Assembly (NCBI RefSeq): GCF_024172085.1
Contig: NZ_JAMZDZ010000001.1
Location: 6,758,001-6,822,000 of the forward strand
DNA: 64,000 nt
DNA from: Hamadaea flava
GTDB lineage: Bacteria; Actinomycetota; Actinomycetes; Mycobacteriales; Micromonosporaceae
Reading direction: 5' to 3'
Shown here: positions 1 through 64,000 of the stretch, one piece after another
Layout of the letters: every line of letters begins with the position of its first letter
Numbering within the stretch: position 1 is the first letter of the stretch
Made by a program: the position numbers and the translations under genes
Notes under the pieces: generated by a model
Told to the model about the DNA's origin: nothing
The model's input: only the letters and a program-made list of their open reading frames with translations
Database searches by the model: none

Positions 1-2
1 TG

Positions 3-194
3 CCCGGCGTCACCCTCGAACGAGCCGAGGGCACCCGGCTGGAGTTCGCCCTGGAGAGCACGGCCGAGGTCGGCGACCTGCTGGCGCGGCTCGTCGCCGT
101 CGGCGGCCTGCGCGACGTCACGATCGCCGAACCCGAGATCGAGGATGTGATCTCCCGCCTCTACACCTCCCAGGTCGCCGCCCCGGTCGACTAG
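3..194 (+). CDS. ABC transporter ATP-binding protein, C-terminal end (partial)
   Basis: The last 63 residues of a protein that begins before the window, ending at TAG 192-194. The stretch VGDLLARLVAVGGLRDV followed by EPEIEDVISRLY matches the C-terminal tail (DUF4162-like) of ATPases of ABC-2 type exporters, where an E-x-x-x-E-D-V-x-x-x-x-Y helix closes the protein. The ATP-binding motifs lie outside the window, so the call rests on the tail alone. The substrate cannot be told. The MFS exporter gene that follows starts about 100 bases downstream on the same strand. Confidence 0.7.
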   Translation, partial: PGVTLERAEGTRLEFALESTAEVGDLLARLVAVGGLRDVTIAEPEIEDVISRLYTSQVAAPVD

Positions 195-293
195 ACTTCA
201 CGGGTCCGCCTCGGTGGACATTTGCTCAGGGCCGTAAGGGGCGTACCGGTTGGGTGGGACGGTGCGCGAAGACTCTTACGCTGGAGCCCTCGC

Positions 294-1547
294 TTGTCTC
301 GCTATCGCGCGGTCGTGCAGACCACCGGCCCGTTCTTCCTCGTCGTCGCTTTCCTGGCCCGGCTGCCCGCCGCGATGGGCCCGCTCGGCGTGGTCACCCT
401 CGTCGCCGCCACCACCGGCAGCTTCGCCGTCGCCGGGGCGGTCGCTGCCGCCTACGGGGTGGGCGCGGCGGTGGGCGGCCCGGTCGTCGGGGCCCTGAGC
501 GACCGGCACGGCCAGCGCCTCGTCGGCGTCACGACCGCGATGATCGACGCGGTGGCGCTGGCCGCGATCGTGCTCGCGGTCACCTCCGGCGCCCCGCCCG
601 CGGCGGTCGCGCTGGTCGCCGCGCTCGCCGGCTTCGCGAATCCCCAGGTGGGCCCACTGGTACGCGTCAGGTGGGCGACCTTGTTCAGTGACCCGAGTCG
701 CACCCGGCTGCTACCCACCGCGTTCTCCTACGAGGGGGCGGCCGACGAACTGTCCTACATGGCCGGTCCAGCCCTTGTCGGCATCGTCGCGTTGGCCGGA
801 CCGCCGACCCTGCCGTTGCTCGTGGCGGCCGTCCTCCTGCTGCTCGCGGCGATCCCGTTCGCGCTGCACCCCACCACCCCATCCGTACGCGGTTTCGTGC
901 CGGCCCGCAGCCGCGACCGGCTGCCCGTCGGGGCGGTGTCGATGCTGGTCGCGGCGATGGCCGTGATCGGCGTCCTGTTCGGCGCCACACAGACCGGCGT
1001 GACGGCGTACGCGGAAGAGTCGGGCATGCCAGGCGCGGCCGGACTGATCTACGCGGTGCTCGGCATCGGCAGCGCGGCCGCCGGAGTCGCCACCGCCTGG
1101 CTGCCCGCCCGATGGGGCCCCATCCTCCGGTACGCCACCGCAGCAGTAGCCCTGGCCGTCGGAGCGATCGCGCTCGTCGTGCTGGGGACGTCGCTCGGCG
1201 GCGTACTGGCGGCGATGGCCGTCCTCGGCGTCGTCAGCGCGCCCTACCTGATCGCCGTCAACGCCCTGGCCAGCGCGATCGGCCCGACCCGGCGCGCGTC
1301 GGCAGTCATGACACTGGTCGCCTCCGGAGTCGTCGCCGGGGGTGCGATCGGCGGCGCCGTGGGCGGACGCCTCGCCGACGCGTACGGGTACGCCGGTGCT
1401 TTCGCCGTCCCCGCCGTCGCCTCGCTCGCCGGGGTCGCGCTCGCCGCCGCCTCCCGGCGCCTGCTCGCCCCCGCGCTCCGCTCCGCCGCCGCGTCGGCTG
1501 ACGCCGCCGCTCCCGCGCCGGCTTCCACCGCCCACCGCGTCGGCTGA
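294..1547 (+). CDS. MFS transporter
   Basis: A 417-residue membrane protein with about twelve hydrophobic segments and the major-facilitator loop 2-3 motif GALSDRHGQRLVG. It probably exports a small molecule by proton antiport; the substrate is unknown. The frame is open back to TTG 222, but the first 24 residues look unlike the family. A start at TTG 294 gives MSRYRAVVQ directly before the first membrane helix and is preferred. The C-terminus is an Ala/Pro-rich tail encoded by a 46-base tandem repeat that also contains the stop codon, so its length may vary between strains. It follows the ABC ATPase end and faces the DUF2461 gene. Confidence 0.85.
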   Translation: MSRYRAVVQTTGPFFLVVAFLARLPAAMGPLGVVTLVAATTGSFAVAGAVAAAYGVGAAVGGPVVGALSDRHGQRLVGVTTAMIDAVALAAIVLAVTSGAPPAAVALVAALAGFANPQVGPLVRVRWATLFSDPSRTRLLPTAFSYEGAADELSYMAGPALVGIVALAGPPTLPLLVAAVLLLLAAIPFALHPTTPSVRGFVPARSRDRLPVGAVSMLVAAMAVIGVLFGATQTGVTAYAEESGMPGAAGLIYAVLGIGSAAAGVATAWLPARWGPILRYATAAVALAVGAIALVVLGTSLGGVLAAMAVLGVVSAPYLIAVNALASAIGPTRRASAVMTLVASGVVAGGAIGGAVGGRLADAYGYAGAFAVPAVASLAGVALAAASRRLLAPALRSAAASADAAAPAPASTAHRVG

Positions 1548-1612
1548 CGCCGCCGCTCCCGCGCCGGCTTCCACCGCCCACCGCGTCGGCTGACGCCGCC
1601 GCTCCCGCACCC
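1493..1612 (+). repeat. 46-bp tandem repeat across the MFS stop codon
   Basis: A unit of about 46 bases, beginning GTCGGCTGACGCCGCCGCTC, occurs twice in full and a third time in part. The first copy encodes the last residues of the MFS protein, and the TGA stop lies inside the repeated unit. Later copies are therefore untranslated duplicates of the gene end. Confidence 0.85.
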
Positions 1613-1613
1613 C

Positions 1614-1652
1614 AAAGCCCCGTCGATCATGAACCAACGGTCATGATCACTA
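1614..1652 (-). repeat. GATC-rich intergenic repeat, partial inverted copy
   Basis: Read on the minus strand, this contains GATCATGACCGTTGGTTCATG followed by ATCGACGGGG in interrupted similarity to the right half of the dispersed repeat seen at 6143, 33538, 45682, 51816, 51945 and 63424. It points toward the plus-strand copy at 1734-1815, about 100 bases away. Confidence 0.75.
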
Positions 1653-1733
1653 GCGTTTTTACAGGTCACGGGCCCAGTTTCGCCATGATCGTTCCCCGAA
1701 CCACGTGATCGCTCCGTCCGCGCCACCGTCGGA

Positions 1734-1815
1734 GTTGATCAGGCTCTTCGGGGAACGACCAGGGAGCTACGGACACGACACGCCGGTCGATCACGCACAC
1801 AAGTTCATGATCAAC
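1734..1815 (+). repeat. GATC-rich intergenic repeat, copy 1
   Basis: The core at 1771-1813 carries GGACACGACACGCC, then a GTCGATCACGC block and AGTTCATGATC, matching the family consensus. This copy has CACACA where most copies have the second hairpin arm CGACCG. It lies between the convergent ends of the MFS and DUF2461 genes. A separate inverted repeat, GTTCCCCGAA (1690-1699) and TTCGGGGAAC (1748-1757), brackets its left side. Confidence 0.85.
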
Positions 1816-1867
1816 GGGGCGGGGAGCGGGAGGCGAGCGGAGCGGAGCGAGCAAGGGGGAGGGGTGG

Positions 1868-2521
1868 TCACCGGCGGGGTGGCATGGTGAACTCGCCGAC
1901 GTAGGTCGCCACCCACTCCACCAACGGGGCCAGGGCGTGCCAGTCCGCGCGTACGACCGCAGCCGCAGCGGCGGTGTGCAGCGACGGTGAGGGTTCGTGG
2001 TGGCGGCGGGCGACCAGGGATTCGTGTCGCATGAGCGCGAGTCGCGGGTGGTCGGCGGCCACCCCGCGGGGCCGCGTTTTGACTTGGTCGCCGGAAAGCT
2101 CGAAGCCGTTGTCCACAAGGGACGTGACGAGCTTGGCGAGCTGGGGTCCGGTGGCGGGGGAGTCGACGGCGGCCCGGTAGCGCGCGGTCTGCTCGCGAGT
2201 GTGGGCGTGGAAGCCGGCACCGGTGGTGAGTCCGTCGGCGTCGAGCTGCACGTAGTACCCGACACCGTCGAGGATCTCGCAGAACGCCCCTTGATGCGTC
2301 TTGTAGGGCGACTTGTCCGCGGAGAAGCGCACGTCCCGATACGGCCGGAACACCTTCGGCTCACCCCACGAGTCGCCCAGTTCGGCGATCAGCGCCAGCA
2401 TCGGCGTCTTGATCGCGCGCTCGTAGACGTCCTTGTGCTCGGTCCAGTAGGTCTTCGAGTTGTCCGCGAGGAGTCCCTCGTAGAAGATCAGCGCCTCGTC
2501 CGGAAACCCGTCGAACCCCAT
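1868..2521 (-). CDS. DUF2461 domain-containing protein
   Basis: A 217-residue soluble protein that matches the DUF2461 (TIGR02453) family along its length. It opens with F-P-x-E-A-x-x-F-Y-E-x-L-x-x-N-N-S-K-x-Y-W and carries the RFSADKSPYKTHQGAF block near residue 70, both family hallmarks. The biochemical role of this family is unknown. The ATG start is supported by a TAGGCT box six bases upstream, which suggests a leaderless mRNA. The stop codon of the Clp-N gene upstream lies inside that promoter box, so transcription of the two genes is likely separate. Confidence 0.9.
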   Translation of the reverse strand: MGFDGFPDEALIFYEGLLADNSKTYWTEHKDVYERAIKTPMLALIAELGDSWGEPKVFRPYRDVRFSADKSPYKTHQGAFCEILDGVGYYVQLDADGLTTGAGFHAHTREQTARYRAAVDSPATGPQLAKLVTSLVDNGFELSGDQVKTRPRGVAADHPRLALMRHESLVARRHHEPSPSLHTAAAAAVVRADWHALAPLVEWVATYVGEFTMPPRR

Positions 2522-2527
2522 ACGGGC

Positions 2528-2533
2528 AGCCTA
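2528..2533 (-). promoter_or_regulatory. Leaderless -10 box of the DUF2461 gene
   Basis: TAGGCT on the minus strand, six bases before the ATG at 2521. The spacing puts the transcription start at or next to the start codon. It overlaps the stop codon of the upstream Clp-N gene. Confidence 0.6.
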
Positions 2534-3044
2534 GAGCGCGGCGTCGACCTCGTCGCGCAGGGCCTCCGGGTCGATGCGTGCCCACCGTAGGACGTCCACC
2601 GCCGGTCCACCCTCGCGGATCAGCGCGAGCAGCAGGTGCCCGTCGCCGATGTGATCGTCCTTCCGCCGGATCGCCTCTCGCAGGCTCAGTTCCAGCACCT
2701 TCTTGCCCGCCGGCCCGAAGCCCACCCGTCCGCGTACCGGTCCCGGCTCGTCCAGCACGCCCGGCCCGAAGGTCGCCTCCAGCTTGTCGCGCACGGCCGC
2801 GAGGTCGATTCCGATGGCCTCGAGCGCCTGCGCGTCCAGGCCATTCCGTCGAATCATCTCGTACGCCGAAAGCCGGGTGAGCCCATGCCGGGCGAGGATG
2901 CGCCGCGCGACGCCGTCGGGGGAGTCGAGGAGGCCGAGCAGGAGATGCTCCGGCCCGACCCCGGTCCGCCCCGAGCTGGCGAGCGGCCTCCTGGGCGTGC
3001 ACGACGGCCTGCCGGGCGTCGGTGTGGAACCTCTGGAACGGCAT
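2531..3044 (-). pseudogene. Clp N-terminal domain protein, frameshifted
   Basis: The product would be about 170 residues with two Clp-N (ClpA/ClpC N-terminal) repeats, a substrate or adaptor-binding fold without any ATPase. It starts MPFQRFHTDARQAVVHAQEA after a good AGGAGAAG site. The matching continuation VGPEHLLLGLLDSP and the second repeat DDHIGDGHLLLALIREGG lie in another frame. A run of four G (plus-strand CCCC at 2959-2962) is one base too long; with three G the reading is continuous (ADR-VGPEHLLLG). The rest has no stop and good coding character. Either the sequence has a one-base error or the gene is recently broken. It is coupled to the HTH gene upstream, whose stop lies three bases before this start. 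Confidence 0.75.
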
Positions 3045-3047
3045 CGC

Positions 3048-3296
3048 CTACTTCTCCTTTCCGAACAGTCCGCGGCCGGCGCCGAACTTCTTGTGCACCG
3101 CCTGCCGGGTGACCCCGAGCTGGACGGCGATCTCCTGCCAGGTCCAGCCGAGGTTGCGGGCGTGCCGCACCTGGACGGCTTCGAGTCGCTCGGCCAGCTC
3201 ACGCAGGGCGCGTACGGCGCGGAGGCCGACGGCCGGATCGGTGCTGCTCGCCGCGGCGGTCAGCCGTTCGGTGGCGGCGCGATCGGTCTCGCTCAT
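3048..3296 (-). CDS. Helix-turn-helix protein, partner of Clp-N protein
   Basis: An 82-residue protein. Its C-terminal half, ELAERLEAVQVRHARNLG then WTWQEIAVQLGVTRQAVHKK, is a clear helix-turn-helix of the type found in small actinobacterial regulators paired with Clp-N domain proteins. The start at ATG 3296 is preferred to an upstream in-frame start, because that extension reads through an operator-like palindrome. Three bases separate it from the Clp-N gene, so both are probably one transcript. A perfect 7-base dyad sits at the start codon and suggests autoregulation. Target genes are unknown. Confidence 0.85.
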   Translation of the reverse strand: MSETDRAATERLTAAASSTDPAVGLRAVRALRELAERLEAVQVRHARNLGWTWQEIAVQLGVTRQAVHKKFGAGRGLFGKEK

Positions 3297-3298
3297 GC

Positions 3299-3316
3299 TG
3301 TCAACTCTAGTTGACA
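3299..3316 (-). promoter_or_regulatory. Palindromic operator candidate at HTH gene start
   Basis: TGTCAAC-TCTA-GTTGACA is a perfect 7-base dyad with a 4-base centre, immediately upstream of the HTH gene ATG (3294-3296). A regulator bound here would block initiation, so the adjacent HTH protein is the natural candidate. Binding has not been shown. Confidence 0.65.
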
Positions 3317-3324
3317 CGACGGGC

Positions 3325-3358
3325 GAAAACAAAGCCCGCACTCGGGCGGGCTTCGTTT
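3325..3358. terminator. Bidirectional terminator
   Basis: AAGCCCGC and GCGGGCTT form an 8-base stem. A T-rich run follows on the minus strand (TTTGTTTT), and a weaker one follows on the plus strand. It lies after the DUF3043 gene on the minus strand and ahead of the HTH operator. Confidence 0.7.
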
Positions 3359-3374
3359 CGTGTCAGACCGCTGT

Positions 3375-4004
3375 TCAGATGGCTTCGCCGAACTTCTTCC
3401 GGGCCTGCGGCATCCGCAGCCGCCGGAAGGTGATCGCGCGCATGAACGCGTAGAAGTAAAGGGACCGCATCGAGACGCTCGGCTTCGGGAACCGCTCGCG
3501 GACGAGGCGGCTCACCTTGCGGCAGATCAGTACGGTGTCGACCAGCGTCGCGAAGGCGATCGCGAACCAGATGAGCTGGGCGTACATGACGAAGGTCGGG
3601 TTGCCGGTGCCGGTGCCGAGCAGCACCACGAAGGCGCTGCCGAAGAACCACGTGCCGATCGTCCGACGGGTGTCGACGATGTCGCGGACCAGCTTGCGCT
3701 CCGGGCCCTTGTCCCGGGGCATCAGGTAGCGCTCCTCGCCCGCCTTCATGCCGGCCATCGCCTCGGCCCGCTCGCCGCGCTGCTTGTCCTTCATGCGCCG
3801 GTACGCCTCGCGCTTGTTGGCGGGCGGCGGTTCCGCCTTGCGGCGGCCGTCGGTGCGCTTCGGGGTGGCCTTGCCCTTGCTCGGCGTGTACGCCTTCGAG
3901 CTCGCCTCCTCCGAAGTCTCCTCAGCGGTCTCGGGAGCAGCGGTCACCGAGGTGACCGAGTCCTCGACGAGGTCGGCGGATTTGCGGCGGAAGAGCGTAG
4001 ACAC
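3375..4004 (-). CDS. DUF3043 domain-containing membrane protein
   Basis: A 209-residue protein. The first 100 residues are hydrophilic and rich in Lys, Glu and Ala, and include KREAYRRMKDKQRGERAEAM. Two membrane helices follow at about 120-140 and 145-165, then a basic tail. This layout and the RDIVDTRRTIGTWFFG stretch fit actinobacterial DUF3043. Its function is not known to me. The GTG start at 4004 follows a TACTCT box by six bases, the spacing of a leaderless mRNA. A terminator lies just after the gene. It is downstream of murA on the same strand but has its own promoter. Confidence 0.85.
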   Translation of the reverse strand: MSTLFRRKSADLVEDSVTSVTAAPETAEETSEEASSKAYTPSKGKATPKRTDGRRKAEPPPANKREAYRRMKDKQRGERAEAMAGMKAGEERYLMPRDKGPERKLVRDIVDTRRTIGTWFFGSAFVVLLGTGTGNPTFVMYAQLIWFAIAFATLVDTVLICRKVSRLVRERFPKPSVSMRSLYFYAFMRAITFRRLRMPQARKKFGEAI

Positions 4005-4010
4005 GCGACA

Positions 4011-4016
4011 AGAGTA
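4011..4016 (-). promoter_or_regulatory. Leaderless -10 box of the DUF3043 gene
   Basis: TACTCT on the minus strand, six bases before the GTG start at 4004. Confidence 0.55.
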
Positions 4017-4047
4017 GCTGACCGAAACCGTACTTACCCGCCGCCCG

Positions 4048-5403
4048 TCATGCCGCCTGGGTCACGGGCCGCTCGGTCCGCGCGCCGAGGCCGGCGAGCT
4101 TCGCCTCGAAGTCCTCGTAGCCGCGGTTGATCAGGTCGACGCCGTGGACCCGGGAGGTGCCCTCGGCGGCGAGCGCGGCGATCAGGTGGCTGAACCCGGC
4201 CCGCAGGTCGGGGATGACGAGGTCGTGGGCGTGCAGCTTGGCCGGGCCCGCGATGACCGCCGAGTGACGGAAGCCACGGCGGCCGAAGCGGCAGTCCGCG
4301 CCGCCGAGGCACTCGGCGTACACCTGGATCGTGGCGCCCATCTGGTTGAGCGCGTGGGTGTAGCCGAACCGGTTCTCGTAGACCGTCTCGTGCACCACCG
4401 ACAGGCCGTTGGCCTGGGTGAGCGCCACCACCAGGGGCTGCTGCCAGTCGGTCATGAACCCGGGGTGGACGTCGGTCTCGATGACCACCGGTCGCAGGTC
4501 GCCGCCCGGGTGCCAGAACCGGATGCCGCCGCCCACCGGGTCGTCGTCGACCTCGTAGCTGCCGCCGATGGACCGGAAGACGTTGAGGTAGGTCATCATG
4601 TCGGCCTGCCGGGCGCCACGGACGAAGATGTCGCCCTTGGTCGCCAGCGCGGCCGAGGCCCAGCTGGCCGCCTCGATGCGGTCCGGGATCGGCCGGTGGG
4701 TGAACCCGGTCAGCCGGGACACGCCCTCGATCTCGATCACGCGGTTGGTGTGCACCTTGATGATCGCGCCCATCTTCTGCAGCACACAGATGAGGTCGAC
4801 GATCTCGGGCTCGACGGCGGCGTTGGCCAGCTCGGTCACGCCTTCGGCGAGGACGGCGGTGAGCAGGATCTGCTCGGTCGCACCGACCGACGGGTAGTCG
4901 AGGGTGAACTTGATCCCGTGCAGCCCGTTCGGGGCGGACAGGTGCAGCCCTTCGGGCGTCTTGTCGACGATCGCGCCGAACTGCCGCAGCGCTTCGAGGT
5001 GGAAGTCGATCGGGCGCGGGCCGATGTGGCAGCCGCCCAGGTCGGGGATGAAGGCGTGGCCGAGCCGGTGCAGCAGCGGGCCGCACAGCAGGATCGGGAT
5101 GCGGCTCGACCCGGCGTGCACGTTGATCTCGTCGATGCCGGCCCGCTCGACGTTCGAGGGGTCGAAGATCAGCTCGCCGTCGAGCTCGCCGTCGGTGACG
5201 CGTACGCCGTGCAGCTCCAGCAGGCCCCGGACGATCTCGACGTCGCGGATGCGGGGGACGTCGAACATGCGGCTGGGGGTATGCCCGAGGACCGCGGCCA
5301 CCATCGCCTTGGAAACGAGGTTCTTCGCGCCCCGGACCCGGACTTCGCCGGTCAGGGGAGTGCCACCGGTCACGACGAGTACGTCAGACAACACGACCTC
5401 CAT
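4048..5403 (-). CDS. murA: UDP-N-acetylglucosamine 1-carboxyvinyltransferase
   Basis: A 451-residue cytosolic enzyme that transfers enolpyruvate from PEP to UDP-GlcNAc, the first committed step of peptidoglycan synthesis. It has the EPSP-synthase fold with the substrate-binding motif VRGAKNLVSKAM near residue 25. The catalytic Cys lies in the GGCHIGPRPIDFH loop near residue 125; a Cys here predicts normal fosfomycin sensitivity. The ATG at 5403 places the fold start MEVVLSDVLVVTGG where expected. The frame is open further upstream, but that part has no family similarity. A good -35/-10 pair lies 37-65 bases upstream. The sequence follows the divergent actinobacterial type (NLVSKAM rather than NAALP). 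Confidence 0.93.
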   Translation of the reverse strand: MEVVLSDVLVVTGGTPLTGEVRVRGAKNLVSKAMVAAVLGHTPSRMFDVPRIRDVEIVRGLLELHGVRVTDGELDGELIFDPSNVERAGIDEINVHAGSSRIPILLCGPLLHRLGHAFIPDLGGCHIGPRPIDFHLEALRQFGAIVDKTPEGLHLSAPNGLHGIKFTLDYPSVGATEQILLTAVLAEGVTELANAAVEPEIVDLICVLQKMGAIIKVHTNRVIEIEGVSRLTGFTHRPIPDRIEAASWASAALATKGDIFVRGARQADMMTYLNVFRSIGGSYEVDDDPVGGGIRFWHPGGDLRPVVIETDVHPGFMTDWQQPLVVALTQANGLSVVHETVYENRFGYTHALNQMGATIQVYAECLGGADCRFGRRGFRHSAVIAGPAKLHAHDLVIPDLRAGFSHLIAALAAEGTSRVHGVDLINRGYEDFEAKLAGLGARTERPVTQAA

Positions 5404-5439
5404 GGGCGCGAAGAGTTGGGCGGGCGTACGAACCGCCGA

Positions 5440-5468
5440 AGCATACTCCCGGAATCGGTCTGCGTCAG
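5440..5468 (-). promoter_or_regulatory. murA promoter
   Basis: On the minus strand, CTGACG (-35, plus coordinates 5463-5468) and TATGCT (-10, 5440-5445) are separated by exactly 17 bases. This gives a 5' leader of about 30 bases before the murA ATG at 5403. It is the best housekeeping-type promoter I can see in the window. Confidence 0.6.
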
Positions 5469-5777
5469 AGGAGTCACGCTGATTCGGGAATAGCCGGAAT
5501 CGCTGGTCACGCACCGGAACTACATTGTTGCGCGCCGTGTCCTTTTCGGGCTTCTCCCGGGTCCTTTTGGTCCAGAGTGGACCTTGGTACTCCTCGATGT
5601 GGTGACGCCTCGGAGTCGGGCGATTACCGCAGTTCAGATGGCACCTGCAAAACATTGACGAGTGGCTTTCCGAGACCAACGATGTCCCCTGCGTGCGCAG
5701 TCGGAATCGCGCGATCCGCCTGATTTCTATTGAGGACAGGCGGCGAGCGCGACGTCTCCCCAAGGCAGGAGAAGACC

Positions 5778-6314
5778 GTGCGACGCAGACGAAGCCGCGC
5801 CCGATCATCCCGGCGCCTGATCATCGTCGGAGTGACCGTCGCCCTGCTCCTCGGCATCGTGCAGGTCGGGTACTCGATCGCCGACGCCCGCAAGCACAAC
5901 CGGCCCAGCAGCATCGAGTCGTTCCTGTGCCGCTTCGAGGTGCACGCGCTCGACGGCGCGGGCGACAACAAGTCCCACCCGCGGCTCGAATGGCTGCGGG
6001 AGGGCGAGGTCGACGGCGACCTGAAAAACAACAGCGCGAAAATGCTGCTGCCCGACGGGTACCTGCCGCGCCGCGACGCTCATGGCGACTCGGCGACCGC
6101 TCCGCCGATGACCCTCGACGGGCGCCGACCCCGCCGACCCCCGTTGATCATGGAGTTCCGGTCCCGACACACCGGTCGATCACGACCGTTAGTTCATGAT
6201 CGACGGGGAGGGGCGGGGGGTGGGCGGCGGGGGGAGGGTGGTGGGTTTAGGGGAGGGCGAGCATTTGGTCTAGGGCGACCCGGGCGTTGTGGGCCGTCTC
6301 AGGGTCGACCGTGA
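5778..6314 (+). CDS. Hypothetical single-pass membrane protein
   Basis: I do not recognise this protein. The GTG at 5778 is preferred over an in-frame TTG at 5730, because AGGAG stands eight bases before it and the product then begins with an Arg-rich cytoplasmic stretch (RRRRSRARSSRR). One membrane helix follows (LIIVGVTVALLLGIVQVGY). The body carries FLCRFEVHALDG and PRLEWLREGEVDGDL. From about residue 118 the frame runs into a copy of the dispersed GATC repeat and ends 65 bases inside the convergent nadA gene. The last 60 residues are low-complexity Gly/Arg, so the natural C-terminus was probably shorter. Confidence 0.6.
   Translation: MRRRRSRARSSRRLIIVGVTVALLLGIVQVGYSIADARKHNRPSSIESFLCRFEVHALDGAGDNKSHPRLEWLREGEVDGDLKNNSAKMLLPDGYLPRRDAHGDSATAPPMTLDGRRPRRPPLIMEFRSRHTGRSRPLVHDRRGGAGGGRRGEGGGFRGGRAFGLGRPGRCGPSQGRP
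6143..6204 (+). repeat. GATC-rich intergenic repeat, copy 2
   Basis: It contains CGACACAC, the hairpin CGGTCG-ATCA-CGACCG and AGTTCATGATC, with a GTTGATCATGG left arm. It sits between the hypothetical membrane protein and nadA, and the former reads through it. Confidence 0.85.
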
Positions 6315-7416
6315 TCTGGTTCGGCACCCGGCCGGCGACCAGTTCCTCCAGCGCCCAGACCAGGTGCGGAAGGTCGATCCGGTTCATCGTCGAGCAGTAG
6401 CAGACCGCCTTGTCCAGGAACATGATCTGCTTGTCCGGGTGGGCCAGCGCGAGCCGGCGGACCAGGTTCAGCTCGGTGCCGACGGCCCAGGCCGAGCCGG
6501 CCGGCGCCGCCTCGATGGCCTTGATGATGTATTCGGTCGAGCCCACGTAGTCGGCGTTCGTCACGACCTCGTGGCGGCACTCCGGGTGCACCAGGACGTT
6601 GACCCCCGGTACGCGTTCGCGCACGTCCTGCACGGAGTCGAGGGTGAACCGGCCGTGCACCGAGCAGTGCCCGCGCCAGAGGATCATCTTCGCGTCGCGC
6701 AGCTGCTGCTCGGTGAGCCCGCCGTTCGGCTTGTGCGGGTCGTAGAGGACGCAGTCGTCGAGGCTGTAACCCATCTCCAGCACGGCGGTGTTGCGCCCGA
6801 GGTGCTGGTCGGGCAGGAACAGCACCTTCTCACCCTGCTCAAAAGCCCAGTCGAGGGCACGCTTGGCGTTGGAAGAGGTGCAGACGACGCCGCCGTTGCG
6901 GCCGACGAAGCCCTTGATGTCGGCCGACGAGTTCATGTAGGTGACCGGCACGACCGACTCGGCGATGCCCAGGTCCTGCAGCAGATCCCAGCACTTCTCG
7001 ACCTGGCTCAGCACGGCCATGTCGGCCATCGAGCAGCCGGCGGCCAGGTCGGGCAGGACGACCTGCTGCGCGTCCGTAGTGAGAATGTCGGCGGACTCCG
7101 CCATGAAGTGCACGCCGCAGAAGACGATGAACTCCGCGTCCGGCCGGGCGGCGGCCTCGCGGGCGAGTTTGAACGAGTCGCCGGTCACGTCGGCGAACTG
7201 GATCACCTCGTCGCGCTGGTAGTGGTGGCCGAGGACGAAGACCCGGTCGCCCAGCGCGGCCTTGGCGGCCTTGGCCCGCGAGACCAGATCGGGGTCGCTC
7301 GCGGGCGGCAGCTCGCCGGGGCATTCCACACCACGCTCGGAGGCAGGATCGCTGCCCCGGCCGAGCAGAAGCAGCGCGGTGGCGGTGTTGCTTGGTTCAA
7401 CCCATGTGGTCGTCAC
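6247..7416 (-). CDS. nadA: Quinolinate synthase
   Basis: A 389-residue enzyme that condenses iminoaspartate and dihydroxyacetone phosphate to quinolinate in NAD synthesis, using a 4Fe-4S cluster. Family motifs include VLGHHYQRDEVIQFADVTGD near 62-80. The cluster Cys candidates are Cys100 (VFCGVHFMAE), Cys179 (VVCTSSNAK) and Cys339/341 (AVCYCSTMN). The GTG at 7416 gives the usual length; the open frame continues far upstream without similarity. nadB and nadC are not in the window, so this copy stands alone. It is divergent from the glycerate kinase gene, with a 64-base shared promoter region. Confidence 0.94.
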   Translation of the reverse strand: MTTTWVEPSNTATALLLLGRGSDPASERGVECPGELPPASDPDLVSRAKAAKAALGDRVFVLGHHYQRDEVIQFADVTGDSFKLAREAAARPDAEFIVFCGVHFMAESADILTTDAQQVVLPDLAAGCSMADMAVLSQVEKCWDLLQDLGIAESVVPVTYMNSSADIKGFVGRNGGVVCTSSNAKRALDWAFEQGEKVLFLPDQHLGRNTAVLEMGYSLDDCVLYDPHKPNGGLTEQQLRDAKMILWRGHCSVHGRFTLDSVQDVRERVPGVNVLVHPECRHEVVTNADYVGSTEYIIKAIEAAPAGSAWAVGTELNLVRRLALAHPDKQIMFLDKAVCYCSTMNRIDLPHLVWALEELVAGRVPNQITVDPETAHNARVALDQMLALP

Positions 7417-7468
7417 AAGCCAATCGTCCCATGCAGCGTGTGGTGTGACAGAGGTCCGCGCGATGTGA

Positions 7469-7474
7469 TAGGCA
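7469..7474 (+). promoter_or_regulatory. Possible leaderless -10 box of glycerate kinase gene
   Basis: TAGGCA, six bases before ATG 7481. The last base departs from the TANNNT pattern seen at other genes here, so support is weaker. Confidence 0.4.
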
Positions 7475-7480
7475 CCGCAC

Positions 7481-8584
7481 ATGCGTCTGCTGATCTGCCC
7501 CGACAAGTTCGCCGGGACCCTGAGCGCGCCCGACGCCGCCGAAGCGGTGGCCGAGGGCTGGCGGTCGGTACGCCCGGACGACGATCTCGTGCTGCGTCCG
7601 CTGGCCGACGGCGGCCCTGGTTTCGTGGACGTCCTCGCGGCGGCACACCCTGAGGGAAAGCGCTTTCCGGTGTCGACGACCGATCCGCTCGGCCGACCGG
7701 TCACCGGCGAGATCCTGATCGTCGGAGACACGGCGTACGTGGAGAGCGCGCACGCGTGCGGGCTGCACCATCTGAGCCCGGCCGAACGGGATCCGCGGCG
7801 CGCCGGCTCGGCGGGGCTGCTGCCGTTGCTCACGGCAGCCGCTGAGGTGGACGGCGTACGCCGGACCGTGATCGGGCTCGGCGGCAGCGCCACCAACGAC
7901 GCCGGCGTACGCGTCCTCGCCGGGTTCGGGCGGCCGGAGGCGCTGGCGGCGTACGCCGGGAACGGGGACGGCACGGAACCAGGCACGGCAACGGGCACGG
8001 CATCAGGCAGGACGCTGGAGACGGCGACGCTGGCCGGAATCGAACTGATCGGGGCCACCGACGTCGACAATCCGCTCACCGGCCCGCGCGGGGCCAGCCG
8101 GGTCTTCGGCCCGCAGAAGGGCGCCGATCCGGCGGCGGTCGAGGAATTGGAGGCCGCCCTGACGCGGGTCGCGAGCGTGCTCGCCGAGGGGATCGCCGAG
8201 ACGCCCGGCGCCGGGGCGGCCGGGGGACTGGGCGCGGCCATCCTCGCCCTGGGCGGACGGCTCACCTCCGGCATCCAGCTCGTCCGCGACGCCATCGGCC
8301 TCGACGCCGAGCTGCGCCAAGCCGATCTGGTGATCACCGGCGAGGGCTCCTTCGACGAGCAGTCCTTGCACGGGAAGGTCATCGACGGCGTCGCCGGTGC
8401 GGGCGCTGCTCTCGGCGTACCAGTCGTCGTCATCGCGGGACGAGTCACCGCGAAGCCGGCGGCCTGGCACGCGGCCGGTGTGACAGATGCCCTGTCGCTG
8501 TCCGAGGAGTTCGGCCTGGAGCGGGCGTTGGGCGACGCGCGCGGCTGTGTGCGGGAGATGGCGGCGCGGGTGGCGGTCGGATAG
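7481..8584 (+). CDS. Glycerate kinase
   Basis: A 367-residue protein of the GlxK/GckA type-1 glycerate kinase family, phosphorylating glycerate to a phosphoglycerate that enters glycolysis. The N-terminus MRLLICPDKFAGTLSAPDAA, the RPLADGGPG block near residue 48, the VIGLGGSATNDAGVRVLAGF nucleotide motif and the late TGEGSFDEQSLHGK motif are all present. About 20 residues after the nucleotide motif are low complexity (GT repeats). M. tuberculosis Rv2205c is, from memory, the corresponding protein next to its HesB/ErpA and AdoK genes, matching the order here. Confidence 0.9.
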   Translation: MRLLICPDKFAGTLSAPDAAEAVAEGWRSVRPDDDLVLRPLADGGPGFVDVLAAAHPEGKRFPVSTTDPLGRPVTGEILIVGDTAYVESAHACGLHHLSPAERDPRRAGSAGLLPLLTAAAEVDGVRRTVIGLGGSATNDAGVRVLAGFGRPEALAAYAGNGDGTEPGTATGTASGRTLETATLAGIELIGATDVDNPLTGPRGASRVFGPQKGADPAAVEELEAALTRVASVLAEGIAETPGAGAAGGLGAAILALGGRLTSGIQLVRDAIGLDAELRQADLVITGEGSFDEQSLHGKVIDGVAGAGAALGVPVVVIAGRVTAKPAAWHAAGVTDALSLSEEFGLERALGDARGCVREMAARVAVG

Positions 8585-8650
8585 CCGTCGGCAACCGACG
8601 CGCGGTGAGTGGCGTCTTCCCCATCGAAAGACTTCGAACGGGGGTTCGCC

Positions 8651-9184
8651 ATGAAGTTGTTTCGCCGTGTTCTGTCGTTGCTCGTGATCGCTTTGCCGGT
8701 GGCCGCTTGCACCCCAGCGGCCGGGCCCGCCTCGACCTCGTCGTCCGCCGCCGTGGCGGTGACGCTGGGCCCGGCCGGATACGGGGAGCTGAAGCTGGGC
8801 ATGACGCCGGACCAGGCCAAGGCCACGGGGCTGATCAGCGAACCGGCCGGGTCGGCCGGGACCACCTGCGGGCGGTACGCCTACCTGAAGGGCGCCGCCT
8901 CGAACGGAACCGAGGGGCGGCTGTATTTCTCGAAGAAACTCGGGCTCGCCGCGATCTACGGATACGCCGGCCTCGGCACTCCGGAGGGCGTCGCCGTCGG
9001 CATGTCCTACGGGAAGCTGCACGAGGCCTACCCGGGCTGGAAGCCCGTCGGCGGCGGCGAACGCGACGGCCGGGGCCAGATCGCGGTGCCGGGCAACCCG
9101 GCCGCCGTCTACCGGATCGAGGTGTACGGCGGCCGGGTCGTCCAGCTGGCGGTGCAGGTCAAGAACCAGGACTGTTACGAGTAG
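8651..9184 (+). CDS. Hypothetical lipoprotein
   Basis: A 177-residue exported protein of unknown role. The ATG at 8651 gives a classic lipoprotein signal: KLFRR, a hydrophobic core and a lipobox LPVAAC with Cys at about residue 18. A Ser/Thr/Ala-rich spacer follows, then a compact domain with YGELKLGMTPDQAKATG, TTCGRYAYLKG and a C-terminal NQDCYE. The two Cys after the lipobox could form a disulfide. The LxLGMTxxQ pattern recalls small periplasmic BamE-like folds, but I cannot assign it. Its stop overlaps the convergent MFS stop by ten bases. Confidence 0.75.
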   Translation: MKLFRRVLSLLVIALPVAACTPAAGPASTSSSAAVAVTLGPAGYGELKLGMTPDQAKATGLISEPAGSAGTTCGRYAYLKGAASNGTEGRLYFSKKLGLAAIYGYAGLGTPEGVAVGMSYGKLHEAYPGWKPVGGGERDGRGQIAVPGNPAAVYRIEVYGGRVVQLAVQVKNQDCYE

Positions 9185-10689
9185 ACCTCTTCCAGCTCCC
9201 GCTCGGCGGGGACCGAATCGACGGAGGGTTCCGGCTTCGCCGCGCCTTGGCGTACGCCGAGCAGCGCGACGAGCAGCCCGGCGAGGGTGACGGCGGTGAT
9301 CACGGCGATGGCGGGGCCGAACGCCGACGGCACCCGGCCGGGCTGGATCACCTCGTTGCCGACGATCGCCGTGGTGATCGCGAGGACCATCGCGCCGCCG
9401 ACCTGGAACGAGGTCTGCACCAGGCCGGAGGCCAGCCCCTGCTCCTCGTCGGCCACGCCGTTGGTGGCCTGCACGTTCATCGACGAGAAGGCGAGGGCGA
9501 AGCCGACGCCCAGCAGCAGCACCGTCGGGAGCATCCGCCAGTAGGAGGACGCCGTGTCGACGCCGAGGAACAAGGCGTACGCGAGCACGAACGCGCCCAT
9601 GCCGCCCGCGATCAGCCGCCCGGTCCCATAGCGGGTGATCAGCCGGCCCATCAGGGAGCCCGACGAGGCGACCATGAGCCCGGCCGGGAGCAGGGCCAGC
9701 GCCATCTGCAACGGCGACCAGCCGAGGACGGCCTGCAGGAACAGTCCGAGCACGAACTGGAAGCTGATGTACGCCCCGGCGACGGTGATCGCCGCGACGT
9801 TGGCCCGGACGAGGGTGCGGTTGCGGAAGATGCCCAGCCGCACCAGCGGGTGCTTGATCCGTCGCTCGACGGCGATGAACGTGGCGAACAGCAGGGCCGC
9901 CACCGCGAACGAGCCGAGCGTACGCACCGAGCCCCAGCCCGCGGCCGGTGCGTTGACCACGGTGAACACCGTTAAGAGGAGGGCGGCCGTCGAGGTCACG
10001 GCACCGAGGATGTCGTGTCCACCGGCGGCGCGCTCGCTGTTCTTGGGGATGAGCTTGATCCCGGCCGCCAGCGCGATGAGCGCGAGGGGAGCGGGCAGGA
10101 GGAAGGTCGCCCGCCAGTTGATCTCGGTGAGCAGGCCGCCCAGGATCAGGCCAGAGGAGAAGCCGCTCGCGCCGAAGACCGTGTAGATGCCGAGGGCTCG
10201 GTTGCGTACCGGGCCTTCGGGGAACGTGGTGGTCAGGATGGACAGTCCGGCCGGTGCGGTGAACGCGGCGGCCAGCCCCTTGATGAACCGGGTGGCGATG
10301 AGCAGCCCGCCGTCGTCGACGAGCGCGCCGAGCAGGGACGCCGCCGCGAAGACCGCGAGCGCCACGAGCAACGCCCGCCGTCGCCCGAGCAGATCCGCCG
10401 TACGCCCGCCGAGCAGCAGCAGGCCGCCGTAACCGAGGACGTAGCCGCTGACGATCCACTGCAACGACGCGGTGGACAGGCCAAGGTCGGCCTGAATGGC
10501 GGGGAGTGCGACGCCGACCATCGAGACGTCGAGGCCGTCGAGGAAGAGGACGGTGCAGAGGACCAGCAGCGTGCCCCAGAGCTGCGGGGTCCAGCGGGTA
10601 TCCGGAACGGGACCAGGCACACCTGCGTGCCGGCCGCGCTTGTTGTTGCGTTCTGCGGAGGTGCTGGCCGATGACTCGGTGACGATCAT
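9175..10689 (-). CDS. MFS drug exporter, DHA2 (EmrB/QacA) type
   Basis: A 504-residue, 14-helix exporter of the DHA2 family. Motif D1 appears as LDGLDVSMVGVALPAI near residue 50, motif A as GGRTADLLGRRRALL near 95, and motif C as the Gly/Pro-rich fifth helix region. It probably pumps hydrophobic compounds out by proton antiport. It is divergent from a MarR regulator with 87 bases between the starts, the usual arrangement for a repressor and its pump. The substrate and inducer are unknown. The tail beyond the last helix is acidic and overlaps the lipoprotein gene by ten bases. Confidence 0.9.
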   Translation of the reverse strand: MIVTESSASTSAERNNKRGRHAGVPGPVPDTRWTPQLWGTLLVLCTVLFLDGLDVSMVGVALPAIQADLGLSTASLQWIVSGYVLGYGGLLLLGGRTADLLGRRRALLVALAVFAAASLLGALVDDGGLLIATRFIKGLAAAFTAPAGLSILTTTFPEGPVRNRALGIYTVFGASGFSSGLILGGLLTEINWRATFLLPAPLALIALAAGIKLIPKNSERAAGGHDILGAVTSTAALLLTVFTVVNAPAAGWGSVRTLGSFAVAALLFATFIAVERRIKHPLVRLGIFRNRTLVRANVAAITVAGAYISFQFVLGLFLQAVLGWSPLQMALALLPAGLMVASSGSLMGRLITRYGTGRLIAGGMGAFVLAYALFLGVDTASSYWRMLPTVLLLGVGFALAFSSMNVQATNGVADEEQGLASGLVQTSFQVGGAMVLAITTAIVGNEVIQPGRVPSAFGPAIAVITAVTLAGLLVALLGVRQGAAKPEPSVDSVPAERELEEVYS

Positions 10690-10699
10690 GCGGGGTAAC

Positions 10700-10762
10700 G
10701 TACATGCATCCGCATTGAATGCGCAAACATAAAATGCTCTCGCATGTTGTGCAGGCGCATGC
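10700..10762. promoter_or_regulatory. Shared MFS/MarR control region
   Basis: This is an AT-richer stretch between the divergent starts with several overlapping GCAT/ATGC half-sites: GCATTGAATGC at 10712-10722, and further ATGC at 10734 and GCATG at 10742 and 10757. Repeated ATGC/GCAT dyads are typical of MarR operators. Binding by the adjacent MarR protein is inferred. Confidence 0.5.
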
Positions 10763-10768
10763 TAGGCT
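10763..10768 (+). promoter_or_regulatory. -10 box of marR gene
   Basis: TAGGCT, eight bases before GTG 10777, consistent with a leaderless transcript. Confidence 0.55.
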
Positions 10769-10776
10769 TCGGCCTT

Positions 10777-11235
10777 GTGAGCCTCGAGATCGTGGAACGG
10801 GAGGCGCCACCGCATGTCCGGCAGTGGCGCGACCTGGCACGCCTGTTCACATCGACCTCGTGCCAGCTCGACAAGGCCCTGCACGACAAGCACGGACTCG
10901 GGATGAGCGAGTTCGAGATCCTCGACCGGCTGGCGGAGGCGCGCGAGTGCCCCGGAGCGGCCCGGATGCAGGAGCTTGCCGACGAGGTTCACCTCAGCCA
11001 GAGCGCGCTGTCCCGCGCGGTCGACCGGCTGGAGCGGGAAGGTCTGGTGCTGCGCCAGTCGTGCGCCACCGACCGCCGGGGCGTCTTCGTGCACATCACC
11101 GACACCGGCCGGGAGCGCTGGCAGCAGGCCTGCCCGACGCAGCGGGCGGTGCTGGCGGAGACGCTTGAGGATTTCGGCCGTGATTTACCACCCCACGGCC
11201 GGGTCGCCGACCAGGAATCGTCGCCGGCGAGCTAG
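10777..11235 (+). CDS. MarR family transcriptional regulator
   Basis: A 152-residue winged-helix protein. The recognition region reads MQELADEVHLSQSALSRAVD followed by RLEREGLVLRQSCATDRRGV, and the D-R-R-G-V-F-V wing is diagnostic of MarR. The GTG 10777 is chosen because TAGGCT lies eight bases upstream; an earlier in-frame start adds eleven atypical residues. It probably represses the divergent DHA2 exporter gene and itself through the dyads between them. The ligand is unknown. The erpA gene begins 43 bases after its stop. Confidence 0.9.
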   Translation: MSLEIVEREAPPHVRQWRDLARLFTSTSCQLDKALHDKHGLGMSEFEILDRLAEARECPGAARMQELADEVHLSQSALSRAVDRLEREGLVLRQSCATDRRGVFVHITDTGRERWQQACPTQRAVLAETLEDFGRDLPPHGRVADQESSPAS

Positions 11236-11278
11236 CGTTGGCTTTGAGACGACGATCGCAACAGATCAGGGAGCACTC

Positions 11279-11641
11279 GTGACCAGTCCTACCACCCAGT
11301 CGCAGGAGACCGCCGCGACCGGCATCCTCCTCACCGACGTCGCCGCCGGCAAGGTCAAGGCGCTGCTCGAGCAGGAGGGTCGCGACGACCTGCGGTTGCG
11401 CGTCGCCGTGCAGCCCGGTGGCTGCTCCGGCCTGCGCTACCAGCTCTTCTTCGACGAGCGTCAGCTCGACGGCGACGTGATCGCCGACTTCGACGGCGTC
11501 GAGGTCGTCGTCGACCGGATGAGCGCTCCGTACCTCTCGGGCGCCACGATCGACTTCGCCGACCGGATCGACGCCCAGGGCTTCACCATCGACAACCCCA
11601 ACGCGCAGGGCTCGTGCGCGTGCGGTGACTCGTTCCACTGA
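11279..11641 (+). CDS. erpA: Iron-sulfur cluster insertion protein ErpA
   Basis: A 120-residue A-type carrier that passes Fe-S clusters to target enzymes. The three cluster Cys are present: one in VAVQPGGCSGLRY near residue 43, and two in the C-terminal GSCACGDSF. The GTG 11279 gives a short Thr/Gln-rich lead, then GILLTDVAAGKVKALL. M. tuberculosis Rv2204c sits next to adoK in the same way. Likely clients in this window are NadA and the Rieske protein. A strong terminator hairpin follows 25 bases after the stop. Confidence 0.92.
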   Translation: MTSPTTQSQETAATGILLTDVAAGKVKALLEQEGRDDLRLRVAVQPGGCSGLRYQLFFDERQLDGDVIADFDGVEVVVDRMSAPYLSGATIDFADRIDAQGFTIDNPNAQGSCACGDSFH

Positions 11642-11666
11642 TTCACCTTCACCTCATGCGGTGACG

Positions 11667-11704
11667 GAGGGCCGCCACGTCGTCTTGGCGACGTGGCGGC
11701 CCTC
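11667..11704 (+). terminator. Terminator after erpA
   Basis: GAGGGCCGCCACGTCG and its exact reverse complement form a 16-base stem with a 6-base loop, followed by TTCG. It isolates erpA from adoK. Confidence 0.8.
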
Positions 11705-11722
11705 TTCGCTGTCGGTTCCCGG

Positions 11723-11728
11723 TAGGCT
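11723..11728 (+). promoter_or_regulatory. Possible -10 box upstream of adoK
   Basis: TAGGCT lies about 70 bases before the ATG at 11799 and just after the erpA terminator. Unlike most TANNNT boxes here, it would give a leader of roughly 60 bases. Confidence 0.4.
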
Positions 11729-11798
11729 GGCCCGGCGCTGGGCATGCCATGCGGTGTTCCCCGCCCGTTAACGTTCGCCGACCTATCGAGGGCAGCCA

Positions 11799-12776
11799 AT
11801 GAAGATCGCCGTCACCGGCTCGATCGCCACCGATCACCTGATGCACTTTCCGGGCCGCTTCGCCGACCAGCTCATCGCCGACCAGCTCGACAAGGTCTCG
11901 CTGTCGTTCCTGGTCGACGACCTGGTCGTCCGGCGGGGCGGGGTGGCGGCCAACATCGCCTTCGGCATGGGGCAGCTCGGCCTGAGCCCCACGCTGGTCG
12001 GCGCGGTCGGCGCGGACTTCGCCGACTACCGCTCGTGGCTGGAGCGGCACGGCGTCGACTGCGGCTCGGTCCACATCAGCGAGGTGGCGCACACCGCGCG
12101 GTTCGTCTGCACCACCGACGAGGACCTGTGCCAGGTCGCCTCGTTCTACGCGGGCGCCATGAGCGAGGCCCGCAACATCGAGCTGGCCCCGGTCGCCGAC
12201 CGGCTCGGCGGCATCGACCTCGTAGTGGTCGGCGCGAACGACCCCGCCGCGATGGTGCGCCACTCCCAGGAGTGCCGTGAGCGCGGCTACCGGTTCGCCG
12301 CCGACCCGTCCCAGCAGCTGGCCCGCATGCCGGGCGAGGACGTCCTGCACCTGATCGACGGCGCGGAGTTCCTGCTGACCAACGAGTACGAGAAGTCGCT
12401 GCTGGAGCAGAAGAGCGGGCTCACCGACGCGCAGATCCTCGACCGGGTGAAGATCCGGGTGACCACGCTCGGCAAGAACGGTGTGGAGATCACCGGCCGC
12501 GACATCACGCGCATCCACGTTCCCGTCGCCCGGGAGATCCACGCGTACGACCCGACGGGTGTCGGCGACGGCTTCCGGGCCGGCTTCTTCGCCGCCCTCT
12601 CCTGGGGTCTCGCTCTCGAGCGCGCGGCCCAGGTCGGTGCGCTGCTCGCCACGCTCGTGCTGGAGACCGTCGGCACCCAGGAGTACGAGGTGCGCTCGGA
12701 CATGTTCGCCAAGCGCCTCGCCGAGTCCTACGGGGACGAGGCGGCCAACGAGGTCCGGCCCTTCCTCCCCGCCTAG
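11799..12776 (+). CDS. adoK: PfkB-family adenosine kinase (AdoK type)
   Basis: A 325-residue ribokinase-fold sugar kinase, closely resembling mycobacterial AdoK (Rv2202c) from the first residues (AVTGSIATDHLMHFPGRF). AdoK phosphorylates adenosine to AMP in purine salvage. The PfkB signature 2 DPTGVGDGFRAGFF near residue 250 holds the catalytic Asp and the anion hole. The RRGGVAANIAFGMGQLG block near residue 46 binds substrate. It stands alone between a terminator upstream and a palindrome downstream. The substrate is inferred from similarity and neighbourhood, not from binding residues. Confidence 0.88.
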   Translation: MKIAVTGSIATDHLMHFPGRFADQLIADQLDKVSLSFLVDDLVVRRGGVAANIAFGMGQLGLSPTLVGAVGADFADYRSWLERHGVDCGSVHISEVAHTARFVCTTDEDLCQVASFYAGAMSEARNIELAPVADRLGGIDLVVVGANDPAAMVRHSQECRERGYRFAADPSQQLARMPGEDVLHLIDGAEFLLTNEYEKSLLEQKSGLTDAQILDRVKIRVTTLGKNGVEITGRDITRIHVPVAREIHAYDPTGVGDGFRAGFFAALSWGLALERAAQVGALLATLVLETVGTQEYEVRSDMFAKRLAESYGDEAANEVRPFLPA

Positions 12777-12785
12777 TTCTTCATG

Positions 12786-12846
12786 TGCAGATCAGGGATG
12801 TGCCGCCTTCCGGGAGCCGCGGAAGCAGGCACATCCCTGATCTGCA
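12786..12846. terminator. 18-bp palindrome between adoK and xylanase genes
   Basis: TGCAGATCAGGGATGTGC and its perfect reverse complement enclose 25 bases, which themselves contain a CTTCCG/CGGAAG stem. It lies between convergent genes and could terminate both. The same TGCAGATCA and CCCTGATCTGCA ends recur at 35119-35180. Confidence 0.75.
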
Positions 12847-12852
12847 TCCAGG

Positions 12853-14325
<1,473 letters not shown>

Positions 14326-14353
14326 TCACTGGGCGGTGAGGCGGGCGTGTCTA

Positions 14354-14367
14354 TGGAAGCGCTCCCA
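14354..14367 (-). promoter_or_regulatory. CebR-like operator upstream of the xylanase gene
   Basis: TGGAAGCGCTCCCA differs by one base from the palindrome TGGGAGCGCTCCCA, which LacI-family CebR-type regulators bind ahead of cellulase and xylanase genes in actinomycetes. It is 50 bases before the xylanase ATG. This suggests release by cello- or xylo-oligosaccharides. The regulator gene is not in the window. Confidence 0.75.
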
Positions 14368-14395
14368 GAGATCGGTGTCAACCAATAGTCTTCGG

Positions 14396-14614
14396 CTAGC
14401 TGCTTCGCCGCACGTCGTAGACATATTCGGCTGGCGACCCAACGAACTCCTGACTTCGGAGCCGGCACCACGCCGGGATGTCGAGCGCCGCGGCCGGATC
14501 GTCGGCCAGCACCCGGATCACGTCGCCGACGGCGACCTGCGGCAGCCGGCGGGCCAGCGCGATCACCGGCAGGGGACAGCGCTGGCCGAGGCAGTCCAGC
14601 TCGTGCGTACTCAT
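14396..14614 (-). CDS. TusA-family sulfurtransferase
   Basis: A 72-residue sulfur carrier. LDCLGQRCPLPVIALAR carries the family C-P-x-P motif, whose Cys accepts persulfide sulfur. Its ATG overlaps the desulfurase stop as ATGA, so the two are translationally coupled. The obvious role is to take sulfur from that desulfurase and pass it on. The acceptor (tRNA modification, cofactor or cluster synthesis) is not visible here. Confidence 0.9.
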   Translation of the reverse strand: MSTHELDCLGQRCPLPVIALARRLPQVAVGDVIRVLADDPAAALDIPAWCRLRSQEFVGSPAEYVYDVRRSS

Positions 14615-15783
14615 AGGCCGGTCACCCCCGCCTCCTCGCGCAGCCGGGCGATGATCTCCGGCAGCTCGGCCAGAAAGTGGCGTACCTGCTCCTCGGTCAC
14701 GTCCCGATGCAAGGAGACGCGGACGTTGCCGTGGGACAGGGCGCCCATCGCGACCAGGACGTGGCTCGGCTCCAGCGTCGAGGAGGTGCACGAGGAGCCC
14801 GAGGAGACGGCGTAGCCCCGGCGGTCCAGCTCGCGCAGCAACGACTCGCCGTCGACATAGAGACAGGAGAAGGTGACCAGGTGCGGCGCCCGGTCGACGG
14901 GATCGCCGACCACTTCGACGTCCGGAATCGTCGCCGCGACCCGATCGCGGATGTGATCCACCAGCTTGCTCAGCCGCGCCGACTCCGCGGCCGCCTCGCT
15001 CCACGCGGCTCGCAGCGCGGCGGCGGCCGCCACGATCGCCGGAAGGTCGGGCGCACCCGGCCCGTGTCCGGCCGCCCGCTCCGGCTGCGACCAGTGCGCG
15101 CTCAGCGGCGGGTCGAACCGCGTACCGGTGCGGACGGCGAGCACACCGACCCCGGGTGGTCCGCCCCACTTGCGGGCACTCGCGGTCAGCATCGACCACC
15201 CGGTCGGCAGCGGCATCCGGCCCGCGATCACCGCCGCGTCGACCAGCAGCGGTACGCCGTGAGCAGCGCAAACTTCGGCAGCTCGATCGACCGGTTGCAG
15301 CGTGCCGACCTCATGACTGGCGGCGATGAGTGCGGCCAACGCCACACCATCGGCGCCGACCGCTGCCTGCCAGGCTTGCTCGTCGAGCCGGCCCATCCCG
15401 TCCACGGGGACGGAGACAGCCGTGCCACCAGCGGAAACGTGGTCCTCCCCGGCGTGCAGAACAGCCGAGTGCTCGATCGCCGAATGCACGAAGACCCGCC
15501 CCGACCGCCGCCGCCCGGCCAGTCCACCCAGGACGGCGAGGTGCGCTGCGGCCGTCCCGCCGGCGGTGAAGGTCAGCTCCGCTGGGCGTACCCCTAGAAC
15601 TTCAGCGGTCGCGCCGCGCGCCGCGTCGAGCAGCCCGCGGGCCCGGCGGGCCTGCGTGTAGAGCCGTGACGGGTCCGCCCAGCCGTCCGCGAGCGACGCG
15701 ATCATCGCCTCACGCGCGGCCGGATGCAGGGGAGACGCCGTCGCGGCATCGAAGTACGCGCCCTGCCTTGCCTGCTCAGACAT
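14611..15783 (-). CDS. Cysteine desulfurase (NifS/IscS-like)
   Basis: A 390-residue PLP-dependent fold-type I enzyme that removes sulfur from cysteine as a persulfide. AIEHSAVL near residue 103 stacks on PLP, SARKWGGPPGVG near 208 holds the PLP Lys, and SSGSSCTS near 325 holds the catalytic Cys. Two features differ from IscS: the usual D-A-x-Q before the PLP Lys reads DAAVIAG, and S-G-H-K reads SARK. The fold and key Lys/Cys remain, so activity is likely. It is coupled to TusA and is divergent from ctaC, 136 bases away. Confidence 0.9.
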   Translation of the reverse strand: MSEQARQGAYFDAATASPLHPAAREAMIASLADGWADPSRLYTQARRARGLLDAARGATAEVLGVRPAELTFTAGGTAAAHLAVLGGLAGRRRSGRVFVHSAIEHSAVLHAGEDHVSAGGTAVSVPVDGMGRLDEQAWQAAVGADGVALAALIAASHEVGTLQPVDRAAEVCAAHGVPLLVDAAVIAGRMPLPTGWSMLTASARKWGGPPGVGVLAVRTGTRFDPPLSAHWSQPERAAGHGPGAPDLPAIVAAAAALRAAWSEAAAESARLSKLVDHIRDRVAATIPDVEVVGDPVDRAPHLVTFSCLYVDGESLLRELDRRGYAVSSGSSCTSSTLEPSHVLVAMGALSHGNVRVSLHRDVTEEQVRHFLAELPEIIARLREEAGVTGL

Positions 15784-15848
15784 GGCTCCAACCTACTGCC
15801 CCAGCCAGACACGCCGACCCCCAGACCGAAACGGGACGCATGGTCGAG

Positions 15849-15854
15849 TAGTGT
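15849..15854 (+). promoter_or_regulatory. -10 box of ctaC
   Basis: TAGTGT would start transcription near 15861, leaving a leader of about 58 bases with a GGGAGG ribosome site before GTG 15919. Confidence 0.45.
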
Positions 15855-15918
15855 GCGACGCGTCGACAGACGCTCCGCCGGTCAACGCCCGGAGCGGCGG
15901 CAAGGGAGGCAGATCTAG

Positions 15919-16821
15919 GTGGCAAAGGGTCGGTCACGGGCGCTCGGTCTGAGCGCACTCGCCGTGGGAACTCTGGCATTCCTGACCGGATGCGACGCCT
16001 ATGACGTCGGCAAGCCGTTCGGCGGGTTCGGCTGGCCTGAGGGCGGCAAGACTCCGCAGGCCAACCAGATGTACGAGATGTGGATCTGGTCGGTGGTCGC
16101 GGCGCTGGCCGTCGGCTTCTTCGTGTGGGGCCTCATCTTCTGGTGCATCATCGTCTACCGGAAGCGCAAGGGCGACACCGAACTGCCCACGCAGACGCGG
16201 TTCAACCTGCCGATCGAGGTGCTCTACTCGGTCCTTCCGTTCCTCGTGATCGCGGTGCTCTTCTACTACACCGCGGTGATCCAGACGAACGTGAACAAGC
16301 TTTCGGCCAACCCCGACGTGACCGTCGAGGTCGTCGCGTTCAAGTGGAACTGGCAGTTCAACTACCGGACGGCGCCGGATACCCAGACCAACGCGACCAC
16401 GGTCGCCACGACGACCGGGGCCAGCGACTACATCCCGGTGCTGGTCGTGCCGACGGGCCAGACGATCCGGATCGAGGAGACGAGCAAGGACGTCATCCAC
16501 TCGTTCTGGGTGCCGGAGATGCTCTTCAAGCGCGACGTGTTCCCGGGCAACGTGCGGAACGTCTTCGAGGTGACCATCGACGAGGAAGGCTCCTACGTCG
16601 GGCGGTGCGCGGAACTCTGCGGCACCTACCACTCGATGATGAACTTCGAGGTCCGCGCGGTCTCGCCGGAGAACTACCAGAAGTTCCTCGCCGCGAAGAA
16701 GGCCGGCCAGACCACGCCGCAGGCGCTGACCGCGATCGGTTCCGCTCCGTACGCCACGACGACCACGCCGTTCGACCTCAAGAAGGACGCGCAGCAGGTC
16801 CCCGTGAACCTGGGCAACTAA
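15919..16821 (+). CDS. ctaC: Cytochrome c oxidase subunit II
   Basis: A 300-residue lipid-anchored subunit of the aa3 oxidase that takes electrons from QcrC through its CuA centre. The signal ends in a lipobox LTGC near residue 25. Two membrane helices lie at about 55-78 and 100-120. The cupredoxin domain follows, with CuA ligands in DVIHSFWVP and CAELCGTYHSMMNFEV. An extra loop of Thr/Ala (QTNATTVATTTGAS) interrupts the domain, as in other actinobacterial CtaC. The GTG follows GGGAGG. ctaF follows 12 bases later, and ctaD is not beside it. Confidence 0.96.
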   Translation: MAKGRSRALGLSALAVGTLAFLTGCDAYDVGKPFGGFGWPEGGKTPQANQMYEMWIWSVVAALAVGFFVWGLIFWCIIVYRKRKGDTELPTQTRFNLPIEVLYSVLPFLVIAVLFYYTAVIQTNVNKLSANPDVTVEVVAFKWNWQFNYRTAPDTQTNATTVATTTGASDYIPVLVVPTGQTIRIEETSKDVIHSFWVPEMLFKRDVFPGNVRNVFEVTIDEEGSYVGRCAELCGTYHSMMNFEVRAVSPENYQKFLAAKKAGQTTPQALTAIGSAPYATTTTPFDLKKDAQQVPVNLGN

Positions 16822-16833
16822 GGAGTACGCACG

Positions 16834-17259
16834 ATGAAGTCTGAATGGCGGATCTTCGGGGGCGTAGCGCTCTTCCTGGCCCTCTGCGCACCGGTGTACG
16901 GGTGGTGGACCAACCACTCGCTGGGTCACGTCGACTGGGTCGGCACCACCGCCCTGATCATGTCGACGCTGCTCTGCGCGATGTGCGGCGGATACTTCTG
17001 GTTCGTCTCGCGGCGCATCGACCTGCGCCCGGAGGACCGGGACGACGCCGAGATCGCCGAGGGCGCGGGGGAGATCGGCTTCTTCTCACCCGGCAGCTAC
17101 TGGCCGTTCGGCATCGCGGCGTTCGCCACGACCGCCGGAGTCGGCATGGTCTTCTGGATGGTGTGGCTCATCGCCCTCGGCATGCTCGGCGTCATCTTCG
17201 CCGCCTGCGCGATGCTGTTCGAGTACTACACCGGCACTCGGCGTACCGCGGAGCACTGA
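16834..17259 (+). CDS. ctaF: Cytochrome c oxidase subunit IV (actinobacterial)
   Basis: A 141-residue membrane protein with four hydrophobic helices, the small subunit specific to actinobacterial aa3 oxidases. The N-terminus MKSEWRIFGGVALFL and the central GEIGFFSPGSYWPF stretch are typical. It follows ctaC by 12 bases with an AAGGAG-like site, and a 16-base-stem terminator closes the ctaC-ctaF unit. Confidence 0.93.
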   Translation: MKSEWRIFGGVALFLALCAPVYGWWTNHSLGHVDWVGTTALIMSTLLCAMCGGYFWFVSRRIDLRPEDRDDAEIAEGAGEIGFFSPGSYWPFGIAAFATTAGVGMVFWMVWLIALGMLGVIFAACAMLFEYYTGTRRTAEH

Positions 17260-17270
17260 CGCACTGATCT

Positions 17271-17304
17271 GAAAGCGCCGCCCGGCAAGCCGGGCGGCGC
17301 TTTC
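17271..17304 (+). terminator. Terminator of ctaC-ctaF
   Basis: GAAAGCGCCGCCCGGC and its exact reverse complement are separated by two bases. The strong hairpin ends in TTTC. Confidence 0.85.
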
Positions 17305-17427
17305 GCATTATGCGGCGCTTCTCGTGCGCTGCCGTGGGGTGCTTCATGACCGGCTTCATGATCAGGGGAAGTTTCGCGTTGCTATAGCACCGTGGAATTG
17401 ACCCTGATCATGTAACCGCCGAGCGGA

Positions 17428-18498
<1,071 letters not shown>

Positions 18499-18557
18499 GG
18501 CGGGTCCTCCAGACGAGGCAGGGGCCGACCCGGCTGCGCCGGCGGGTCGTGACGGGA

Positions 18558-18968
18558 TCAGGCCGACGCCGAAGCCTTCTGACGAAGCAGGTCGGCGACG
18601 GTACGCCCGGTGGTCACCGGGTCGAGCGGGTGGGTCAAGGTCGCGGTCACCTTGGCGTACGCGGCAAGCCAGCGGTCGGCGGCGCGGGCGATGACGAGCA
18701 CCGTCGGCGGGGTATCGGCGACCTCGTCGTGCAGCTGCCGGGCGATGCCCATGCCGCCGCCGGGAGACGCCTCCCCGTCCAGCACCAGCAGGTCGATCTC
18801 GTAGTCGTCGATCAGCTTGACGCACTCGGCGTACGTGGACGCGTCGACGAACTCGATGCTCAAGTCGGCGGCGGGGCGTACGCCGATGGCCTGGCGCATG
18901 CTCTCGCGGACCGCCGGATCGTCGCTGTAGAGCAGGACGGTGTGCCGTTGGGTCGGTGCTTCGGTCAT
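18558..18968 (-). CDS. Stand-alone receiver-like protein
   Basis: A 136-residue protein with the alternating strand/helix plan of a response-regulator receiver domain: [16 protein letters not shown], then [20 protein letters not shown] and [19 protein letters not shown]. The acidic pair SDD and the phospho-acceptor-like Asp in LVLDGEA are present. The usual switch Lys before the last helix is not obvious (THPLDP instead of KP). No output domain is present. The partner kinase is unknown. It lies between trpD and CtaG on the same strand. Confidence 0.75.
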
Positions 18969-19016
18969 GTCGAGGGCTCCCGCGCTGTGAGGTACGCGCG
19001 CAGCCGTGCTGCGCCG

Positions 19017-20033
19017 CTAGCTGGTTGCTGCCCGCTGATCGTACTCGGGGGCCTGATGTGGTGTGAGACTGGTCATGTCGGCCGGCTGAGCGGCCGGTGG
19101 CCCGCTCGGTTGCCCGGTGGCCTGCGCGGCCGCATGGCGGGCGGCCTCGGCCTCTTCCCGGTCCAGTTGGCGGTCGACCCGGGCGGCTTCCCGTTCCGAG
19201 GCCCGGATCCACTGCACCACCAGGACTGCGAGCATCGTCACGCTGACCAGCTCACCGCCGGCCCAGAGGATGCCGCCCGCGGTCACCTGGTCCGAAGCGG
19301 GGTTTGCCCAGGTCAGGCCCAGGGACGGGTAGTAGTCGCCGCCGAGGAGGTTCTTCTGCTGCATGATGGTCAGCCCGAGGACGGTGTGAAACGGCACACT
19401 CAGCACCATCAGCAGTGCCCGCCCCGGATACGGCCAGCGCCCCGGCAGCGGGTCCAGGCCCAGGAGCGGCCAGAAGAACAGGCACCCGGTGGCGATGAAG
19501 TGGGCGTGCATGAACTCGTGCAGCCACGGATGCTCCAGCGTCTGCCGGTAGAGGTCGCTGAAGTACAAGACGAACGGGTTCGCCACGAAGATGGCGTACG
19601 CGACCAGGGGAAACGCCAGGACGCGCGCCACCTTGCTGTGCACCGCGCCCAGCAGCAGCGCACGCGGCTTCTTGGGCAACGTCCGCAGGGCGAGGGTGAC
19701 CGGGGCGCCGAGCGCGAGGAAGATCGGCGCGACCATGCCGAGCACCATGTGCTGCACCATGTGCACGCTGACCAGGGTGGTGTCGTACGCCCCGATGCCG
19801 GTCAGGGTGACCAGCGCGATCGAGCCGAGACCGAACCCGACGAACATGATCGTGCGGTTCACCGGCCACTTGTCGCCGCGCGCCTTCAGCCGATGGACGC
19901 CGTAGAGGTAGCAGCCGCCCGTGAGGAGCAGCATCGCGGCGAGCCATCCGTCTACTCTGGTCTGGCTGAGGATCGTGGCCGCCGTGAACGGGGGGAGTTC
20001 GCCCGTGACGGCGTCGATCAGGCTGGGGAACAC
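19017..20033 (-). CDS. Cytochrome c oxidase assembly protein CtaG (caa3 type)
   Basis: A 338-residue membrane protein with about seven helices of the CtaG_caa3 family, thought to help copper insertion into oxidase subunits. His-rich motifs [20 protein letters not shown] near residue 98 and [20 protein letters not shown] near 170 are conserved metal-site candidates. The last 60 residues are a hydrophilic Ala/Gln/Pro tail. The GTG start follows TAGCCT by six bases, the leaderless spacing. It is divergent from ctaE. Confidence 0.9.
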
Positions 20034-20039
20034 CCCTTG

Positions 20040-20045
20040 AGGCTA
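20040..20045 (-). promoter_or_regulatory. Leaderless -10 box of CtaG gene
   Basis: TAGCCT on the minus strand, six bases before GTG 20033. Confidence 0.55.
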
Positions 20046-20151
20046 GTCCCGCCGCAGGTGAGCGGCACGTCGGGGCGGTCCGCGGCGAGTGAGCGGATCA
20101 CGACACGCCGCCTTAACAGGCACCCCGACGCCGTTCGATGCTGGTCGAGGA

Positions 20152-20158
20152 TAATAAT
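20152..20158 (+). promoter_or_regulatory. -10 box of ctaE-qcrCAB
   Basis: TAATAAT stands out as AT-rich and ends six bases before GTG 20165, the leaderless spacing. It would drive the four-gene respiratory operon. Confidence 0.55.
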
Positions 20159-20164
20159 GACCGC

Positions 20165-20782
20165 GTGACTGCGGCCCCAGCTATCGCCAAGAGCGGGATC
20201 CACTCGTTGACCAGACCCAACATGGTCAGCGTAGGGACCATCGTCTGGCTCTCGAGTGAACTGATGTTCTTCGCGGCGCTGTTCGCGATGTACTTCTCCA
20301 TCCGCGCGGCGGACTTCAGCATGTGGGAACACCACTTCCCAGTGCTGAACCTGCCTTACGCGCTCACCTTCACGATCATCCTGGTGCTCTCCTCGGTCAC
20401 CTGCCAGATGGGCGTCTTCGCCGCCGAGCGCGGCGACGTGTACGCCCTGCGTCGCTGGTTCACGCTGACCTTCGTGATGGGCCTGGTGTTCGTGCTCGGG
20501 CAGGCGAACGAGTATCGCAACCTGGTGGCGGAGGGCATCAAGATCAACGGCGACGGCTACGGCTCGATGTTCTACCTCACGACGGGGTTCCACGGGCTGC
20601 ACGTCATCGGCGGTCTGCTCGCCTTCGTCATCTACATGATCCGCACCACCCTGGGCCGGTTCACTCCGGCGCAGGCGACCTCGGCCATCGTCGTGTCGTA
20701 CTACTGGCACTTCGTCGACGTCGTGTGGATCGCCCTCTTCTTCATGATCTATCTGCTGGAGCGCCTGGGCGGCCTGTCATGA
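20165..20782 (+). CDS. ctaE: Cytochrome c oxidase subunit III
   Basis: A 205-residue, five-helix subunit of the aa3 oxidase. Conserved features are [17 protein letters not shown] near residue 28, the [11 protein letters not shown] motif near 140 and [15 protein letters not shown] near 177. The GTG 20165 gives the standard actinobacterial length and follows a TAATAAT box. The stop overlaps the qcrC start as ATGA, so the operon continues directly into the bc1-type complex. Confidence 0.95.
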
Positions 20783-21669
20783 CCCGGCGTGCCTCGGATG
20801 CAGACGACAAAGGTATGGCCATGACAACTGAAACCGGCAAGGGCGGCGGACTCACCGCCCGAATGCGGCGGTTGGCGGCGCCGCGTCGGCGAGGCAAGGC
20901 CGCGCGGCGTACGGGTGCCACCATCCGCATGCTCGCGGCGCTGGTCCTCGCGGGCGGTCTGTACGTCGCCGTCGCGCCGGCCACGCAGGCCGCCGACGCC
21001 GCGACGCTGTCGCGCTCGGCCGAGGACGGCAAGGCGCTGTTCGACCAGAACTGCATCACCTGCCACGGCCGCAACGCGCAGGGCGTGGACGGCAAGGGCC
21101 CGAGCCTGATCGGCGTCGGGTCGGCGTCGGTCGAGTTCCAGGTGACCAGCGGCCGGATGCCGGCGGCTCGCCAGGAGGCCCAGATCCCGCGCAAGCGGCC
21201 GTTCTGGTCGGGCGAGGAACTGCAGCAGAACGCCGACTCGCTCGGGCAGTACATCCAGGAGCTCGGCGGCGGACCGCAGCTGCCCGCGACCATCGACGCC
21301 AGCCAGGGCGACGTCGCCAACGGCGGCGCGCTGTTCCGGGTCAACTGCGCCTCCTGCCACGCCTTCTCGGCCGGCGGTGGCGCGCTGTCGTCCGGCAAGT
21401 ACGCCCCCGGCTTGGAAGAGGCGACCGATCGCCAGATGTACGCGGCGATGCTGACCGGACCGCAGAACATGCCGGTCTTCGGTGACAACCAGCTCAGCCC
21501 GCAGGAGAAGCTGGACATCATCGCGTACGTGCAGGGCATGAAGAGCGACCAGGACCCGGGCGGCTGGGGCCTCGGCCGGTTCGGCCCGGTGACCGAGGGC
21601 CTCGCCATCTTCCTGGTGGGCATCGTCGCGCTGGTCTTCGCCACCCTCTGGATTGCGGGGAAGTCATGA
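20779..21669 (+). CDS. qcrC: Cytochrome bc1 complex diheme cytochrome c subunit
   Basis: A 296-residue protein that replaces separate cytochromes c1 and c in actinobacteria, passing electrons from the Rieske centre to CuA of CtaC. It has two C-x-x-C-H haem sites, CITCH near residue 92 and CASCH near 193. A membrane anchor lies near the N-terminus ([18 protein letters not shown]) and another at the C-terminus. Haem-ligand Met candidates follow each site. The ATG 20779 overlaps the ctaE stop; ATG 20821 is an alternative that would drop 14 residues. Confidence 0.94.
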
Positions 21670-22808
21670 GCAACCACGAGACCACGGAGGTCCCGGGCGG
21701 CGCGAAGGCCGTCGACCCGACGGACCCCAACCTCACCTACCGGGAGGTCCTCGACGAGGGCCTGCGGCGGGACGAGATCGAGATCGTGCACTACGAGCCG
21801 CAGTTCCCGGTGCCGGGGACCAAGGCCGAGAAGCGGGTGGAGCGCCTCGTCGCCTTCCTGCTCCTGCTGTGCGGCTTGGCCGCGATCGCCTTCGTCGTGA
21901 TCTACGTGTCGCCGCTGGGCCAGCCGAAGGAGTACCACTTCGGCACGACCGCGCAGGACTGGTTCACCCCGCTGCTGGGCTTCACCCTGGGGCTGTCGCT
22001 GTTCGCCATCGGCATGGCGATCCTCGTCTACGGCAAGAAGCTCCTGCCGCACGAGATCGCGATCCAGCAGCGGCACAACGACCCGTCGTCCCCCGAGGAC
22101 CGGGCGCTGGCCGCGGGCACACTAGGCTTCATCGGCAGCGAGTTCAACATCCAGCGCCGGCCGCTCATCAAGGGCGCGCTCGGCCTGGGCGGCCTCGGAC
22201 TCGGCGCGGCCGCGGTGGCGGTGCCGGTCGGCATGCTGCTGAAGGACCCGCACAAGGGCCCGGACGACACCGACCCGTACATGACCACCGGCTGGAACGC
22301 CCAGGTCTTCAACGACGGCAAGCCGGTGCGCATGGTCCTCGAGGACAACACCTACGTACGCCCGGAGGACATCAGCACCGGTGGCCAGATCACGGTCTTC
22401 CCGGGGCTGCCGGGCGGGATCGGCGTCACCAACGAGTTCGCCGACTCCCCGGTGCTGCTCATCCACCTGCGTGACGAAGACGCGCAGACGCTGCGCGACA
22501 ACCTCTACAAGTACCCGGTGAACGCTGAGGACGGCGGGTCGATGTGGAACAACTTCGTGGCGTACTCGAAGATCTGCACGCACGCCGGCTGCCCGGCCAG
22601 CCTCTATGAGCAGCAGACCAACCGGCTGCTCTGCCCGTGCCACCAGTCGCAGTTCCTGATCACCGACAACGCCCGGCCGATCTTCGGCCCGGCCGCTCGC
22701 CGGTTGCCGATGCTCGCCATCGGCGTCGACGATGAGGGATACCTATTCGCGCGGCGCGACTTCGACGTCTCCGTCGGGCCCGCGTACTGGGAGAGGCCAT
22801 CCAAATGA
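21666..22808 (+). CDS. qcrA: Cytochrome bc1 complex Rieske iron-sulfur subunit
   Basis: A 380-residue subunit carrying a 2Fe-2S cluster that takes electrons from menaquinol. The cluster motifs are CTHAGC near residue 311 and CPCHQS near 330. Three membrane segments precede the domain, two near residues 60-80 and 100-120 and a third near 168-190, as in other actinobacterial QcrA. It overlaps qcrC (ATGA) and qcrB (ATGA). ErpA or another carrier would load the cluster. Confidence 0.95.
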
Positions 22809-24406
22809 AGCGACGCAAAGTAGACCTCAAGGCCCTGCCGGGCGCGACGGCCAACGCCGTCGACGAGCGGTTCAAGGTCGCCGGTCCGATCCGGGGGATC
22901 CTCAACAAGGTCTTCCCCGACCACTGGTCGTTCCTGCTGGGCGAGATCGCGTTGTTCTCGTTCATCGTCCTGTTGCTGACCGGCACCTTCATGGCGCTGT
23001 TCTTCGACCCGTCGATGACCGAGGTGACCTACGACGGCTCCTACGTGCCGCTGCGCGGCCAGGAGATGTCCCACGCGTACGCCTCGTCGCTGGACCTGTC
23101 CTTCGACGTCCGCGGTGGTCTGATCATCCGGCAGATGCACCACTGGGCGGCGCTGCTGTTCGTGGCGGCGATCATCGTCCACATGTTCCGGATCTTCTTC
23201 AGCGGCGCGTACCGCAAGCCGCGTGAGACGAACTGGATCATCGGCCTCCTGCTGTTCTGGCTCGCCTTCCTGGAGGGCTTCGCCGGTTACTCGCTGCCGG
23301 ACGACGCGCTGTCGGGCACCGGTCTGCGGATCGCCACGGGCATCATGCTGTCCATCCCGGTCATCGGCACCTGGGTGACCAGCTCGCTGTTCGGCGGGGA
23401 GTTCCCCGGGCACGTGATCCTGGACCGCCTGTACATCGTGCACGTGTTCCTGATCCCGCTGGTGCTGCTGGCCCTGATCACGGTCCACGTCACGCTGGTC
23501 TTCATCCAGAAGCACACGCAGTGGCCCGGCCCGGGCCGGACGAACAGCAACGTCGTCGGCGAGCGGTTCTTCCCGCGCTACGTGATGAAGCAGGGCGGGT
23601 TCTTCATGCTCGTCTTCGCGGTCATCGCGGCGATGGGCGGCCTGTTCCAGATCAACCCGATCTGGCTCTTCGGCCCCTACCGCGCGGCCGTCGTCTCCGC
23701 CGGCAGCCAGCCCGACTGGTACGTCATGTTCCTCGACGGCTCGACCCGGTTGATGCCCGCCTGGGAACTGACCTTCTCCATCGGCAGCCACCAGTACATG
23801 ATCCCCGGCATCTTCTGGCCCACCGTCGTGCTGCCCGGCATCCTGACCGTCCTGCCGATGCTGTGGCCGTTCCTGGAGGCCCGGAAGAACAAGGACAAGT
23901 CGATCCACAACCTGGTGCAGCGGCCGCGGGACGCACCGCAGCGTACGGCGCTGGGCATGATGGCGATCTCGTTCTATGTCGTGCTGCTGATCTCCGGCGG
24001 CAACGACATCATCGCGGACAAGTTCCACATCAGCCTGAACGCGATGACCTGGGCCGGCCGGATCGGTCTGCTGGTGATCCCGCCGCTGGCGTACTACATC
24101 ACCCACCGCATCGCGCTCGGTCTCCAGCAGCACGACCGGGAGGTGCTGGCGCATGGTGTCGAGACGGGCATCATCAAGCGCCTGCCGAACGGCGCCTTCG
24201 TCGAGGTCCACCAGCCGCTCGCGCCGCTGGACGACCACGGTCACCCGGAGGAGCTGCCATACATCGGCTGGACCGTGCCGAAGAAGATGAACCGGCTCGG
24301 GGCGCTCGGCCCGGCGATCCGGGGCTTCTTCCGGCCGATCGAGGTGCCGGTCAAGCCGCAGCTGCCGCCGGCTCCGGAGAAGGACCGCGAGAAGACCAGC
24401 GTCTGA
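22805..24406 (+). CDS. qcrB: Cytochrome bc1 complex cytochrome b subunit
   Basis: A 533-residue membrane subunit with two b haems that oxidises menaquinol. Haem-ligand His occur in [20 protein letters not shown] and [17 protein letters not shown]. The Qo-site motif appears as [13 protein letters not shown] in place of the PEW-containing loop order of mitochondria. A long hydrophilic C-terminal tail after the last helix is typical of actinobacteria. It is the last gene of ctaE-qcrCAB, and a 13-base-stem terminator follows. This subunit is the target of Q203-type inhibitors in mycobacteria. Confidence 0.95.
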
Positions 24407-24420
24407 CCGCAGTACGCGAA

Positions 24421-24450
24421 GAGGCCCCCGCCGAATCCGGCGGGGGCCTC
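24421..24450 (+). terminator. Terminator of ctaE-qcrCAB
   Basis: GAGGCCCCCGCCG and its exact reverse complement flank AATC, giving a 13-base stem 15 bases after qcrB. Confidence 0.85.
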
Positions 24451-24484
24451 TCGCTATCCGTAATCCGTAGCGGATCAGGGCGGA

Positions 24485-25327
24485 TCAGGGCTGGTCGGCG
24501 GCCAAGACGGCGGTGGGCAGCCAGGCGGTGACCCGGTCGACGATCGCGCCCGGCGCCTTGGCCCAGCGGAAGTGGTCGAGCGGAGCCCCGGCCTCGGCCT
24601 CGCTCACGTGTACGCGGGTCACCGTGGTCCCCGTGAGCTTGCCCACGAGCAGCTCGATCGTCGGCGGCGGGGTGTACTGGTCGGTGTCGACGCTGATCGC
24701 GAGGACCGGTACGGAGATGTCGCCGAGCCGGTCGGCCACGCCGAGGCGGGGTGCGAACTCGCCGCGCCGGGCGGTGTGCGCCCAGTCCTGGATGACGCCC
24801 CGGGACTGGCGGCCGCCGAAGCCCCAGCCCGGCCAGTGGCCGAGCAGAGCACTGATCGCGCGAATGCCGTTCGCGAACCCCAGTACGCCCAGCGACCGCG
24901 CCCCGAACAGGCGCCACAGCGGCAACCCGGACGCGATCAGGATCAGGCCGTCTACCGGATGCTCAGGGGCGTTCCGGGCGAGGTGGATGACGCTGGCATG
25001 CCCGCCGAGGGAGTGTGCGAACAGGAACGTGCGCCGTCCGGCCCGCAGCTCGGCGGTCGCGGCCAGCACGGCTCCCACGTCGTCGGCGAGGTCGGTCATC
25101 GCGTACCGGGAGGCTCGCGTGGCCCTCGGCCGGCTCTCGCCGGTGCCGCGCAGGTCGGCGACGGCCACTCCGCAGCCGTCGGCGGTCAGGCGTGCGACGA
25201 GCTGGCCGTAGTAGCGGGCGGGCACGCCCATCGCCGGGAAGACGACGAAGAAGGGCGCGTCAGGATCCGCCGCCGGGGAGACACTGACCGAGAGGCGGTC
25301 GCCGTCGCGGTCGAGGAACAACTGCAT
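24485..25327 (-). CDS. Alpha/beta hydrolase
   Basis: A 280-residue serine hydrolase of the alpha/beta fold. The nucleophile elbow is AHSLGGH near residue 105, the acid is the Asp in SVDTDQYTP and the base is the His in PLDHFRWAK. The strand-3/helix-A stretch FVVFPAMGVPARYYGQLV gives the oxyanion region. The substrate is unknown. A TAGGCT box seven bases before the ATG suggests a leaderless mRNA. It is convergent with qcrB. Confidence 0.88.
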   Translation of the reverse strand: MQLFLDRDGDRLSVSVSPAADPDAPFFVVFPAMGVPARYYGQLVARLTADGCGVAVADLRGTGESRPRATRASRYAMTDLADDVGAVLAATAELRAGRRTFLFAHSLGGHASVIHLARNAPEHPVDGLILIASGLPLWRLFGARSLGVLGFANGIRAISALLGHWPGWGFGGRQSRGVIQDWAHTARRGEFAPRLGVADRLGDISVPVLAISVDTDQYTPPPTIELLVGKLTGTTVTRVHVSEAEAGAPLDHFRWAKAPGAIVDRVTAWLPTAVLAADQP

Positions 25328-25334
25328 GGCGACC

Positions 25335-25340
25335 AGCCTA
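25335..25340 (-). promoter_or_regulatory. Leaderless -10 box of alpha/beta hydrolase gene
   Basis: TAGGCT on the minus strand, seven bases before ATG 25327. Confidence 0.6.
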
Positions 25341-25398
25341 GCCGTCAGATGTTACCGACGGGTAGCCCGGTGGGACCGCTCGGCGTCGCCGGGCGGCC

Positions 25399-25680
25399 TC
25401 AGGCGGGGAAGCCGATCGAGAAGGTCTCCTCGAGGTCATGCCGCGAGAACGCCCGGAACGCGATGTGGGTGTCGGTGTTGAGCACACCGGGAGTCTTCGA
25501 GATGCTGCCGGCGATGACCTCGGCGATCTGATCGAACTCCTTCACCCGCACCACGGCGATGAGATCGACGCTGCCTGCCACCGAGTAGACCTCGCTCACC
25601 CCGGGCAGATCGGCCAGCGCCGTGGCGACCTCGGGGATCGAGTCGGTGGCACAGTCGATGAGAACAATCGCGGTGATCAC
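25399..25680 (-). CDS. Lrp/AsnC-type RAM domain protein without DNA-binding domain
   Basis: A 93-residue protein consisting only of the Lrp/AsnC ligand-binding (RAM) domain: MITAIVLIDCATDSIPEVAT then GVSEVYSVAGSVDLIAVVRV and PGVLNTDTHIAF. It lacks the helix-turn-helix, so it probably senses an amino acid or modulates a full-length Lrp protein. Its GTG overlaps the stop of the upstream nucleotidyltransferase gene as GTGA, which couples their translation. The ligand is unknown. Confidence 0.88.
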   Translation of the reverse strand: MITAIVLIDCATDSIPEVATALADLPGVSEVYSVAGSVDLIAVVRVKEFDQIAEVIAGSISKTPGVLNTDTHIAFRAFSRHDLEETFSIGFPA

Positions 25681-26495
25681 GAGCGTGACTCTACTCGCAC
25701 GGTGAGATCCTGCGCGCGTACTGCCCGGCTCAACTGCTCGCCCGCGGCCACCTGCGAGCCCGGCCAGATGACGCAGTCGTGGACGTCACCGTGGACGATC
25801 GCGCCCGCGCCGACGACGCTGCGCCGGACCTCACCGGTGACGACCGCGTCCGGGGCGATCAGGCTCTCCTCGACTTCGAGCAGATTCGCGTGCAGGTAAC
25901 TGCGGGGAGTGCCGCAATCCAGGTAGAGGCCGTGCAGCCGGATCACGTCCAGTGTCCCGGCTGCCTCGGCCGGCCGCCACGCCAGGCGTACCAGATCGCC
26001 ATGGTCGGCGGGCAGGGACGCCGCCGTCGCGGCCGGGAGCAGCGACATGCCCGCGAAGTCGTAGGCGCCGAACTCGCCCTCGCCGCCGACGTGGCGCTGG
26101 CCGAGCATGCGCAGGCGCTCGCCATCCCAGTCCTCGACGAGCGCGGCGATGGTGACGTCGGCGGAGAAGTACGCGTCGGCGTTCATCACCAGGACGGGTC
26201 GGCCGTCGACCCAGTCCCGCAGGTGGCCGACGCTCCCCGCGCTGCCGAGTAGGTCCTTCTCGACGCTGACGTGCGCGCGGTCGCCGACGTGCTCGGCGAC
26301 CTGATCGCCCAGCCAGCAGGCGTTGACCGCGACCCGATCGGGCCCGGCGAGGCCGATCTCGTCCAGCAGCGCGAGCGCGCGGTCCAGCATGGGGATGTTG
26401 CCGACCGGGCAGAGCGCCTTCGGCCGCAGCGTCGTCAGTGGACGGAGGCGGCTGCCTTCGCCCGCGGCGAGCACGATCGCGGCCAGCTCAGCCAT
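25677..26495 (-). CDS. NTP-transferase (sugar-1-phosphate nucleotidyltransferase-like)
   Basis: A 272-residue protein with the nucleotidyltransferase signature AAIVLAAGEGSRLRPLTTLR followed by PKALCPVGN. LVMNADAYF marks the metal-binding Asp region. The C-terminal 60 residues (IAPDAVVTGEVRRSVVGAGA) look like a left-handed beta-helix cap. It would make an NDP-sugar such as GDP-mannose, but the substrate cannot be read from sequence. The start overlaps the NUDIX gene end by eight bases. Confidence 0.87.
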   Translation of the reverse strand: MAELAAIVLAAGEGSRLRPLTTLRPKALCPVGNIPMLDRALALLDEIGLAGPDRVAVNACWLGDQVAEHVGDRAHVSVEKDLLGSAGSVGHLRDWVDGRPVLVMNADAYFSADVTIAALVEDWDGERLRMLGQRHVGGEGEFGAYDFAGMSLLPAATAASLPADHGDLVRLAWRPAEAAGTLDVIRLHGLYLDCGTPRSYLHANLLEVEESLIAPDAVVTGEVRRSVVGAGAIVHGDVHDCVIWPGSQVAAGEQLSRAVRAQDLTVRVESRS

Positions 26496-27054
26496 GGCCG
26501 GGCCGTCGCTCAGCCGAGCCGTGAGTGTGATCCGTGGGGCTGATGCCGTAGTGGCTCAGGAGGCGTCCAGTCGCGACGGTCAGCTTGGGCAGCTCGTCGA
26601 GCGGGTGCCAGGCGGCCTCCCAGACCTCGGCTCCGTCCACCGAGAGCTTGACCCGGTCGGCGTCGACCCGGGCGGTGAACACCGTGTCGACCCAGCGCCC
26701 GTTGGTGTGCACGACCGCGTTCGGCGTCGCCGGGACCAACTGCTCCGGGCGGAACTCGATGCCCGTCTCCTCGGCTGCTTCGCGTACCGCACCTTGGAGC
26801 GGGGTCTCGCCGCGGTCGAGCAGCCCGGCCGGCAACGTCCAGCCCCGGCCCGGGGGCTGCCGCAGCAGCAGAATGCGCTGGACGGGACCGTCGGGATCGG
26901 AGCCGACGTCGAGGATGAGGATCACCGCGCCGATCGTGTACTTCGGCGTGGCGAGGCGTACGAGGCGGAGCCGGAACTTGTGCGGCAGCCGGTAGAAGAT
27001 CCCGTAGCCGAGCGCGGTCAGCCGGGTACGCAGGGCGGAACGGCGTGGGCTCAC
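26488..27054 (-). CDS. NUDIX hydrolase
   Basis: A 188-residue hydrolase of nucleoside diphosphate-linked compounds. The Nudix box is intact: GLLDRGETPLQGAVREAAEE then TGI, near residues 92-114. About 40 basic residues precede the domain. The GTG at 27054 follows a TACAGT box by six bases, giving a leaderless start and the expected length. It begins the operon NUDIX, nucleotidyltransferase, RAM protein, all with overlapping ends. The first two could act on the same class of nucleotide sugars. Confidence 0.9.
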   Translation of the reverse strand: MSPRRSALRTRLTALGYGIFYRLPHKFRLRLVRLATPKYTIGAVILILDVGSDPDGPVQRILLLRQPPGRGWTLPAGLLDRGETPLQGAVREAAEETGIEFRPEQLVPATPNAVVHTNGRWVDTVFTARVDADRVKLSVDGAEVWEAAWHPLDELPKLTVATGRLLSHYGISPTDHTHGSAERRPGHG

Positions 27055-27060
27055 CTGGAG

Positions 27061-27066
27061 ACTGTA
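27061..27066 (-). promoter_or_regulatory. Leaderless -10 box of NUDIX operon
   Basis: TACAGT on the minus strand, six bases before GTG 27054. Confidence 0.55.
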
Positions 27067-27086
27067 GCGAATACCGGGCCGCGGCC

Positions 27087-29006
27087 TCAGCCGGTGGGAC
27101 CGTGATCGACCAGCTGGATGAGCCGGTCGACGGCGGTGTCGGCGCTCATCCGGTGTTCGGCGATGGTCACCAGCATCGTGTCGAGGTCGGGATAGTCGAG
27201 TTGTTCGGCCAGCTTGACCAGCCATTCGTCGTCGGCGAGGCCGCGGGATCGGCGGCGCAGCGCCAGGCCGAGCGCGGCCCGGCCGATCGCGATCCGGTCG
27301 GTGATGGTGCCCGATGGCACGTCGTCGGCGGAGTAGGAGCGGAACCGGCGCCGGAGATGGACGCGGGCCTTCGGGGACTTGGCGAAGGTCAGCCAATCTT
27401 CGAACGGACCGCACGGCTGCCCGGGGGCGGCCTCGATGATCTCCACGACGTCGCCGTCGACCAGAGCGGTCGACAGTGCCGTCATCTCGCCGTTCACCGC
27501 CACCGACAGGATGCGGTCGCCGACGGTCGGCCCGAACTCGTACGCGACGTCGACCGGAGTCGAGCCGCTGGGCAGCACGACGGTACGCCCCCGGGCGATG
27601 ATCTGGATCTGCGTCTCGGCGAGGTCGCTGCGCAGCGAGCGGACGAAGTGCGCGGCGTTGGAGGTGTCCTGTTCCAGGTCCAGTACGCGGCGCAGCCATT
27701 CGAGGTCGGCGGTCTCGGCTGCCTCGGCGGCGGCGGCGCGGGCGTCCTGGGCGTCGCCGGTCAGCTTGCCGAGCGCTCCGGCGAGCGGTCGGCGCAGGGC
27801 ATCGGGCAGCCGCTTGCCGAGCGCGATGACCGGGGCACTGGTGAGGGCTTGCCCGATCGAGGCGCTGACCTTGTCGGAGAGTACGCGGTTCGGGGGGAAC
27901 CGGAACCGGGAGATGATGCCGTATTCGACGTCGCGATGCATCTGCTGGGTCCGGATGAGCACCTCGACCGGCCGGGTGTCGGGGCCGAGCACCGTCGTGT
28001 GCAGCGAGCGGTAGAGATTGTTCTTCGGCGACGCGATGTAGTCCTTGAAGCGGCCGGGCACGGGCCGGAAGGTGCGGTGGATGGCGCCCAGCGCCGTGTA
28101 GCACTCGGTGTCCGGGCCGTCGACGAGGACGACGATGCGGGGCATGTCCAGCGGCTTGATGTTGTCCCCGACCGCCCGGGTGTCGCGCCAGATCGTGTAG
28201 TGGTGCCGGTGCCGGGACTGGACGTCGCCGCGGACCTCGTCGGCGCGCAGGGCGTGCTCGGTGGTCAGGATCATGTGGTCGAGGAAGTCCTTCCAGAGCG
28301 GACGTTCCTGGACGACCTTGTCGATCTCGGCGAACGTCTCCGGCTCCAGATGCTCCAGGACGACGTCCTCCAGTTCCCGCTTGAGGACCTGGATGCCGAG
28401 CCGGTCGCAGAGCGGAACGAGCACCTCACGGGTCGCGCCCGCGATGCGGGCGCGTGAGGCGGGGGAGCGGGCGTCGAGCGTTCGCATGTTGTGGAGGCGG
28501 TCGGCCAGCTTGATGACGAGGACCCGCACGTCGCGGCGGGCGGCCACCATCATCTTCCGGATCGTCTCGGCCTCGGCGATCGCTCCGAAATGGCCCTTGT
28601 CGAACTTGGTCACGCCGTCCACGAGGTGCGCCACCTCGTCGCCGAAGTCCTCGCGTAGCAGTTCGAGGGTGTAGGGCGTGTCCTCGACGGTGTCGTGGAG
28701 GAGCGCGGCGACCAGGGTCGTCGTGTCCATCCCGAGGTCGGCCAGGATCTGGGCGACGGCGACCGGGTGGGTGACGTAGGGCTCACCGCTCTTGCGGAAC
28801 TGACCGTCGTGCGACCGCTTGGCCGTCACGTACGCCTTCCGCACGACCGTCGTGTCCGCGCCCGGGTGCACCTGGCGGTGCGCGCGCACCAGCGCGGCCA
28901 TCGGGCTGATGCTCGGCACCGGCCGGCCCAACCGGTCCGGGGCCGCGAACCAGGACCGCACCCGGCCGGATATCGGCGTGGTGCCCAAGGTGGCATTGAC
29001 ATCCAT
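27087..29006 (-). CDS. RelA/SpoT-family protein, hydrolase domain intact, synthetase divergent
   Basis: A 639-residue paralogue of the (p)ppGpp synthetase/hydrolase. The HD hydrolase is complete: HPVAVAQIL, HDTVED and LADRLHNMRTL. In the synthetase domain the usual G-R-x-K-H-x-x-S-I-x-x-K-M appears as SRHRHHYTIWRDT, so the second Lys is Asp; the product-site EVLIRT Glu remains. A TGS domain follows (VVLPSGSTPVDVAYEFG). The C-terminal ACT domain is missing. It therefore probably degrades alarmone more than it makes it. ATG 29006 is chosen over GTG 29015 because AGGGAGG lies eight bases before it. A second, full-length Rel is expected elsewhere. Confidence 0.87.
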   Translation of the reverse strand: MDVNATLGTTPISGRVRSWFAAPDRLGRPVPSISPMAALVRAHRQVHPGADTTVVRKAYVTAKRSHDGQFRKSGEPYVTHPVAVAQILADLGMDTTTLVAALLHDTVEDTPYTLELLREDFGDEVAHLVDGVTKFDKGHFGAIAEAETIRKMMVAARRDVRVLVIKLADRLHNMRTLDARSPASRARIAGATREVLVPLCDRLGIQVLKRELEDVVLEHLEPETFAEIDKVVQERPLWKDFLDHMILTTEHALRADEVRGDVQSRHRHHYTIWRDTRAVGDNIKPLDMPRIVVLVDGPDTECYTALGAIHRTFRPVPGRFKDYIASPKNNLYRSLHTTVLGPDTRPVEVLIRTQQMHRDVEYGIISRFRFPPNRVLSDKVSASIGQALTSAPVIALGKRLPDALRRPLAGALGKLTGDAQDARAAAAEAAETADLEWLRRVLDLEQDTSNAAHFVRSLRSDLAETQIQIIARGRTVVLPSGSTPVDVAYEFGPTVGDRILSVAVNGEMTALSTALVDGDVVEIIEAAPGQPCGPFEDWLTFAKSPKARVHLRRRFRSYSADDVPSGTITDRIAIGRAALGLALRRRSRGLADDEWLVKLAEQLDYPDLDTMLVTIAEHRMSADTAVDRLIQLVDHGPTG

Positions 29007-29137
29007 AATGGACACCTCCCTTGTGGCGGACGGTGCTCATGCGTCCCCTAGGAACTGTGGTGAAGGTTCCTACGGAACGGGGGCTCCTCGCGTTCTTTAA
29101 GACTAGTAACGAACGTGTCGGACTTTCGGTCAATACC

Positions 29138-30934
29138 TCATGGGCTTTCGTTCACGATCCGTGTCGTGGAAGCCGCGTCGAGCCTCGCTAACAGGGGTTT
29201 TAGTCGCGCTGCGCCACCAATCGGTGACGCCCAGTCGGCGGAGACCTCGACGAGCCGAGTTTCCGGTCGCTCCAGCCAATCGAGGATCCGTTCCGTCTCC
29301 TCAGCCGTCGCGCACGGGACCGGACCGGCGACCGCGGGGCGTACGGTTTCGGCGGTCAGCCGGGCGGTCTCCAGGCTGATCCTCGGATGTGTCCCGACTG
29401 GAGCCGTGATGGCGGCGGCGAGCCGGCCGTGCCGGACGATCGCGATCTCCCAGCCGCCCTTGGCATCCCGCCGAGCCCCGACGAGTTCGCCGATCCGGGT
29501 CACCGCCGACAGCCGTTGCATGCGGATGACGGCCCGCAGGAACGCCGCCAGCCGGCCGCGCAGCGCCGCCGCCTCCTCGAACCGCTGCGCGTCGGCCAGC
29601 ACCTTCAGCCGTGCCATCAAGCGGTCCACCACGGGAGCCGGGTCGCCGGTCACCGACGTGGCGAACGGATCGGCCGCCAGCTCGCCGTACTCGCCGGGGT
29701 CGACCCGCAGCTCGCACGGAGCGGGGCAGCGGCCCAACTCGGCCAGCGCACAGGTGGCCGACGGCTTGCGCGGCGACAGTTTCGCCGTGCACTGCCGGAG
29801 CGGCAACGCCTCGTGGCAGGCGTCCACCGCCGCCTGCGCGGCCTGCCGTCCGGAGAACGGACCCAGGCTGGTCCGGCCGCCGCCCGGCTCGCGTACGACG
29901 GACAAGCGGGGGAACGGCTCGTCGGTCAGCCGCACCCACCAGGCCCGCTCCGGGAACTTCGACCGCCGGTTGTAGGGCGGCGCGTGCGCGGCGATGAGCC
30001 GGAGTTCGCGTACTTGGGCTTCGAGGGCGTGCGCGCAGACGACCGCCTCCACCCGGTTCGCGATGTGGATCATCTCCGACATCCGGGCACGCTTCTCGGC
30101 GGCGGTGAAATATGTGCGTACGCGAGTCGCGATGTCGCCGGAGGTGCCGACGTAGAGCGGCCGGTCGTCGGCCGCCCGGAAGATGTAGACGCCGGGGGCG
30201 TGGGGCAGCCCGTCGGCGAGCCCGCGTTTGGCCCGCTGCGTCGGCGTGACCGCCTTCGTGAACTCGATGGCGTCGCCGAGCGTCCGCACCTTGAAGCTGC
30301 CCAGCCGGCCGATCAGGGCGTGCAGCACGTCCACCGTGGCCAGTGCGTCGTCGAACGCCCGGTGGTTGGGCTGGTGCTCGGTCCGCAGGTACGCCGCCAG
30401 CGTCCCCAGCTTCCGGTTGGGCACCTCGTCGCGGATCAGCACCCGGCGGGCGAGTGCGGCGGTGTCGAGCACCCGCGGGTTCGGCCAGGTGTAGCCGTGG
30501 CGCGCACAGGCCGCTTTGAGGAAGCCGACGTCGTAGGGGGCGTTGTGGGCGACGACCACCGCGTCCCGGAGGAATTCCAGCAACCCGGGCAGCACCGCCT
30601 CGATCTTGGGCGCCGGGGTCACCATGGCGGTCGTGATGCCGGTCAGCACCGTGATGAACGGTGGAATGGGTTGACCCGGATTGACCAGTGTGGCGAACCG
30701 GCCCAGCTCCTCGCCGCCCCGCACCTTGACCGCCCCGACCTCGGTGATCCCGTCGGCGTCGTGCGGGCTGCCCCCGGTCGTCTCGAGGTCGAGGACGACG
30801 AATGTGGTGTGGAGGAGATCCTGCGCGAACGGATCATCGAGGATAAGGTCGACGGTGAGCTGCTCGGGGATGGGGCGGCTCGTCCGACCCGACGGGTCGG
30901 CACGGGGGAGTCCGGACGGCACGCAGCGCACCAT
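29138..30934 (-). CDS. DEDDh 3'-5' exonuclease fused to GIY-YIG (UvrC-like) domain
   Basis: A protein of about 598 residues. Residues 30-200 are a DnaQ/epsilon-type exonuclease, with FVVLDLETTGGSPHDADGIT (metal DxE), VVAHNAPYDVGFLK and the late HRAFDDALATVD (His/Asp). A GIY-YIG nuclease domain like the N-terminus of UvrC follows: GVYIFRAADDRPLYVGTSGD near residue 245, and then EAQVRELRLI. It probably processes damaged DNA. The fusion corresponds, from memory, to M. tuberculosis Rv2191 next to trpD. The ATG 30934 is the closest plausible start; the frame stays open upstream across the divergent gene. Confidence 0.88.
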   Translation of the reverse strand: MVRCVPSGLPRADPSGRTSRPIPEQLTVDLILDDPFAQDLLHTTFVVLDLETTGGSPHDADGITEVGAVKVRGGEELGRFATLVNPGQPIPPFITVLTGITTAMVTPAPKIEAVLPGLLEFLRDAVVVAHNAPYDVGFLKAACARHGYTWPNPRVLDTAALARRVLIRDEVPNRKLGTLAAYLRTEHQPNHRAFDDALATVDVLHALIGRLGSFKVRTLGDAIEFTKAVTPTQRAKRGLADGLPHAPGVYIFRAADDRPLYVGTSGDIATRVRTYFTAAEKRARMSEMIHIANRVEAVVCAHALEAQVRELRLIAAHAPPYNRRSKFPERAWWVRLTDEPFPRLSVVREPGGGRTSLGPFSGRQAAQAAVDACHEALPLRQCTAKLSPRKPSATCALAELGRCPAPCELRVDPGEYGELAADPFATSVTGDPAPVVDRLMARLKVLADAQRFEEAAALRGRLAAFLRAVIRMQRLSAVTRIGELVGARRDAKGGWEIAIVRHGRLAAAITAPVGTHPRISLETARLTAETVRPAVAGPVPCATAEETERILDWLERPETRLVEVSADWASPIGGAARLKPLLARLDAASTTRIVNESP

Positions 30935-30995
30935 ATGGGGCGGGTGTGACAGAAGTGCCTCGTCGTGCGGCCCGGCGAGGTGGGAGACTGGAGAG

Positions 30996-32399
30996 ATGTC
31001 GGAGCCGGAGCTGACCGGCCGCCCGGATGTGGGCGGCGTCCCCGGCGTGCCCGCCGATCCGCTCGGCGGCGACACCACTGCCGACGACCTGGACTTTCAG
31101 CCTGAGCCGATTCTGCCTGAGCCGGTCCGGCAGCGGGTGATCACGCTCACCGCGGCGGTCCTCGCGAGCGTTCCGCAGGACGAGTTGTCGGTGCCGCTGC
31201 GCAAGGTGGCCAAGTTCGCGCCCAACCGGCGCGCCCGGATGGGCGGCCCGGTCATCGCGGCTCATCTGACCGCCGATCCGATCTTCCGCCAGCGCGTCAG
31301 CCAGCGGGTCGTCGCCGACGCCGGAGACCTGGGCGCCGCCGTGGTCGAGGGCGTCTCGCCCGCCGCGGCCGACCCCGTCGAGGTCGCCGCGCTGGCGTAC
31401 CTGGCCCGCCCGGCCGGGTGGCGTGACCTGCTGGACGCCGCCGAGCACGCGGTACGCCTGGAGGCCGAGAGCGCGGCCGTCGGCGAGGTGCTGCAAGCGG
31501 CCGAGTCACGGGCCCAACGGGCCGAACACGATCGCGCCGTCGCCCGCGTCGAGGTGGAGAAGCTGCGCGACGAACTCGCCAAGGTCCACCAGGAGCTGAG
31601 CGGCGTACGCGAAGAGTCCCGCGGCACCGCGAAGGCGCTCCGGGAGGCGCAGGCGGCGCTGAAGAAGGCGACCGAGTCGCTGGCGGCCGAACGGGGCCGG
31701 TTGGCCAAGAACGCCACCGACCATGACGCCGAGCTGCGCCGGTTGCGGGCGAAGCTGGCCGAGGCCGAGGCGTCGACGTCCACCGCCCGGCAGGACGCCC
31801 GGCAGCAGCGCGCCGTCGACGAGGCGCGGCTCTGGCTGCTGCTGGAGACGATCGGGCAGGCCGCCGTCGGGCTGCGCCGCGAACTGGCCCTCGATCCGGC
31901 GACGATCCTGCCGGCGGACGCCACCGCCGAGCTGTACGCCGACCGCCCGGCGGACGCGGGCCCGTCAGCGCGCGCGCAGAGTCAGGACGATCCCGGCCGA
32001 CTCGACCAGCTGCTGACGCTGCCGAAGGTGCACCTGATCGTCGACGGCTACAACGTGACGAAGCGCGGCTATCCCGAGATGTCGCTGGAGCAGCAGCGTA
32101 CGCGGCTGATCACGGCTTTGGGCGCGCTCGCCGCGCAGACCCGGGCCGAGGTGACCGTGGTGTTCGACGGCGCCGAGAAGGTGCACGGGCTCCCGCCGAA
32201 TCCGCGTGGGCTGCGAGTGCTGTTCTCGCGTAAGGGAGAGACCGCCGACGACCTGGTCCGGCGGCTCGTCCGGGCCGAACCGACGGGCCGCCCGATCGTG
32301 GTGGTCTCCTCCGACCGGGAGGTCGCCGACGGCGTACGCCGCCACGGGGCGTACCCCATGGCGGCGGATTCGCTGCTACGCCGGGTGGCGCGCGGTTAG
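30996..32399 (+). CDS. NYN (YacP-like PIN) domain protein with coiled coil
   Basis: A 467-residue protein. The C-terminal 165 residues are a YacP/NYN-type PIN nuclease fold: VHLIVDGYNVTKRGYPEMSL, then VTVVFDGAEKVHG and PIVVVSSDREVADGVRRHGA, with the acidic residues expected for metal binding. Residues 150-270 form a long charged coiled coil (EVEKLRDELAKVHQELSGVR and onward). The N-terminal part is acidic and Pro-rich, then helical. It probably cleaves or binds RNA. The ATG 30996 is 61 bases from the divergent exonuclease start. Confidence 0.87.
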   Translation: MSEPELTGRPDVGGVPGVPADPLGGDTTADDLDFQPEPILPEPVRQRVITLTAAVLASVPQDELSVPLRKVAKFAPNRRARMGGPVIAAHLTADPIFRQRVSQRVVADAGDLGAAVVEGVSPAAADPVEVAALAYLARPAGWRDLLDAAEHAVRLEAESAAVGEVLQAAESRAQRAEHDRAVARVEVEKLRDELAKVHQELSGVREESRGTAKALREAQAALKKATESLAAERGRLAKNATDHDAELRRLRAKLAEAEASTSTARQDARQQRAVDEARLWLLLETIGQAAVGLRRELALDPATILPADATAELYADRPADAGPSARAQSQDDPGRLDQLLTLPKVHLIVDGYNVTKRGYPEMSLEQQRTRLITALGALAAQTRAEVTVVFDGAEKVHGLPPNPRGLRVLFSRKGETADDLVRRLVRAEPTGRPIVVVSSDREVADGVRRHGAYPMAADSLLRRVARG

Positions 32400-32400
32400 G

Positions 32401-32640
32401 TCACCGGCCGCCGCGCGGCTGGTTGCCCCGCTTGAGGCGCATCGTGTTCGCCTGACCGGCCGACATCTTCGTCCGCATGGACTTCTCGCGGGCGGCCATC
32501 GCTGCCTGACGGGACTCCTCCCGCGCCTGCTCCCCGGCGTACCCGTGGTCGTCGGAGGGGTCTCGCAGGTCGAGGTCGAATGCCAATTCGTCCGACTTAT
32601 GGTGGTTCTTCGAATTGCCGGCCTTCCTGGTATTACTCAC
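32401..32640 (-). CDS. Small charged hypothetical protein
   Basis: A 79-residue, very hydrophilic protein with no membrane segment: a basic start SNTRKAGNSKNHHKSDEL, an acidic middle LRDPSDDHGYAGEQ, and a basic end with REKSMRTKM and RLKRGNQPRGGR. I cannot assign a function; a ribosome- or nucleic-acid-binding role is possible from the charge only. The GTG at 32640 follows a near-perfect AAGGAGG at six bases, and a TAGCGT box lies further upstream, so it is a real and probably well-expressed gene. It ends two bases from the convergent NYN gene. Confidence 0.75.
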   Translation of the reverse strand: MSNTRKAGNSKNHHKSDELAFDLDLRDPSDDHGYAGEQAREESRQAAMAAREKSMRTKMSAGQANTMRLKRGNQPRGGR

Positions 32641-32663
32641 GGCTTGCCTCCTTCGTTCCCCCT

Positions 32664-32669
32664 ACGCTA
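32664..32669 (-). promoter_or_regulatory. -10 box of the small charged protein gene
   Basis: TAGCGT on the minus strand, about 24 bases before the GTG at 32640. It leaves room for a short leader carrying AAGGAGG. Confidence 0.45.
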
Positions 32670-32778
32670 GGACGAACTCCGGATCGCCGCAGCGCTTCAG
32701 CCCAGCCTTCGGCCGGCCGCGCCGCGTCTCGGCCCAGCAGTGCCCGCAAGTGACGGGAGGCCGAGCAACGGCGGAAAG

Positions 32779-33504
32779 TCAGCGTCCGAGCACGGAGCCG
32801 CCGTTGACCCCGATGATCTGCCCGGTGACGTAGCCGCCGGAATCGCCCGCCAGCCACCGAACGGCGGCGGCGATGTCGTCCGGCACCCCGGCCCGCCCGA
32901 CGAGCGTCTGCCCGACCCGCAGGGCGTGGCCTTCGGGGGTCATCCGGGTGCCGAAGAACTCGGTCTCGGCGACATATCCGGGGGAGACGACGTTGGCGGT
33001 CACCCCGTCCGGGCCGAGCCGCGCGGCGAGGTCGAACATCCAGCCGTGCAGGGCCGCCTTCGCGGCGGAGTACGCCCCGGCACCGCCACGCTGGGCCGCG
33101 ATCGAGCTGAGCAGGATCACCCGGCCGCCCGGCCGACGCAGGGCCGCCTCCAGCGTCGAGGTCAGCAGCACTGCCGTCAGCACGTTCACGTCGAACGTTC
33201 GCCGCCACTGCGCGGCCTCGTCGGCGAGCGAGTCCCCATCGGACATGACGAACCCGCCCGCGTTGTTGACGAGCACGTCGACCGCCCGCTCGCCGACCGC
33301 GTCGGCGACCCGTGTGACCTGGTCAGGATCGGCCAGATCGGCGACTACCGCGGTCACGCCCGAAACTTCGGCCGCCACCCTGGCCAGGGGCTCCTCGCGC
33401 CGCCCGGCGATGATCACCTCGTAGCCGTCCTCGGCCAGCGTCCGCGTGATCGCGGCTCCGATGCCCGTTCCGCCGCCACTCACCACAGCCAACTTCGCAC
33501 TCAT
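32779..33504 (-). CDS. SDR family oxidoreductase
   Basis: A 241-residue classical short-chain dehydrogenase. The cofactor motif is SGGGTGIG near residue 10, the structural motif is NNAGG near 83, and the catalytic Ser and Y-x-x-x-K are in LLSSIAA and YSAAKAAL. RR at the end of strand 2 (AGRREEP) favours NADPH. Similarity to FabG-like reductases is general, and the substrate is unknown. The ATG 33504 follows TAGGGT by seven bases. A GATC repeat lies further upstream. Confidence 0.9.
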   Translation of the reverse strand: MSAKLAVVSGGGTGIGAAITRTLAEDGYEVIIAGRREEPLARVAAEVSGVTAVVADLADPDQVTRVADAVGERAVDVLVNNAGGFVMSDGDSLADEAAQWRRTFDVNVLTAVLLTSTLEAALRRPGGRVILLSSIAAQRGGAGAYSAAKAALHGWMFDLAARLGPDGVTANVVSPGYVAETEFFGTRMTPEGHALRVGQTLVGRAGVPDDIAAAVRWLAGDSGGYVTGQIIGVNGGSVLGR

Positions 33505-33511
33505 GATCGCG

Positions 33512-33517
33512 ACCCTA
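33512..33517 (-). promoter_or_regulatory. Leaderless -10 box of SDR gene
   Basis: TAGGGT (in GATAGGGT) on the minus strand, seven bases before ATG 33504. The same GATAGGGTG core precedes the M48 gene and the gene at 45910. Confidence 0.6.
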
Positions 33518-33537
33518 TCTCGGGTGCCCTGCGGCCC

Positions 33538-33617
33538 GTTGATCATGGTGCTAGGGGAGTGATCAGGGTGCTGCGGACACGCCACGCCGGTTGATCACGA
33601 CCATTAGTTCATGATCG
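33538..33617 (+). repeat. GATC-rich intergenic repeat, copy 3
   Basis: It carries GATCAGGGTGCTGCGGACAC, GCCACGCC, a hairpin CGGTTG-ATCA-CGACCA with one G-T wobble, and AGTTCATGATC. Unlike most copies, it lies between divergent genes (SDR and M48), so it cannot act only as a 3' end element. Confidence 0.85.
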
Positions 33618-33805
33618 GGCGGGACGGGCGGGTCCCGCGGGACGGGCGGGTCCCGCGCGGGACGGGCGGGTCCCGCGCGGGACGGGCGGGTCCCGCGCGA
33701 CGGGCGGGATAGGCGGGACGGGCGGGTCGCGCGGGACGGGCGGGTCGCGCGGGACGGGCGGGTCGCGCGGGACGGGCGGGACAGGCGGGACGGGCGGGGG
33801 CGGGG
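33618..33805 (+). repeat. G-rich tandem repeat (18-20 bp units)
   Basis: About four units of GGGACGGGCGGGTCCCGCGC (20 bases) are followed by about four units of GGGACGGGCGGGTCGCGC (18 bases) and degenerate remains. The two unit types differ by CCC versus CG in the middle. The run ends directly before the TAGGGT box of the M48 gene. Both strands can form hairpins (GGGTCCC), and the plus strand has many G-runs. Confidence 0.85.
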
Positions 33806-33813
33806 TGGGGAGA

Positions 33814-33819
33814 TAGGGT
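33814..33819 (+). promoter_or_regulatory. Leaderless -10 box of M48 protease gene
   Basis: TAGGGT, five bases before ATG 33825, at the end of the G-rich repeat. Confidence 0.6.
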
Positions 33820-33824
33820 GCGGT

Positions 33825-35063
33825 ATGACGGTGCGTGGGTGGGCGTGGGTCACGCTCCTGGTGCTGGTGGCAGGACTCGTCGTCACGGCCGTGCTGCTCG
33901 TCCCGTGGCACCGGCCGCCGGCGCCCCGCTCGGACCAACTCGCGGCCCTGGCCGAGCTGCCCGCCGACAAGGTCGCCCGCGCCCGCCATTACCGCGCCGA
34001 ACTGCGCCTCATCGCGTACCCGAGCATGATCTTGGGGATCGTCGTGGCCCTGATCCTGGGTCTGACGCCGCTCGGCGCGAAGATCGTCGATCTGGTGCCG
34101 GGACCGTGGTGGGCCAAGGCGGTCGGTGGCGGCCTGCTGGTGCTGTTCCTCGCGGACCTGGTGACGCTGCCGCTCGCGGCCGTGGGCCACCGGATCTCCG
34201 TGCGCTACGGGCTTTCGACGCAAGGCTGGGGCGCGTGGTCCATCGATCTCCTCAAGGGGTACGCGATCTCGGCGATCCTGGGAGCGATAGTCCTGTTCGT
34301 CTTCTTCGGCGTGACCCGGCTCGCCCCGAACTGGTGGTGGGCGTGGGCGGCGGCCGGCGCCGCAGGCCTGGTCGTGTTGCTGTCGTTCATCTTCCCGGTG
34401 CTGGTGGAGCCGGTGTTCAACAAGTTCACGCCGATGGCGGACGGCCCCTTGCGCACCCGGATCATCGCGATGGCCGACGCCGACGGCGTCCCGGTACGCG
34501 ATGTGCTGGTGGCCGACGCGTCCCGCCGGACCCGGGCGGTCAACGCCTATGTCTCCGGCCTGGGGCCGACCCGGCGCGTGGTCGTCTACGACACGCTGCT
34601 GGCGGAGGCGCCCGAGGACGAGGTGGTCAGCGTGGTGGCGCACGAACTCGGCCACGCGAAGCGCAACGACGTCCTCACCGGTACGCTCATCGGCGCGCTC
34701 GGCTCTGCCGCGATGGTGGTGCTGTTGTTCCTCATCGGAGGGTGGACCGGGCTGTTGCATCGGGCGGGCGTGGAGTCGCTGACCGATCCCCAGGCCATCG
34801 GCCTCCTGCTGGCGTTGGGCACCGTGGCCGGCCTGCTCGGCGGACCCGTCCAGGCGTACGTCTCCCGGGCCGTCGAGGCGCGCGCGGACGAGCACGCGCT
34901 GACAGTGACCGGCGATCCGCGTACGTTCGAGCAGATGCAGCAGCGGCTGGCCCTGGTCAACCTCGGCGACCCCGACCCGCCCGCCTGGGAGCAGACGCTG
35001 TTCGGCAGCCACCCGTCTACTGTGGAACGCATCGCCGCCGCTCGAGCTTACGCGCGCCGCTAG
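33825..35063 (+). CDS. M48 family metalloprotease (Ste24/CAAX protease 1-like)
   Basis: A 412-residue membrane zinc protease. The zinc site is HELGH near residue 272, with the third ligand Glu in EARADEHAL near 348. About six membrane helices flank the site. The N-terminal half (RIIAMADADGVPVRDVLVAD before the HExxH) follows the Ste24 branch rather than HtpX. It probably removes damaged membrane proteins or processes a lipidated peptide; no substrate is evident. Transcription appears to start at the ATG. Confidence 0.92.
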   Translation: MTVRGWAWVTLLVLVAGLVVTAVLLVPWHRPPAPRSDQLAALAELPADKVARARHYRAELRLIAYPSMILGIVVALILGLTPLGAKIVDLVPGPWWAKAVGGGLLVLFLADLVTLPLAAVGHRISVRYGLSTQGWGAWSIDLLKGYAISAILGAIVLFVFFGVTRLAPNWWWAWAAAGAAGLVVLLSFIFPVLVEPVFNKFTPMADGPLRTRIIAMADADGVPVRDVLVADASRRTRAVNAYVSGLGPTRRVVVYDTLLAEAPEDEVVSVVAHELGHAKRNDVLTGTLIGALGSAAMVVLLFLIGGWTGLLHRAGVESLTDPQAIGLLLALGTVAGLLGGPVQAYVSRAVEARADEHALTVTGDPRTFEQMQQRLALVNLGDPDPPAWEQTLFGSHPSTVERIAAARAYARR

Positions 35064-35118
35064 GCCCCCACTCGTCGCGCCGCTTGCCCGCTGCGCCGCT
35101 CGCTGCGCCGTTGATTGG

Positions 35119-35181
35119 CTGCAGATCACGGTTACGCAGGCTTCCCGGGCACATGATCACATGGATATCCCTGATCTGCAC
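35119..35181. repeat. TGCAGATCA/TGATCTGCA palindromic element
   Basis: TGCAGATCA at the left end and TATCCCTGATCTGCA at the right end repeat the ends of the perfect palindrome at 12786-12846, with a similar GCAGGCTTCCCGGG centre. The element here is imperfect. It lies between the M48 and mannosyltransferase genes. Confidence 0.6.
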
Positions 35182-35240
35182 CGAACGGGGGCCGCCCGAC
35201 GCGGGCGAGCGGGCGAGCGCCGAGCCCGGAGCGCCCCGGG

Positions 35241-35246
35241 TAGGCT
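35241..35246 (+). promoter_or_regulatory. Leaderless -10 box of pimB'-like gene
   Basis: TAGGCT, seven bases before GTG 35254. It helps choose this start over an in-frame ATG at 35161. Confidence 0.6.
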
Positions 35247-35253
35247 GCGAGGG

Positions 35254-36369
35254 GTGCGGACACTGCTGGTCACCAACGACTTTCCCCCTCGGCCGGGCGG
35301 AATCCAGCAGTTCGTGCACAACCTGGCGTTGCGTCTGCCGCCGGACGAGGTCGTCGTCTACGCGTCCTCGTGGAAGGGGCAGGCCGCGTTCGACGCGGAG
35401 CAGTCGTTCGAGGTGGTCCGCGAGAACACCGGGATGCTGCTGCCGACCCGGGCGGTCGCCAAGCGCGCCCAGGAACTCGCGCGCGCCAATGGCTGCGACC
35501 GGGTGCTGTTCGGGGCGACCGCGCCGCTGGGGCTGCTCTCCCACGGTCTCCGGGAGGAAGCCGGGATCGAGCGCGCCGTCGGCCTGACGCACGGCCACGA
35601 GGCGGGCTGGGCGGCTCTGCCCGGTGCGCGTACGGCGTTGAAGCGGATCGCTCGGGGCTGTGACGTCGTCACCTATCTCGGCGAGTACTTCCGGCAGCGG
35701 CTGGAACCCGCGATCGGTTCGCTGACCTCGTTGCGGCGGCTCGCGCCCGGGGTCGACGTGGACGCGTACCGGCCGGACGTGGACGGCACGGAGGTCCGCA
35801 AGCGCTACGACCTGCGGGACCGGCCGGTGATCGTGTGCGTCTCCCGGCTCGTGCCGCGCAAGGGCCAGGACAGCCTCATCCGGGCGTTGCCGCACGTGCT
35901 GAAGAAGGTCCCCGACGCCGCCCTGCTCATCGTCAGCGGGGGACCGCATCGGGCGGCGCTGGAACGGCTGGCCCGGGAGAACGGGGTCGAGCACGAGGTG
36001 GCCTTCACCGGCGGCGTCGAGTGGGAGGAACTGCCGGCGCACTTCGCGGCCGGGAACGTGTTCGCCATGCCCTGCCGTACGCGCTGGGGCGGGCTCGACG
36101 TCGAAGGGCTCGGCATCGTCTACCTGGAGGCTTCGGCGACCGGGCTGCCGGTGATCGCCGGCGATTCCGGCGGAGCGCCGGACGCGGTGCTCGAAGGCGA
36201 GACGGGGTACGTCGTCGGCGACCTCACCACGCTCGTCGACCGGCTGGTCGAACTGCTCACCGACGAGGCGCTGGCCCGGCGGATGGGCGAGGCGGGCCGG
36301 TCCTGGGTGGAACGGGAGTGGGGCTGGGAGCTCCAGGCCCGGAGGCTGCGGGAACTGCTCGACGCCTGA
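35254..36369 (+). CDS. GT4 mannosyltransferase, PimB'-like
   Basis: A 371-residue GT-B glycosyltransferase. From sequence character (MRTLLVTNDFPPRPGGIQQF, then GLTHGHEAGWA) and neighbours, it corresponds to M. tuberculosis Rv2188c PimB', which adds the second mannose to phosphatidylinositol mannoside from GDP-mannose. The donor site SRLVPRKGQDSLIRALP near residue 195 and the E-x7-E motif in EGLGIVYLEA near 285 are intact. It acts at the cytosolic face of the membrane. The GTG 35254 is supported by its promoter box. The ABC exporter gene starts 12 bases after it. Confidence 0.88.
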   Translation: MRTLLVTNDFPPRPGGIQQFVHNLALRLPPDEVVVYASSWKGQAAFDAEQSFEVVRENTGMLLPTRAVAKRAQELARANGCDRVLFGATAPLGLLSHGLREEAGIERAVGLTHGHEAGWAALPGARTALKRIARGCDVVTYLGEYFRQRLEPAIGSLTSLRRLAPGVDVDAYRPDVDGTEVRKRYDLRDRPVIVCVSRLVPRKGQDSLIRALPHVLKKVPDAALLIVSGGPHRAALERLARENGVEHEVAFTGGVEWEELPAHFAAGNVFAMPCRTRWGGLDVEGLGIVYLEASATGLPVIAGDSGGAPDAVLEGETGYVVGDLTTLVDRLVELLTDEALARRMGEAGRSWVEREWGWELQARRLRELLDA

Positions 36370-36381
36370 CAGAATTCCGGG

Positions 36382-37104
36382 ATGCTCCTCGAGGACGTCT
36401 GGCTGCGGTACCACCGTGGCGGCCCGTGGGTGCTCCAAGGGATCCAGCTGGAGACCCACCCCGGCGAGATCGTCACCGTCCAGGGCCGCAACGGCGCGGG
36501 CAAATCCACTCTCCTGCAGGTCGTCGCCGGGTTGCTCCGGCCGGGCAAGGGCCGCGTCCGCGGTCGCCCGCCGATCGTGGGCTGGGTGCCCGAACGGTTC
36601 CCCGCCGACCAGCCCTTCTCCGCGTACGACTATCTGATCGCGATGGGCGAGATCCGCGGCCTGCGCGCGTCGGCGGCGGCCCAGGCCGCGACCGGCTGGA
36701 TCGAGCGCCTCGGGCTCGAGCCGTTCCGCGACGTCCGGCTGCCGGAACTGTCCAAAGGCACCGCGCAGAAGGTCGGCCTCGCCCAGGCCCTGCTCGTCCC
36801 GCCTCGGCTGCTGATCCTCGACGAGCCGTGGGAGGGTCTGGACGCCGCGGCCCGCGCGCTGGTGCCGGCGATCGTCGGCGAGGCCGCCGCGAACGGGGCC
36901 ACGGTCCTGGTCAGCGACCATCGCGGGGAGACCGCCCGGCTGCCCGGCGCGACCCGCTGGACGGTCGCCGACGGCTCGGTCACGGCCGTTCCGGCCGATC
37001 CCGAGGAACAATGCGTCGTCGAGGTGGTCATGGCCGCGGGCGAGGTCACGGCCTTCCTGGCCCACCTGCATTCCCAAGGGGTACGCGCGCAGGTGCGGTC
37101 ATGA
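36382..37104 (+). CDS. ABC transporter ATP-binding protein
   Basis: A 240-residue ATPase. Walker A is GRNGAGKST near residue 37, the signature is LSKGTAQK near 124, and Walker B is LLILDEPWEG near 150, followed by the His of SDHRGE. The signature is divergent (SKGTAQK rather than SGGQ) but is common in ABC-2 type exporters. Its stop overlaps the permease start as ATGA, so the two form a simple exporter. The substrate is unknown. Confidence 0.9.
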   Translation: MLLEDVWLRYHRGGPWVLQGIQLETHPGEIVTVQGRNGAGKSTLLQVVAGLLRPGKGRVRGRPPIVGWVPERFPADQPFSAYDYLIAMGEIRGLRASAAAQAATGWIERLGLEPFRDVRLPELSKGTAQKVGLAQALLVPPRLLILDEPWEGLDAAARALVPAIVGEAAANGATVLVSDHRGETARLPGATRWTVADGSVTAVPADPEEQCVVEVVMAAGEVTAFLAHLHSQGVRAQVRS

Positions 37105-37784
37105 CGGCGTTGGCGAGGATGCGGCTGATCGCGTACCTCAAGACCGGACGGTTTCTGGCGCCGGGGATCACGGTGCTCCTGGCGCTCCTGCTGTTCCACG
37201 GCGGCGGGCGCAGTGAGGCGGCGGAGGCGTACGCGGTCTGCGCGCTCATCCTCTTCCCGGCGTACGCCTGGCAGACCCGGACGATCCTCGACGGCGACCC
37301 GGACGTGCAGCGGCGGCTGGCCCTGGTCGCGGTCGGCTCCGCCCGCCGGGAACAGCTCGCCGGGCTGCTCGCCGCGACCGTCGCCGGGTTGGTGGTCACC
37401 GGGGTGTCGCTGGTCCTGCCGTGGCTCATCGGCGCGGTGGAGGCCGAGGACGAGCCACTGGCGAAGCAGCTCGCGATCGGCGTCTGGGCGCACCTGCTGG
37501 CGTTGGCGGCCGGGCTGGCGCTGGGCGCGCTGAGCAGCCGGGCCGCGACCGAGTCGACCGGCAAAGGTGTCGCCGTGCTCGCCGTCGGCAGCGTGCTCGC
37601 CATCGTCCTCGGGCTGCCGGACTCGCCGCTCGCCCAGGTGATCCCGCCGATGACCGTCGTCGCCAAAACGGTGAGCCGACACGGGCTGACGCCCGCGAAC
37701 ACGCTCGGGTACACCGTGCTGGCGGCGGTCTGGGTCGCGATCGGACTGCTGGTCTACGCCCGGCTCCGGCGGAACCGGGCGTAG
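37101..37784 (+). CDS. ABC transporter membrane subunit
   Basis: A 227-residue membrane protein with about six hydrophobic helices and little sequence signature. The role is assigned from its 4-base overlap with the ATPase gene. It ends two bases before the stop of the convergent HIT gene. The substrate is unknown; a lipid or peptide is typical for this two-gene layout. Confidence 0.8.
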   Translation: MTALARMRLIAYLKTGRFLAPGITVLLALLLFHGGGRSEAAEAYAVCALILFPAYAWQTRTILDGDPDVQRRLALVAVGSARREQLAGLLAATVAGLVVTGVSLVLPWLIGAVEAEDEPLAKQLAIGVWAHLLALAAGLALGALSSRAATESTGKGVAVLAVGSVLAIVLGLPDSPLAQVIPPMTVVAKTVSRHGLTPANTLGYTVLAAVWVAIGLLVYARLRRNRA

Positions 37785-37786
37785 CC

Positions 37787-38314
37787 TCAGCGCTGCTTGA
37801 GCAGGCGGTGCAGTTCGGCGGTGATCGCCGTCCGCAGCTCGTCCAGCTCCTCCGCCTCGGGGGAGCTGAGCGGGTCGTGCTGCTCGGCGAACCGGTCCTC
37901 GTAGGCGTAGCGCCAGACCGGTCCCTTGCGGAACTCGGCCGGCTCCCAGGCGTACCGCGCGTGCACGTGAGCGTGCAGGTGGTGCAGGGAGTTGCCGAGG
38001 ATCTCGTAGTTGAGCCGGCGGAACGCCGGATCGCGGCCGCCGCACACGGCGAAGACCGCGTCGCCGAGCAACGCCATGTCCTCGAGGAACTGCGTACGCT
38101 GAGCGCCGGTCAGATCCGTGAGGTGATCGGTGTCGTCGACGTCCGAGAGCAGTACGCAGTAGCCGGGCAGCTGCTGCGTGTCGCCGAAGACGACGTAGCC
38201 ACTGGGAACCTTCGCCATGACCATCGGGTTCTCGCCCCGGCGGGCCGAGCCCACGCGGTCAGAGCGCCAGTCGACAGACAGCTCGTCGGCAGGCGTGGAG
38301 GAGTGCCGTCCCAT
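37787..38314 (-). CDS. HIT-like nucleotide hydrolase
   Basis: A 175-residue protein of the histidine-triad superfamily. The triad appears in LNYEILGNSLHHLHAHVHAR near residue 110, where His-x-His-x-His binds the phosphate. The GYCVLLSD stretch near residue 52 is also typical. It probably cleaves dinucleoside polyphosphates or nucleotide conjugates. A Trp/Tyr-rich C-terminal part (KGPVWRYAYEDRF) follows. The ATG at 38314 is used; the first 30 residues are variable, so a start at one of the Met near residue 31 is possible. Confidence 0.85.
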   Translation of the reverse strand: MGRHSSTPADELSVDWRSDRVGSARRGENPMVMAKVPSGYVVFGDTQQLPGYCVLLSDVDDTDHLTDLTGAQRTQFLEDMALLGDAVFAVCGGRDPAFRRLNYEILGNSLHHLHAHVHARYAWEPAEFRKGPVWRYAYEDRFAEQHDPLSSPEAEELDELRTAITAELHRLLKQR

Positions 38315-38333
38315 GAATGAGGCTGACCTCTTC

Positions 38334-39002
38334 CTAGAACTTGGGTGCGTCGGGGGCCTCGAGCAGGCCCAGGCGCAGCGCGGTCATCAGAGCCTGCGCG
38401 CGGTTGGCCGCGCCCAGCTTCTCGTAGAGCTTGGAGATGTGCGTCTTGGCCGTCGACTCGCTGACGAACAGCTGCTTGGCGATTCCGTTGACGCTCATGC
38501 CGTCGGCCAGCAGCCGCAGCACCTGGCCCTCCCGCGGGCTCAGCTGCGGACCGGCCGGGGCCAGCCGGCGCTTCATCGCCTCGGCCAGGTCGGCCGCGGT
38601 GAACGCGCTGGGCGCGGACGCGGCGTGCCGGGCGGCCGCCACGACCTCGTCGGCCGGCGCGGTCTTCGGCACGAACGCCGACGCCCCAGCCTCCAGCGCG
38701 CCGAACAGCTGGTCGTCGCCGGCGTACATGGTGAGCACCACGATGCCCATGGTGGAGCTGGCCTTGCGCAGCGCGCGGGTGGCCTCCAGGCCGCTGCCGT
38801 CGGGCAGCCGCAGGTCCATGATCACCACGTCGGGCTGGAGGGCACCGGCCTGACGGACGGCCTCGGCCGCCGTCCCCGCCTCGCCGACGACCTCAAACTG
38901 CCGATCGCGCTCGAAGGCGTGCCGCAAACCTTTACGGATGAGGTCGTGATCGTCGACGAGTAGTACCTTGGTACGGCCCGCCGGTACGGTGCTGGTGGAC
39001 AT
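38334..39002 (-). CDS. NarL/FixJ family response regulator
   Basis: A 222-residue regulator. The receiver domain (10-125) has the acidic pair in VLLVDDHD, the phospho-acceptor Asp in VIMDLRLPDGSG, the Thr in VVLTMYAG and the Lys in VPKTAP. A LuxR-type helix-turn-helix follows: LSPREGQVLRLLADGMSVNG then IAKQLFVSESTAKTHISKLY. ATG 39002 has GGGGAGAG upstream. GTG 39050 overlaps the kinase stop as GTGA and is a real alternative. The partner kinase is the next gene upstream. Confidence 0.92.
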   Translation of the reverse strand: MSTSTVPAGRTKVLLVDDHDLIRKGLRHAFERDRQFEVVGEAGTAAEAVRQAGALQPDVVIMDLRLPDGSGLEATRALRKASSTMGIVVLTMYAGDDQLFGALEAGASAFVPKTAPADEVVAAARHAASAPSAFTAADLAEAMKRRLAPAGPQLSPREGQVLRLLADGMSVNGIAKQLFVSESTAKTHISKLYEKLGAANRAQALMTALRLGLLEAPDAPKF

Positions 39003-39046
39003 GCTCGGTGCTCTCCCCTTCAAGGCCGCCGGTTGTGACGGCGTGC

Positions 39047-40681
39047 TCACACGCTATCGCGCCGACCGGCCGGACCCAACACCACCGCGACCGTTGTGCC
39101 ATGGGGGTGACGGGGCCGGATCTCCAGCCTGCCACGGATACGTTCCGCTCTCTCTGCCATGATCGCAAGACCGTACCGTCCGTCAACCCGCTGGTCAGCG
39201 ATTCCCTGTCCGTCGTCCGACACTTCAATATGGGCGTTCGGGGGGTCGACCGAGCACGTGACCCACAGATTGCTGGCGCCGGCGTGCTTCCGGGCGTTGG
39301 TGATGGCCTCCTGCGCGATGCGCAGCAACTCCGCCTCGATGGCCGAGGGGAGCCGGCCGGGCGAGTCGTCCAAGGACAGGTGCACCCGGAGCCCGGCCGA
39401 AGCGCCGACTATCCGGGCGAACTCGGCGATCGCCGAGGTCAGGTTGCCGTGCCGGTCCACCTGGCTGCGCAGCTCGAACAGGCTCAGCCGCAGCTCGGTG
39501 ACGACCCGCGTGATCTCCTCCCGGAGCGAGCGCAGCTCCTCGGCCGTCTCGGCGGCCTCCTCCGGCAGGCTGGCCAACGCGTTGTCCACGCCGTAACCGA
39601 TGATCACCAGTTCCTGGGCCACCCCGTCGTGGATCTCCCGGGCCAGGCGCTGCCGCTCCTCGTTGGTGGCCAGGGAGCGTACTTCGTCGAACAGCAGCGC
39701 CGCTTCGAGCCGGAGCGCCGCCTGCTCGGCCGCGTGCCGGATGCGCGCGATCGCCGGGGAGGCGAAGCCGCCCGCGTCGTCGCGTTCCAGTACGAGCACG
39801 CCGACCGTGCGTACGCCCGCGACCAGGGGGATCAGCAGGGCGGTGACGTCGATGTCCCGGGGCGCGCCGCGTACCTGGGACCGGGTCGCGACGTGCGGGA
39901 GCTGGCTGGCCCACGCCTCGGCGATCCCGGTGTCGGTGTCGAGCATCGTCTCCCAGTCGTGCTGCTCGCTGCCGTCCTGGGCGAGCCCGGCCTGGGACAG
40001 CACCATCAGCCGGCCGCCGCCGCTGGCGGTCAGCACGGCCGACCGGTCGGACTTGGCGACCGTACGCGCCTCGTCCAGCAGGTGCTCGGCGATGCCACCC
40101 GGGTCGAGGGTCGCACCGGGAAGCTGCCGGGCGACCGTCCGGAGCTGGGTGAGCAGCCGAGTCGCCTCCACATAGGGCTGCGGTTCGCGGCGGGCCAGCA
40201 CGGCTCGCTGGAGGGCGCCCGTGGTGACCGTGCCGAGGGCGACCAGGACGAGCCACTGCGCGCAGACGATGACGTAGCCGGACGAGGCCAGCAGCGGCCG
40301 GCCGTCCAGGTCGGTCACCAAGCCGGCGACCACGAGGGTCCCGGCCGTCACGGCGAGCAGCGTCGCCGCCTCGACCGAGCGGTTGTTCAGCGTCGCCGCG
40401 GTCAACGGAACGGCCAGGTACGGCAATATCGCGCCCGCGCCGAAGCCGCCCGTGACCGTTCCCGCGTCGACCGCGGCCAGCGCGATCGCGGTCGCGCCGA
40501 CGCCGATGACGAGCACCTCGGCGAACCGGCCCAAGGTTCCGACGATGGGCCAGCGGTCGCTCGCCGGGACGGCGGCGGTGGCCAGGGCGAGCAGGCCGAC
40601 CCAGACCAGTTGCTTGGGATCCCGGGTGGCGAGCAGGGTCAGGACCGCCACCAGAACCAGCAAGGTGACCCGCATCGCCAT
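39047..40681 (-). CDS. Sensor histidine kinase, NarL-partner (HisKA_3) type
   Basis: A 544-residue kinase. Residues 1-165 hold about six membrane helices with short loops. A GAF-like domain covers about 180-325. The HisKA_3 dimerisation helix has the phospho-acceptor His in RLAREIHDGVAQEL near residue 350. The ATPase domain has its N-box in QEAITNARKHA and its G-box in DDGQGIAD. It phosphorylates the response regulator encoded directly downstream. The signal is unknown; the membrane part points to an envelope or lipid-phase cue. Confidence 0.92.
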   Translation of the reverse strand: MAMRVTLLVLVAVLTLLATRDPKQLVWVGLLALATAAVPASDRWPIVGTLGRFAEVLVIGVGATAIALAAVDAGTVTGGFGAGAILPYLAVPLTAATLNNRSVEAATLLAVTAGTLVVAGLVTDLDGRPLLASSGYVIVCAQWLVLVALGTVTTGALQRAVLARREPQPYVEATRLLTQLRTVARQLPGATLDPGGIAEHLLDEARTVAKSDRSAVLTASGGGRLMVLSQAGLAQDGSEQHDWETMLDTDTGIAEAWASQLPHVATRSQVRGAPRDIDVTALLIPLVAGVRTVGVLVLERDDAGGFASPAIARIRHAAEQAALRLEAALLFDEVRSLATNEERQRLAREIHDGVAQELVIIGYGVDNALASLPEEAAETAEELRSLREEITRVVTELRLSLFELRSQVDRHGNLTSAIAEFARIVGASAGLRVHLSLDDSPGRLPSAIEAELLRIAQEAITNARKHAGASNLWVTCSVDPPNAHIEVSDDGQGIADQRVDGRYGLAIMAERAERIRGRLEIRPRHPHGTTVAVVLGPAGRRDSV

Positions 40682-40766
40682 GGCGAGAAAGGCAGCACGC
40701 CCGCCGGCCGTCCGGCCGCCGGGCTGCTGTGCCGCGCCGAGCGCCGTCGACTCGGAACGGCTCCGC

Positions 40767-42533
40767 TCAGCGGAGGTAAATGGCGTCGATCTCGTCGGCG
40801 TACTCCTTCATCACGACCGCGCGCTTGACCTTCATGGACGGGGTCAGCTCGCCGGTGGCCTCGGTGAAGTCACGGGGCAGGATGCGGAAGACGCGGATCG
40901 CCTCGGCCTTGGAGACCGCCTTGTTCGCATCGTCCACAGCAGACTGTATCGCGGCCCGGACCGCCGGGTCGTCCCGCAGGTCGTCGAGGGTCTCCGCCAC
41001 CCGGCCCTGCCCGGCGAGCCAGTCGGGCAACGACTCCTCGTCCAGTGTCACGAGCGCCGCGATGAAGGGCTTCTGGTCGCCGACGACCACGCACTGACTG
41101 ACCAACGGATGCGCGCGTACGCGATCCTCCAGCACGGCCGGGGCGACGTTCTTGCCGCCCGCCGTCACGAGGATCTCCTTCTTGCGCCCGGTGATCCGCA
41201 GGTAGCCCTCGTCGTCCAGCTCGCCGAGGTCGCCGGTGTGGAACCAGCTGTCGGTAATGGCTTCGGCGGTGGCGGCCGGGTTGTTGAAGTACTCGCGGAA
41301 GATGATGTCGCCCTTGGCCAGGATCTCGCCGTCCTCGGCGATCCGGACGGTCACTCCGGGCAGTGGCCGACCGACCGTGCCGATCTTCTGCGCGCCCTCC
41401 CGGTTGAAGGTGATCGCAGGCGAGGTCTCGGTCAGCCCGTAGCCCTCCAGCACCAGCAGGCCGATGCCGCGGTAGAAGTGGCCCAGCCGCTCGCCGAGTG
41501 GGGCGCCGCCGGAGATCGCGGCGGTGCACCGGCCCCCCAGCGCGGCCCGGAGCTTGCCGTAGACGAGCCGGTCGAAGAGCGCGTGCTTGAGCTTCAGCCC
41601 GAGGCCGGGACCGCCGGTCTCCATCGCCCGGGAGTACGCGATCGCGGTGGCCTCGGCGGCGTCGAAGATCCGCCCCTTGCCGTCCCCGTGCGCCTTCTGC
41701 CGGGCGCTGTTGTAGACCTTCTCGAAGACCCGGGGCACGGCCAGCACGAAGGTCGGGCGTACGCGGGCCAGATCGGCGACGAGGTTCTTGACGTCGGGCG
41801 CGAACGCGGTCTGCACCCGGGCCGAGACCGCGCCGATCTGCAGCAGCCGGGCGAACGCATGGGCCAGCGGCAGGAACAGCAGGGTCGTCGAACCCTCGTG
41901 GAACAGGACGCTCAGCTCGGGCACGGCGTTGCCGATGTCGGCGAGCATGTTCCGGTGGCTCAGGACGCAGCCCTTGGGCCGGCCGGTGGTGCCACTGGTG
42001 TAGATGATGGTCGCGGTGTCGTCGGCGCGGATGCCCGCCCGGCGCTCGTCGACCGCGCCCGGCTCGACCGCTGACCCGCGTGTGGTCACCTCGGTGAGCG
42101 CACCCGCGTCGATCTGCCAGACCTCGGTCAGCAGCGGGGCGGCCTCCCGGACGGTCTCGCTGTGCGCGGCGGACTCGGTGACGCAGGCCACCGCGCCGGA
42201 GTCGGCGAGGATCCAGCGGACCTGTTCCGGGCTGGAGGTCTCGTAGATGGGGACGGTGACCCCGCCGACGGCCCAGATCGCGTAGTCGGTGAGCGTCCAC
42301 TCGTAACGGGTCCGGCTCATCAGGCCGACCCGGTCGCCGGGGCCGACGCCGGCCGCGATCAGCCCCCGGGCCAGCGCCACGACCTCGTCCCGGAACTGGG
42401 CACAGGTCACCTGACGGTCGTCGAGGAGGAACTGCACGGCCTCCGGATGCCGGTCGGCGTTGGACCAGACGGGGTCGGTGAGGCTGTCGCCGTCGCCGAT
42501 GGTCACGACCGCCGGTACCGCCATCTCCCGCAC
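40767..42533 (-). CDS. Long-chain fatty acid-CoA ligase (FadD15-like)
   Basis: A 588-residue ANL-superfamily enzyme that activates fatty acids to acyl-CoA through an acyl-adenylate. The AMP loop is IIYTSGTTGRPKG near residue 177, the A5 motif is GYGLTETSP near 372, the hinge is DLGELDDEGYLRITGRKKEI near 450, and the catalytic Lys is in PSMKVKRA near 570. The GTG at 42533 follows AAGGAGG by five bases, which decides the start. The neighbourhood next to the PimB' and SRPBCC genes resembles Rv2185c-Rv2188c. Confidence 0.93.
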   Translation of the reverse strand: MREMAVPAVVTIGDGDSLTDPVWSNADRHPEAVQFLLDDRQVTCAQFRDEVVALARGLIAAGVGPGDRVGLMSRTRYEWTLTDYAIWAVGGVTVPIYETSSPEQVRWILADSGAVACVTESAAHSETVREAAPLLTEVWQIDAGALTEVTTRGSAVEPGAVDERRAGIRADDTATIIYTSGTTGRPKGCVLSHRNMLADIGNAVPELSVLFHEGSTTLLFLPLAHAFARLLQIGAVSARVQTAFAPDVKNLVADLARVRPTFVLAVPRVFEKVYNSARQKAHGDGKGRIFDAAEATAIAYSRAMETGGPGLGLKLKHALFDRLVYGKLRAALGGRCTAAISGGAPLGERLGHFYRGIGLLVLEGYGLTETSPAITFNREGAQKIGTVGRPLPGVTVRIAEDGEILAKGDIIFREYFNNPAATAEAITDSWFHTGDLGELDDEGYLRITGRKKEILVTAGGKNVAPAVLEDRVRAHPLVSQCVVVGDQKPFIAALVTLDEESLPDWLAGQGRVAETLDDLRDDPAVRAAIQSAVDDANKAVSKAEAIRVFRILPRDFTEATGELTPSMKVKRAVVMKEYADEIDAIYLR

Positions 42534-42625
42534 GGCGCCCTCCTTGGTGCTGCGGATGCGAGCCGCGGAACGCCACGACTCCGTGTATCGAAGCTACCTG
42601 CTCCACGGGAAATCCGGCTGGGCGG

Positions 42626-42631
42626 TAGCCT
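42626..42631 (+). promoter_or_regulatory. Leaderless -10 box of SRPBCC gene
   Basis: TAGCCT, seven bases before ATG 42639. Confidence 0.6.
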
Positions 42632-42638
42632 GCTCATC

Positions 42639-43085
42639 ATGGCCGACTCTTCCATGCAGTCGATCGTGATCGACGCCACACCCGGCCGGATCGCCGAGGT
42701 GATCTGCGACTTCCCGGCGTACCCGGAGTGGATCCCGGCGATGAAACGAGTCGAGGTGCTCACCGAGTACGAGGACGGGTACGCCGCCGAGGTGACCTTC
42801 GCGCTCGACGCGGGCGTGGTCTCCGACGAGTACACCGTGCTCTACGAGTACGCCGAGGACCTGACCCGGATCGAATGGCGGCTGGTCCAGCCCTCCAAGA
42901 TGCTGAAGGTGCAGAACGGCGCGTACGACCTCGTCGACAACGAGGACGGCACGACGACCGTGACCTACACCTTGGAGGTCGACCTCACGATGCCGGTGCT
43001 GGGCATGTTCAAGCGCAAGGCGGAGAAGGCGATCATGGACGCCGCGCTCGGCGGCCTGAAGAAGCGCGTCGAGAGCCGGGGGTGA
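42639..43085 (+). CDS. SRPBCC (START-like) family protein
   Basis: A 148-residue protein with the helix-grip fold of polyketide cyclase/dehydrase-like lipid-binding proteins: GRIAEVICDFPAYPEWIPAM near residue 15, GVVSDEYTVLYEYAE in the middle, and a long C-terminal helix KRKAEKAIMDAALGGLKKRV. It corresponds, from memory, to M. tuberculosis Rv2185c (TB16.3). It probably binds a hydrophobic ligand; being divergent from a fatty acid-CoA ligase, that ligand could be a lipid. The next gene begins five bases later. Confidence 0.9.
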   Translation: MADSSMQSIVIDATPGRIAEVICDFPAYPEWIPAMKRVEVLTEYEDGYAAEVTFALDAGVVSDEYTVLYEYAEDLTRIEWRLVQPSKMLKVQNGAYDLVDNEDGTTTVTYTLEVDLTMPVLGMFKRKAEKAIMDAALGGLKKRVESRG

Positions 43086-43089
43086 ACCG

Positions 43090-43614
43090 GTGTTCACCGA
43101 GCCCTCGACCGCCCGTCAGGAGGCCGAGCGGCTGGTCGCGGCGGCACTGGCCGTCGCCTCCCTGGCCGCCGGCAACCACCCTGAGCTGGCCACCGGCAGC
43201 GCCGCCTGCTGCGTCTGCCCCTTCTGCAAGCTGATCGAGGCGGTCCGCGACCCCGATCCGCAGTTCGTCGAGCGGCTGGCCACCGGCGCGGGCGACCTCG
43301 CCGTCGGCCTGGCCAGCCTGCTGCGCAACCTGTCGGCCCCCCGGGAGCAGACCGAGGCCGACCCGTGGCGCTCGGCGACCGCCGAGGAGCCCGCTGCCTC
43401 GTCGACCCCGCCGTCCCCGGAGCCGGACGCACCAGCGAGCCGGACAACACCGAAGAAAGTGGCGAAGAAGGCGATCGCGAAGAAGGCGGTCGCGCCCCGG
43501 AAGACCTCCGGCAAGTCGCCCGATGACCAGGAAGAACTCCCGCCGAAGAAGGCCGCCCCCAAGAAGGCCGCCAAGAAGGCCATGCCCAGGCCGCGTCCCG
43601 ACGACAACGGATAA
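43090..43614 (+). CDS. Hypothetical protein with Cys motif and Lys/Ala-rich tail
   Basis: A 174-residue protein. The N-terminal 80 residues form a helical domain with CCVCPFCKLIEAV near residue 40, which could bind metal. A Ser/Pro/Glu linker follows, then a highly basic tail of KKA repeats (PKKVAKKAIAKKAV, KKAAPKKAAKKA) resembling histone H1-like or HupB tails that bind nucleic acid. I do not know a function. It starts at GTG 43090, five bases after the SRPBCC gene, so both are probably one transcript. Confidence 0.75.
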   Translation: MFTEPSTARQEAERLVAAALAVASLAAGNHPELATGSAACCVCPFCKLIEAVRDPDPQFVERLATGAGDLAVGLASLLRNLSAPREQTEADPWRSATAEEPAASSTPPSPEPDAPASRTTPKKVAKKAIAKKAVAPRKTSGKSPDDQEELPPKKAAPKKAAKKAMPRPRPDDNG

Positions 43615-43650
43615 GGTGAACGCGCGTATTCGGGAAATGAGGGGTTTGGC

Positions 43651-44595
43651 GTGGGACTGACCATCGGCGTGGACATCGGCGGGACCAAGGTGCTCGGCGG
43701 CGTCGTCGACGAGACCGGCAAGGTGCTCGCGACGACTCGCCGTCCCACACCCGCCGACGACGTGGCGCGTACGCGGGACGTGATCGTCGAGGTCGTCCGG
43801 GAACTGGCCGAGGACCGCCAGATCGAGGCGGTCGGCATCGGCGCCGCCGGCTGGATCGACGCGGACCGCTCGACCGTGCTGTTCGCCCCGAACCTCGCCT
43901 GGCGCGACGAGCCGCTGCGCGAAGCGGTGAGCGCGGGCACCGGGCTCCCCGTCATCGTCGAGAACGACGCCAACGTGGCGGCCTGGGCTGAGTTCCGCTA
44001 CGGCGCGGCCGAGGACGCCATCGACTCGATGGTGCTCTTCACCATCGGCACCGGTATCGGCGGCGGCATCGTCCTGGGCGGCCGGCTGATCCGCGGCGCG
44101 CACGGCATCGCCGCCGAACTCGGCCACGTGCAGGCGGTGCCGGACGGCCACCCGTGCGGCTGCGGCCGCCACGGCTGCATCGAGCAGTACGCCTCCGGCA
44201 GCGCCCTGGTCCGGTACGCCCAGACCGGCGTCAAGGACGACACCGCGGCCGGCGCCGCCCTGCTGGACAAGGCCGCGGGCGACGTCGGCGCGATCAACGG
44301 CCCGATGGTGACCGACGCCGCCCTGGCCGGCGACGCGCTCGCCATCGACGCCTTCCGGCAGGTCGGGACCTGGCTCGGCGTGGCGATGGCCGACATGGTC
44401 CAGATCCTCGACCCGCAGGTGATCGTGATCGGCGGCGGCGTCGTCGAGGCCGGCGACCTGCTCATGAAGCCGACCCTGATGTCCTATCAGGAGCAGCTGG
44501 CGCAGCGGGCCAAGTCGCCGATCGCCGAGGTACGCCCGGCGAGGATGGGCAACCTGGCCGGAATCGTCGGCGCGGCCGATTTGGCGCGAAGCTAG
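43651..44595 (+). CDS. ROK family glucokinase
   Basis: A 314-residue sugar kinase that phosphorylates glucose. The phosphate loop is GVDIGGTKVLGG near residue 6, the sugar site is ENDANVAAWAE near 108, and the zinc-binding ROK signature HPCGCGRHGCIEQYASG near 166 has three Cys. IGTGIGGGIVLGG gives the second phosphate motif. The GTG start follows GAGGGG. It could feed glucose to the phosphofructokinase encoded at 60.9 kb. Confidence 0.93.
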   Translation: MGLTIGVDIGGTKVLGGVVDETGKVLATTRRPTPADDVARTRDVIVEVVRELAEDRQIEAVGIGAAGWIDADRSTVLFAPNLAWRDEPLREAVSAGTGLPVIVENDANVAAWAEFRYGAAEDAIDSMVLFTIGTGIGGGIVLGGRLIRGAHGIAAELGHVQAVPDGHPCGCGRHGCIEQYASGSALVRYAQTGVKDDTAAGAALLDKAAGDVGAINGPMVTDAALAGDALAIDAFRQVGTWLGVAMADMVQILDPQVIVIGGGVVEAGDLLMKPTLMSYQEQLAQRAKSPIAEVRPARMGNLAGIVGAADLARS

Positions 44596-44602
44596 TAGGT
44601 CT

Positions 44603-44608
44603 TACGCT
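44603..44608 (+). promoter_or_regulatory. Leaderless -10 box of EEP-family gene
   Basis: TACGCT, six bases before ATG 44615. Confidence 0.55.
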
Positions 44609-44614
44609 CCCGGG

Positions 44615-45283
44615 ATGGCCGTCGATCTGCGCGTGGTCGCGTACAACATCCATTCGTCCCGGGACGATCGGGACGCGCTGGCCGCCGTCGTGCGCGGGCT
44701 GGAACCGGATGTCCTGATCATGCAGGAGGGACCGCGGCGCTTTCGCTGGCGCACGAAGGCCGCGGCGTTGGCGAGTTCGTTCGGGCTGGTGATGGTGGCG
44801 GGCGGCCAGCCCGCGCTCGGCAACGTCATCCTCACCAGCCTCCGCGTACGCCGCCGCGACTCGTGGGAGATCCGGTTCCCGCTGAAACCGGGGCGGCACA
44901 TGCGTGGGGCGGCGTTCGCGCGCTGCGAGGTGGGCGGGGTGAGCTTCACCCTCGCCGGCTCGCATCTGTCCACTGACGACGAAGAGCGGCCGTCGCAGGC
45001 GGCGCTGTTGCGCGACGCCGTCGCCACGATCGACGGGCCGGTCATCCTGGGGGCCGACCTCAACGACGTGCCGGGCTCGCCCAGTTGGGACCTGGCCCAT
45101 CAAGATCTGGTGGACGTCGGCGTGGAGGGCGGCGACACGTTCTCCTGCGCGGCACCGAACCGGCGGATCGACACCGTCGCGGTCAGCCCGTCGATCGGCG
45201 TGAAGTCCTACCGGGTGGAACGGGGAGCGCTGACGCTGCGGGCCTCCGACCACTTTCCGCTCGTCGCCGACCTTGTCCTGTGA
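44615..45283 (+). CDS. Endonuclease/exonuclease/phosphatase family protein
   Basis: A 222-residue metal-dependent phosphoesterase fold. The family motifs are all present: VVAYNIHSSRDDRDAL at the N-terminus, a Glu in IMQEGPRR, the SHLS His near residue 110, GADLNDVPGSPSW near 148 and the catalytic pair in ASDHFPLVADL at the C-terminus. The substrate could be DNA, a phospholipid or an inositol phosphate. No signal peptide is visible. A 626-base non-coding stretch follows. Confidence 0.88.
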   Translation: MAVDLRVVAYNIHSSRDDRDALAAVVRGLEPDVLIMQEGPRRFRWRTKAAALASSFGLVMVAGGQPALGNVILTSLRVRRRDSWEIRFPLKPGRHMRGAAFARCEVGGVSFTLAGSHLSTDDEERPSQAALLRDAVATIDGPVILGADLNDVPGSPSWDLAHQDLVDVGVEGGDTFSCAAPNRRIDTVAVSPSIGVKSYRVERGALTLRASDHFPLVADLVL

Positions 45284-45305
45284 CGCCCTCCCCCTTCATC
45301 GGCGT

Positions 45306-45350
45306 GCCGGCTTTCCGCGCGCCGGCTTTCGGCGTGCCGGCTTTCCGCGC
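45306..45350 (+). repeat. 15-bp tandem repeat
   Basis: GCCGGCTTTC begins at 45306, 45321 and 45336, an exact 15-base period, with GGCGT or GCGC alternating between copies. It lies just after the EEP gene in non-coding DNA. Confidence 0.8.
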
Positions 45351-45366
45351 GTCCGCAGCGCCCCAT

Positions 45367-45525
45367 GATCGTCGGCTGCCGCCGTTCTTCGCGGTTCGCG
45401 CCTGCATGATCGTCGGCTGCCGACGACCAAACCGCTATTTCGCCGCTGATCGTCGGCGGCCGACGATCATGCAGGGCGGGCCGACGATCATCCGGGGTCG
45501 CCGACGATCTCGGTCACCGACGATC
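45367..45525. repeat. Array of seven GATCGTCGG sites
   Basis: GATCGTCGG occurs at 45367, 45408 and 45448 on the plus strand. Its reverse complement CCGACGATC occurs at 45460, 45481, 45501 and 45517. Forward copies are 41 and 40 bases apart; reverse copies are 21, 20 and 16 apart. The two sets meet in a near-perfect palindrome at 45448-45468. The spacings are close to whole helical turns, so sites would lie on one face. No gene overlaps it. Function unknown. Confidence 0.75.
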
Positions 45526-45549
45526 TTGCGACGGTGGGCAGACATACGG

Positions 45550-45589
45550 GAAGCCCGGCTTTTCTGACTTTCCAGAAATGTCGGGCTTC
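45550..45589 (+). terminator. Nested hairpin, terminator-like
   Basis: GAAGCCCG pairs with CGGGCTTC (outer stem, 45550-45557 and 45582-45589), and TTTCTG pairs with CAGAAA inside it (45561-45566 and 45573-45578). It may end a transcript from the EEP gene. The T-rich inner part is unusual in this GC-rich DNA. Confidence 0.55.
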
Positions 45590-45681
45590 ACTTGTGAAAT
45601 TACGCCTGACCTGCACCGCTGTCAAGGGGCGACTACCACCGGCTGGGTCGGGTCGGCTGCGCCCGCCGAGCCGGTTGGGGA

Positions 45682-45812
45682 AGTTGATCAGGCCGGCTGG
45701 GTGGGGGAAGTTGATCAGGCCGTTGCGGAGTCGATCAGGGTGCTGGGGAGTCGATCAGGGTGCCGCGGACACGACACGCCGGTCGATCACGACCGATAGT
45801 TCATGATCGCGC
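45682..45812 (+). repeat. GATC-rich intergenic repeat, copy 4, with duplicated left arm
   Basis: The full element at 45750-45812 has GTCGATCAGGGTGC, GGACACGACACGCC, a perfect hairpin CGGTCG-ATCA-CGACCG and AGTTCATGATC. The left arm is duplicated: GTTGATCAGGCCG appears twice, then GTCGATCAGGGTG twice. It is followed by GCGCGGAAAGGGACGG repeats up to the promoter of the next gene. Confidence 0.85.
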
Positions 45813-45897
45813 GGAAAGGGACGGCGCGGAAAGGGACGGCGCGGAAGGGACGGGGCGGGGACGGGGCGGAGTGGGAACGGAGAAGGAGCGGGGCCGA

Positions 45898-45903
45898 TAG
45901 GGT
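45898..45903 (+). promoter_or_regulatory. Leaderless -10 box of the gene at 45910
   Basis: TAGGGT (in GATAGGGTGC), six bases before GTG 45910. As at the M48 gene, it follows a GATC repeat and a G-rich run. Confidence 0.6.
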
Positions 45904-45909
45904 GCCCCC

Positions 45910-47343
45910 GTGACGAGTGGTGTGGTCTTTCCGGTCAGCGACGACGCGGGCAACCGCAGCACGTCCGCGCTCGGCCGGGCGGTCGTGGCGGCCGCGTTGC
46001 GGGAGGTCGATCCGGTCGGCGCGCGGGCGGCCGAGCAGGAGACCGTCTGGCGGTCGCACTACATCGCCCACTTCCGGCGGCAGATCGAGGCCGGGTTGAC
46101 GTCGGGGGAGGCGGCCCGGCGGAGTGCGTACGACGGGTTGCGGGAACTGCACGACCGCATGCGGGTGATCACGCCGGGCGGCGGGGAGATCGGACTCCGG
46201 GCGGCTTTCGACACACCGGGGACGGAGTTGACCACGGCCGTCCAGAGTGGCACAGGCGAGCGGGAGAAGGAGCTGACGCTGCCGTACCGGGGCGATCGGC
46301 TCGCCGGGGACGATCTGCGACGGCAGCTCGACAAGTGGGTCGAGGCGGGTGTCGTCGAGCCGTCCTGCGCCGAGGCGGTGCGTGCGGTGCTGGCGAATCC
46401 GGATTGGTTGGTCCTCGACGGCCGGCGGATCGCCGTGCTCGGCGCGGGTGCCGAGATGGGCCCGGTGCATTCGCTGCTGCGCTGGGGCGCCGACGTCGTC
46501 GCGGTGGATCTGCCGCGTCCGGCGATCTGGGAGCGTCTGGCCGCCACCGCCGACCGGTACGCCGGCCGCCTGTACACGCCGGTCGGGCCGGACGGGACCA
46601 CCGGCGCCGATCTGCTGCACGACCTGCCCGCCGTGGCTCGGTGGCTGGTGGGGCAGGAGGGCGATCTCGTGCTCGGCAACTACGTGTACGCCGACGGTGC
46701 GACGAACGTACGCGTGTCGGTGGCCGTCGACGCGCTGACGGCGTATCTGCTCGACGAGCGGGACGACGTGGCATTGGCCTTCCTGGCGACGCCGACCGAC
46801 GTGTTCGCGGCGCCGGGCGAAGCGGTCGCGCAGGCGGAACGGAACTATCAGAGGTCGTCGCTGCTCAAGACGCTGCGGCAGCCGGTGCGGCTGTTGTCGG
46901 CGGGCCGTCTGCTTCGCCGCAACTACGCCCCGGGAGCCGATCCCGGGATCTGCGACAGCCTTGTCGCGCAGCAGGGGCCGAACTATGCCTTGGCCAAACG
47001 CCTGCAACGGTGGCGGGCCGCCGTCGCCCGGGCGGAGGGGACCACGGTCAGCTTCACCGTCGCCCCGCCGACGCGTACGCGATCCGTGGTGAAGAACCGC
47101 GCACTGGCGGCGGCGTACGCCGGGGCACACGTCTTCGGCGTCGAGGTCTTCGAACCGGCGACCGCGAACACCCTGATGGCGGCGCTGCTGGCGTACGACC
47201 TGCACAATCCGCTGCCGCCGCAGGAGCACGTCTGGCAGGAGGAGGCGTACGCCGCCGCGCACGGCGGGCTCTGGCGGACGGCATACTCGCCGCGAAGCGC
47301 GCTGGGCCTGGCCGCCATGATCGGGATCGGCGGTGCTCGATAA
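45910..47343 (+). CDS. Hypothetical Rossmann-like protein
   Basis: A 477-residue soluble protein that I cannot name. The centre has a nucleotide-binding-like strand-loop-helix, GRRIAVLGAGAEMGPVHSLL near residue 173, then WGADVVAVDLPRP, where the final Asp could bind an adenine ribose. This recalls an NAD- or SAM-binding fold, but the rest matches no enzyme I recognise. Flanking blocks include ETVWRSHYIAHFRRQIEAGL near residue 42 and QQGPNYALAKRLQRWRAAVA near 350. The GTG 45910 follows a TAGGGT box. DUF2785 follows on the same strand. Confidence 0.75.
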   Translation: MTSGVVFPVSDDAGNRSTSALGRAVVAAALREVDPVGARAAEQETVWRSHYIAHFRRQIEAGLTSGEAARRSAYDGLRELHDRMRVITPGGGEIGLRAAFDTPGTELTTAVQSGTGEREKELTLPYRGDRLAGDDLRRQLDKWVEAGVVEPSCAEAVRAVLANPDWLVLDGRRIAVLGAGAEMGPVHSLLRWGADVVAVDLPRPAIWERLAATADRYAGRLYTPVGPDGTTGADLLHDLPAVARWLVGQEGDLVLGNYVYADGATNVRVSVAVDALTAYLLDERDDVALAFLATPTDVFAAPGEAVAQAERNYQRSSLLKTLRQPVRLLSAGRLLRRNYAPGADPGICDSLVAQQGPNYALAKRLQRWRAAVARAEGTTVSFTVAPPTRTRSVVKNRALAAAYAGAHVFGVEVFEPATANTLMAALLAYDLHNPLPPQEHVWQEEAYAAAHGGLWRTAYSPRSALGLAAMIGIGGAR

Positions 47344-47399
47344 GCCGAGCCCGCTAGCAAGCGCGATGGCATCCGATAGCCAAGGACCGGTTGATCATC

Positions 47400-47405
47400 T
47401 AATGT
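47400..47405 (+). promoter_or_regulatory. Leaderless -10 box of DUF2785 gene
   Basis: TAATGT, eight bases before ATG 47414. It decides the start among several in-frame Met. Confidence 0.55.
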
Positions 47406-47413
47406 GCTGCCTC

Positions 47414-48301
47414 ATGGCCGACGCGACGCTATGGCAGCGGATCAAGGACGATGGCTTCCGGCCGCCCGCCGGCCATCCGGTCGACGAGCTGATCGCCGAG
47501 TTGGAACACATGCTCACGTACGCCGACTCCCGCCAGCGGGACGACCTGGCCTTCGAGATCCTCGGCGAGTGGATCCAGCTCGGTCTCTGCGATCACGACC
47601 TGGGCGGGCTGGGCGACCGGATGGCGGCCGGGCTGTTGCGCGGCATCGGCGAGGTCGGCACCGACTCCGTCTTCGGGCGCAGCTTCTCCGCCGTGGTGCT
47701 CGGGCTCGTGGTGGAACGCGACAACGCGGTGCGCCTGCTCGGCCCGAACGATCTGAGTCGCTGGATCGGCGGCTTCACGATGTGGTGGGAGCTGGAGGGC
47801 GACCTGCGCGGCGCGGTCGACGCCCAGCGGGGCTGGGCGCACGCGCTGGCCCACGGAGCGGACGCGATCGCCTCGCTGGCCCGCAGCCGCCTCCTCGGCA
47901 CCGCCCAGGCGCGGGCGCTCCTCGGCAGCGTGGTGATCCGGCTGCGGACGACCGACGGCTGGGCGCTGCTCGCCTCCGAGGACGACCGGCTGGCGTACGC
48001 GACGATGGCGCTCCTGCATCGGGGTGACCTGTCGGCGGCGGATCTCGACGGGGTCATCGCCCCGCTCCACATGCTCGGGCGGCAGCGCCTGCGGGTGGAC
48101 CTCGATCCGGAGGCGTGTGCCTGGATCAACTCGCTGAACTGGCTGCGGGCGCTCTACCTCCAGCTCGGCCTCGGCGTCCAGGCGATGCCCTGGTACGCCC
48201 CCGACAACCACTTCGACCGGCCGATTCCCGAGCGCCAGCAGATGCTCGCCGTCGTCGAGAGCGCGCTCCGCGAGTACTCCAGCTGGTTCGCCGACCGCTG
48301 A
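47414..48301 (+). CDS. DUF2785 domain-containing protein
   Basis: A 295-residue helical protein matching DUF2785: ADATLWQRIKDDGFRPPAGH at the start, a repeat-like helical body with SAVVLGLVVERDN and WWELEGDLRGAVDAQRGWAH, and a C-terminal ALREYSSW. Its function is unknown to me. The ATG at 47414 is chosen from the promoter box and from the family start. The stop lies in a run of 12-base GCTGAGCAGGCC repeats. Confidence 0.85.
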   Translation: MADATLWQRIKDDGFRPPAGHPVDELIAELEHMLTYADSRQRDDLAFEILGEWIQLGLCDHDLGGLGDRMAAGLLRGIGEVGTDSVFGRSFSAVVLGLVVERDNAVRLLGPNDLSRWIGGFTMWWELEGDLRGAVDAQRGWAHALAHGADAIASLARSRLLGTAQARALLGSVVIRLRTTDGWALLASEDDRLAYATMALLHRGDLSAADLDGVIAPLHMLGRQRLRVDLDPEACAWINSLNWLRALYLQLGLGVQAMPWYAPDNHFDRPIPERQQMLAVVESALREYSSWFADR

Positions 48302-48376
48302 GCCGACCGCTGAGCAGGCCGCTGAGCAGGCCGCTGAGCCCCGCCCAGCTGAGCAGGCCGCTGGAGCCTCGCTGAG
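48291..48376 (+). repeat. 12-bp tandem repeat across DUF2785 stop
   Basis: GCTGAGCAGGCC and close variants (GCTGAGCCGACC, GCTGAGCCCCGCC) repeat about five times, beginning at the DUF2785 stop codon. Each unit contains TGA, so the gene end is duplicated in the same way as at the MFS gene (1493-1612). Confidence 0.75.
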
Positions 48377-48424
48377 CGACACGCTGGACAGTCCGTTGAG
48401 CACACCGGGGTTGCCCCGGCGCGC

Positions 48425-48430
48425 TACCGT
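48425..48430 (+). promoter_or_regulatory. Leaderless -10 box of the gene at 48438
   Basis: TACCGT, seven bases before ATG 48438. Confidence 0.5.
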
Positions 48431-48437
48431 TGCGCCC

Positions 48438-48716
48438 ATGTCCGTCGTGGCCGCGTACCGGTGGGTCTTCGCCCTGCTGGGCTTCACCGTGGCCACCGCC
48501 GGACTCGCCGGGCCCAGCGCGTTCGGCGCGATCGTCGGCGGGCTGGCCGCGGCCGCCGTCGTCACGGTCGTCGCCGTCCAGCTCGCCCGCCGGTCCGTGC
48601 CCGTTCCCGTGCGTGCCCGCCAGACCCTGCGGCACTGGGAACGGCGGGAGACCCCGCTGCGCCTGACCGACCCCGACGCGCCCGGTCGCGCCCGTCCTCG
48701 AGCCCCGTCCGCCTGA
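48438..48716 (+). CDS. Small membrane protein upstream of yidC
   Basis: A 92-residue protein with two hydrophobic helices (residues 5-24 and 27-47) and a basic Arg/Pro-rich tail (RARQTLRHWERR, GRARPRAPSA). It resembles the small proteins (DUF6412-like) encoded next to YidC paralogues in actinomycetes, but I am not certain of the family. The function is unknown; the neighbour suggests a link to membrane protein insertion. The ATG 48438 is set by the promoter box. Confidence 0.7.
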   Translation: MSVVAAYRWVFALLGFTVATAGLAGPSAFGAIVGGLAAAAVVTVVAVQLARRSVPVPVRARQTLRHWERRETPLRLTDPDAPGRARPRAPSA

Positions 48717-48770
48717 CGCCCGCTTCCGCGTCCACCGTCAGGCTTCTCTCTCCCGTCAAGGGGCTCACTC

Positions 48771-49490
48771 ATGCATCCGCTCGACAGCGCGGCTCAGGCT
48801 GCGCAGACTCTGCTCGTCCAGCTCGCGGCCCTCCTCACCCCGGTGGGTGGCACGGTCGCCGCGATCATCGGAGCCACGGCCCTCCTCCGCCTCGCGTTGC
48901 ATCCGCTCACTCGCTCAGCGGTACGCGTAGAGCGCGCGAAGGCAGCGCTCGCGCCGAAGCTCGCACCACTGCGCAAGAAGTACGCCGACGACCCGGCCAC
49001 GTTGATGGAGAAGACCCTCGAACTGCACCGTGCTGAGGGGATCTCGCCGTTCGCCGGTTTCCTGCCGCTGCTGGCCCAGGCGCCCTTCTTCCTCGTCTTG
49101 TTCCATCTCTACAACAGTTCGAAGATCGGCGGCCGGCCGAACGCGCTGCTCTCGGACACCATGTTCGGGGCGCCCCTGAGCACCCGGTTCATCGGCGAAC
49201 TCGGTGCTCTCGGCGTACCCATAGTGATTTTCGCGGGACTTTTCGCGGCGCTGGCGGCGGTCGCGTGGCTGATGTCGCGGCGGTCCGCGCGCCTGCTGGC
49301 GCTGACGGATCCGCCGCCCACCGGGGTGCTCGCGGCCTTGCCTCGCATCCTGCCGTTCACCGTGCTGATCAGCGCGATCTGGCTGCCACTGGCGGCCGTG
49401 CTGGCCCTGCTGACCACGACGGCCTGGACGGCGGCCGAGAACACACTGCTCAAACGAGGCATGCCAACAGCGCCTCCGGCGCGCCGGTAG
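48771..49490 (+). CDS. YidC/Oxa1 family membrane protein insertase
   Basis: A 239-residue insertase. The family core is visible: LHPLTRSAVRVERAKAALAP near residue 44, LAPLRKKYADDPATLMEKTL with the conserved cytosolic helices near 65-85, then EGISPFAGFLPLLAQAPFFL before the second helix pair. The Arg in the first membrane helix (LLRLALHP) fits the hydrophilic groove. It is shorter than housekeeping YidC and lacks the long C-terminal tail, so it is probably a second paralogue. Confidence 0.88.
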   Translation: MHPLDSAAQAAQTLLVQLAALLTPVGGTVAAIIGATALLRLALHPLTRSAVRVERAKAALAPKLAPLRKKYADDPATLMEKTLELHRAEGISPFAGFLPLLAQAPFFLVLFHLYNSSKIGGRPNALLSDTMFGAPLSTRFIGELGALGVPIVIFAGLFAALAAVAWLMSRRSARLLALTDPPPTGVLAALPRILPFTVLISAIWLPLAAVLALLTTTAWTAAENTLLKRGMPTAPPARR

Positions 49491-49602
49491 GGGTGGACAA
49501 ACAGGGCGCTCGCCCGCGAAAATGCCTCGCGTCGCGCAAACCGCGGCGGGGCGCGAGCGTCCTGCCCTCACCCCTGCCCGCGCGGCGAGAGGGAGCGAAC
49601 CG

Positions 49603-51006
49603 GTGAGCGTGGACCAGGACTTCGGCGGCGATCACACCGGGACCACGCTGTGGCGGGACGGCTGGCCGGTCTACGACCGCGGGGAGACTGTCTGCGTCGT
49701 CGGGGCGGGGCCGAGCGGGCTGACCGCGATCAAGAACCTGAAGGAAGCCGGGTTCGGCGTCGACTGCTACGAACGGGAGACCGGGGTCGGCGGCGCGTGG
49801 AACTGGCGGCACGACCGCAGCCCGATGTACGCGAGCACGCACCTGATCTCGTCGAAGCCGCTCACCCAGTTCCCCGACTTCCCGATGCCGGACGACTGGC
49901 CCGACTATCCGCATCACGCGCTGGTGTTGTCCTATCTGGAGCGTTACGCCGACCACTTCGAGCTGCGGCCGCACATCTGGTTCGGCACCGAGGTCGTGAA
50001 GGTGGAGCCGGCCGACAACGGCAAGTGGGACGTCACCACTCGCAGCACCAGCAAATACGGTGGCGCCGAACGCATCCACCGGTACGCCGGGGTGATCGTG
50101 GCCAACGGGCACAACTGGTCGCCGAAGATGCCCACCTATGAGGGCATCGAGGACTACCGGGGCAACGTGCTGCACGCGAGCGCGTACAAGGACTCGGCGC
50201 AGCTGCGGGGCCGCCGGGTCCTCGTGGTGGGCGGCGGCAACACCGGATGCGACATCGCGGTGGAGGCGGCGCAGCAGGCGGCCCGCTGCTGGCACTCCAC
50301 CCGCCGCGGCTACTGGTACGCCCCGAAATACGTCCTCGGCCGCCCGACCGACCAGGTCAACGACCAGCTGCTCGCGCTGCGCGCGCCGATGCGGCTGCGC
50401 CAGTGGTTCGCCCACCGGACGCTGAAGCTGGCGGTCGGCGACATGACCCGGTTCGGGCTGCCCAAGCCGGATCACAAGGTCTACCAGAGCCACCCGGTCG
50501 TCAACAGCCAGCTGCTCTACTACGTCGGCCACGGCGGCATCGCGCCGGTGCCGGAGATCGCCCGGTTCCACCGGAACTCCGTCGAGCTGACGGACGGCCG
50601 CCAGATCGAACCCGACCTGGTCGTGCTCGCCACCGGCTACCTGCCCCGGTTCGACTTCCTGGAGCCCGAGCTGCTCGGCATCGACCAGCGCGGCAAACCC
50701 ACGCTCTACCTGCACACCTTCCCGCGCCGCCACCCGACCCTCGCGGTCGCCGGACTGGTGCAGCCGGACGCCGGGGTGTTCCCGCTCGCCCACTGGCAGT
50801 CCGTCGTGTTCGCCCGCTACCTGCGCGCCCGGCAGAACGCTCCGCAGCGCGCCGCCGAATTCGGCCGCCGGGTGGAGAAGGAAGCGGCCGGCACCTGGCA
50901 CGAGGGGCGTACCACCGACTCGACCCGGCACTGGTTCGAGGTCAGCCACGGTCTCTATCTGCGCGAGCTGCAGCGGGCCATCGACACCCTGGAAGGATCG
51001 CGATGA
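49603..51006 (+). CDS. Flavin-containing monooxygenase (FMO/Baeyer-Villiger-like)
   Basis: A 467-residue FAD/NADPH oxygenase. The FAD motif is VVGAGPSGLTAIKNL near residue 32, the NADPH motif is LVVGGGNTGCDIAVEA near 208, and the linker motif is LATGYLPRF near 345. GNVLHASAYKD fits the FxGxxxHxxxY/F fingerprint region only in part. The GTG at 49603 follows GGGAG by eight bases and drops 27 atypical residues. Its stop overlaps the next gene (ATGA). An oxygenase coupled to an alpha/beta hydrolase is the usual arrangement for ester-forming Baeyer-Villiger pathways. The substrate is unknown. Confidence 0.9.
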   Translation: MSVDQDFGGDHTGTTLWRDGWPVYDRGETVCVVGAGPSGLTAIKNLKEAGFGVDCYERETGVGGAWNWRHDRSPMYASTHLISSKPLTQFPDFPMPDDWPDYPHHALVLSYLERYADHFELRPHIWFGTEVVKVEPADNGKWDVTTRSTSKYGGAERIHRYAGVIVANGHNWSPKMPTYEGIEDYRGNVLHASAYKDSAQLRGRRVLVVGGGNTGCDIAVEAAQQAARCWHSTRRGYWYAPKYVLGRPTDQVNDQLLALRAPMRLRQWFAHRTLKLAVGDMTRFGLPKPDHKVYQSHPVVNSQLLYYVGHGGIAPVPEIARFHRNSVELTDGRQIEPDLVVLATGYLPRFDFLEPELLGIDQRGKPTLYLHTFPRRHPTLAVAGLVQPDAGVFPLAHWQSVVFARYLRARQNAPQRAAEFGRRVEKEAAGTWHEGRTTDSTRHWFEVSHGLYLRELQRAIDTLEGSR

Positions 51007-51791
51007 CCGTCTCGGTGCTGCGGCTCAAGGAGTGGGCCCACCCGGTCGCCCCGGTACGCCGGGAGGTGCTCAGCGCCACCCCGGAACTCGACGAGGGCCG
51101 GCCGCCGGTGCTGTTCGTGCCCGGATTCGGCCACGGCGCCTGGGCGTACGCCGAGCACTGGCTGGAACACACGGCGTCGCGCGGCTTCCCGGCGTACGCC
51201 GTGAGCCCGCGCGGGCACGGGGCGAGCGAAGCGGCCCCGAAGGCCGACCTCCGGGCGTACGCCCACGACGTCGTGCAGGTCGCGGCCAGTCTGCCCCGCA
51301 AAGCGGTCCTCGCCGGGCACGGCGCCGGGGCGCTCGTCGTCACGCACGCGCTGGCCCGGTACCCCGCCCGAGCGGCGGTCCTGCTCTCGCCGGTGCTGGG
51401 CGGTGTCTCCACCGCGCTGCGCAACCCCGGGCTGGTGCTGCCCGCCCTGTTCGGCGGGGGACTGCGGCTGCCCGCCGGTCAGCTGTTCAGCCGGGAACTC
51501 CCCGTCGCCGCCGCCCGCGCCTACGCCAAGCGCCTCGGCCGCGCCAGTACGCGCGCGCAATGGCAGCTGCTGCGCGGCGTCACCCCGGAACGCGCCGTCG
51601 GCGACCCGCCCGTGCTGGTCGTGGGCAGCCCCGACGACAAGATCGTCTCACCGTCCGCGTTGAAGGACGCCGCCCGGGCGTACGGGGGAGCGCCGCTGCT
51701 GTTCCCGGGCATGGGCCACGACCTGATGCTGGACGCCCGCTGGCGCGAACCGATCGACGCCACCCTCGACTGGCTCGAAAAATCCCACTAA
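51003..51791 (+). CDS. Alpha/beta hydrolase-fold protein lacking the nucleophile Ser
   Basis: A 262-residue alpha/beta hydrolase. The oxyanion region VLFVPGFGHGAWAYAEHW near residue 36, the acid Asp in VGSPDDKIVS near 208 and the base His in GMGHDLML near 240 are normal. The nucleophile elbow reads LAGHGAGALVV where GHSxG is expected, so the catalytic Ser is Gly. It may therefore be a non-hydrolytic ligand-binding protein, or use another mechanism. It overlaps the monooxygenase stop by four bases, so the pair is co-translated. Confidence 0.87.
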   Translation: MTVSVLRLKEWAHPVAPVRREVLSATPELDEGRPPVLFVPGFGHGAWAYAEHWLEHTASRGFPAYAVSPRGHGASEAAPKADLRAYAHDVVQVAASLPRKAVLAGHGAGALVVTHALARYPARAAVLLSPVLGGVSTALRNPGLVLPALFGGGLRLPAGQLFSRELPVAAARAYAKRLGRASTRAQWQLLRGVTPERAVGDPPVLVVGSPDDKIVSPSALKDAARAYGGAPLLFPGMGHDLMLDARWREPIDATLDWLEKSH

Positions 51792-51793
51792 CT

Positions 51794-51825
51794 CGTTCTT
51801 TCCGCGTGCTCGTTCTTTCCGCGTG
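51794..51825 (+). repeat. Short direct repeat CGTTCTTTCCGCGTG
   Basis: CGTTCTTTCCGCGTG occurs twice, about 17 bases apart, right after the hydrolase stop. Its reverse complement matches the GCGGAAAG tail of the GATC repeat family. Confidence 0.6.
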
Positions 51826-51893
51826 ATCATGAACTAACGGTCGTGATCGACCGGTGTGTCGTGTTCGTGGCACCCTGATCGACTCCCTAGCGC
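51816..51893 (-). repeat. GATC-rich intergenic repeat, copy 5a (inverted)
   Basis: Read on the minus strand: GTCGATCAGGGTGCC, ACGACACACC, hairpin CGGTCG-ATCA-CGACCG, AGTTCATGATC and CGCGGAAAG. It is a complete element facing copy 5b with about 50 bases between them. Confidence 0.85.
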
Positions 51894-51944
51894 TCTGATC
51901 GACTCGAACGCGGTGGGTGCCGTAGGTGATCATGCCCGCCGGGG

Positions 51945-52005
51945 AGTGATCAGGGTCTGGTGGACACGACACACCGGTCGATCACGCACATAAGTTCATG
52001 ATCAC
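51945..52005 (+). repeat. GATC-rich intergenic repeat, copy 5b
   Basis: It carries GTGATCAGGGTCTGG, GGACACGACACACC, GGTCGATCACGCACATAAG and TTCATGATCACGCGGAAAGG. Like copy 1, it has CACATA in place of the second hairpin arm. With copy 5a it forms a large inverted pair between convergent genes. Confidence 0.85.
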
Positions 52006-52073
52006 GCGGAAAGGGGCGCGAGCGGAGCGAGCACGGGGCGGCGCGAGCGGAGCGAGCGGGCGCGGGGCGAGCG

Positions 52074-52592
52074 TCAGACGACGGCGCCGTCGTCGGGGAG
52101 GTCGGGTTCATCGGGGCCGCCCGGCCGGAGCCGCATGATCAGCAGCGCTGCCCCGCCGATGATGCCGAGCAGGCCGAGCACCATCCCGGACTGGTCGCCG
52201 AGCGGCAGGAGGCCGGGTTTGAAGAACAGCAGCACTCCGCCGATGATCGCGATGACCCCGATGATCGCCTGCGCGGAGATGCGCGGCAGTGGGGGCGGCG
52301 GTGGCGGGACGAAGGGTTCTTCGTCGTCTGGGAGGTCGGCGCCGAATGTGTCGAGCCCGTCGAGCAGGGAGGGCTCGGGCTGGTTCAGGATCGGCCCGTT
52401 GGCCGGGAACAGTGGTCCGGTGGGTCCGGCCGGAGCGGCCGGGGCCGGCTCGGCTGGGGTGGCGGGGGTGAGGTCTTCACTCTCCGGCCAGGTCACTTCG
52501 GCGGGCGCGGCGTCGTAACTCGCGACAATCTGCGCAAAAGCGGCATCCACCTGATCCGAGGAGCGCCCGTCAGGGTCGCCGACCACAGACAT
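52074..52592 (-). CDS. Hypothetical membrane protein with Pro-rich cytoplasmic domain
   Basis: A 172-residue protein. The first 95 residues are acidic and rich in Pro and Ala, ending in a run of about seven Pro (EPFVPPPPPPLP). Two membrane helices follow (about 105-122 and 133-152), then an acidic tail PDEPDLPDDGAVV. ATG 52592 is chosen over ATG 52616 because AGGGAGG lies five bases upstream. The function is unknown. It is divergent from the acyltransferase gene; from memory, a hypothetical membrane protein also accompanies Rv2182c. Confidence 0.75.
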   Translation of the reverse strand: MSVVGDPDGRSSDQVDAAFAQIVASYDAAPAEVTWPESEDLTPATPAEPAPAAPAGPTGPLFPANGPILNQPEPSLLDGLDTFGADLPDDEEPFVPPPPPPLPRISAQAIIGVIAIIGGVLLFFKPGLLPLGDQSGMVLGLLGIIGGAALLIMRLRPGGPDEPDLPDDGAVV

Positions 52593-52818
52593 CAGGCCCT
52601 CCCTCAGGTCGAACATGGTCGCGCCGGACCGGCCGCGGGAAGACGGGGCGGTGGACGCGGGGACATTTCAGTGTGACACGGGGGGAGCGAGATTGTGCAG
52701 TGCGTTGTGGCGTGCCGCATCCGCTGCATAGGCTCTGACTGAACTCCCGGCGGCTCGCCCCGCGGGGCTCCCCGGCGGGAGGATCACTGAGGCACGCCGA
52801 CGTCACGGAGAGGACCAC

Positions 52819-53523
52819 GTGTTCTACTGGCTGCTCAAGTACGTCATCCTCGGCCCCGTGTTGCGGCTGATCTTCCGGCCGCAGGTCGAAGGGCTCGACA
52901 ACGTGCCCAGGCAGGGCCCCGCGATTCTGGCCAGCAACCATCTGTCCTTCTCGGACTCGATCTTCATGCCGCTGGTCGTGCCGCGGAAGGTGACCTTCGT
53001 GGCCAAAGCGGAGTACTTCACGGAGAAGGGGATCAAGGGCCGGCTCAAGAAGATGTTCTTCGTGGGCACCGGCACCATCCCGGTCGACCGCTCCGGTGGG
53101 CGTGCCGCCCAGGCCGCCCTCGACACGCAGTTGCGCGTACTGAGGTCGGGGGAGATCGCCGGTATCTATCCGGAGGGCACCCGCTCGCCCGACGGGCGGC
53201 TCTACCGCGGTAAGACCGGCGTGGCCCGGCTCGCCCTGGAGAGCGGCGCTCCGGTGATCCCGGTGGCGATGCTCAACGCCGACGAGGTCCAGCCGCCTGG
53301 CAAGGTGCTGCCCAAGGTCATGCGGGTCAAGATCCGGTTCGGCGCGCCGCTGGACTTCAGCCGGTACGAGGGCATGGCGGGGGAGCGGTTCGTCGAACGG
53401 GCCGTCACCGACGAGATCATGTACGAGCTGATGGAACTCTCCGGCCGCGAATACGTCGATCTCTACGCCGCCAAGGTGAAGTCGCAGCCGGTCGCCGCCC
53501 CGATCCAGCCCGCCGTCGTCTAG
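52819..53523 (+). CDS. 1-acyl-sn-glycerol-3-phosphate acyltransferase (PlsC-like)
   Basis: A 234-residue membrane-associated enzyme that acylates lysophosphatidic acid in phospholipid synthesis. The catalytic H-x4-D is in SNHLSFSDSIF near residue 37, the phosphate-binding motif is YPEGTRSPDG near 117, and VIPVAML is the fourth block. The N-terminal hydrophobic helix FYWLLKYVILGPVLRLIF anchors it. The GTG 52819 follows GGAGAGGA. From memory, the equivalent in M. tuberculosis is Rv2182c. Confidence 0.92.
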   Translation: MFYWLLKYVILGPVLRLIFRPQVEGLDNVPRQGPAILASNHLSFSDSIFMPLVVPRKVTFVAKAEYFTEKGIKGRLKKMFFVGTGTIPVDRSGGRAAQAALDTQLRVLRSGEIAGIYPEGTRSPDGRLYRGKTGVARLALESGAPVIPVAMLNADEVQPPGKVLPKVMRVKIRFGAPLDFSRYEGMAGERFVERAVTDEIMYELMELSGREYVDLYAAKVKSQPVAAPIQPAVV

Positions 53524-53552
53524 CCAAGCCGGTGTGACGGCAAGACGGCCCG

Positions 53553-56500
53553 TCACGGCAGCAACCTGGGCGCGCCGTTACGCTCGGCGAAGGCGCGTAC
53601 CTGCCGCTCGACGCCGTCGTGGCGGGCATCGGTGACGGGCAGGACGCGCAACGCCGCCGACAGGGCCAGCACCTCGTCGCTGGGCGTACCGATCTTGGCG
53701 TAGATCTCGGCCGCGGCCAGGTAGTGCCCGCCGGCCTCGGCCGGATCCTCGGCGAGCGCGCCGGCCATGGTCGACAACGCCGCCTCGATCCACGGCGTAC
53801 GCCGAGTGGACCGTTCGAACATGGCCCGAGCCTGTCGTGCCCCGGCCGGGCCGAGCAAGGCGGCCGCGTGCGCCGCCCCGGCGGACCACTCGCAGAACGT
53901 CATCATCTCGGTCTGCGACCAGTCCTGCTCCAGTTCGTCGAGGAGCGCCTGCGCCTCCTCCGTCCGGTTCTGCAGGACCCGGCACAGGGCGGCGTGCGCG
54001 AGCGCCGAGCGCAGTACGCGGTGGAATCCCGAGCGCCGTGCCCCGATCAGGACGGTCTCGATCGGGTCCTCGCCGTCGATCTCCACCGGTTCCCCGCGCA
54101 GGACGCGCATCCAGGCGCCGATCGCGATGGCGTGGAGGTCCCACTCCTCGGTCGGGCGGCGCATCACGACGGCGGTCGCCCCGATCGCGTCGGTCCAATC
54201 GCCGGCCATGTAAGCGTTCTGGGCCTGCTCGTTGTAGCTGGGCGACAGGGCGTGCCCGCCACCGCGTACGCTCGCCCGCACCTCGCTGAGCAGTCGCAGG
54301 TTGGCCGAGACGTCGCCTTCCTCCAGATACACCCAGGCCAGGTTGCTCGCCGCGCGCCGCCAGCTGCTCAGCTGCGCGCGCCGGCAGTCCTCGGTCGTCT
54401 TGTGCAGCTCGTCGAGGGCGTCGGGCTCGCCGGCCATGTACCGCGCGACCTCGATCGTGATGCGCGCACTGGCTTCCGCCTCGGCGAGATGCAGGCTGCG
54501 GGCGGTGTCGGCGGCCCCGCGCGCGGCGGCGATCGCCGGCTCGAACTCGAAGTCCAGCATCCGGGCCCGTGCCAGCTCCAGCAGGGCCTCCATCATCTGC
54601 GGGCTGTCCGGCAGGCCTTCGAAATAGCCGACCGCGCGGCCCAGCCAGTGCAGCGTCTCGGCGCGGTCCGCGCGGGACCAGGCAGCCTGCCCCAGCAGGG
54701 TGCAGCCCCGCGCGGCCCCGGCCACGTCGCCCGCCGCCGCCAGCTGCTCGGTCAGCAGGATCAACCGCGCGACACCCCCGTCGTTCAGGAACGCGTCGCC
54801 GTCCCGGTAGAAGTCGATCTCGGCCGCGAGTAGCTCCAGCCCCGCGTCCGGGTCGAGCTTCATCCCGAGGGCGCGGGCCAGGAGGGTCTGCGCGGTCTCC
54901 AAAGCGTGCAAGTTGTACGCACGGCGCGCGGCGAGTTGCAGCGCCTCCCGAGCGGGCCGGGCGAACGGCGCCGGATCCTGGCCGAGCGTACGGGTGATCT
55001 CGTGAGCCGCCCAGCGATGGTTGGCCAGGACCTCGGCGACGTCGTGCAGCCGCCCGTCGGTCGTCCGCTCCAGCCAGTCCGCCGTACGCTGATGGCACTG
55101 CACCCGTTCCGACCGGGGCAGCCGCTGGTAGCAGACGTCCCGGACGAGGACGTGGCGGAAGGCGTACTCCGGCTCATCGGCCATTGTGGAACTGGCGGCC
55201 TCGACGACCAGGTCCCGTTGCTCCAGCCGGTGCAGGGCCCGGATCACCGGCTCGGTCGGCAGCCCCGAGGCGGCCGCGATGGCGCCCGGCCAGAACTGCG
55301 TCCCGACGACCGCCGCCGCCTGGAGGACCACGCGATCGGTCGGCTCCAGCAGGTCGAGGCGGTTGGCGATGACGGCCTGCACGGTCTGCGGCATCCGGGT
55401 GGCGGTGTCGCTCTCCAGCATCCAGGTCGGCCCGACCGGGCGCAGCTCGCCCCGGTCCACCAGCATCCGGACGTACTCGTGCGCGTACAACGGATTGCCG
55501 CCGGCCAGCTCGACCAGGGGATCGAGGCTGGCGCTGGGGAAGGCGGCGTGGCCGAACATCTGCGCGTACATGGTGGAGATGTCCATGTCGCGCATCGGAC
55601 CGAGCGAGATGGACGCGGCGCCGGTGATGGCGCTGGTCCAACTGGGGTGTCGTTCGCGAAGCTCCGGCCGGGCCGTCGCGATGACCATGAGCGGCAGGCC
55701 CTTGCCCGCGCCGCAGAGCATCTCGACGAAGCGCAGCATCGCTTCGTCCGCCCAGTGCATGTCCTCGAAGACCAGCACGGTCGGGCCGGAGGCGGCTAGG
55801 ACCTGGAGGAAGCGACGCCAGGCCGACTCGGTCTCGGACTGGGGCAGGCGCGACCCGGCGAGGCCGAGCAGCGGGCCCATGGCGTCGGCGAGGCGGTCGG
55901 CCTCGCCCTCGCCGCCGAGCCGGAGCAGGGCGGCCGACAGGCGTTCCCGCGCCGTGGCGTCGTCGTCGGTGTCCAGTACGCCCAGCTCGGCCTTGACGAT
56001 CTCGGCGAGCGCCGCGTAAGTGACGTTCTCCCCGAACGGCGGACAGTGGCCGACCAGCCAGCGGATGTCCTGGCCGGGCAGCCGGGCCGCGTAGCGGGAC
56101 AGTTCCCGCAGCAGGCGGCTCTTGCCGATGCCGGCCACCCCGAAGATGGTGACGAGCTGCGGCGCCCGGTCGGCGATCATCCGGTGCAGCGCAGTGGTGA
56201 GCATGCCGCGCTCGTGGTCGCGGTCGACCATCGGCGTCGACTCGTCCCGTTCGCCGACCCGCAGCCGCCCGGCCCCGGTCGCCAGCCAGATGTGGCTGGG
56301 GGAGCGCTTGCCCTTGAGGATCGCGGGCGGCTGGGCGGCGTATTCGATCTCGTTCTGGGTGGCGTCGTAGGTCAGCTCGTCGACGAGGACGCCGGTGGGC
56401 GGGCAGGCCGCCTGGAGCCGGGCGGCCGTGTTGACGACGTCGCCCGCGACGATGGCCTGGCCGCCGTCGCGCGCGGCGGTGACGTCGACGAGCGCTTGAC

Positions 56501-57005
56501 CGGTGGCGACGCCGACCCGGAAGGACAGGTCGGCCACCGGCCCGGCCTGCTGGGTCAGCGCCCGCTGGACCTCCAGCCCGGCCCGGACCGCGCGGAGGGC
56601 GTCGTTCTCGGTCGCGACCGGGGCGCCGAAGATGGCCATGACCGCGTCCCCGATGTACTTCTCCAGGACGCCGCCGTGCTGCCTGACCACCCGGCGGACC
56701 ACGCTGAAGTACTCGTGCTGAGTCCCCCTGACCTGCTCAGGATCGAGCTGCTCGGCGAACGGCGTGAAGTCCACCATGTCGACGAACAGCACGGTGACCA
56801 TCCGCCGGTCCTCGCGCGGAGCGGCGGGCAGGGAGACACCGAGGCGCGCGCCACAGCCGGTGCAGAACGCCGCCAGCGGAGCCGCTTGACGTCCACACTG
56901 GAGACAGAAGACGGCCAGGCTCGCGCCACAGCCGCCGCAGAACTTGTCCTCCGGGCCGGCCGCACGCGAGCAGGTCGGGCACGTGACAGAAATCGTCTTC
57001 TCCAA
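53553..57005 (-). CDS. Class III adenylate/guanylate cyclase with AAA ATPase and TPR region
   Basis: A signalling protein of about 1150 residues. Two zinc ribbons lead (CPTCSRAAGPEDKFCGGC, then CLQCGRQAAPLAAFCTGC). The cyclase domain follows, with metal Asp in VLFVDMVDFTPF and YIGDAVMAIFG, the ribose-site Asn and catalytic Arg in GDVVNTAARLQ, and so all key residues. Next is an AAA/STAND-type ATPase: Walker A FGVAGIGKSRLL, Walker B TVLVFEDMHWAD. A long TPR-like helical part occupies the last 450 residues. It likely makes cAMP under ATPase/TPR control. The TTG 57005 is a tentative start; the frame is open to 57125. A Crp regulator is encoded nearby. Confidence 0.9.
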   Translation of the reverse strand: MEKTISVTCPTCSRAAGPEDKFCGGCGASLAVFCLQCGRQAAPLAAFCTGCGARLGVSLPAAPREDRRMVTVLFVDMVDFTPFAEQLDPEQVRGTQHEYFSVVRRVVRQHGGVLEKYIGDAVMAIFGAPVATENDALRAVRAGLEVQRALTQQAGPVADLSFRVGVATGQALVDVTAARDGGQAIVAGDVVNTAARLQAACPPTGVLVDELTYDATQNEIEYAAQPPAILKGKRSPSHIWLATGAGRLRVGERDESTPMVDRDHERGMLTTALHRMIADRAPQLVTIFGVAGIGKSRLLRELSRYAARLPGQDIRWLVGHCPPFGENVTYAALAEIVKAELGVLDTDDDATARERLSAALLRLGGEGEADRLADAMGPLLGLAGSRLPQSETESAWRRFLQVLAASGPTVLVFEDMHWADEAMLRFVEMLCGAGKGLPLMVIATARPELRERHPSWTSAITGAASISLGPMRDMDISTMYAQMFGHAAFPSASLDPLVELAGGNPLYAHEYVRMLVDRGELRPVGPTWMLESDTATRMPQTVQAVIANRLDLLEPTDRVVLQAAAVVGTQFWPGAIAAASGLPTEPVIRALHRLEQRDLVVEAASSTMADEPEYAFRHVLVRDVCYQRLPRSERVQCHQRTADWLERTTDGRLHDVAEVLANHRWAAHEITRTLGQDPAPFARPAREALQLAARRAYNLHALETAQTLLARALGMKLDPDAGLELLAAEIDFYRDGDAFLNDGGVARLILLTEQLAAAGDVAGAARGCTLLGQAAWSRADRAETLHWLGRAVGYFEGLPDSPQMMEALLELARARMLDFEFEPAIAAARGAADTARSLHLAEAEASARITIEVARYMAGEPDALDELHKTTEDCRRAQLSSWRRAASNLAWVYLEEGDVSANLRLLSEVRASVRGGGHALSPSYNEQAQNAYMAGDWTDAIGATAVVMRRPTEEWDLHAIAIGAWMRVLRGEPVEIDGEDPIETVLIGARRSGFHRVLRSALAHAALCRVLQNRTEEAQALLDELEQDWSQTEMMTFCEWSAGAAHAAALLGPAGARQARAMFERSTRRTPWIEAALSTMAGALAEDPAEAGGHYLAAAEIYAKIGTPSDEVLALSAALRVLPVTDARHDGVERQVRAFAERNGAPRLLP

Positions 57006-57144
57006 GCTTGGGGTGTCCAGTATCGGCGAAAGCCCAGGCAGTACAAAGCCATGCTGTAGGGAAACCGACTCCACGCCGCCAAAGTTCGGCGCGATGGATA
57101 CAGTTCTGCCAGCCTGATGGGCCAAGGCGCGAGGGAGGCGGCCG

Positions 57145-57417
57145 GTGCTGGTGCGACTTGCGGCGGAGTGGACCGATCCGTTCGGGGTTGATCACCACGC
57201 CGGTGACGTCGTGGACATCGATGTGATCACCCTCGCCGAACTTGAACAGAGAGGAGTGGTCCAAGCGATGAGTAACGAGCCCGAAGAGTGGTCTGGTCCC
57301 GGCGAGGAGTCCGAGGAGGCCGCGCAGGAGTGGTCGGGTCCCGGCGCCGCCGAGGAGACCGAGGTCGAGGAGTGGTCGGGCCCCGGCGCGGCCGAGGAGA
57401 CCTCCGACGACGAGTGA
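57145..57417 (+). CDS. Small acidic protein with three EWSGPG repeats
   Basis: A 90-residue protein unlike anything I can name. Residues 1-40 form a small beta-type domain (AAEWTDPFGVDHHAGDVVDI). Residues 45-90 are very acidic and contain EWSGPG at 48-53, 62-67 and 76-81, an exact 14-residue period also visible as a 42-base DNA repeat. Residues 8-14 (EWTDPFG) look like a diverged fourth copy. GGGAGG stands six bases before GTG 57145, and a 15-base-stem terminator follows the stop, so it is a genuine transcription unit. It lies between the cyclase and Crp genes. Confidence 0.7.
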   Translation: MLVRLAAEWTDPFGVDHHAGDVVDIDVITLAELEQRGVVQAMSNEPEEWSGPGEESEEAAQEWSGPGAAEETEVEEWSGPGAAEETSDDE

Positions 57418-57425
57418 GTCGTCAC

Positions 57426-57457
57426 GAAGGCCCGGTGGCAGCTGCCACCGGGCCTTC
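57426..57457 (+). terminator. Terminator after EWSGPG-protein gene
   Basis: GAAGGCCCGGTGGCA and its exact reverse complement are separated by GC, followed by GTTCGTT. It could also end the convergent Crp transcript. Confidence 0.85.
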
Positions 57458-57501
57458 GTTCGTTCTACGCCCTTGTTCCACGCCGGCGATGCCGGCGGCG
57501 G

Positions 57502-58224
57502 TCAGCGGTCGGCCATGCCGGCCCGGCGACGCAGCGACGCCAGGTCGGTCACCACGATCCGCCGGCCCTCGGTACGCAGCCAGCCGCGGCTGGCGAACGA
57601 GCCGATCGCCTGGTTGACGCTCTGCCGGGAACCACCGGCCATCTCGGCCAGCTGGCTCTGGTTCAGCTCGATGGTGATCATCGGCGCCTGACTCTCCCCG
57701 GCCAGTCGGACCAGCGTCTTGGCCACCCGACCCGGCAGGTCGAGGAAGACGTAGTCGGCGTTCTGGTCGGTCAGTCGCCGGATCAGCCCACCCAGCGACC
57801 GCATCACCGCGTCGAGGATGCGCGGATGCGTGTGGACCAGTTCCATGAAGGCGCCCCGGCTCAGCGCCAGGGCGGAACAGTCCTCAAGCGCCTCGGCCGA
57901 GGCCGAGCGGGCCGAACCGTCCAGAAGCGACACTTCACCGAAGACGTCCGGCGGCCGCATGACCGAGAGCACCGCGCGTTCCCCGGTCGGCGCGGTGCGG
58001 AACACGGCCACACTGCCCCGCTTGAGGACGATCAGCGACTCACCCGGGTCGTTCTCCACGAACAACAGTTGGCCGCGACGGTACGTACGCGGCACGGCGG
58101 CCGCGATGAGCCGCTGCCGCGCCTCCGGTTCCAGACCCGCGAACATCTCCACGCCGGTGAGCGCATCAGCCGGCTCTGGAAGCCGCATCTCCACGGCGCC
58201 ACCCCTCCCCGCCGGCTTCAGCAT
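57502..58224 (-). CDS. Crp/Fnr family transcriptional regulator
   Basis: A 240-residue regulator. The cyclic-nucleotide-binding domain covers about 20-135, with RRGQLLFVENDPGESLIVLK and the phosphate cassette region DVFGEVSLLDGSARSASAEA, where G-E-V-S-L and the Arg-S-A pair resemble cAMP-binding members. The C-terminal helix-turn-helix is LNQSQLAEMAGGSRQSVNQA. ATG 58224 gives the MLKPAGRGG start with GAGGGG upstream; GTG 58194 and ATG 58188 are alternatives. A class III cyclase gene lies 0.5 kb away, so cAMP is the likely effector. Confidence 0.92.
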   Translation of the reverse strand: MLKPAGRGGAVEMRLPEPADALTGVEMFAGLEPEARQRLIAAAVPRTYRRGQLLFVENDPGESLIVLKRGSVAVFRTAPTGERAVLSVMRPPDVFGEVSLLDGSARSASAEALEDCSALALSRGAFMELVHTHPRILDAVMRSLGGLIRRLTDQNADYVFLDLPGRVAKTLVRLAGESQAPMITIELNQSQLAEMAGGSRQSVNQAIGSFASRGWLRTEGRRIVVTDLASLRRRAGMADR

Positions 58225-58292
58225 TGCCGGTCTTTCCCCTCGGGCCACACCGATCCGGTGCGACCGCCCTCCCAGATCATCGTCTGCCGACC

Positions 58293-58307
58293 GGGTGTTG
58301 TACACCC
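58293..58307. promoter_or_regulatory. Palindrome upstream of Crp gene
   Basis: GGGTGT-TGT-ACACCC is a perfect 6-base dyad about 70 bases upstream of the Crp start, in the divergent control region. The GTGT/ACAC half-sites recall Crp-type TGTGA sites, so autoregulation is possible. Confidence 0.45.
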
Positions 58308-58445
58308 CCAGGTGGCGGTCATGCATGCCACTCCCGGGTTATCGTCGGTGATGGATCTGCGGTGAGAGTGCCATAATCCGGCCCATGCGCGTACGCACGC
58401 GGTGCGACAACGCCCGCACGAAGCGCGACGGCCAAGGAATCCCCC

Positions 58446-59333
58446 ATGGCCGCTGACGATACGGTGCGCGCTGCCTTGCGCGCGGCATGGCATCTTCCGC
58501 CGGACGGCTGCACTCGGTTGGCCGGAGGGATGACCTCAGCCACCTGGTCGGTGCGATCGGGCTCCCGCCGATACGTGGCCAAACTGGTCCCACCCGAGGC
58601 GCGTACCTCTTTCGAGGCCGGGCTGATGCTCGCCGAACGCCTCTGTGCGGCCGGAGTGGACGCCGGCCGGCCGGTACGCGCGGCGGACGGGTCGTTGTGC
58701 GTACCGGTGCCGGACGGGGCGCTGGCCTTGCTCGAACACATCGACGGCCGGCCGCTCGACGGCGCGGACCCGGTCGACCAGCGGTGGTGGGGCGACCGCC
58801 TCGGCTCCGTCCACCGGATACTCGTCGACGTCTCCCTACCCGGACTGACCCCGTGGCACTGGGTACGCGAGGACGCCCCGCACCTGAGCCTGGAGCCCTG
58901 GCTGCGCCCGGCCGTCGCCGACGCCGTCCACGCGTTGGCCCGGTTGCAGGTCACCGATCGGCTGACGGTCGGCGCCCTGCACGGCGACCCGTTCTTCGAG
59001 GCGTTCCTCCTCGATCGGGCGACGGGCCGGATCGGCGTCATCGACTGGGGATCGGCCTGCTGCGGGCCCTTCCTCTACGACGTCGCCAGCGCCGTCATGT
59101 ACGCCGGCGGCCCCGATCGCGCCGCCGGCTTCCTGGAGGCGTACGCCGCCGCCGGTCCGGTGACGGCCGCTGAGCTGGAGTCGGCGCTGCCGGTGCTGCT
59201 GCGCTTCCGCTGGGCCGTGCAGGCCGACTGGTTCGCCGCCCGGATCGCGGCCGGCGACGTCACCGGCGCGGACGACGACGGCAACCGCAAGGGGCTGGCC
59301 GACGCACGCCGTGCGCTCGCCGGGTGGAGTTAG
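58446..59333 (+). CDS. Aminoglycoside phosphotransferase-like kinase (APH/ChoK fold)
   Basis: A 295-residue protein-kinase-like fold. The N-lobe has GGMTSATWSVRSGSRRYVAK with the ATP-binding Lys. The catalytic loop reads LHGDPFFEAFLLD near residue 180, where APH enzymes have H-x-D-x-x-x-x-N: the His and Asp are present but the Asn position holds Ala. The metal Asp is kept in VIDWGSACCG. Activity is uncertain. The substrate could be a sugar or amino-alcohol; a resistance role is not implied. It is divergent from the Crp gene. Confidence 0.8.
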   Translation: MAADDTVRAALRAAWHLPPDGCTRLAGGMTSATWSVRSGSRRYVAKLVPPEARTSFEAGLMLAERLCAAGVDAGRPVRAADGSLCVPVPDGALALLEHIDGRPLDGADPVDQRWWGDRLGSVHRILVDVSLPGLTPWHWVREDAPHLSLEPWLRPAVADAVHALARLQVTDRLTVGALHGDPFFEAFLLDRATGRIGVIDWGSACCGPFLYDVASAVMYAGGPDRAAGFLEAYAAAGPVTAAELESALPVLLRFRWAVQADWFAARIAAGDVTGADDDGNRKGLADARRALAGWS

Positions 59334-59342
59334 GACTTCGCG

Positions 59343-60191
59343 CTACGCCTTCTCACGCAGATGCGCCAGGACCAGCGGATCGATCCGGCCCGGGATCATG
59401 CGCTCCTCCAGGTTCTCGATCCCGGCCCAGTCCGCCAGCGCGACGTCGAGGTCGGCGTCGGTGTGGCCGCGATCGGCCAGCAGCGCGCGTACCTCCTCGG
59501 CCAGCTCGCCGGACAGGTCCAGCAGCGAGTCCGGGTCGGCCTTCTCGAACAGCAGCGCGTGGAGGTCGAGCAGCCGGGCCAGCTCGCCACAGGGATCGGG
59601 ATGGTCGTCCACCCGCAGATCGACCGCGACATCACTGGTGCCGCCGTAACCGGCGCCCGGGGCGACGACGTAAACCGCCGCGCTCTGCCGGCCCCGGCGG
59701 TCGCCGCCCGCGGCGTCCCCCGCGCTCAGTGCGCGCACCAGCCGCCGGGCCAGCGCCATCGCCGAGTCGCCCGGCGTACCGTGATCGCTCGCGAGGAAGG
59801 CGTCCCGCATCGCGTCGACGACTTCCGGTCCGGTGAGGATGTTCCCCTGGACGGCGTACCCGTCGCCCGCGACGCCGCCCGCCCACTCGTGACACCCCGA
59901 GCCGGTGTAGGTCGCGCCCTCGCCGAACTTGCCGACCACGCCCAGCTGCCGTTGGTCCCGGCCCGGGTCGGCAGCCGTCAATCCGGCCACGACCTCCGCC
60001 GCCGCCACCTGCGTACCCAGTAGTGTGAGCCCCTGCGGGCGGTAGGCCAGGTTCGCGTAGGACTGGGTGGCGAGCGCGCCGACCCCGGCCTGAGCGGCCG
60101 GGACGACCGCCCCCGCGGCCAGGAACTTGCTGGCCACCGCGACACCGTGGGCCAGCCCGTCGCTGGAGCGCGCAACGATCGAGAAGGTCAT
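59343..60191 (-). CDS. DUF1028 domain-containing protein
   Basis: A 282-residue protein of the DUF1028 family, which has an Ntn-hydrolase-like fold. It opens TFSIVARSSDGLAHGVAVAS, then GVGALATQSYANLAYRPQGL, which matches the family closely. VQGNILTGPEVVDAM and SAAVYVVAPGAGYGG follow. A C-terminal extension (residues 220-282) is helical and acidic. The reaction is unknown; peptidoglycan or acyl-peptide hydrolysis has been proposed for such folds. Its start is 21 bases from the divergent RNase AS start. Confidence 0.9.
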   Translation of the reverse strand: MTFSIVARSSDGLAHGVAVASKFLAAGAVVPAAQAGVGALATQSYANLAYRPQGLTLLGTQVAAAEVVAGLTAADPGRDQRQLGVVGKFGEGATYTGSGCHEWAGGVAGDGYAVQGNILTGPEVVDAMRDAFLASDHGTPGDSAMALARRLVRALSAGDAAGGDRRGRQSAAVYVVAPGAGYGGTSDVAVDLRVDDHPDPCGELARLLDLHALLFEKADPDSLLDLSGELAEEVRALLADRGHTDADLDVALADWAGIENLEERMIPGRIDPLVLAHLREKA

Positions 60192-60212
60192 GCCGGAACA
60201 GTAAGGGGACTC

Positions 60213-60728
60213 ATGCCGTACCGCTACTTCTACGACTGTGAGTTCATCGAGGACGGGGTCACCATCGACCTCGTCTCGATCGGTGTCGTGGACGAGCACG
60301 GCCGCGAGTTCTACGCGATCTCCAGCCAGTTCGACCCGACCAAGGCGATCCCCTGGGTACGCAAGAACGTGCTCGACAAGCTGCCGTCACCGGGCAACCC
60401 GGCGTGGCGGTCCCGCGAACGGCTCCGGGACGACCTCCTGGCGTTCCTGACCGAGCCGCTGCGGACCGACCCGGACGGCGAACTCGAACTGTGGGCCTGG
60501 TACGCCGCCTACGATCATGTCGCGCTCGCCCAGCTTTGGGGCAACATGCAGGCTTTGCCGAGGATCATCCCGCGATTCACCAAGGATCTGCGTCAGCTGT
60601 GGGACGACGCCGGCCGCCCGCCACTGCCCTCGGCCGAAGCCGCCCGGCACGACGCGTTGGTCGACGCCCGCCACAACCTCGCACGGTGGCAGGCCATGAC
60701 AGGTTTCCGGCAAGTTACCGGAAAGTAG
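60213..60728 (+). CDS. 3'-5' exoribonuclease (RNase AS type)
   Basis: A 171-residue DEDDh nuclease equivalent to M. tuberculosis Rv2179c (RNase AS), which degrades adenylate-containing RNA tails. The metal residues are the Asp/Glu in FYDCEFIEDG at the N-terminus, an Asp in WYAAYDHVALAQLWG near residue 108, and the His/Asp in RHDALVDARHNL near 150. The ATG 60213 gives the family start MPYRYFYDCEF. Confidence 0.92.
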   Translation: MPYRYFYDCEFIEDGVTIDLVSIGVVDEHGREFYAISSQFDPTKAIPWVRKNVLDKLPSPGNPAWRSRERLRDDLLAFLTEPLRTDPDGELELWAWYAAYDHVALAQLWGNMQALPRIIPRFTKDLRQLWDDAGRPPLPSAEAARHDALVDARHNLARWQAMTGFRQVTGK

Positions 60729-60878
60729 CCACCAGTTCGCCCGGGGCGAGTGGAAACAGCCCAGCTAGGGGCGATACAGTGCGCAATTGCGGCCCGCCCC
60801 GGGCCGGCAGCGTCGCCGATCATGTTGCTCTGGGGCTCCACCACGGGCTTGGTATATGCACCCTCGAAAGGGATCGAG

Positions 60879-61904
60879 ATGCGTATCGGTGTTCTCACCG
60901 GCGGGGGCGACTGCCCCGGTCTCAATGCAGTCATCCGCGCGGTCGTCCGCAAGGGTGTGGGAACCTACGGGCACGAGTTCGTCGGGTTCAAGGACGGCTG
61001 GAAGGGTCCGCTGGAGGGCCTGACCAAGCCGCTCGGCGTCCAGGAGGTGCGCGGCATCCTCCCGCGAGGCGGCACCATCCTCGGCTCGTCCCGGACCAAC
61101 CCGTTCAAGATCGAGGGCGGCGTCGAGCAGATCAAGAAGAACCTCGCCGAGATGGGTGTGGACGCGCTCATCGCGATCGGCGGCGAAGACACCCTCGGGG
61201 TCGCGACGAAGCTCCACGAACTCGGCGTCCAGGTGGTCGGCGTACCGAAGACCATCGACAACGACCTCGGCGCCACCGACTACACGTTCGGCTTCGACAC
61301 CGCCGTCAACATCGCGATGGAGGCGATCGACCGGCTCCACACGACGGCCGAATCCCACCACCGCACAGTCGTGGTCGAGGTCATGGGCCGCCACGCCGGC
61401 TGGATCGCCCTGCACTCGGGCCTCGCCGGCGGCGCCAACGTCATCCTCATCCCCGAGCGGCCGTTCGACCTGGAAAAGGTCGTCGACCACGTGGAGAACC
61501 GGTTCCGGACCAACTACTCGCCGATCATCGTGGTCTCCGAAGGCGCGGTCCCGGCCGAAGGCGACATGATCACCCTCGGCGGCGAACTCGACGCGTTCGG
61601 CCACGTCCGCCTCGGCGGCATCGGCACCTGGCTCGCCGAGCAGATCGAGAAGCGTACGGGCAAGGAAGCGCGGGCGGTCGTGCTCGGCCACACCCAGCGC
61701 GGCGGAACGCCGACGGCGTTCGACCGGGTCCTCGCGACCCGCTTCGGGCTCCACGCGATCGACGCGGCGCACGAGGGGGACTGGGGCAAGATGGTCGGCC
61801 TCGCGGGCACGGACATCGTCCGGGTTCCGCTGATCGAGGCTACTCGGGAGCTCAAGACTGTTCCGGTGGAGAAGTACTCCGAGGCTGAGGTTCTGTTCGG
61901 CTGA
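60879..61904 (+). CDS. 6-phosphofructokinase with pyrophosphate-type residues
   Basis: A 341-residue glycolytic enzyme that phosphorylates fructose 6-phosphate. TGGGDCPGLNAVIRAVV near residue 10 binds the phosphoryl donor, and TIDND holds the catalytic Asp. The donor-specificity positions read GGEDT (Asp where ATP enzymes have Gly104) and PKTIDND (Lys where ATP enzymes have Gly124). In this family that pair marks pyrophosphate-dependent enzymes such as that of Amycolatopsis methanolica. It is therefore predicted to use PPi and be reversible. The ATG 60879 follows AAAGGGA; 150 bases of leader precede it. Confidence 0.92.
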   Translation: MRIGVLTGGGDCPGLNAVIRAVVRKGVGTYGHEFVGFKDGWKGPLEGLTKPLGVQEVRGILPRGGTILGSSRTNPFKIEGGVEQIKKNLAEMGVDALIAIGGEDTLGVATKLHELGVQVVGVPKTIDNDLGATDYTFGFDTAVNIAMEAIDRLHTTAESHHRTVVVEVMGRHAGWIALHSGLAGGANVILIPERPFDLEKVVDHVENRFRTNYSPIIVVSEGAVPAEGDMITLGGELDAFGHVRLGGIGTWLAEQIEKRTGKEARAVVLGHTQRGGTPTAFDRVLATRFGLHAIDAAHEGDWGKMVGLAGTDIVRVPLIEATRELKTVPVEKYSEAEVLFG

Positions 61905-61925
61905 GGTTTCGCTCGCTCGTGAAGG

Positions 61926-61989
61926 CGGGGGCGGAGTAACCCACTCCAGGCGGTCAGGCTTGATCCTTCCGTGGGTTACTCCGCCCCCG
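61926..61989 (+). terminator. Long inverted repeat after phosphofructokinase gene
   Basis: CGGGGGCGGAGTAACCCAC and its exact reverse complement form a 19-base stem around a 26-base loop. It lies 22 bases after the stop and probably ends the transcript. Confidence 0.75.
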
Positions 61990-62035
61990 TCGCGTTCGCC
62001 GTCGTGGGTGGTTGGGGCTAGTGGGGTTGGACGGG

Positions 62036-62848
62036 ATGGGTATGCACACCGTTGCCGTAGTGGGTGCGGGGAAGATCGGTGAGGTTCTGCTCTCCGGTCT
62101 GGTGAAGGCGGGCTGGCCCGTTGACCGTTTGATCGCCACAGCCCGGCGTCCGGAACGAGCCGACGAGCTTCGGTCTCGGTACGGCGTTCGAGTGCTGGAG
62201 AATGCGGAGGCGGTCGCCTCGGCTGACGTCGTCGCGATCGCGGTGAAGCCGCAGGACGCCGGCGCTCTGATGGCTGAGCTTGGGCCGCTCATGAGTTCGG
62301 ACAAGTTGCTCGTTTCGCTGTGTGCCGGCCTGCCCACGTCGTTCTTCGCGAAGTATCTCCGGGACGAGGTCCCCGTTGTTCGGGTCATGACGAACACGCC
62401 AGCGCTTGTCGATGAGGCTATGACGGCCATCTCGGCGGGGGCGCATGCGACTGCCGCGCATTTGTCGCTGGCGGAGGAGATGTTCAAGCCGCTGGGGCGG
62501 ACTATACGGTTGCCTGAGTCTCAGCAGGACGCGGTTACCGCGTTGAGCGGGTCGGGGCCGGCTTACTTCTACTTCCTGGTCGAGGCGATGACGGATGCCG
62601 GGATTCTGCTCGGGTTGCCGCGGCAGGTGGCGCACGATCTGATCGTGCAGACCGCCATCGGCTCGGCGGTGATGCTGCGGGACTCGGGGGAGCACCCCGT
62701 CAAGCTGCGCGAGGCGGTCACCTCGCCGGCCGGCACGACGATCTCCGCGATCCGTGAGCTGGAGAACCACGGCGTACGCGCGGCGCTGCTCGCCGCGCTG
62801 GAGGCGGCCCGGGACCGGGCGCGCGAACTCGCCGCACAGAACACCTGA
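62036..62848 (+). CDS. proC: Pyrroline-5-carboxylate reductase
   Basis: A 270-residue enzyme for the last step of proline synthesis. The NAD(P) motif VAVVGAGKIGEVLLSGLV is at the N-terminus, AVKPQDAGALM near residue 70 and VRVMTNTPALVDEAMTAI near 112. The family signature is ALSGSGPAYFYFLVEAMTDA near 160-180, and TSPAGTTISAIRELE ends it. The ATG 62036 or 62042 gives the normal start; the TTG at 62012 adds eight unrelated residues. The codon mix near the 5' end is less GC-rich than its neighbours (many TTG, CTT, GTT). Confidence 0.93.
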   Translation: MGMHTVAVVGAGKIGEVLLSGLVKAGWPVDRLIATARRPERADELRSRYGVRVLENAEAVASADVVAIAVKPQDAGALMAELGPLMSSDKLLVSLCAGLPTSFFAKYLRDEVPVVRVMTNTPALVDEAMTAISAGAHATAAHLSLAEEMFKPLGRTIRLPESQQDAVTALSGSGPAYFYFLVEAMTDAGILLGLPRQVAHDLIVQTAIGSAVMLRDSGEHPVKLREAVTSPAGTTISAIRELENHGVRAALLAALEAARDRARELAAQNT

Positions 62849-62969
62849 CAGCCCGTCACCCTTGCGTGGGTGGGATGCCCGGATTGCGTGAATGAATCCG
62901 GTTCAGCCTTCCGTCTCGGTCTTGCGCCGCCTTACCGTCGGTTCAGGTCCGAACACAGTGGAGGCGATC

Positions 62970-63341
62970 ATGCGTCGAGCAGTCATCTTCTCGGGCACGG
63001 TTCTCGCCGTACTCGCGGTATCTTCCCCCTCGTACGCGTTCGCTCACAACGCGGTGCGAAACCCGGTCTGGCACGCCGTTCTCGACGTCTTGACGCTCGC
63101 GGTGGTCAGCGCTCCACTGTGGACGGCGTACGCCTGGGGCGGCCGGCGGCGTGGCGCCCTCATGGCGTTGATCGGGCTCGTGCAACTCCCCGTCGCCGTG
63201 ATCGGGTTCGTCCCGATCGCCAACCCAGTCCTGCACACGGTCCTCTTCGGATTCGCGCTGACGGTGACCGTGGCAGCCATCGTCTCCGTCCGCCGGCTGT
63301 CGCGAGCCGGCCAGGAGACGCCCGTACGCGCCGGACACTGA
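62970..63341 (+). CDS. Small membrane protein with signal peptide
   Basis: A 123-residue protein of unknown function. ATG 62970 follows GGAGG and begins a signal-like helix MRRAVIFSGTVLAVLAVSS, ending SYAFA. Three further hydrophobic segments (about 40-60, 65-85 and 90-108) make it a small multi-pass protein. The last residues are basic. A GATC repeat begins about 80 bases after its stop. Confidence 0.75.
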   Translation: MRRAVIFSGTVLAVLAVSSPSYAFAHNAVRNPVWHAVLDVLTLAVVSAPLWTAYAWGGRRRGALMALIGLVQLPVAVIGFVPIANPVLHTVLFGFALTVTVAAIVSVRRLSRAGQETPVRAGH

Positions 63342-63423
63342 CCCGCACGGGGTCCGGCGCACCTTCCCGCTGTCGGCCGCGACTGTGTGAGGGGCAGTCG
63401 TGGTCGACGGCGGCCGGCTGCGT

Positions 63424-63513
63424 TGATCAGGGAGCCGCGGAGTCGATCAGGGCGCTGTGGACACGACACGCCGGTCGACAACGACCGAAGGTTCATGATC
63501 AACCGGAAAGGGT
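63424..63513 (+). repeat. GATC-rich intergenic repeat, copy 6
   Basis: It carries GTTGATCAGGG, GTCGATCAGGGCGC, GGACACGACACGCC, a hairpin CGGTCG-ACAA-CGACCG, GTTCATGATC and CCGGAAAGGG. The stem is intact although the loop changed from ATCA to ACAA. It encodes the last residues and stop codon of the minus-strand gene ending at 63447. Confidence 0.85.
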
Positions 63514-63800
63514 GGGGGAAGGGCGGCGAGGACGAGGGTGGGGTCGGGGCAGCCGGGGTGGGGATCCGTCCAGGACCCGTCCGGCTGCCGATAGGCCGTC
63601 CAGCGACAGTGCGCTTCATCGGCGTACCCCCAGGCCATGAAGATCTCGCTGGCGCCGAAGCGATAGACGCCGACGGTCGCGACTCGCGCGGAGTCGGGGC
63701 GGCTGTAGTAGGTGGCGTGGAGACCGGGCACCGGGATGCCCTCGACGGTGACGTCGAAGGCCTCCCGGTGCGGTCGGTAGAGCGCGAGGTCGGGCCTCAC
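63447..63800 (-). CDS. Hypothetical protein with repeat-derived C-terminus
   Basis: A 117-residue protein that I cannot assign. Its GTG overlaps the stop of the sulfatase gene as GTGA, and it has good coding character (GVYRFGASEIFMAWGYADEA, HCRWTAYRQPDGSW), so it is translated with that gene. From about residue 95 the frame enters a GATC repeat, giving the tail DHEPSVVVDRRVVSTAP. The native end was probably before the repeat. The Trp/Tyr-rich middle could bind sugars or a membrane surface, but this is a guess. Confidence 0.65.
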   Translation of the reverse strand: MRPDLALYRPHREAFDVTVEGIPVPGLHATYYSRPDSARVATVGVYRFGASEIFMAWGYADEAHCRWTAYRQPDGSWTDPHPGCPDPTLVLAALPPPFPVDHEPSVVVDRRVVSTAP

Positions 63801-64000
63801 GGGCAGGCCGAGCCCGTGCAGCGGCGGGCCGTGGCGAGTTTGTCGCGCAACGCGTCGCCCAGCTTGCGGTCGGCGTCGGAGACCTTGCCGTGCAGGACGT
63901 TCGTCAGCTCGCCGGGATCGATGTCCGTGTGGTACAGCTCGCGGAACGTGGTCTTGCCCTGCTCGTCGTAGTTCTCGAGGTAGTGCGTCTTGCCGTCCCA
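63797..64000 (-). CDS. Sulfatase, C-terminal end (partial)
   Basis: The last 67 residues of a minus-strand gene that begins beyond the window. WDGKTHYLENYDEQGKTTF, then RELYHTDIDPGELTNVLHG and a helical end finishing RRCTGSACP, are typical of the C-terminus of arylsulfatase-type alkaline-phosphatase-fold enzymes, including the paired Cys at the end. The active-site Cys/Ser region lies outside. Its stop overlaps the next gene's start by four bases. Confidence 0.75.
   Translation of the reverse strand, partial: WDGKTHYLENYDEQGKTTFRELYHTDIDPGELTNVLHGKVSDADRKLGDALRDKLATARRCTGSACP

Follow-up and report, generated by a model that had tools for sequence, protein, structure and literature searches.

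The stretch of the Hamadaea flava genome analysed here (the window; 64,000 nucleotides, NZ_JAMZDZ010000001.1, positions 6,758,001 to 6,822,000) carries a short GATC-rich repeat between its genes, and the question it raises is what such an element is for, and whether it acts as a hairpin, as a preliminary description of this DNA proposed, or as something else. The family itself is real: letters, repeats, alignment and profile matches all place a copy at each of the eight positions first reported, six on the plus strand and two on the minus strand (1619-1712 and 51815-51906). The core CGGTCGATCACGACCG, with up to three mismatches, occurs 14 times against 3.95 expected, a count that none of 100 shuffles reaches, and the right end TTCATGATC has 310 matches in the single 8.86 Mb contig of the genome, compared with one for its reversed control. 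An evenly spaced 400 kb sample holds nine profile-matched copies, from which we estimate by scaling about 200 copies in the genome; with eight copies in 64 kb the window is locally dense. These REP-like copies are closely similar, short, and most often found where two genes converge. The initial picture of a family that is abundant, scattered through the genome and extragenic, each copy carrying several GATC sites, is borne out, and its statement that no named family has this sequence is not contradicted, the 64 kb window giving no Rfam match above any family's gathering cut-off and the literature search nothing on point for such a GATC-box repeat family.

The window copies, delimited by their letters and by profile matches, range from full to degenerate. 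The full copy at 33536..33624 (+; GATC at 33541, 33561, 33593 and 33613), placed with the help of the gene call and Pfam, has its boxes at intervals of 20-32-20 bp, sits exceptionally for this family in a divergent gap, and is followed by a G-rich tandem-repeat tail at 33616..33816 (+; repeat family D1, letters). The same 20-32-20 spacing is seen at 45730..45817 (+; GATC at 45733, 45753, 45785 and 45805), a full copy also recognised from repeats, which is preceded by extra box units at 45682..45749 (+; GATC at 45686, 45713 and 45733) and followed by CGCGGAAAGGGACGG repeats. Full copies at 51815..51906 (-; GATC at 51825, 51845, 51877 and 51897) and 51922..52013 (+; GATC at 51928, 51948, 51980 and 52000; gene call) form a pair with tails outwards, the first facing the stop of an alpha/beta-hydrolase gene at 51791 (Pfam) and the second a gene stop at 52074. 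Two further full copies have a changed box, at 1731..1818 (+; GATC at 1737, 1789 and 1809), in which box 2 is GACC and the tail points to the stop of a DUF2461 gene at 1868 (Pfam), and at 63419..63509 (+; GATC at 63425, 63445 and 63497), in which box 3 is GACA. The short copy at 6143..6209 (+; GATC at 6146, 6178 and 6198) is without box 1 and has its tail towards the nadA stop (6247), and the degenerate copy at 1619..1712 (-; 37.6 bits in the profile) has its tail towards the stop of a called gene ending at 1547. The terminal block CGGAAAGGG, said to occur in several copies, is present in three (45682, 51945 and 63424).

The preliminary description took a six-pair hairpin to be under selection, citing a changed loop over an intact stem in the sixth copy and a G-T wobble in the third. 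By their letters, the copies at 6143, 45682, 51816 and 63424 have the complete stem, that at 33538 combines a T-G wobble with a C-A mismatch, and those at 1734 and 51945 end in CGCACA, which breaks three of the six pairs. A changed loop with intact stem does exist (CGGTCG-ACAA-CGACCG), but in the copy at 63424 and not in the sixth; in the third copy (6143) the stem is perfect, the wobble being that of the fourth. Among 100 listed copies of the genome, 31 keep six Watson-Crick pairs, a number that rises to 62 if G-T on that strand is counted as a pair. No change at the T-A pair, where A has become C in 12 copies, is compensated. Slight compensation does occur in the genome G039, where the same pair in 37 copies is T-C in 14, C-C in 6 and T-A in 5, with a further 4 (4/37) compensated to G-C. 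Consensus folds show no covariation gain on either strand and do not choose the six-pair hairpin. With stem changes mostly uncompensated, no gain from covariation and the stem missing from the consensus fold, the hairpin as a target of selection mostly fails the refutation test that the preliminary description set for it (uncompensated stem variation), and we largely reject it. For most groups the folds do lie below column-shuffled alignments (z -0.9 to -5.0), an effect due chiefly to self-complementary box ends, and because of this extra stability the element may have some structure.

These results bear on kinship with the REP/BIME elements, which PMC2817692 describes as extragenic, imperfectly palindromic, present in >100 copies per genome and often in inverted pairs. 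The present element is alike in all these respects, with 310 right ends, about 200 copies and 0/17 copies inside called genes in the window and the evenly spaced sample, and is lineage-specific too. It differs in having no RAYT gene and no conserved, compensated stem-loop, its conserved unit being a 60-90 bp fixed-spacing GATC-box array with a G-rich tail. A true REP/BIME spread by a RAYT, the kind of gene that the preliminary description proposed to look for, would account for the copy number, extragenic position, imperfect palindrome and inverted pairs with tails outwards. Y1_Tnp, however, has no match in this genome, G039, G080 or the g20 genome, matching only 6 of the 15 element-bearing genomes, all of one genus (g17), and the hairpin is not conserved. 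This origin is highly improbable and already mostly refuted, and a RAYT is rejected as the spreader in this genome for want of a Y1_Tnp match.

Conservation lies instead in the DNA sequence and its spacing. The four GATC boxes stand at 20-32-20 bp in 49 of 63 copies of this genome, and the remaining 14 keep the same register with one box lost or an overlapping extra GATC. The upstream GATC lies exactly 20 bp before box 2 in 59/62 copies here and in 37/37 in G039, while the intervening letters vary. At 16 orthologous sites shared between this genome and sister species, found by profile so that strongly changed copies are under-counted, divergence is 0% in GATCA boxes 1 and 2, 1% in AGTTCATGATC, 6% in the ACACGCCG block, 7.5% in box 3 and 13% in GGACACG; the spacer between boxes 1 and 2 has diverged by 44%, other stretches within the element by 27-47%, and the aligned flanks, which are mostly coding, by 12.6%. 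The intergenic flanks of the sister genomes are too changed to align. The arrays stand in helical phase. In E. coli, clusters of several GATC sites in helical phase are bound by SeqA on one DNA face; the present arrays share this arrangement on one face and differ from it in their longer box (YGATCA), exact spacing and position at gene ends.

Copies also change together. In G000-G039 orthologous pairs the same position has gone from A to C in 8/15, and such species-specific letters recurring at orthologous copies suggest homogenisation. Local gene conversion between neighbours was rejected, copies within 3.5 kb being no more alike (2.5 vs 2.74 differences, p = 0.27).

The distribution of the family invites an explanation by mobility, namely a MITE-like non-autonomous repeat with ends GTTGATCATGAA...TTCATGATCAAC, spread by a transposase acting in trans and settled at the least harmful sites between convergent genes, the copies now being mostly fossils. 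The core is abundant in only 15 of 354 genomes of the bacterial family, in three genera, and is absent from G061, a fourth species of the same genus; there are hundreds of copies, some with extra tandem units and tails, and convergent gaps are natural safe sites. Like the MITEs Correia and RUP, the element is short, non-coding and patchy, and its short forms (g17, g20) have good terminal inverted repeats, which are clear in g17 and two-box forms and decayed in the four-box form. It differs from MITEs in staying in place between species, with its boxes under constraint: among the 21 matches listed, 12 have a usable sister-species counterpart, of which 10 are the element itself, unchanged in position and orientation, and 2 are another TGATCA-ended palindrome. 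Boxes and spacing that persist where a site is shared, next to spacers that have drifted to 44%, are not what one would expect of a fossil. Neither a cognate insertion sequence nor a target duplication was seen in the part of the genome read, and only three long-range end pairs occur in 864 kb; two loci, L088 and L101, have two copies each, 2.6 kb apart, and a composite element seems unlikely at L088, where no transposase is recognisable by eye in the translations between the copies. The earlier remark that no transposase is near is borne out within the scope of a Pfam scan of ten flanking proteins. Insertion into palindromic targets was rejected, since the flanks of one copy are no more complementary than those of different copies in four groups (p = 0.20-0.81), as was carriage by plasmids or phages, whose records contain no match. 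We regard a mobile, largely fossil repeat as somewhat unlikely.

Location is a further regularity. The counts rest on gene calls from a simple custom script and, in their final form, here and for gene ends, take in every profile match by position. Nine of the 17 copies are in convergent gaps, six in codirectional and two in divergent ones; convergent gaps make up 11% of intergenic bases, an enrichment with p = 3e-5, and in the sample without the window 4/9 copies are convergent (p = 0.013). Elements occupy only 7 of 27 convergent gaps. Across all genomes 9 of 126 copies with both neighbours called are in divergent gaps, and the divergent site at 33536 holds a related element in G039 as well. 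Strict gene orientation was rejected: a first count gave tail-to-stop in 56/70 (three loci counted twice), but this is not decisive, since a convergent gap offers a stop to either orientation and most gaps are of this kind. Among codirectional gaps the tail faces a stop in 42 cases vs 22 in which it does not (p = 0.017), which amounts to no more than a bias.

Enrichment between convergent genes, together with helical phasing, would also be expected of a chromosome topology or nucleoid site, bound perhaps by gyrase, condensin or a nucleoid protein where supercoils accumulate from converging transcription. The analogy is with E. coli BIME-2, PMC2817692 reporting that BIME-2 binds gyrase and BIME-1 IHF. 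There is no clear strand preference along the replichores among 100 of 118 listed copies, however, and a topological role by itself leaves the hairpin-poor ends of adjoining genes, described below, unexplained. By analogy with BIMEs such a site is conceivable, though distinctly unlikely.

In its position behind stop codons, chiefly in convergent gaps, the element resembles an intrinsic terminator, yet it folds weakly, conserves sequence and spacing rather than pairing, and is seldom found together with a strong hairpin. The best hairpin reaches -25 kcal/mol or below at 2/37 tail-side gene ends and 7/34 head-side ends, compared with 57/113 control convergent ends away from copies (p = 2e-7 and 4e-4); most element-adjoining ends do not have the strong GC hairpin of an intrinsic terminator. 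Weaker tail-side hairpins are found again in g17 (3/17 vs 9/26, p = 0.005) and in G039/G080 (p = 0.004), yet in the latter the counts at the -25 mark are 1/24 vs 1/12. Elements with GATC-box ends stand at the nadA end in three species, while in G061, a species without the family, the gene ends in an ordinary terminator hairpin.

The stretch from stop to core is 54% C, 24% G and 3% A (35 ends, copies de-duplicated by sequence), and its C-skew on the tail side is 0.41 vs 0.04 at other convergent ends (p = 5e-13), a difference also seen in g17 and in G039/G080 (p at most 1e-4). This could point to an RNA-level 3' end, with Rho loading on the C-rich stretch and the core acting as a pause or as a structure that protects the end; that consensus folds lie below column shuffles fits such a role, and PMC2817692 reports that REPs facilitate Rho-dependent termination. 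In g1, however, the G-rich tail is present whatever part of a gene adjoins, start codons included, and is therefore part of the element and not 3' UTR, which weakens the case for Rho loading. The head-side gene end, also hairpin-poor, has a C-skew of only 0.08, and covariation is absent. We consider a Rho-type end very unlikely.

The reading we prefer, tentatively and with a probability of roughly 40%, is that a protein-bound DNA array sets the transcription boundary in place of intrinsic terminators. Each copy would act not as an RNA hairpin but as an array recognised in double-stranded DNA. A putative sequence-specific protein, probably dimeric, would bind the YGATCA boxes at 20-32-20 bp and the intervening ACACGCCG block, holding several boxes on one face of the helix. 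Placed where transcription units end, and most often in convergent gaps, the bound array may stop or clear RNA polymerase from both sides, and gene ends at which polymerase is so stopped could do without intrinsic terminator hairpins. The copies, their fixed spacing, the conservation footprint, the location and the scarcity of hairpins are observed; the protein, its binding and termination we infer from these patterns in the DNA. Counting for the bound array are the spacing, the footprint, the convergent location, the scarce hairpins and the comparison of the nadA end with G061. Counting against it are that convergent gaps hold little more than half of the copies in the unbiased sample, that copies occur in divergent gaps (2/17; 9/126), where a terminator is not needed, that only 7/27 convergent gaps carry an element, that recurring species-specific letters suggest homogenisation, which plain selection for binding need not produce, and that the folds are more stable than column shuffles.

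A wider form of this proposal, that a dedicated protein marks the ends of convergent units genome-wide through GATC-box arrays, with roadblock terminators replacing intrinsic ones at hundreds of ends in three genera of one family and array and protein co-changing between species, we hold to be unlikely. To our knowledge, gene ends in GC-rich actinobacteria are poorly understood, and the repeat described here, whose evolutionary footprint is clean, seems to take the place of intrinsic terminators at gene ends. Our results suggest that constraint on an abundant REP-like family can act on the DNA and not on a hairpin. With a sister species that lacks the family and copies that change together, the repeat would make protein-made ends of transcription in bacteria directly testable.

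A copy of the element, a short repeat built on GATC boxes, is present at each of the eight window coordinates in the letters, repeat search, alignment and profile matches, and the preliminary description of a dispersed family thus holds. The genome is a single contig of 8,864,410 bases (G000), of which the window covers 6758001-6822000 and in which the right end TTCATGATC has 310 matches, part of them within coding sequence, against 1 for a reversed control. A profile finds nine copies in 20 evenly spaced 20-kb stretches, which scales to about 200 per genome; the element is locally dense in the window (8 copies in 64 kb). Among the matches listed, the region at ∼1.5–2.0 Mb is almost devoid of copies, with none in the 100 of 118 pattern matches.

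The distribution was followed with an exact core pattern, which diverged relatives would escape, in 354 Micromonosporaceae genomes. Three of the four genomes of the same genus are positive (104, 79 and 73 copies), as are all 11 of a second genus, g17 (11–69 copies), and the one genome of a third, g20 (49 copies); two others have single matches. The exact core is absent from the remaining 337, including G061, the fourth member of the genus, and the reversed control has no match in any of the 354. Among 148 genomes of the class G000 is the sole match, and the core of the Hamadaea genus has none in plasmid or phage records. No account of the GATC-box family or its relatives was found in the literature collection searched. 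REPs and RAYTs are described in PMC2817692, a passage of which has REPs facilitating Rho-dependent termination and BIMEs binding IHF and gyrase.

From head to tail, the form found in this genus reads GTYGATCA, nine variable positions, GG, four positions, GATCAGG, a variable stretch, GGACACGACACGCCG, GTYGATCACGACC, three variable positions, AGTTCATGATC, CGCGGAAAG and a G-rich tail. The GATC spacing is 20-32-20 in 49 of 63 copies in G000 and 23 of 37 in its congener G039; the remaining 14 in G000 keep this register, with one box absent or an additional, overlapping GATC present. A GATC lies exactly 20 positions upstream of box 2 in 59/62 and 37/37 copies, respectively. In G000 the tail contains 57% G and 6.5% T, and it often forms a tandem array repeating the element's end; across this genus it is G-rich whatever the gene context. 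Its G content is 60% in g17 and 46% in g20. The latter two genera carry a two-box form of ∼60 bp, for example GTTGATCATGAAGTT...ACACGCCGTCGA...AAGTTCATGATCAAC, whose terminal inverted repeats are better than those of the four-box form. In the Hamadaea genus the four-box form is likewise accompanied by a two-box form, whose TGATCA sites are separated by 52 bp.

Selection had been proposed to act on a six-pair hairpin, CGGTCG-ATCA-CGACCG. All six pairs are Watson-Crick in 31 of the 100 G000 copies listed, and paired in 62 if G-T is permitted; the search pattern behind these copies fixes some positions. At the T-A pair, A is changed to C in 12 of the 100 and a restoring double change occurs in none, and the 37 G039 copies have T-C (14), C-C (6), T-A (5), compensated G-C (4) and others (8). 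Consensus folding of both strands (61 G000, 37 G039, 28 g17 and 14 g20 copies) gave energies between −3 and −11 kcal/mol. The covariation term was close to zero and the proposed stem was recovered in none of the four groups; the self-complementary box ends pair in all of them. Since stem changes are mostly uncompensated and the folds lack this stem, we conclude that the six-pair hairpin is not the selected feature. Fold energies do lie below those of column-shuffled alignments (z −1.6/−3.7 in G000, −1.6/−0.9 in G039, −3.6/−2.6 in g17 and −5.0/−3.3 in g20), which counts against a reading at the DNA level, and a weaker structure may exist.

Conservation was assessed in 16 orthologous pairs, matched by their flanks between G000 and either G039 or its congener G080, with a profile score >45 required on both sides, so that lost copies escape the count. 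Boxes 1 and 2 (GATCA) differ at 0% of letters, AGTTCATGATC at 1%, the ACACGCCG block at 6%, box 3 at 7.5% and GGACACG at 13%; the box 1–2 spacer differs at 44%, the remaining inner stretches at 27–47% and the aligned flanks, mostly coding, at 12.6%. Constant boxes with drifting spacers are the pattern expected of protein-binding sites on DNA. A syntenic check of the 21 profile matches listed gave 12 with a usable counterpart, of which 10 are the same element in the same place and orientation and two (window 6143 and 33536) a different TGATCA-ended palindrome. The nine left out comprise five window copies and L105 14986, without a G039 or G080 counterpart among the stretches compared, together with 45708 (part of the fifth copy, at 45682), L106 4629 (not delimitable) and L106 9699 (degenerate). 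Orthologous copies differ at 10.1 of 64 letters and random cross-species pairs at 12.0 (p 0.0006); copies within a genome differ at 11.0 in G000 and 11.9 in G039. The same position is changed from A to C in 8/15 G000–G039 orthologous pairs. The sites are therefore old, yet the copies of one species drift together. Neighbouring copies are no more alike than others among the G000 copies listed.

Other repeats lie between the genes. Gene ends also carry a second hairpin family, resembling CATGATCAGCGGAAGTTTCGCGGTGCTATAGCACCGCGAAACTTCCGCTGATCATG, in which the TGATCA boxes are separated by 46 bp and the stem, judged by eye, is long (window 17359-17411; L031 11818, L036 10382, L044 15366). A third palindrome type, ATCACGGTTACGCAGG...CATGATCACATG...CCCTGATCTGCA, lies at window 35125-35175 and L046 6760-6820. 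An array of CATGATCGTCGGCTGCCGACGATC-type units at 45367-45525, preceded by CTTTCCGCG repeats, follows the gene ending at 45283; G039 has a similar array (L114 and the start of L112). In G061, convergent gaps hold a different GATC-rich element, ∼300 bp long and unrelated to the family (L108 4361-4680, L110 15441-15760, L111 11651-11970); it has six exact matches across the G061 genome, and the other 353 genomes of the family have none. Outside the family, TGATCA occurs at 0.46–1.07 per kb between genes and 0.28–0.43 in genes in stretches of G000, G039, G061 and G016; four other palindromes average 0.06–0.18 per kb between genes, below TGATCA, in G061 too.

Placement was scored for 17 copies from the window and the evenly spaced stretches, each match counted by position. 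None lies inside a called gene; nine are convergent, six codirectional and two divergent. The convergent share exceeds the 11% of intergenic bases that convergent gaps account for (p 3 × 10−5; 4/9 copies, p 0.013, in the evenly spaced part alone), and 7 of 27 such gaps carry a copy. Where neighbours are ≤3.5 kb apart, tails point outward in 13/16 cases. Across all genomes, tails in codirectional gaps face a stop in 42 cases vs a start in 22 (p 0.017), and divergent gaps hold 9 of the 126 copies for which both neighbouring genes were called; one such is window 33536, flanked by genes for an SDR and an M48 peptidase.

Terminators were measured as the most stable hairpin within 90 nt downstream of the stop, taken as strong at or below −25 kcal/mol. 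Strong hairpins follow 57/113 convergent ends away from copies in G000, 2/37 ends facing a tail (p 2 × 10−7) and 7/34 facing a head (p 4 × 10−4), with 10% for mid-gene controls (n = 150). Tail-side hairpins are also weaker in g17 (3/17 vs 9/26, p 0.005) and in G039/G080 (p 0.004, yet 1/24 vs 1/12 at the −25 mark), where the head-side comparison gives p 0.054. G061, without the family, has strong hairpins at 15/28 convergent ends, and at the end of nadA (stop at 6247 in the window) it has a terminator-like hairpin vs GATC-box-ended elements in three sister species. In G039 (L085) the nadA 3′ end has, at the place of the window 6143 copy, a perfect hairpin of 27 bp by eye count, with GTTGATCATGAACCTAG ends and a different interior. 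A study on cyanobacteria states in its title that canonical termination mechanisms account for a minority of operons (PMC13289151). Because strong hairpins are scarce on both the tail and the head side, the element and a strong hairpin seldom occur together; this is the main argument and suggests a transcription boundary.

Such a boundary does not account for the spread of the element, its concerted drift, the G-rich tail or the copies in divergent gaps. Conservation, spacing, place and scarce hairpins are observed; a protein, its binding and termination are what we infer. Units of the putative protein would share one helical face, since spacings of 20 and 52 bp correspond to about two and about five turns, and transcription arriving from either side would end at the complex. 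Most likely, the array is bound by a putative sequence-specific protein, and the resulting complex would mark the end of transcription for the genes on both sides.
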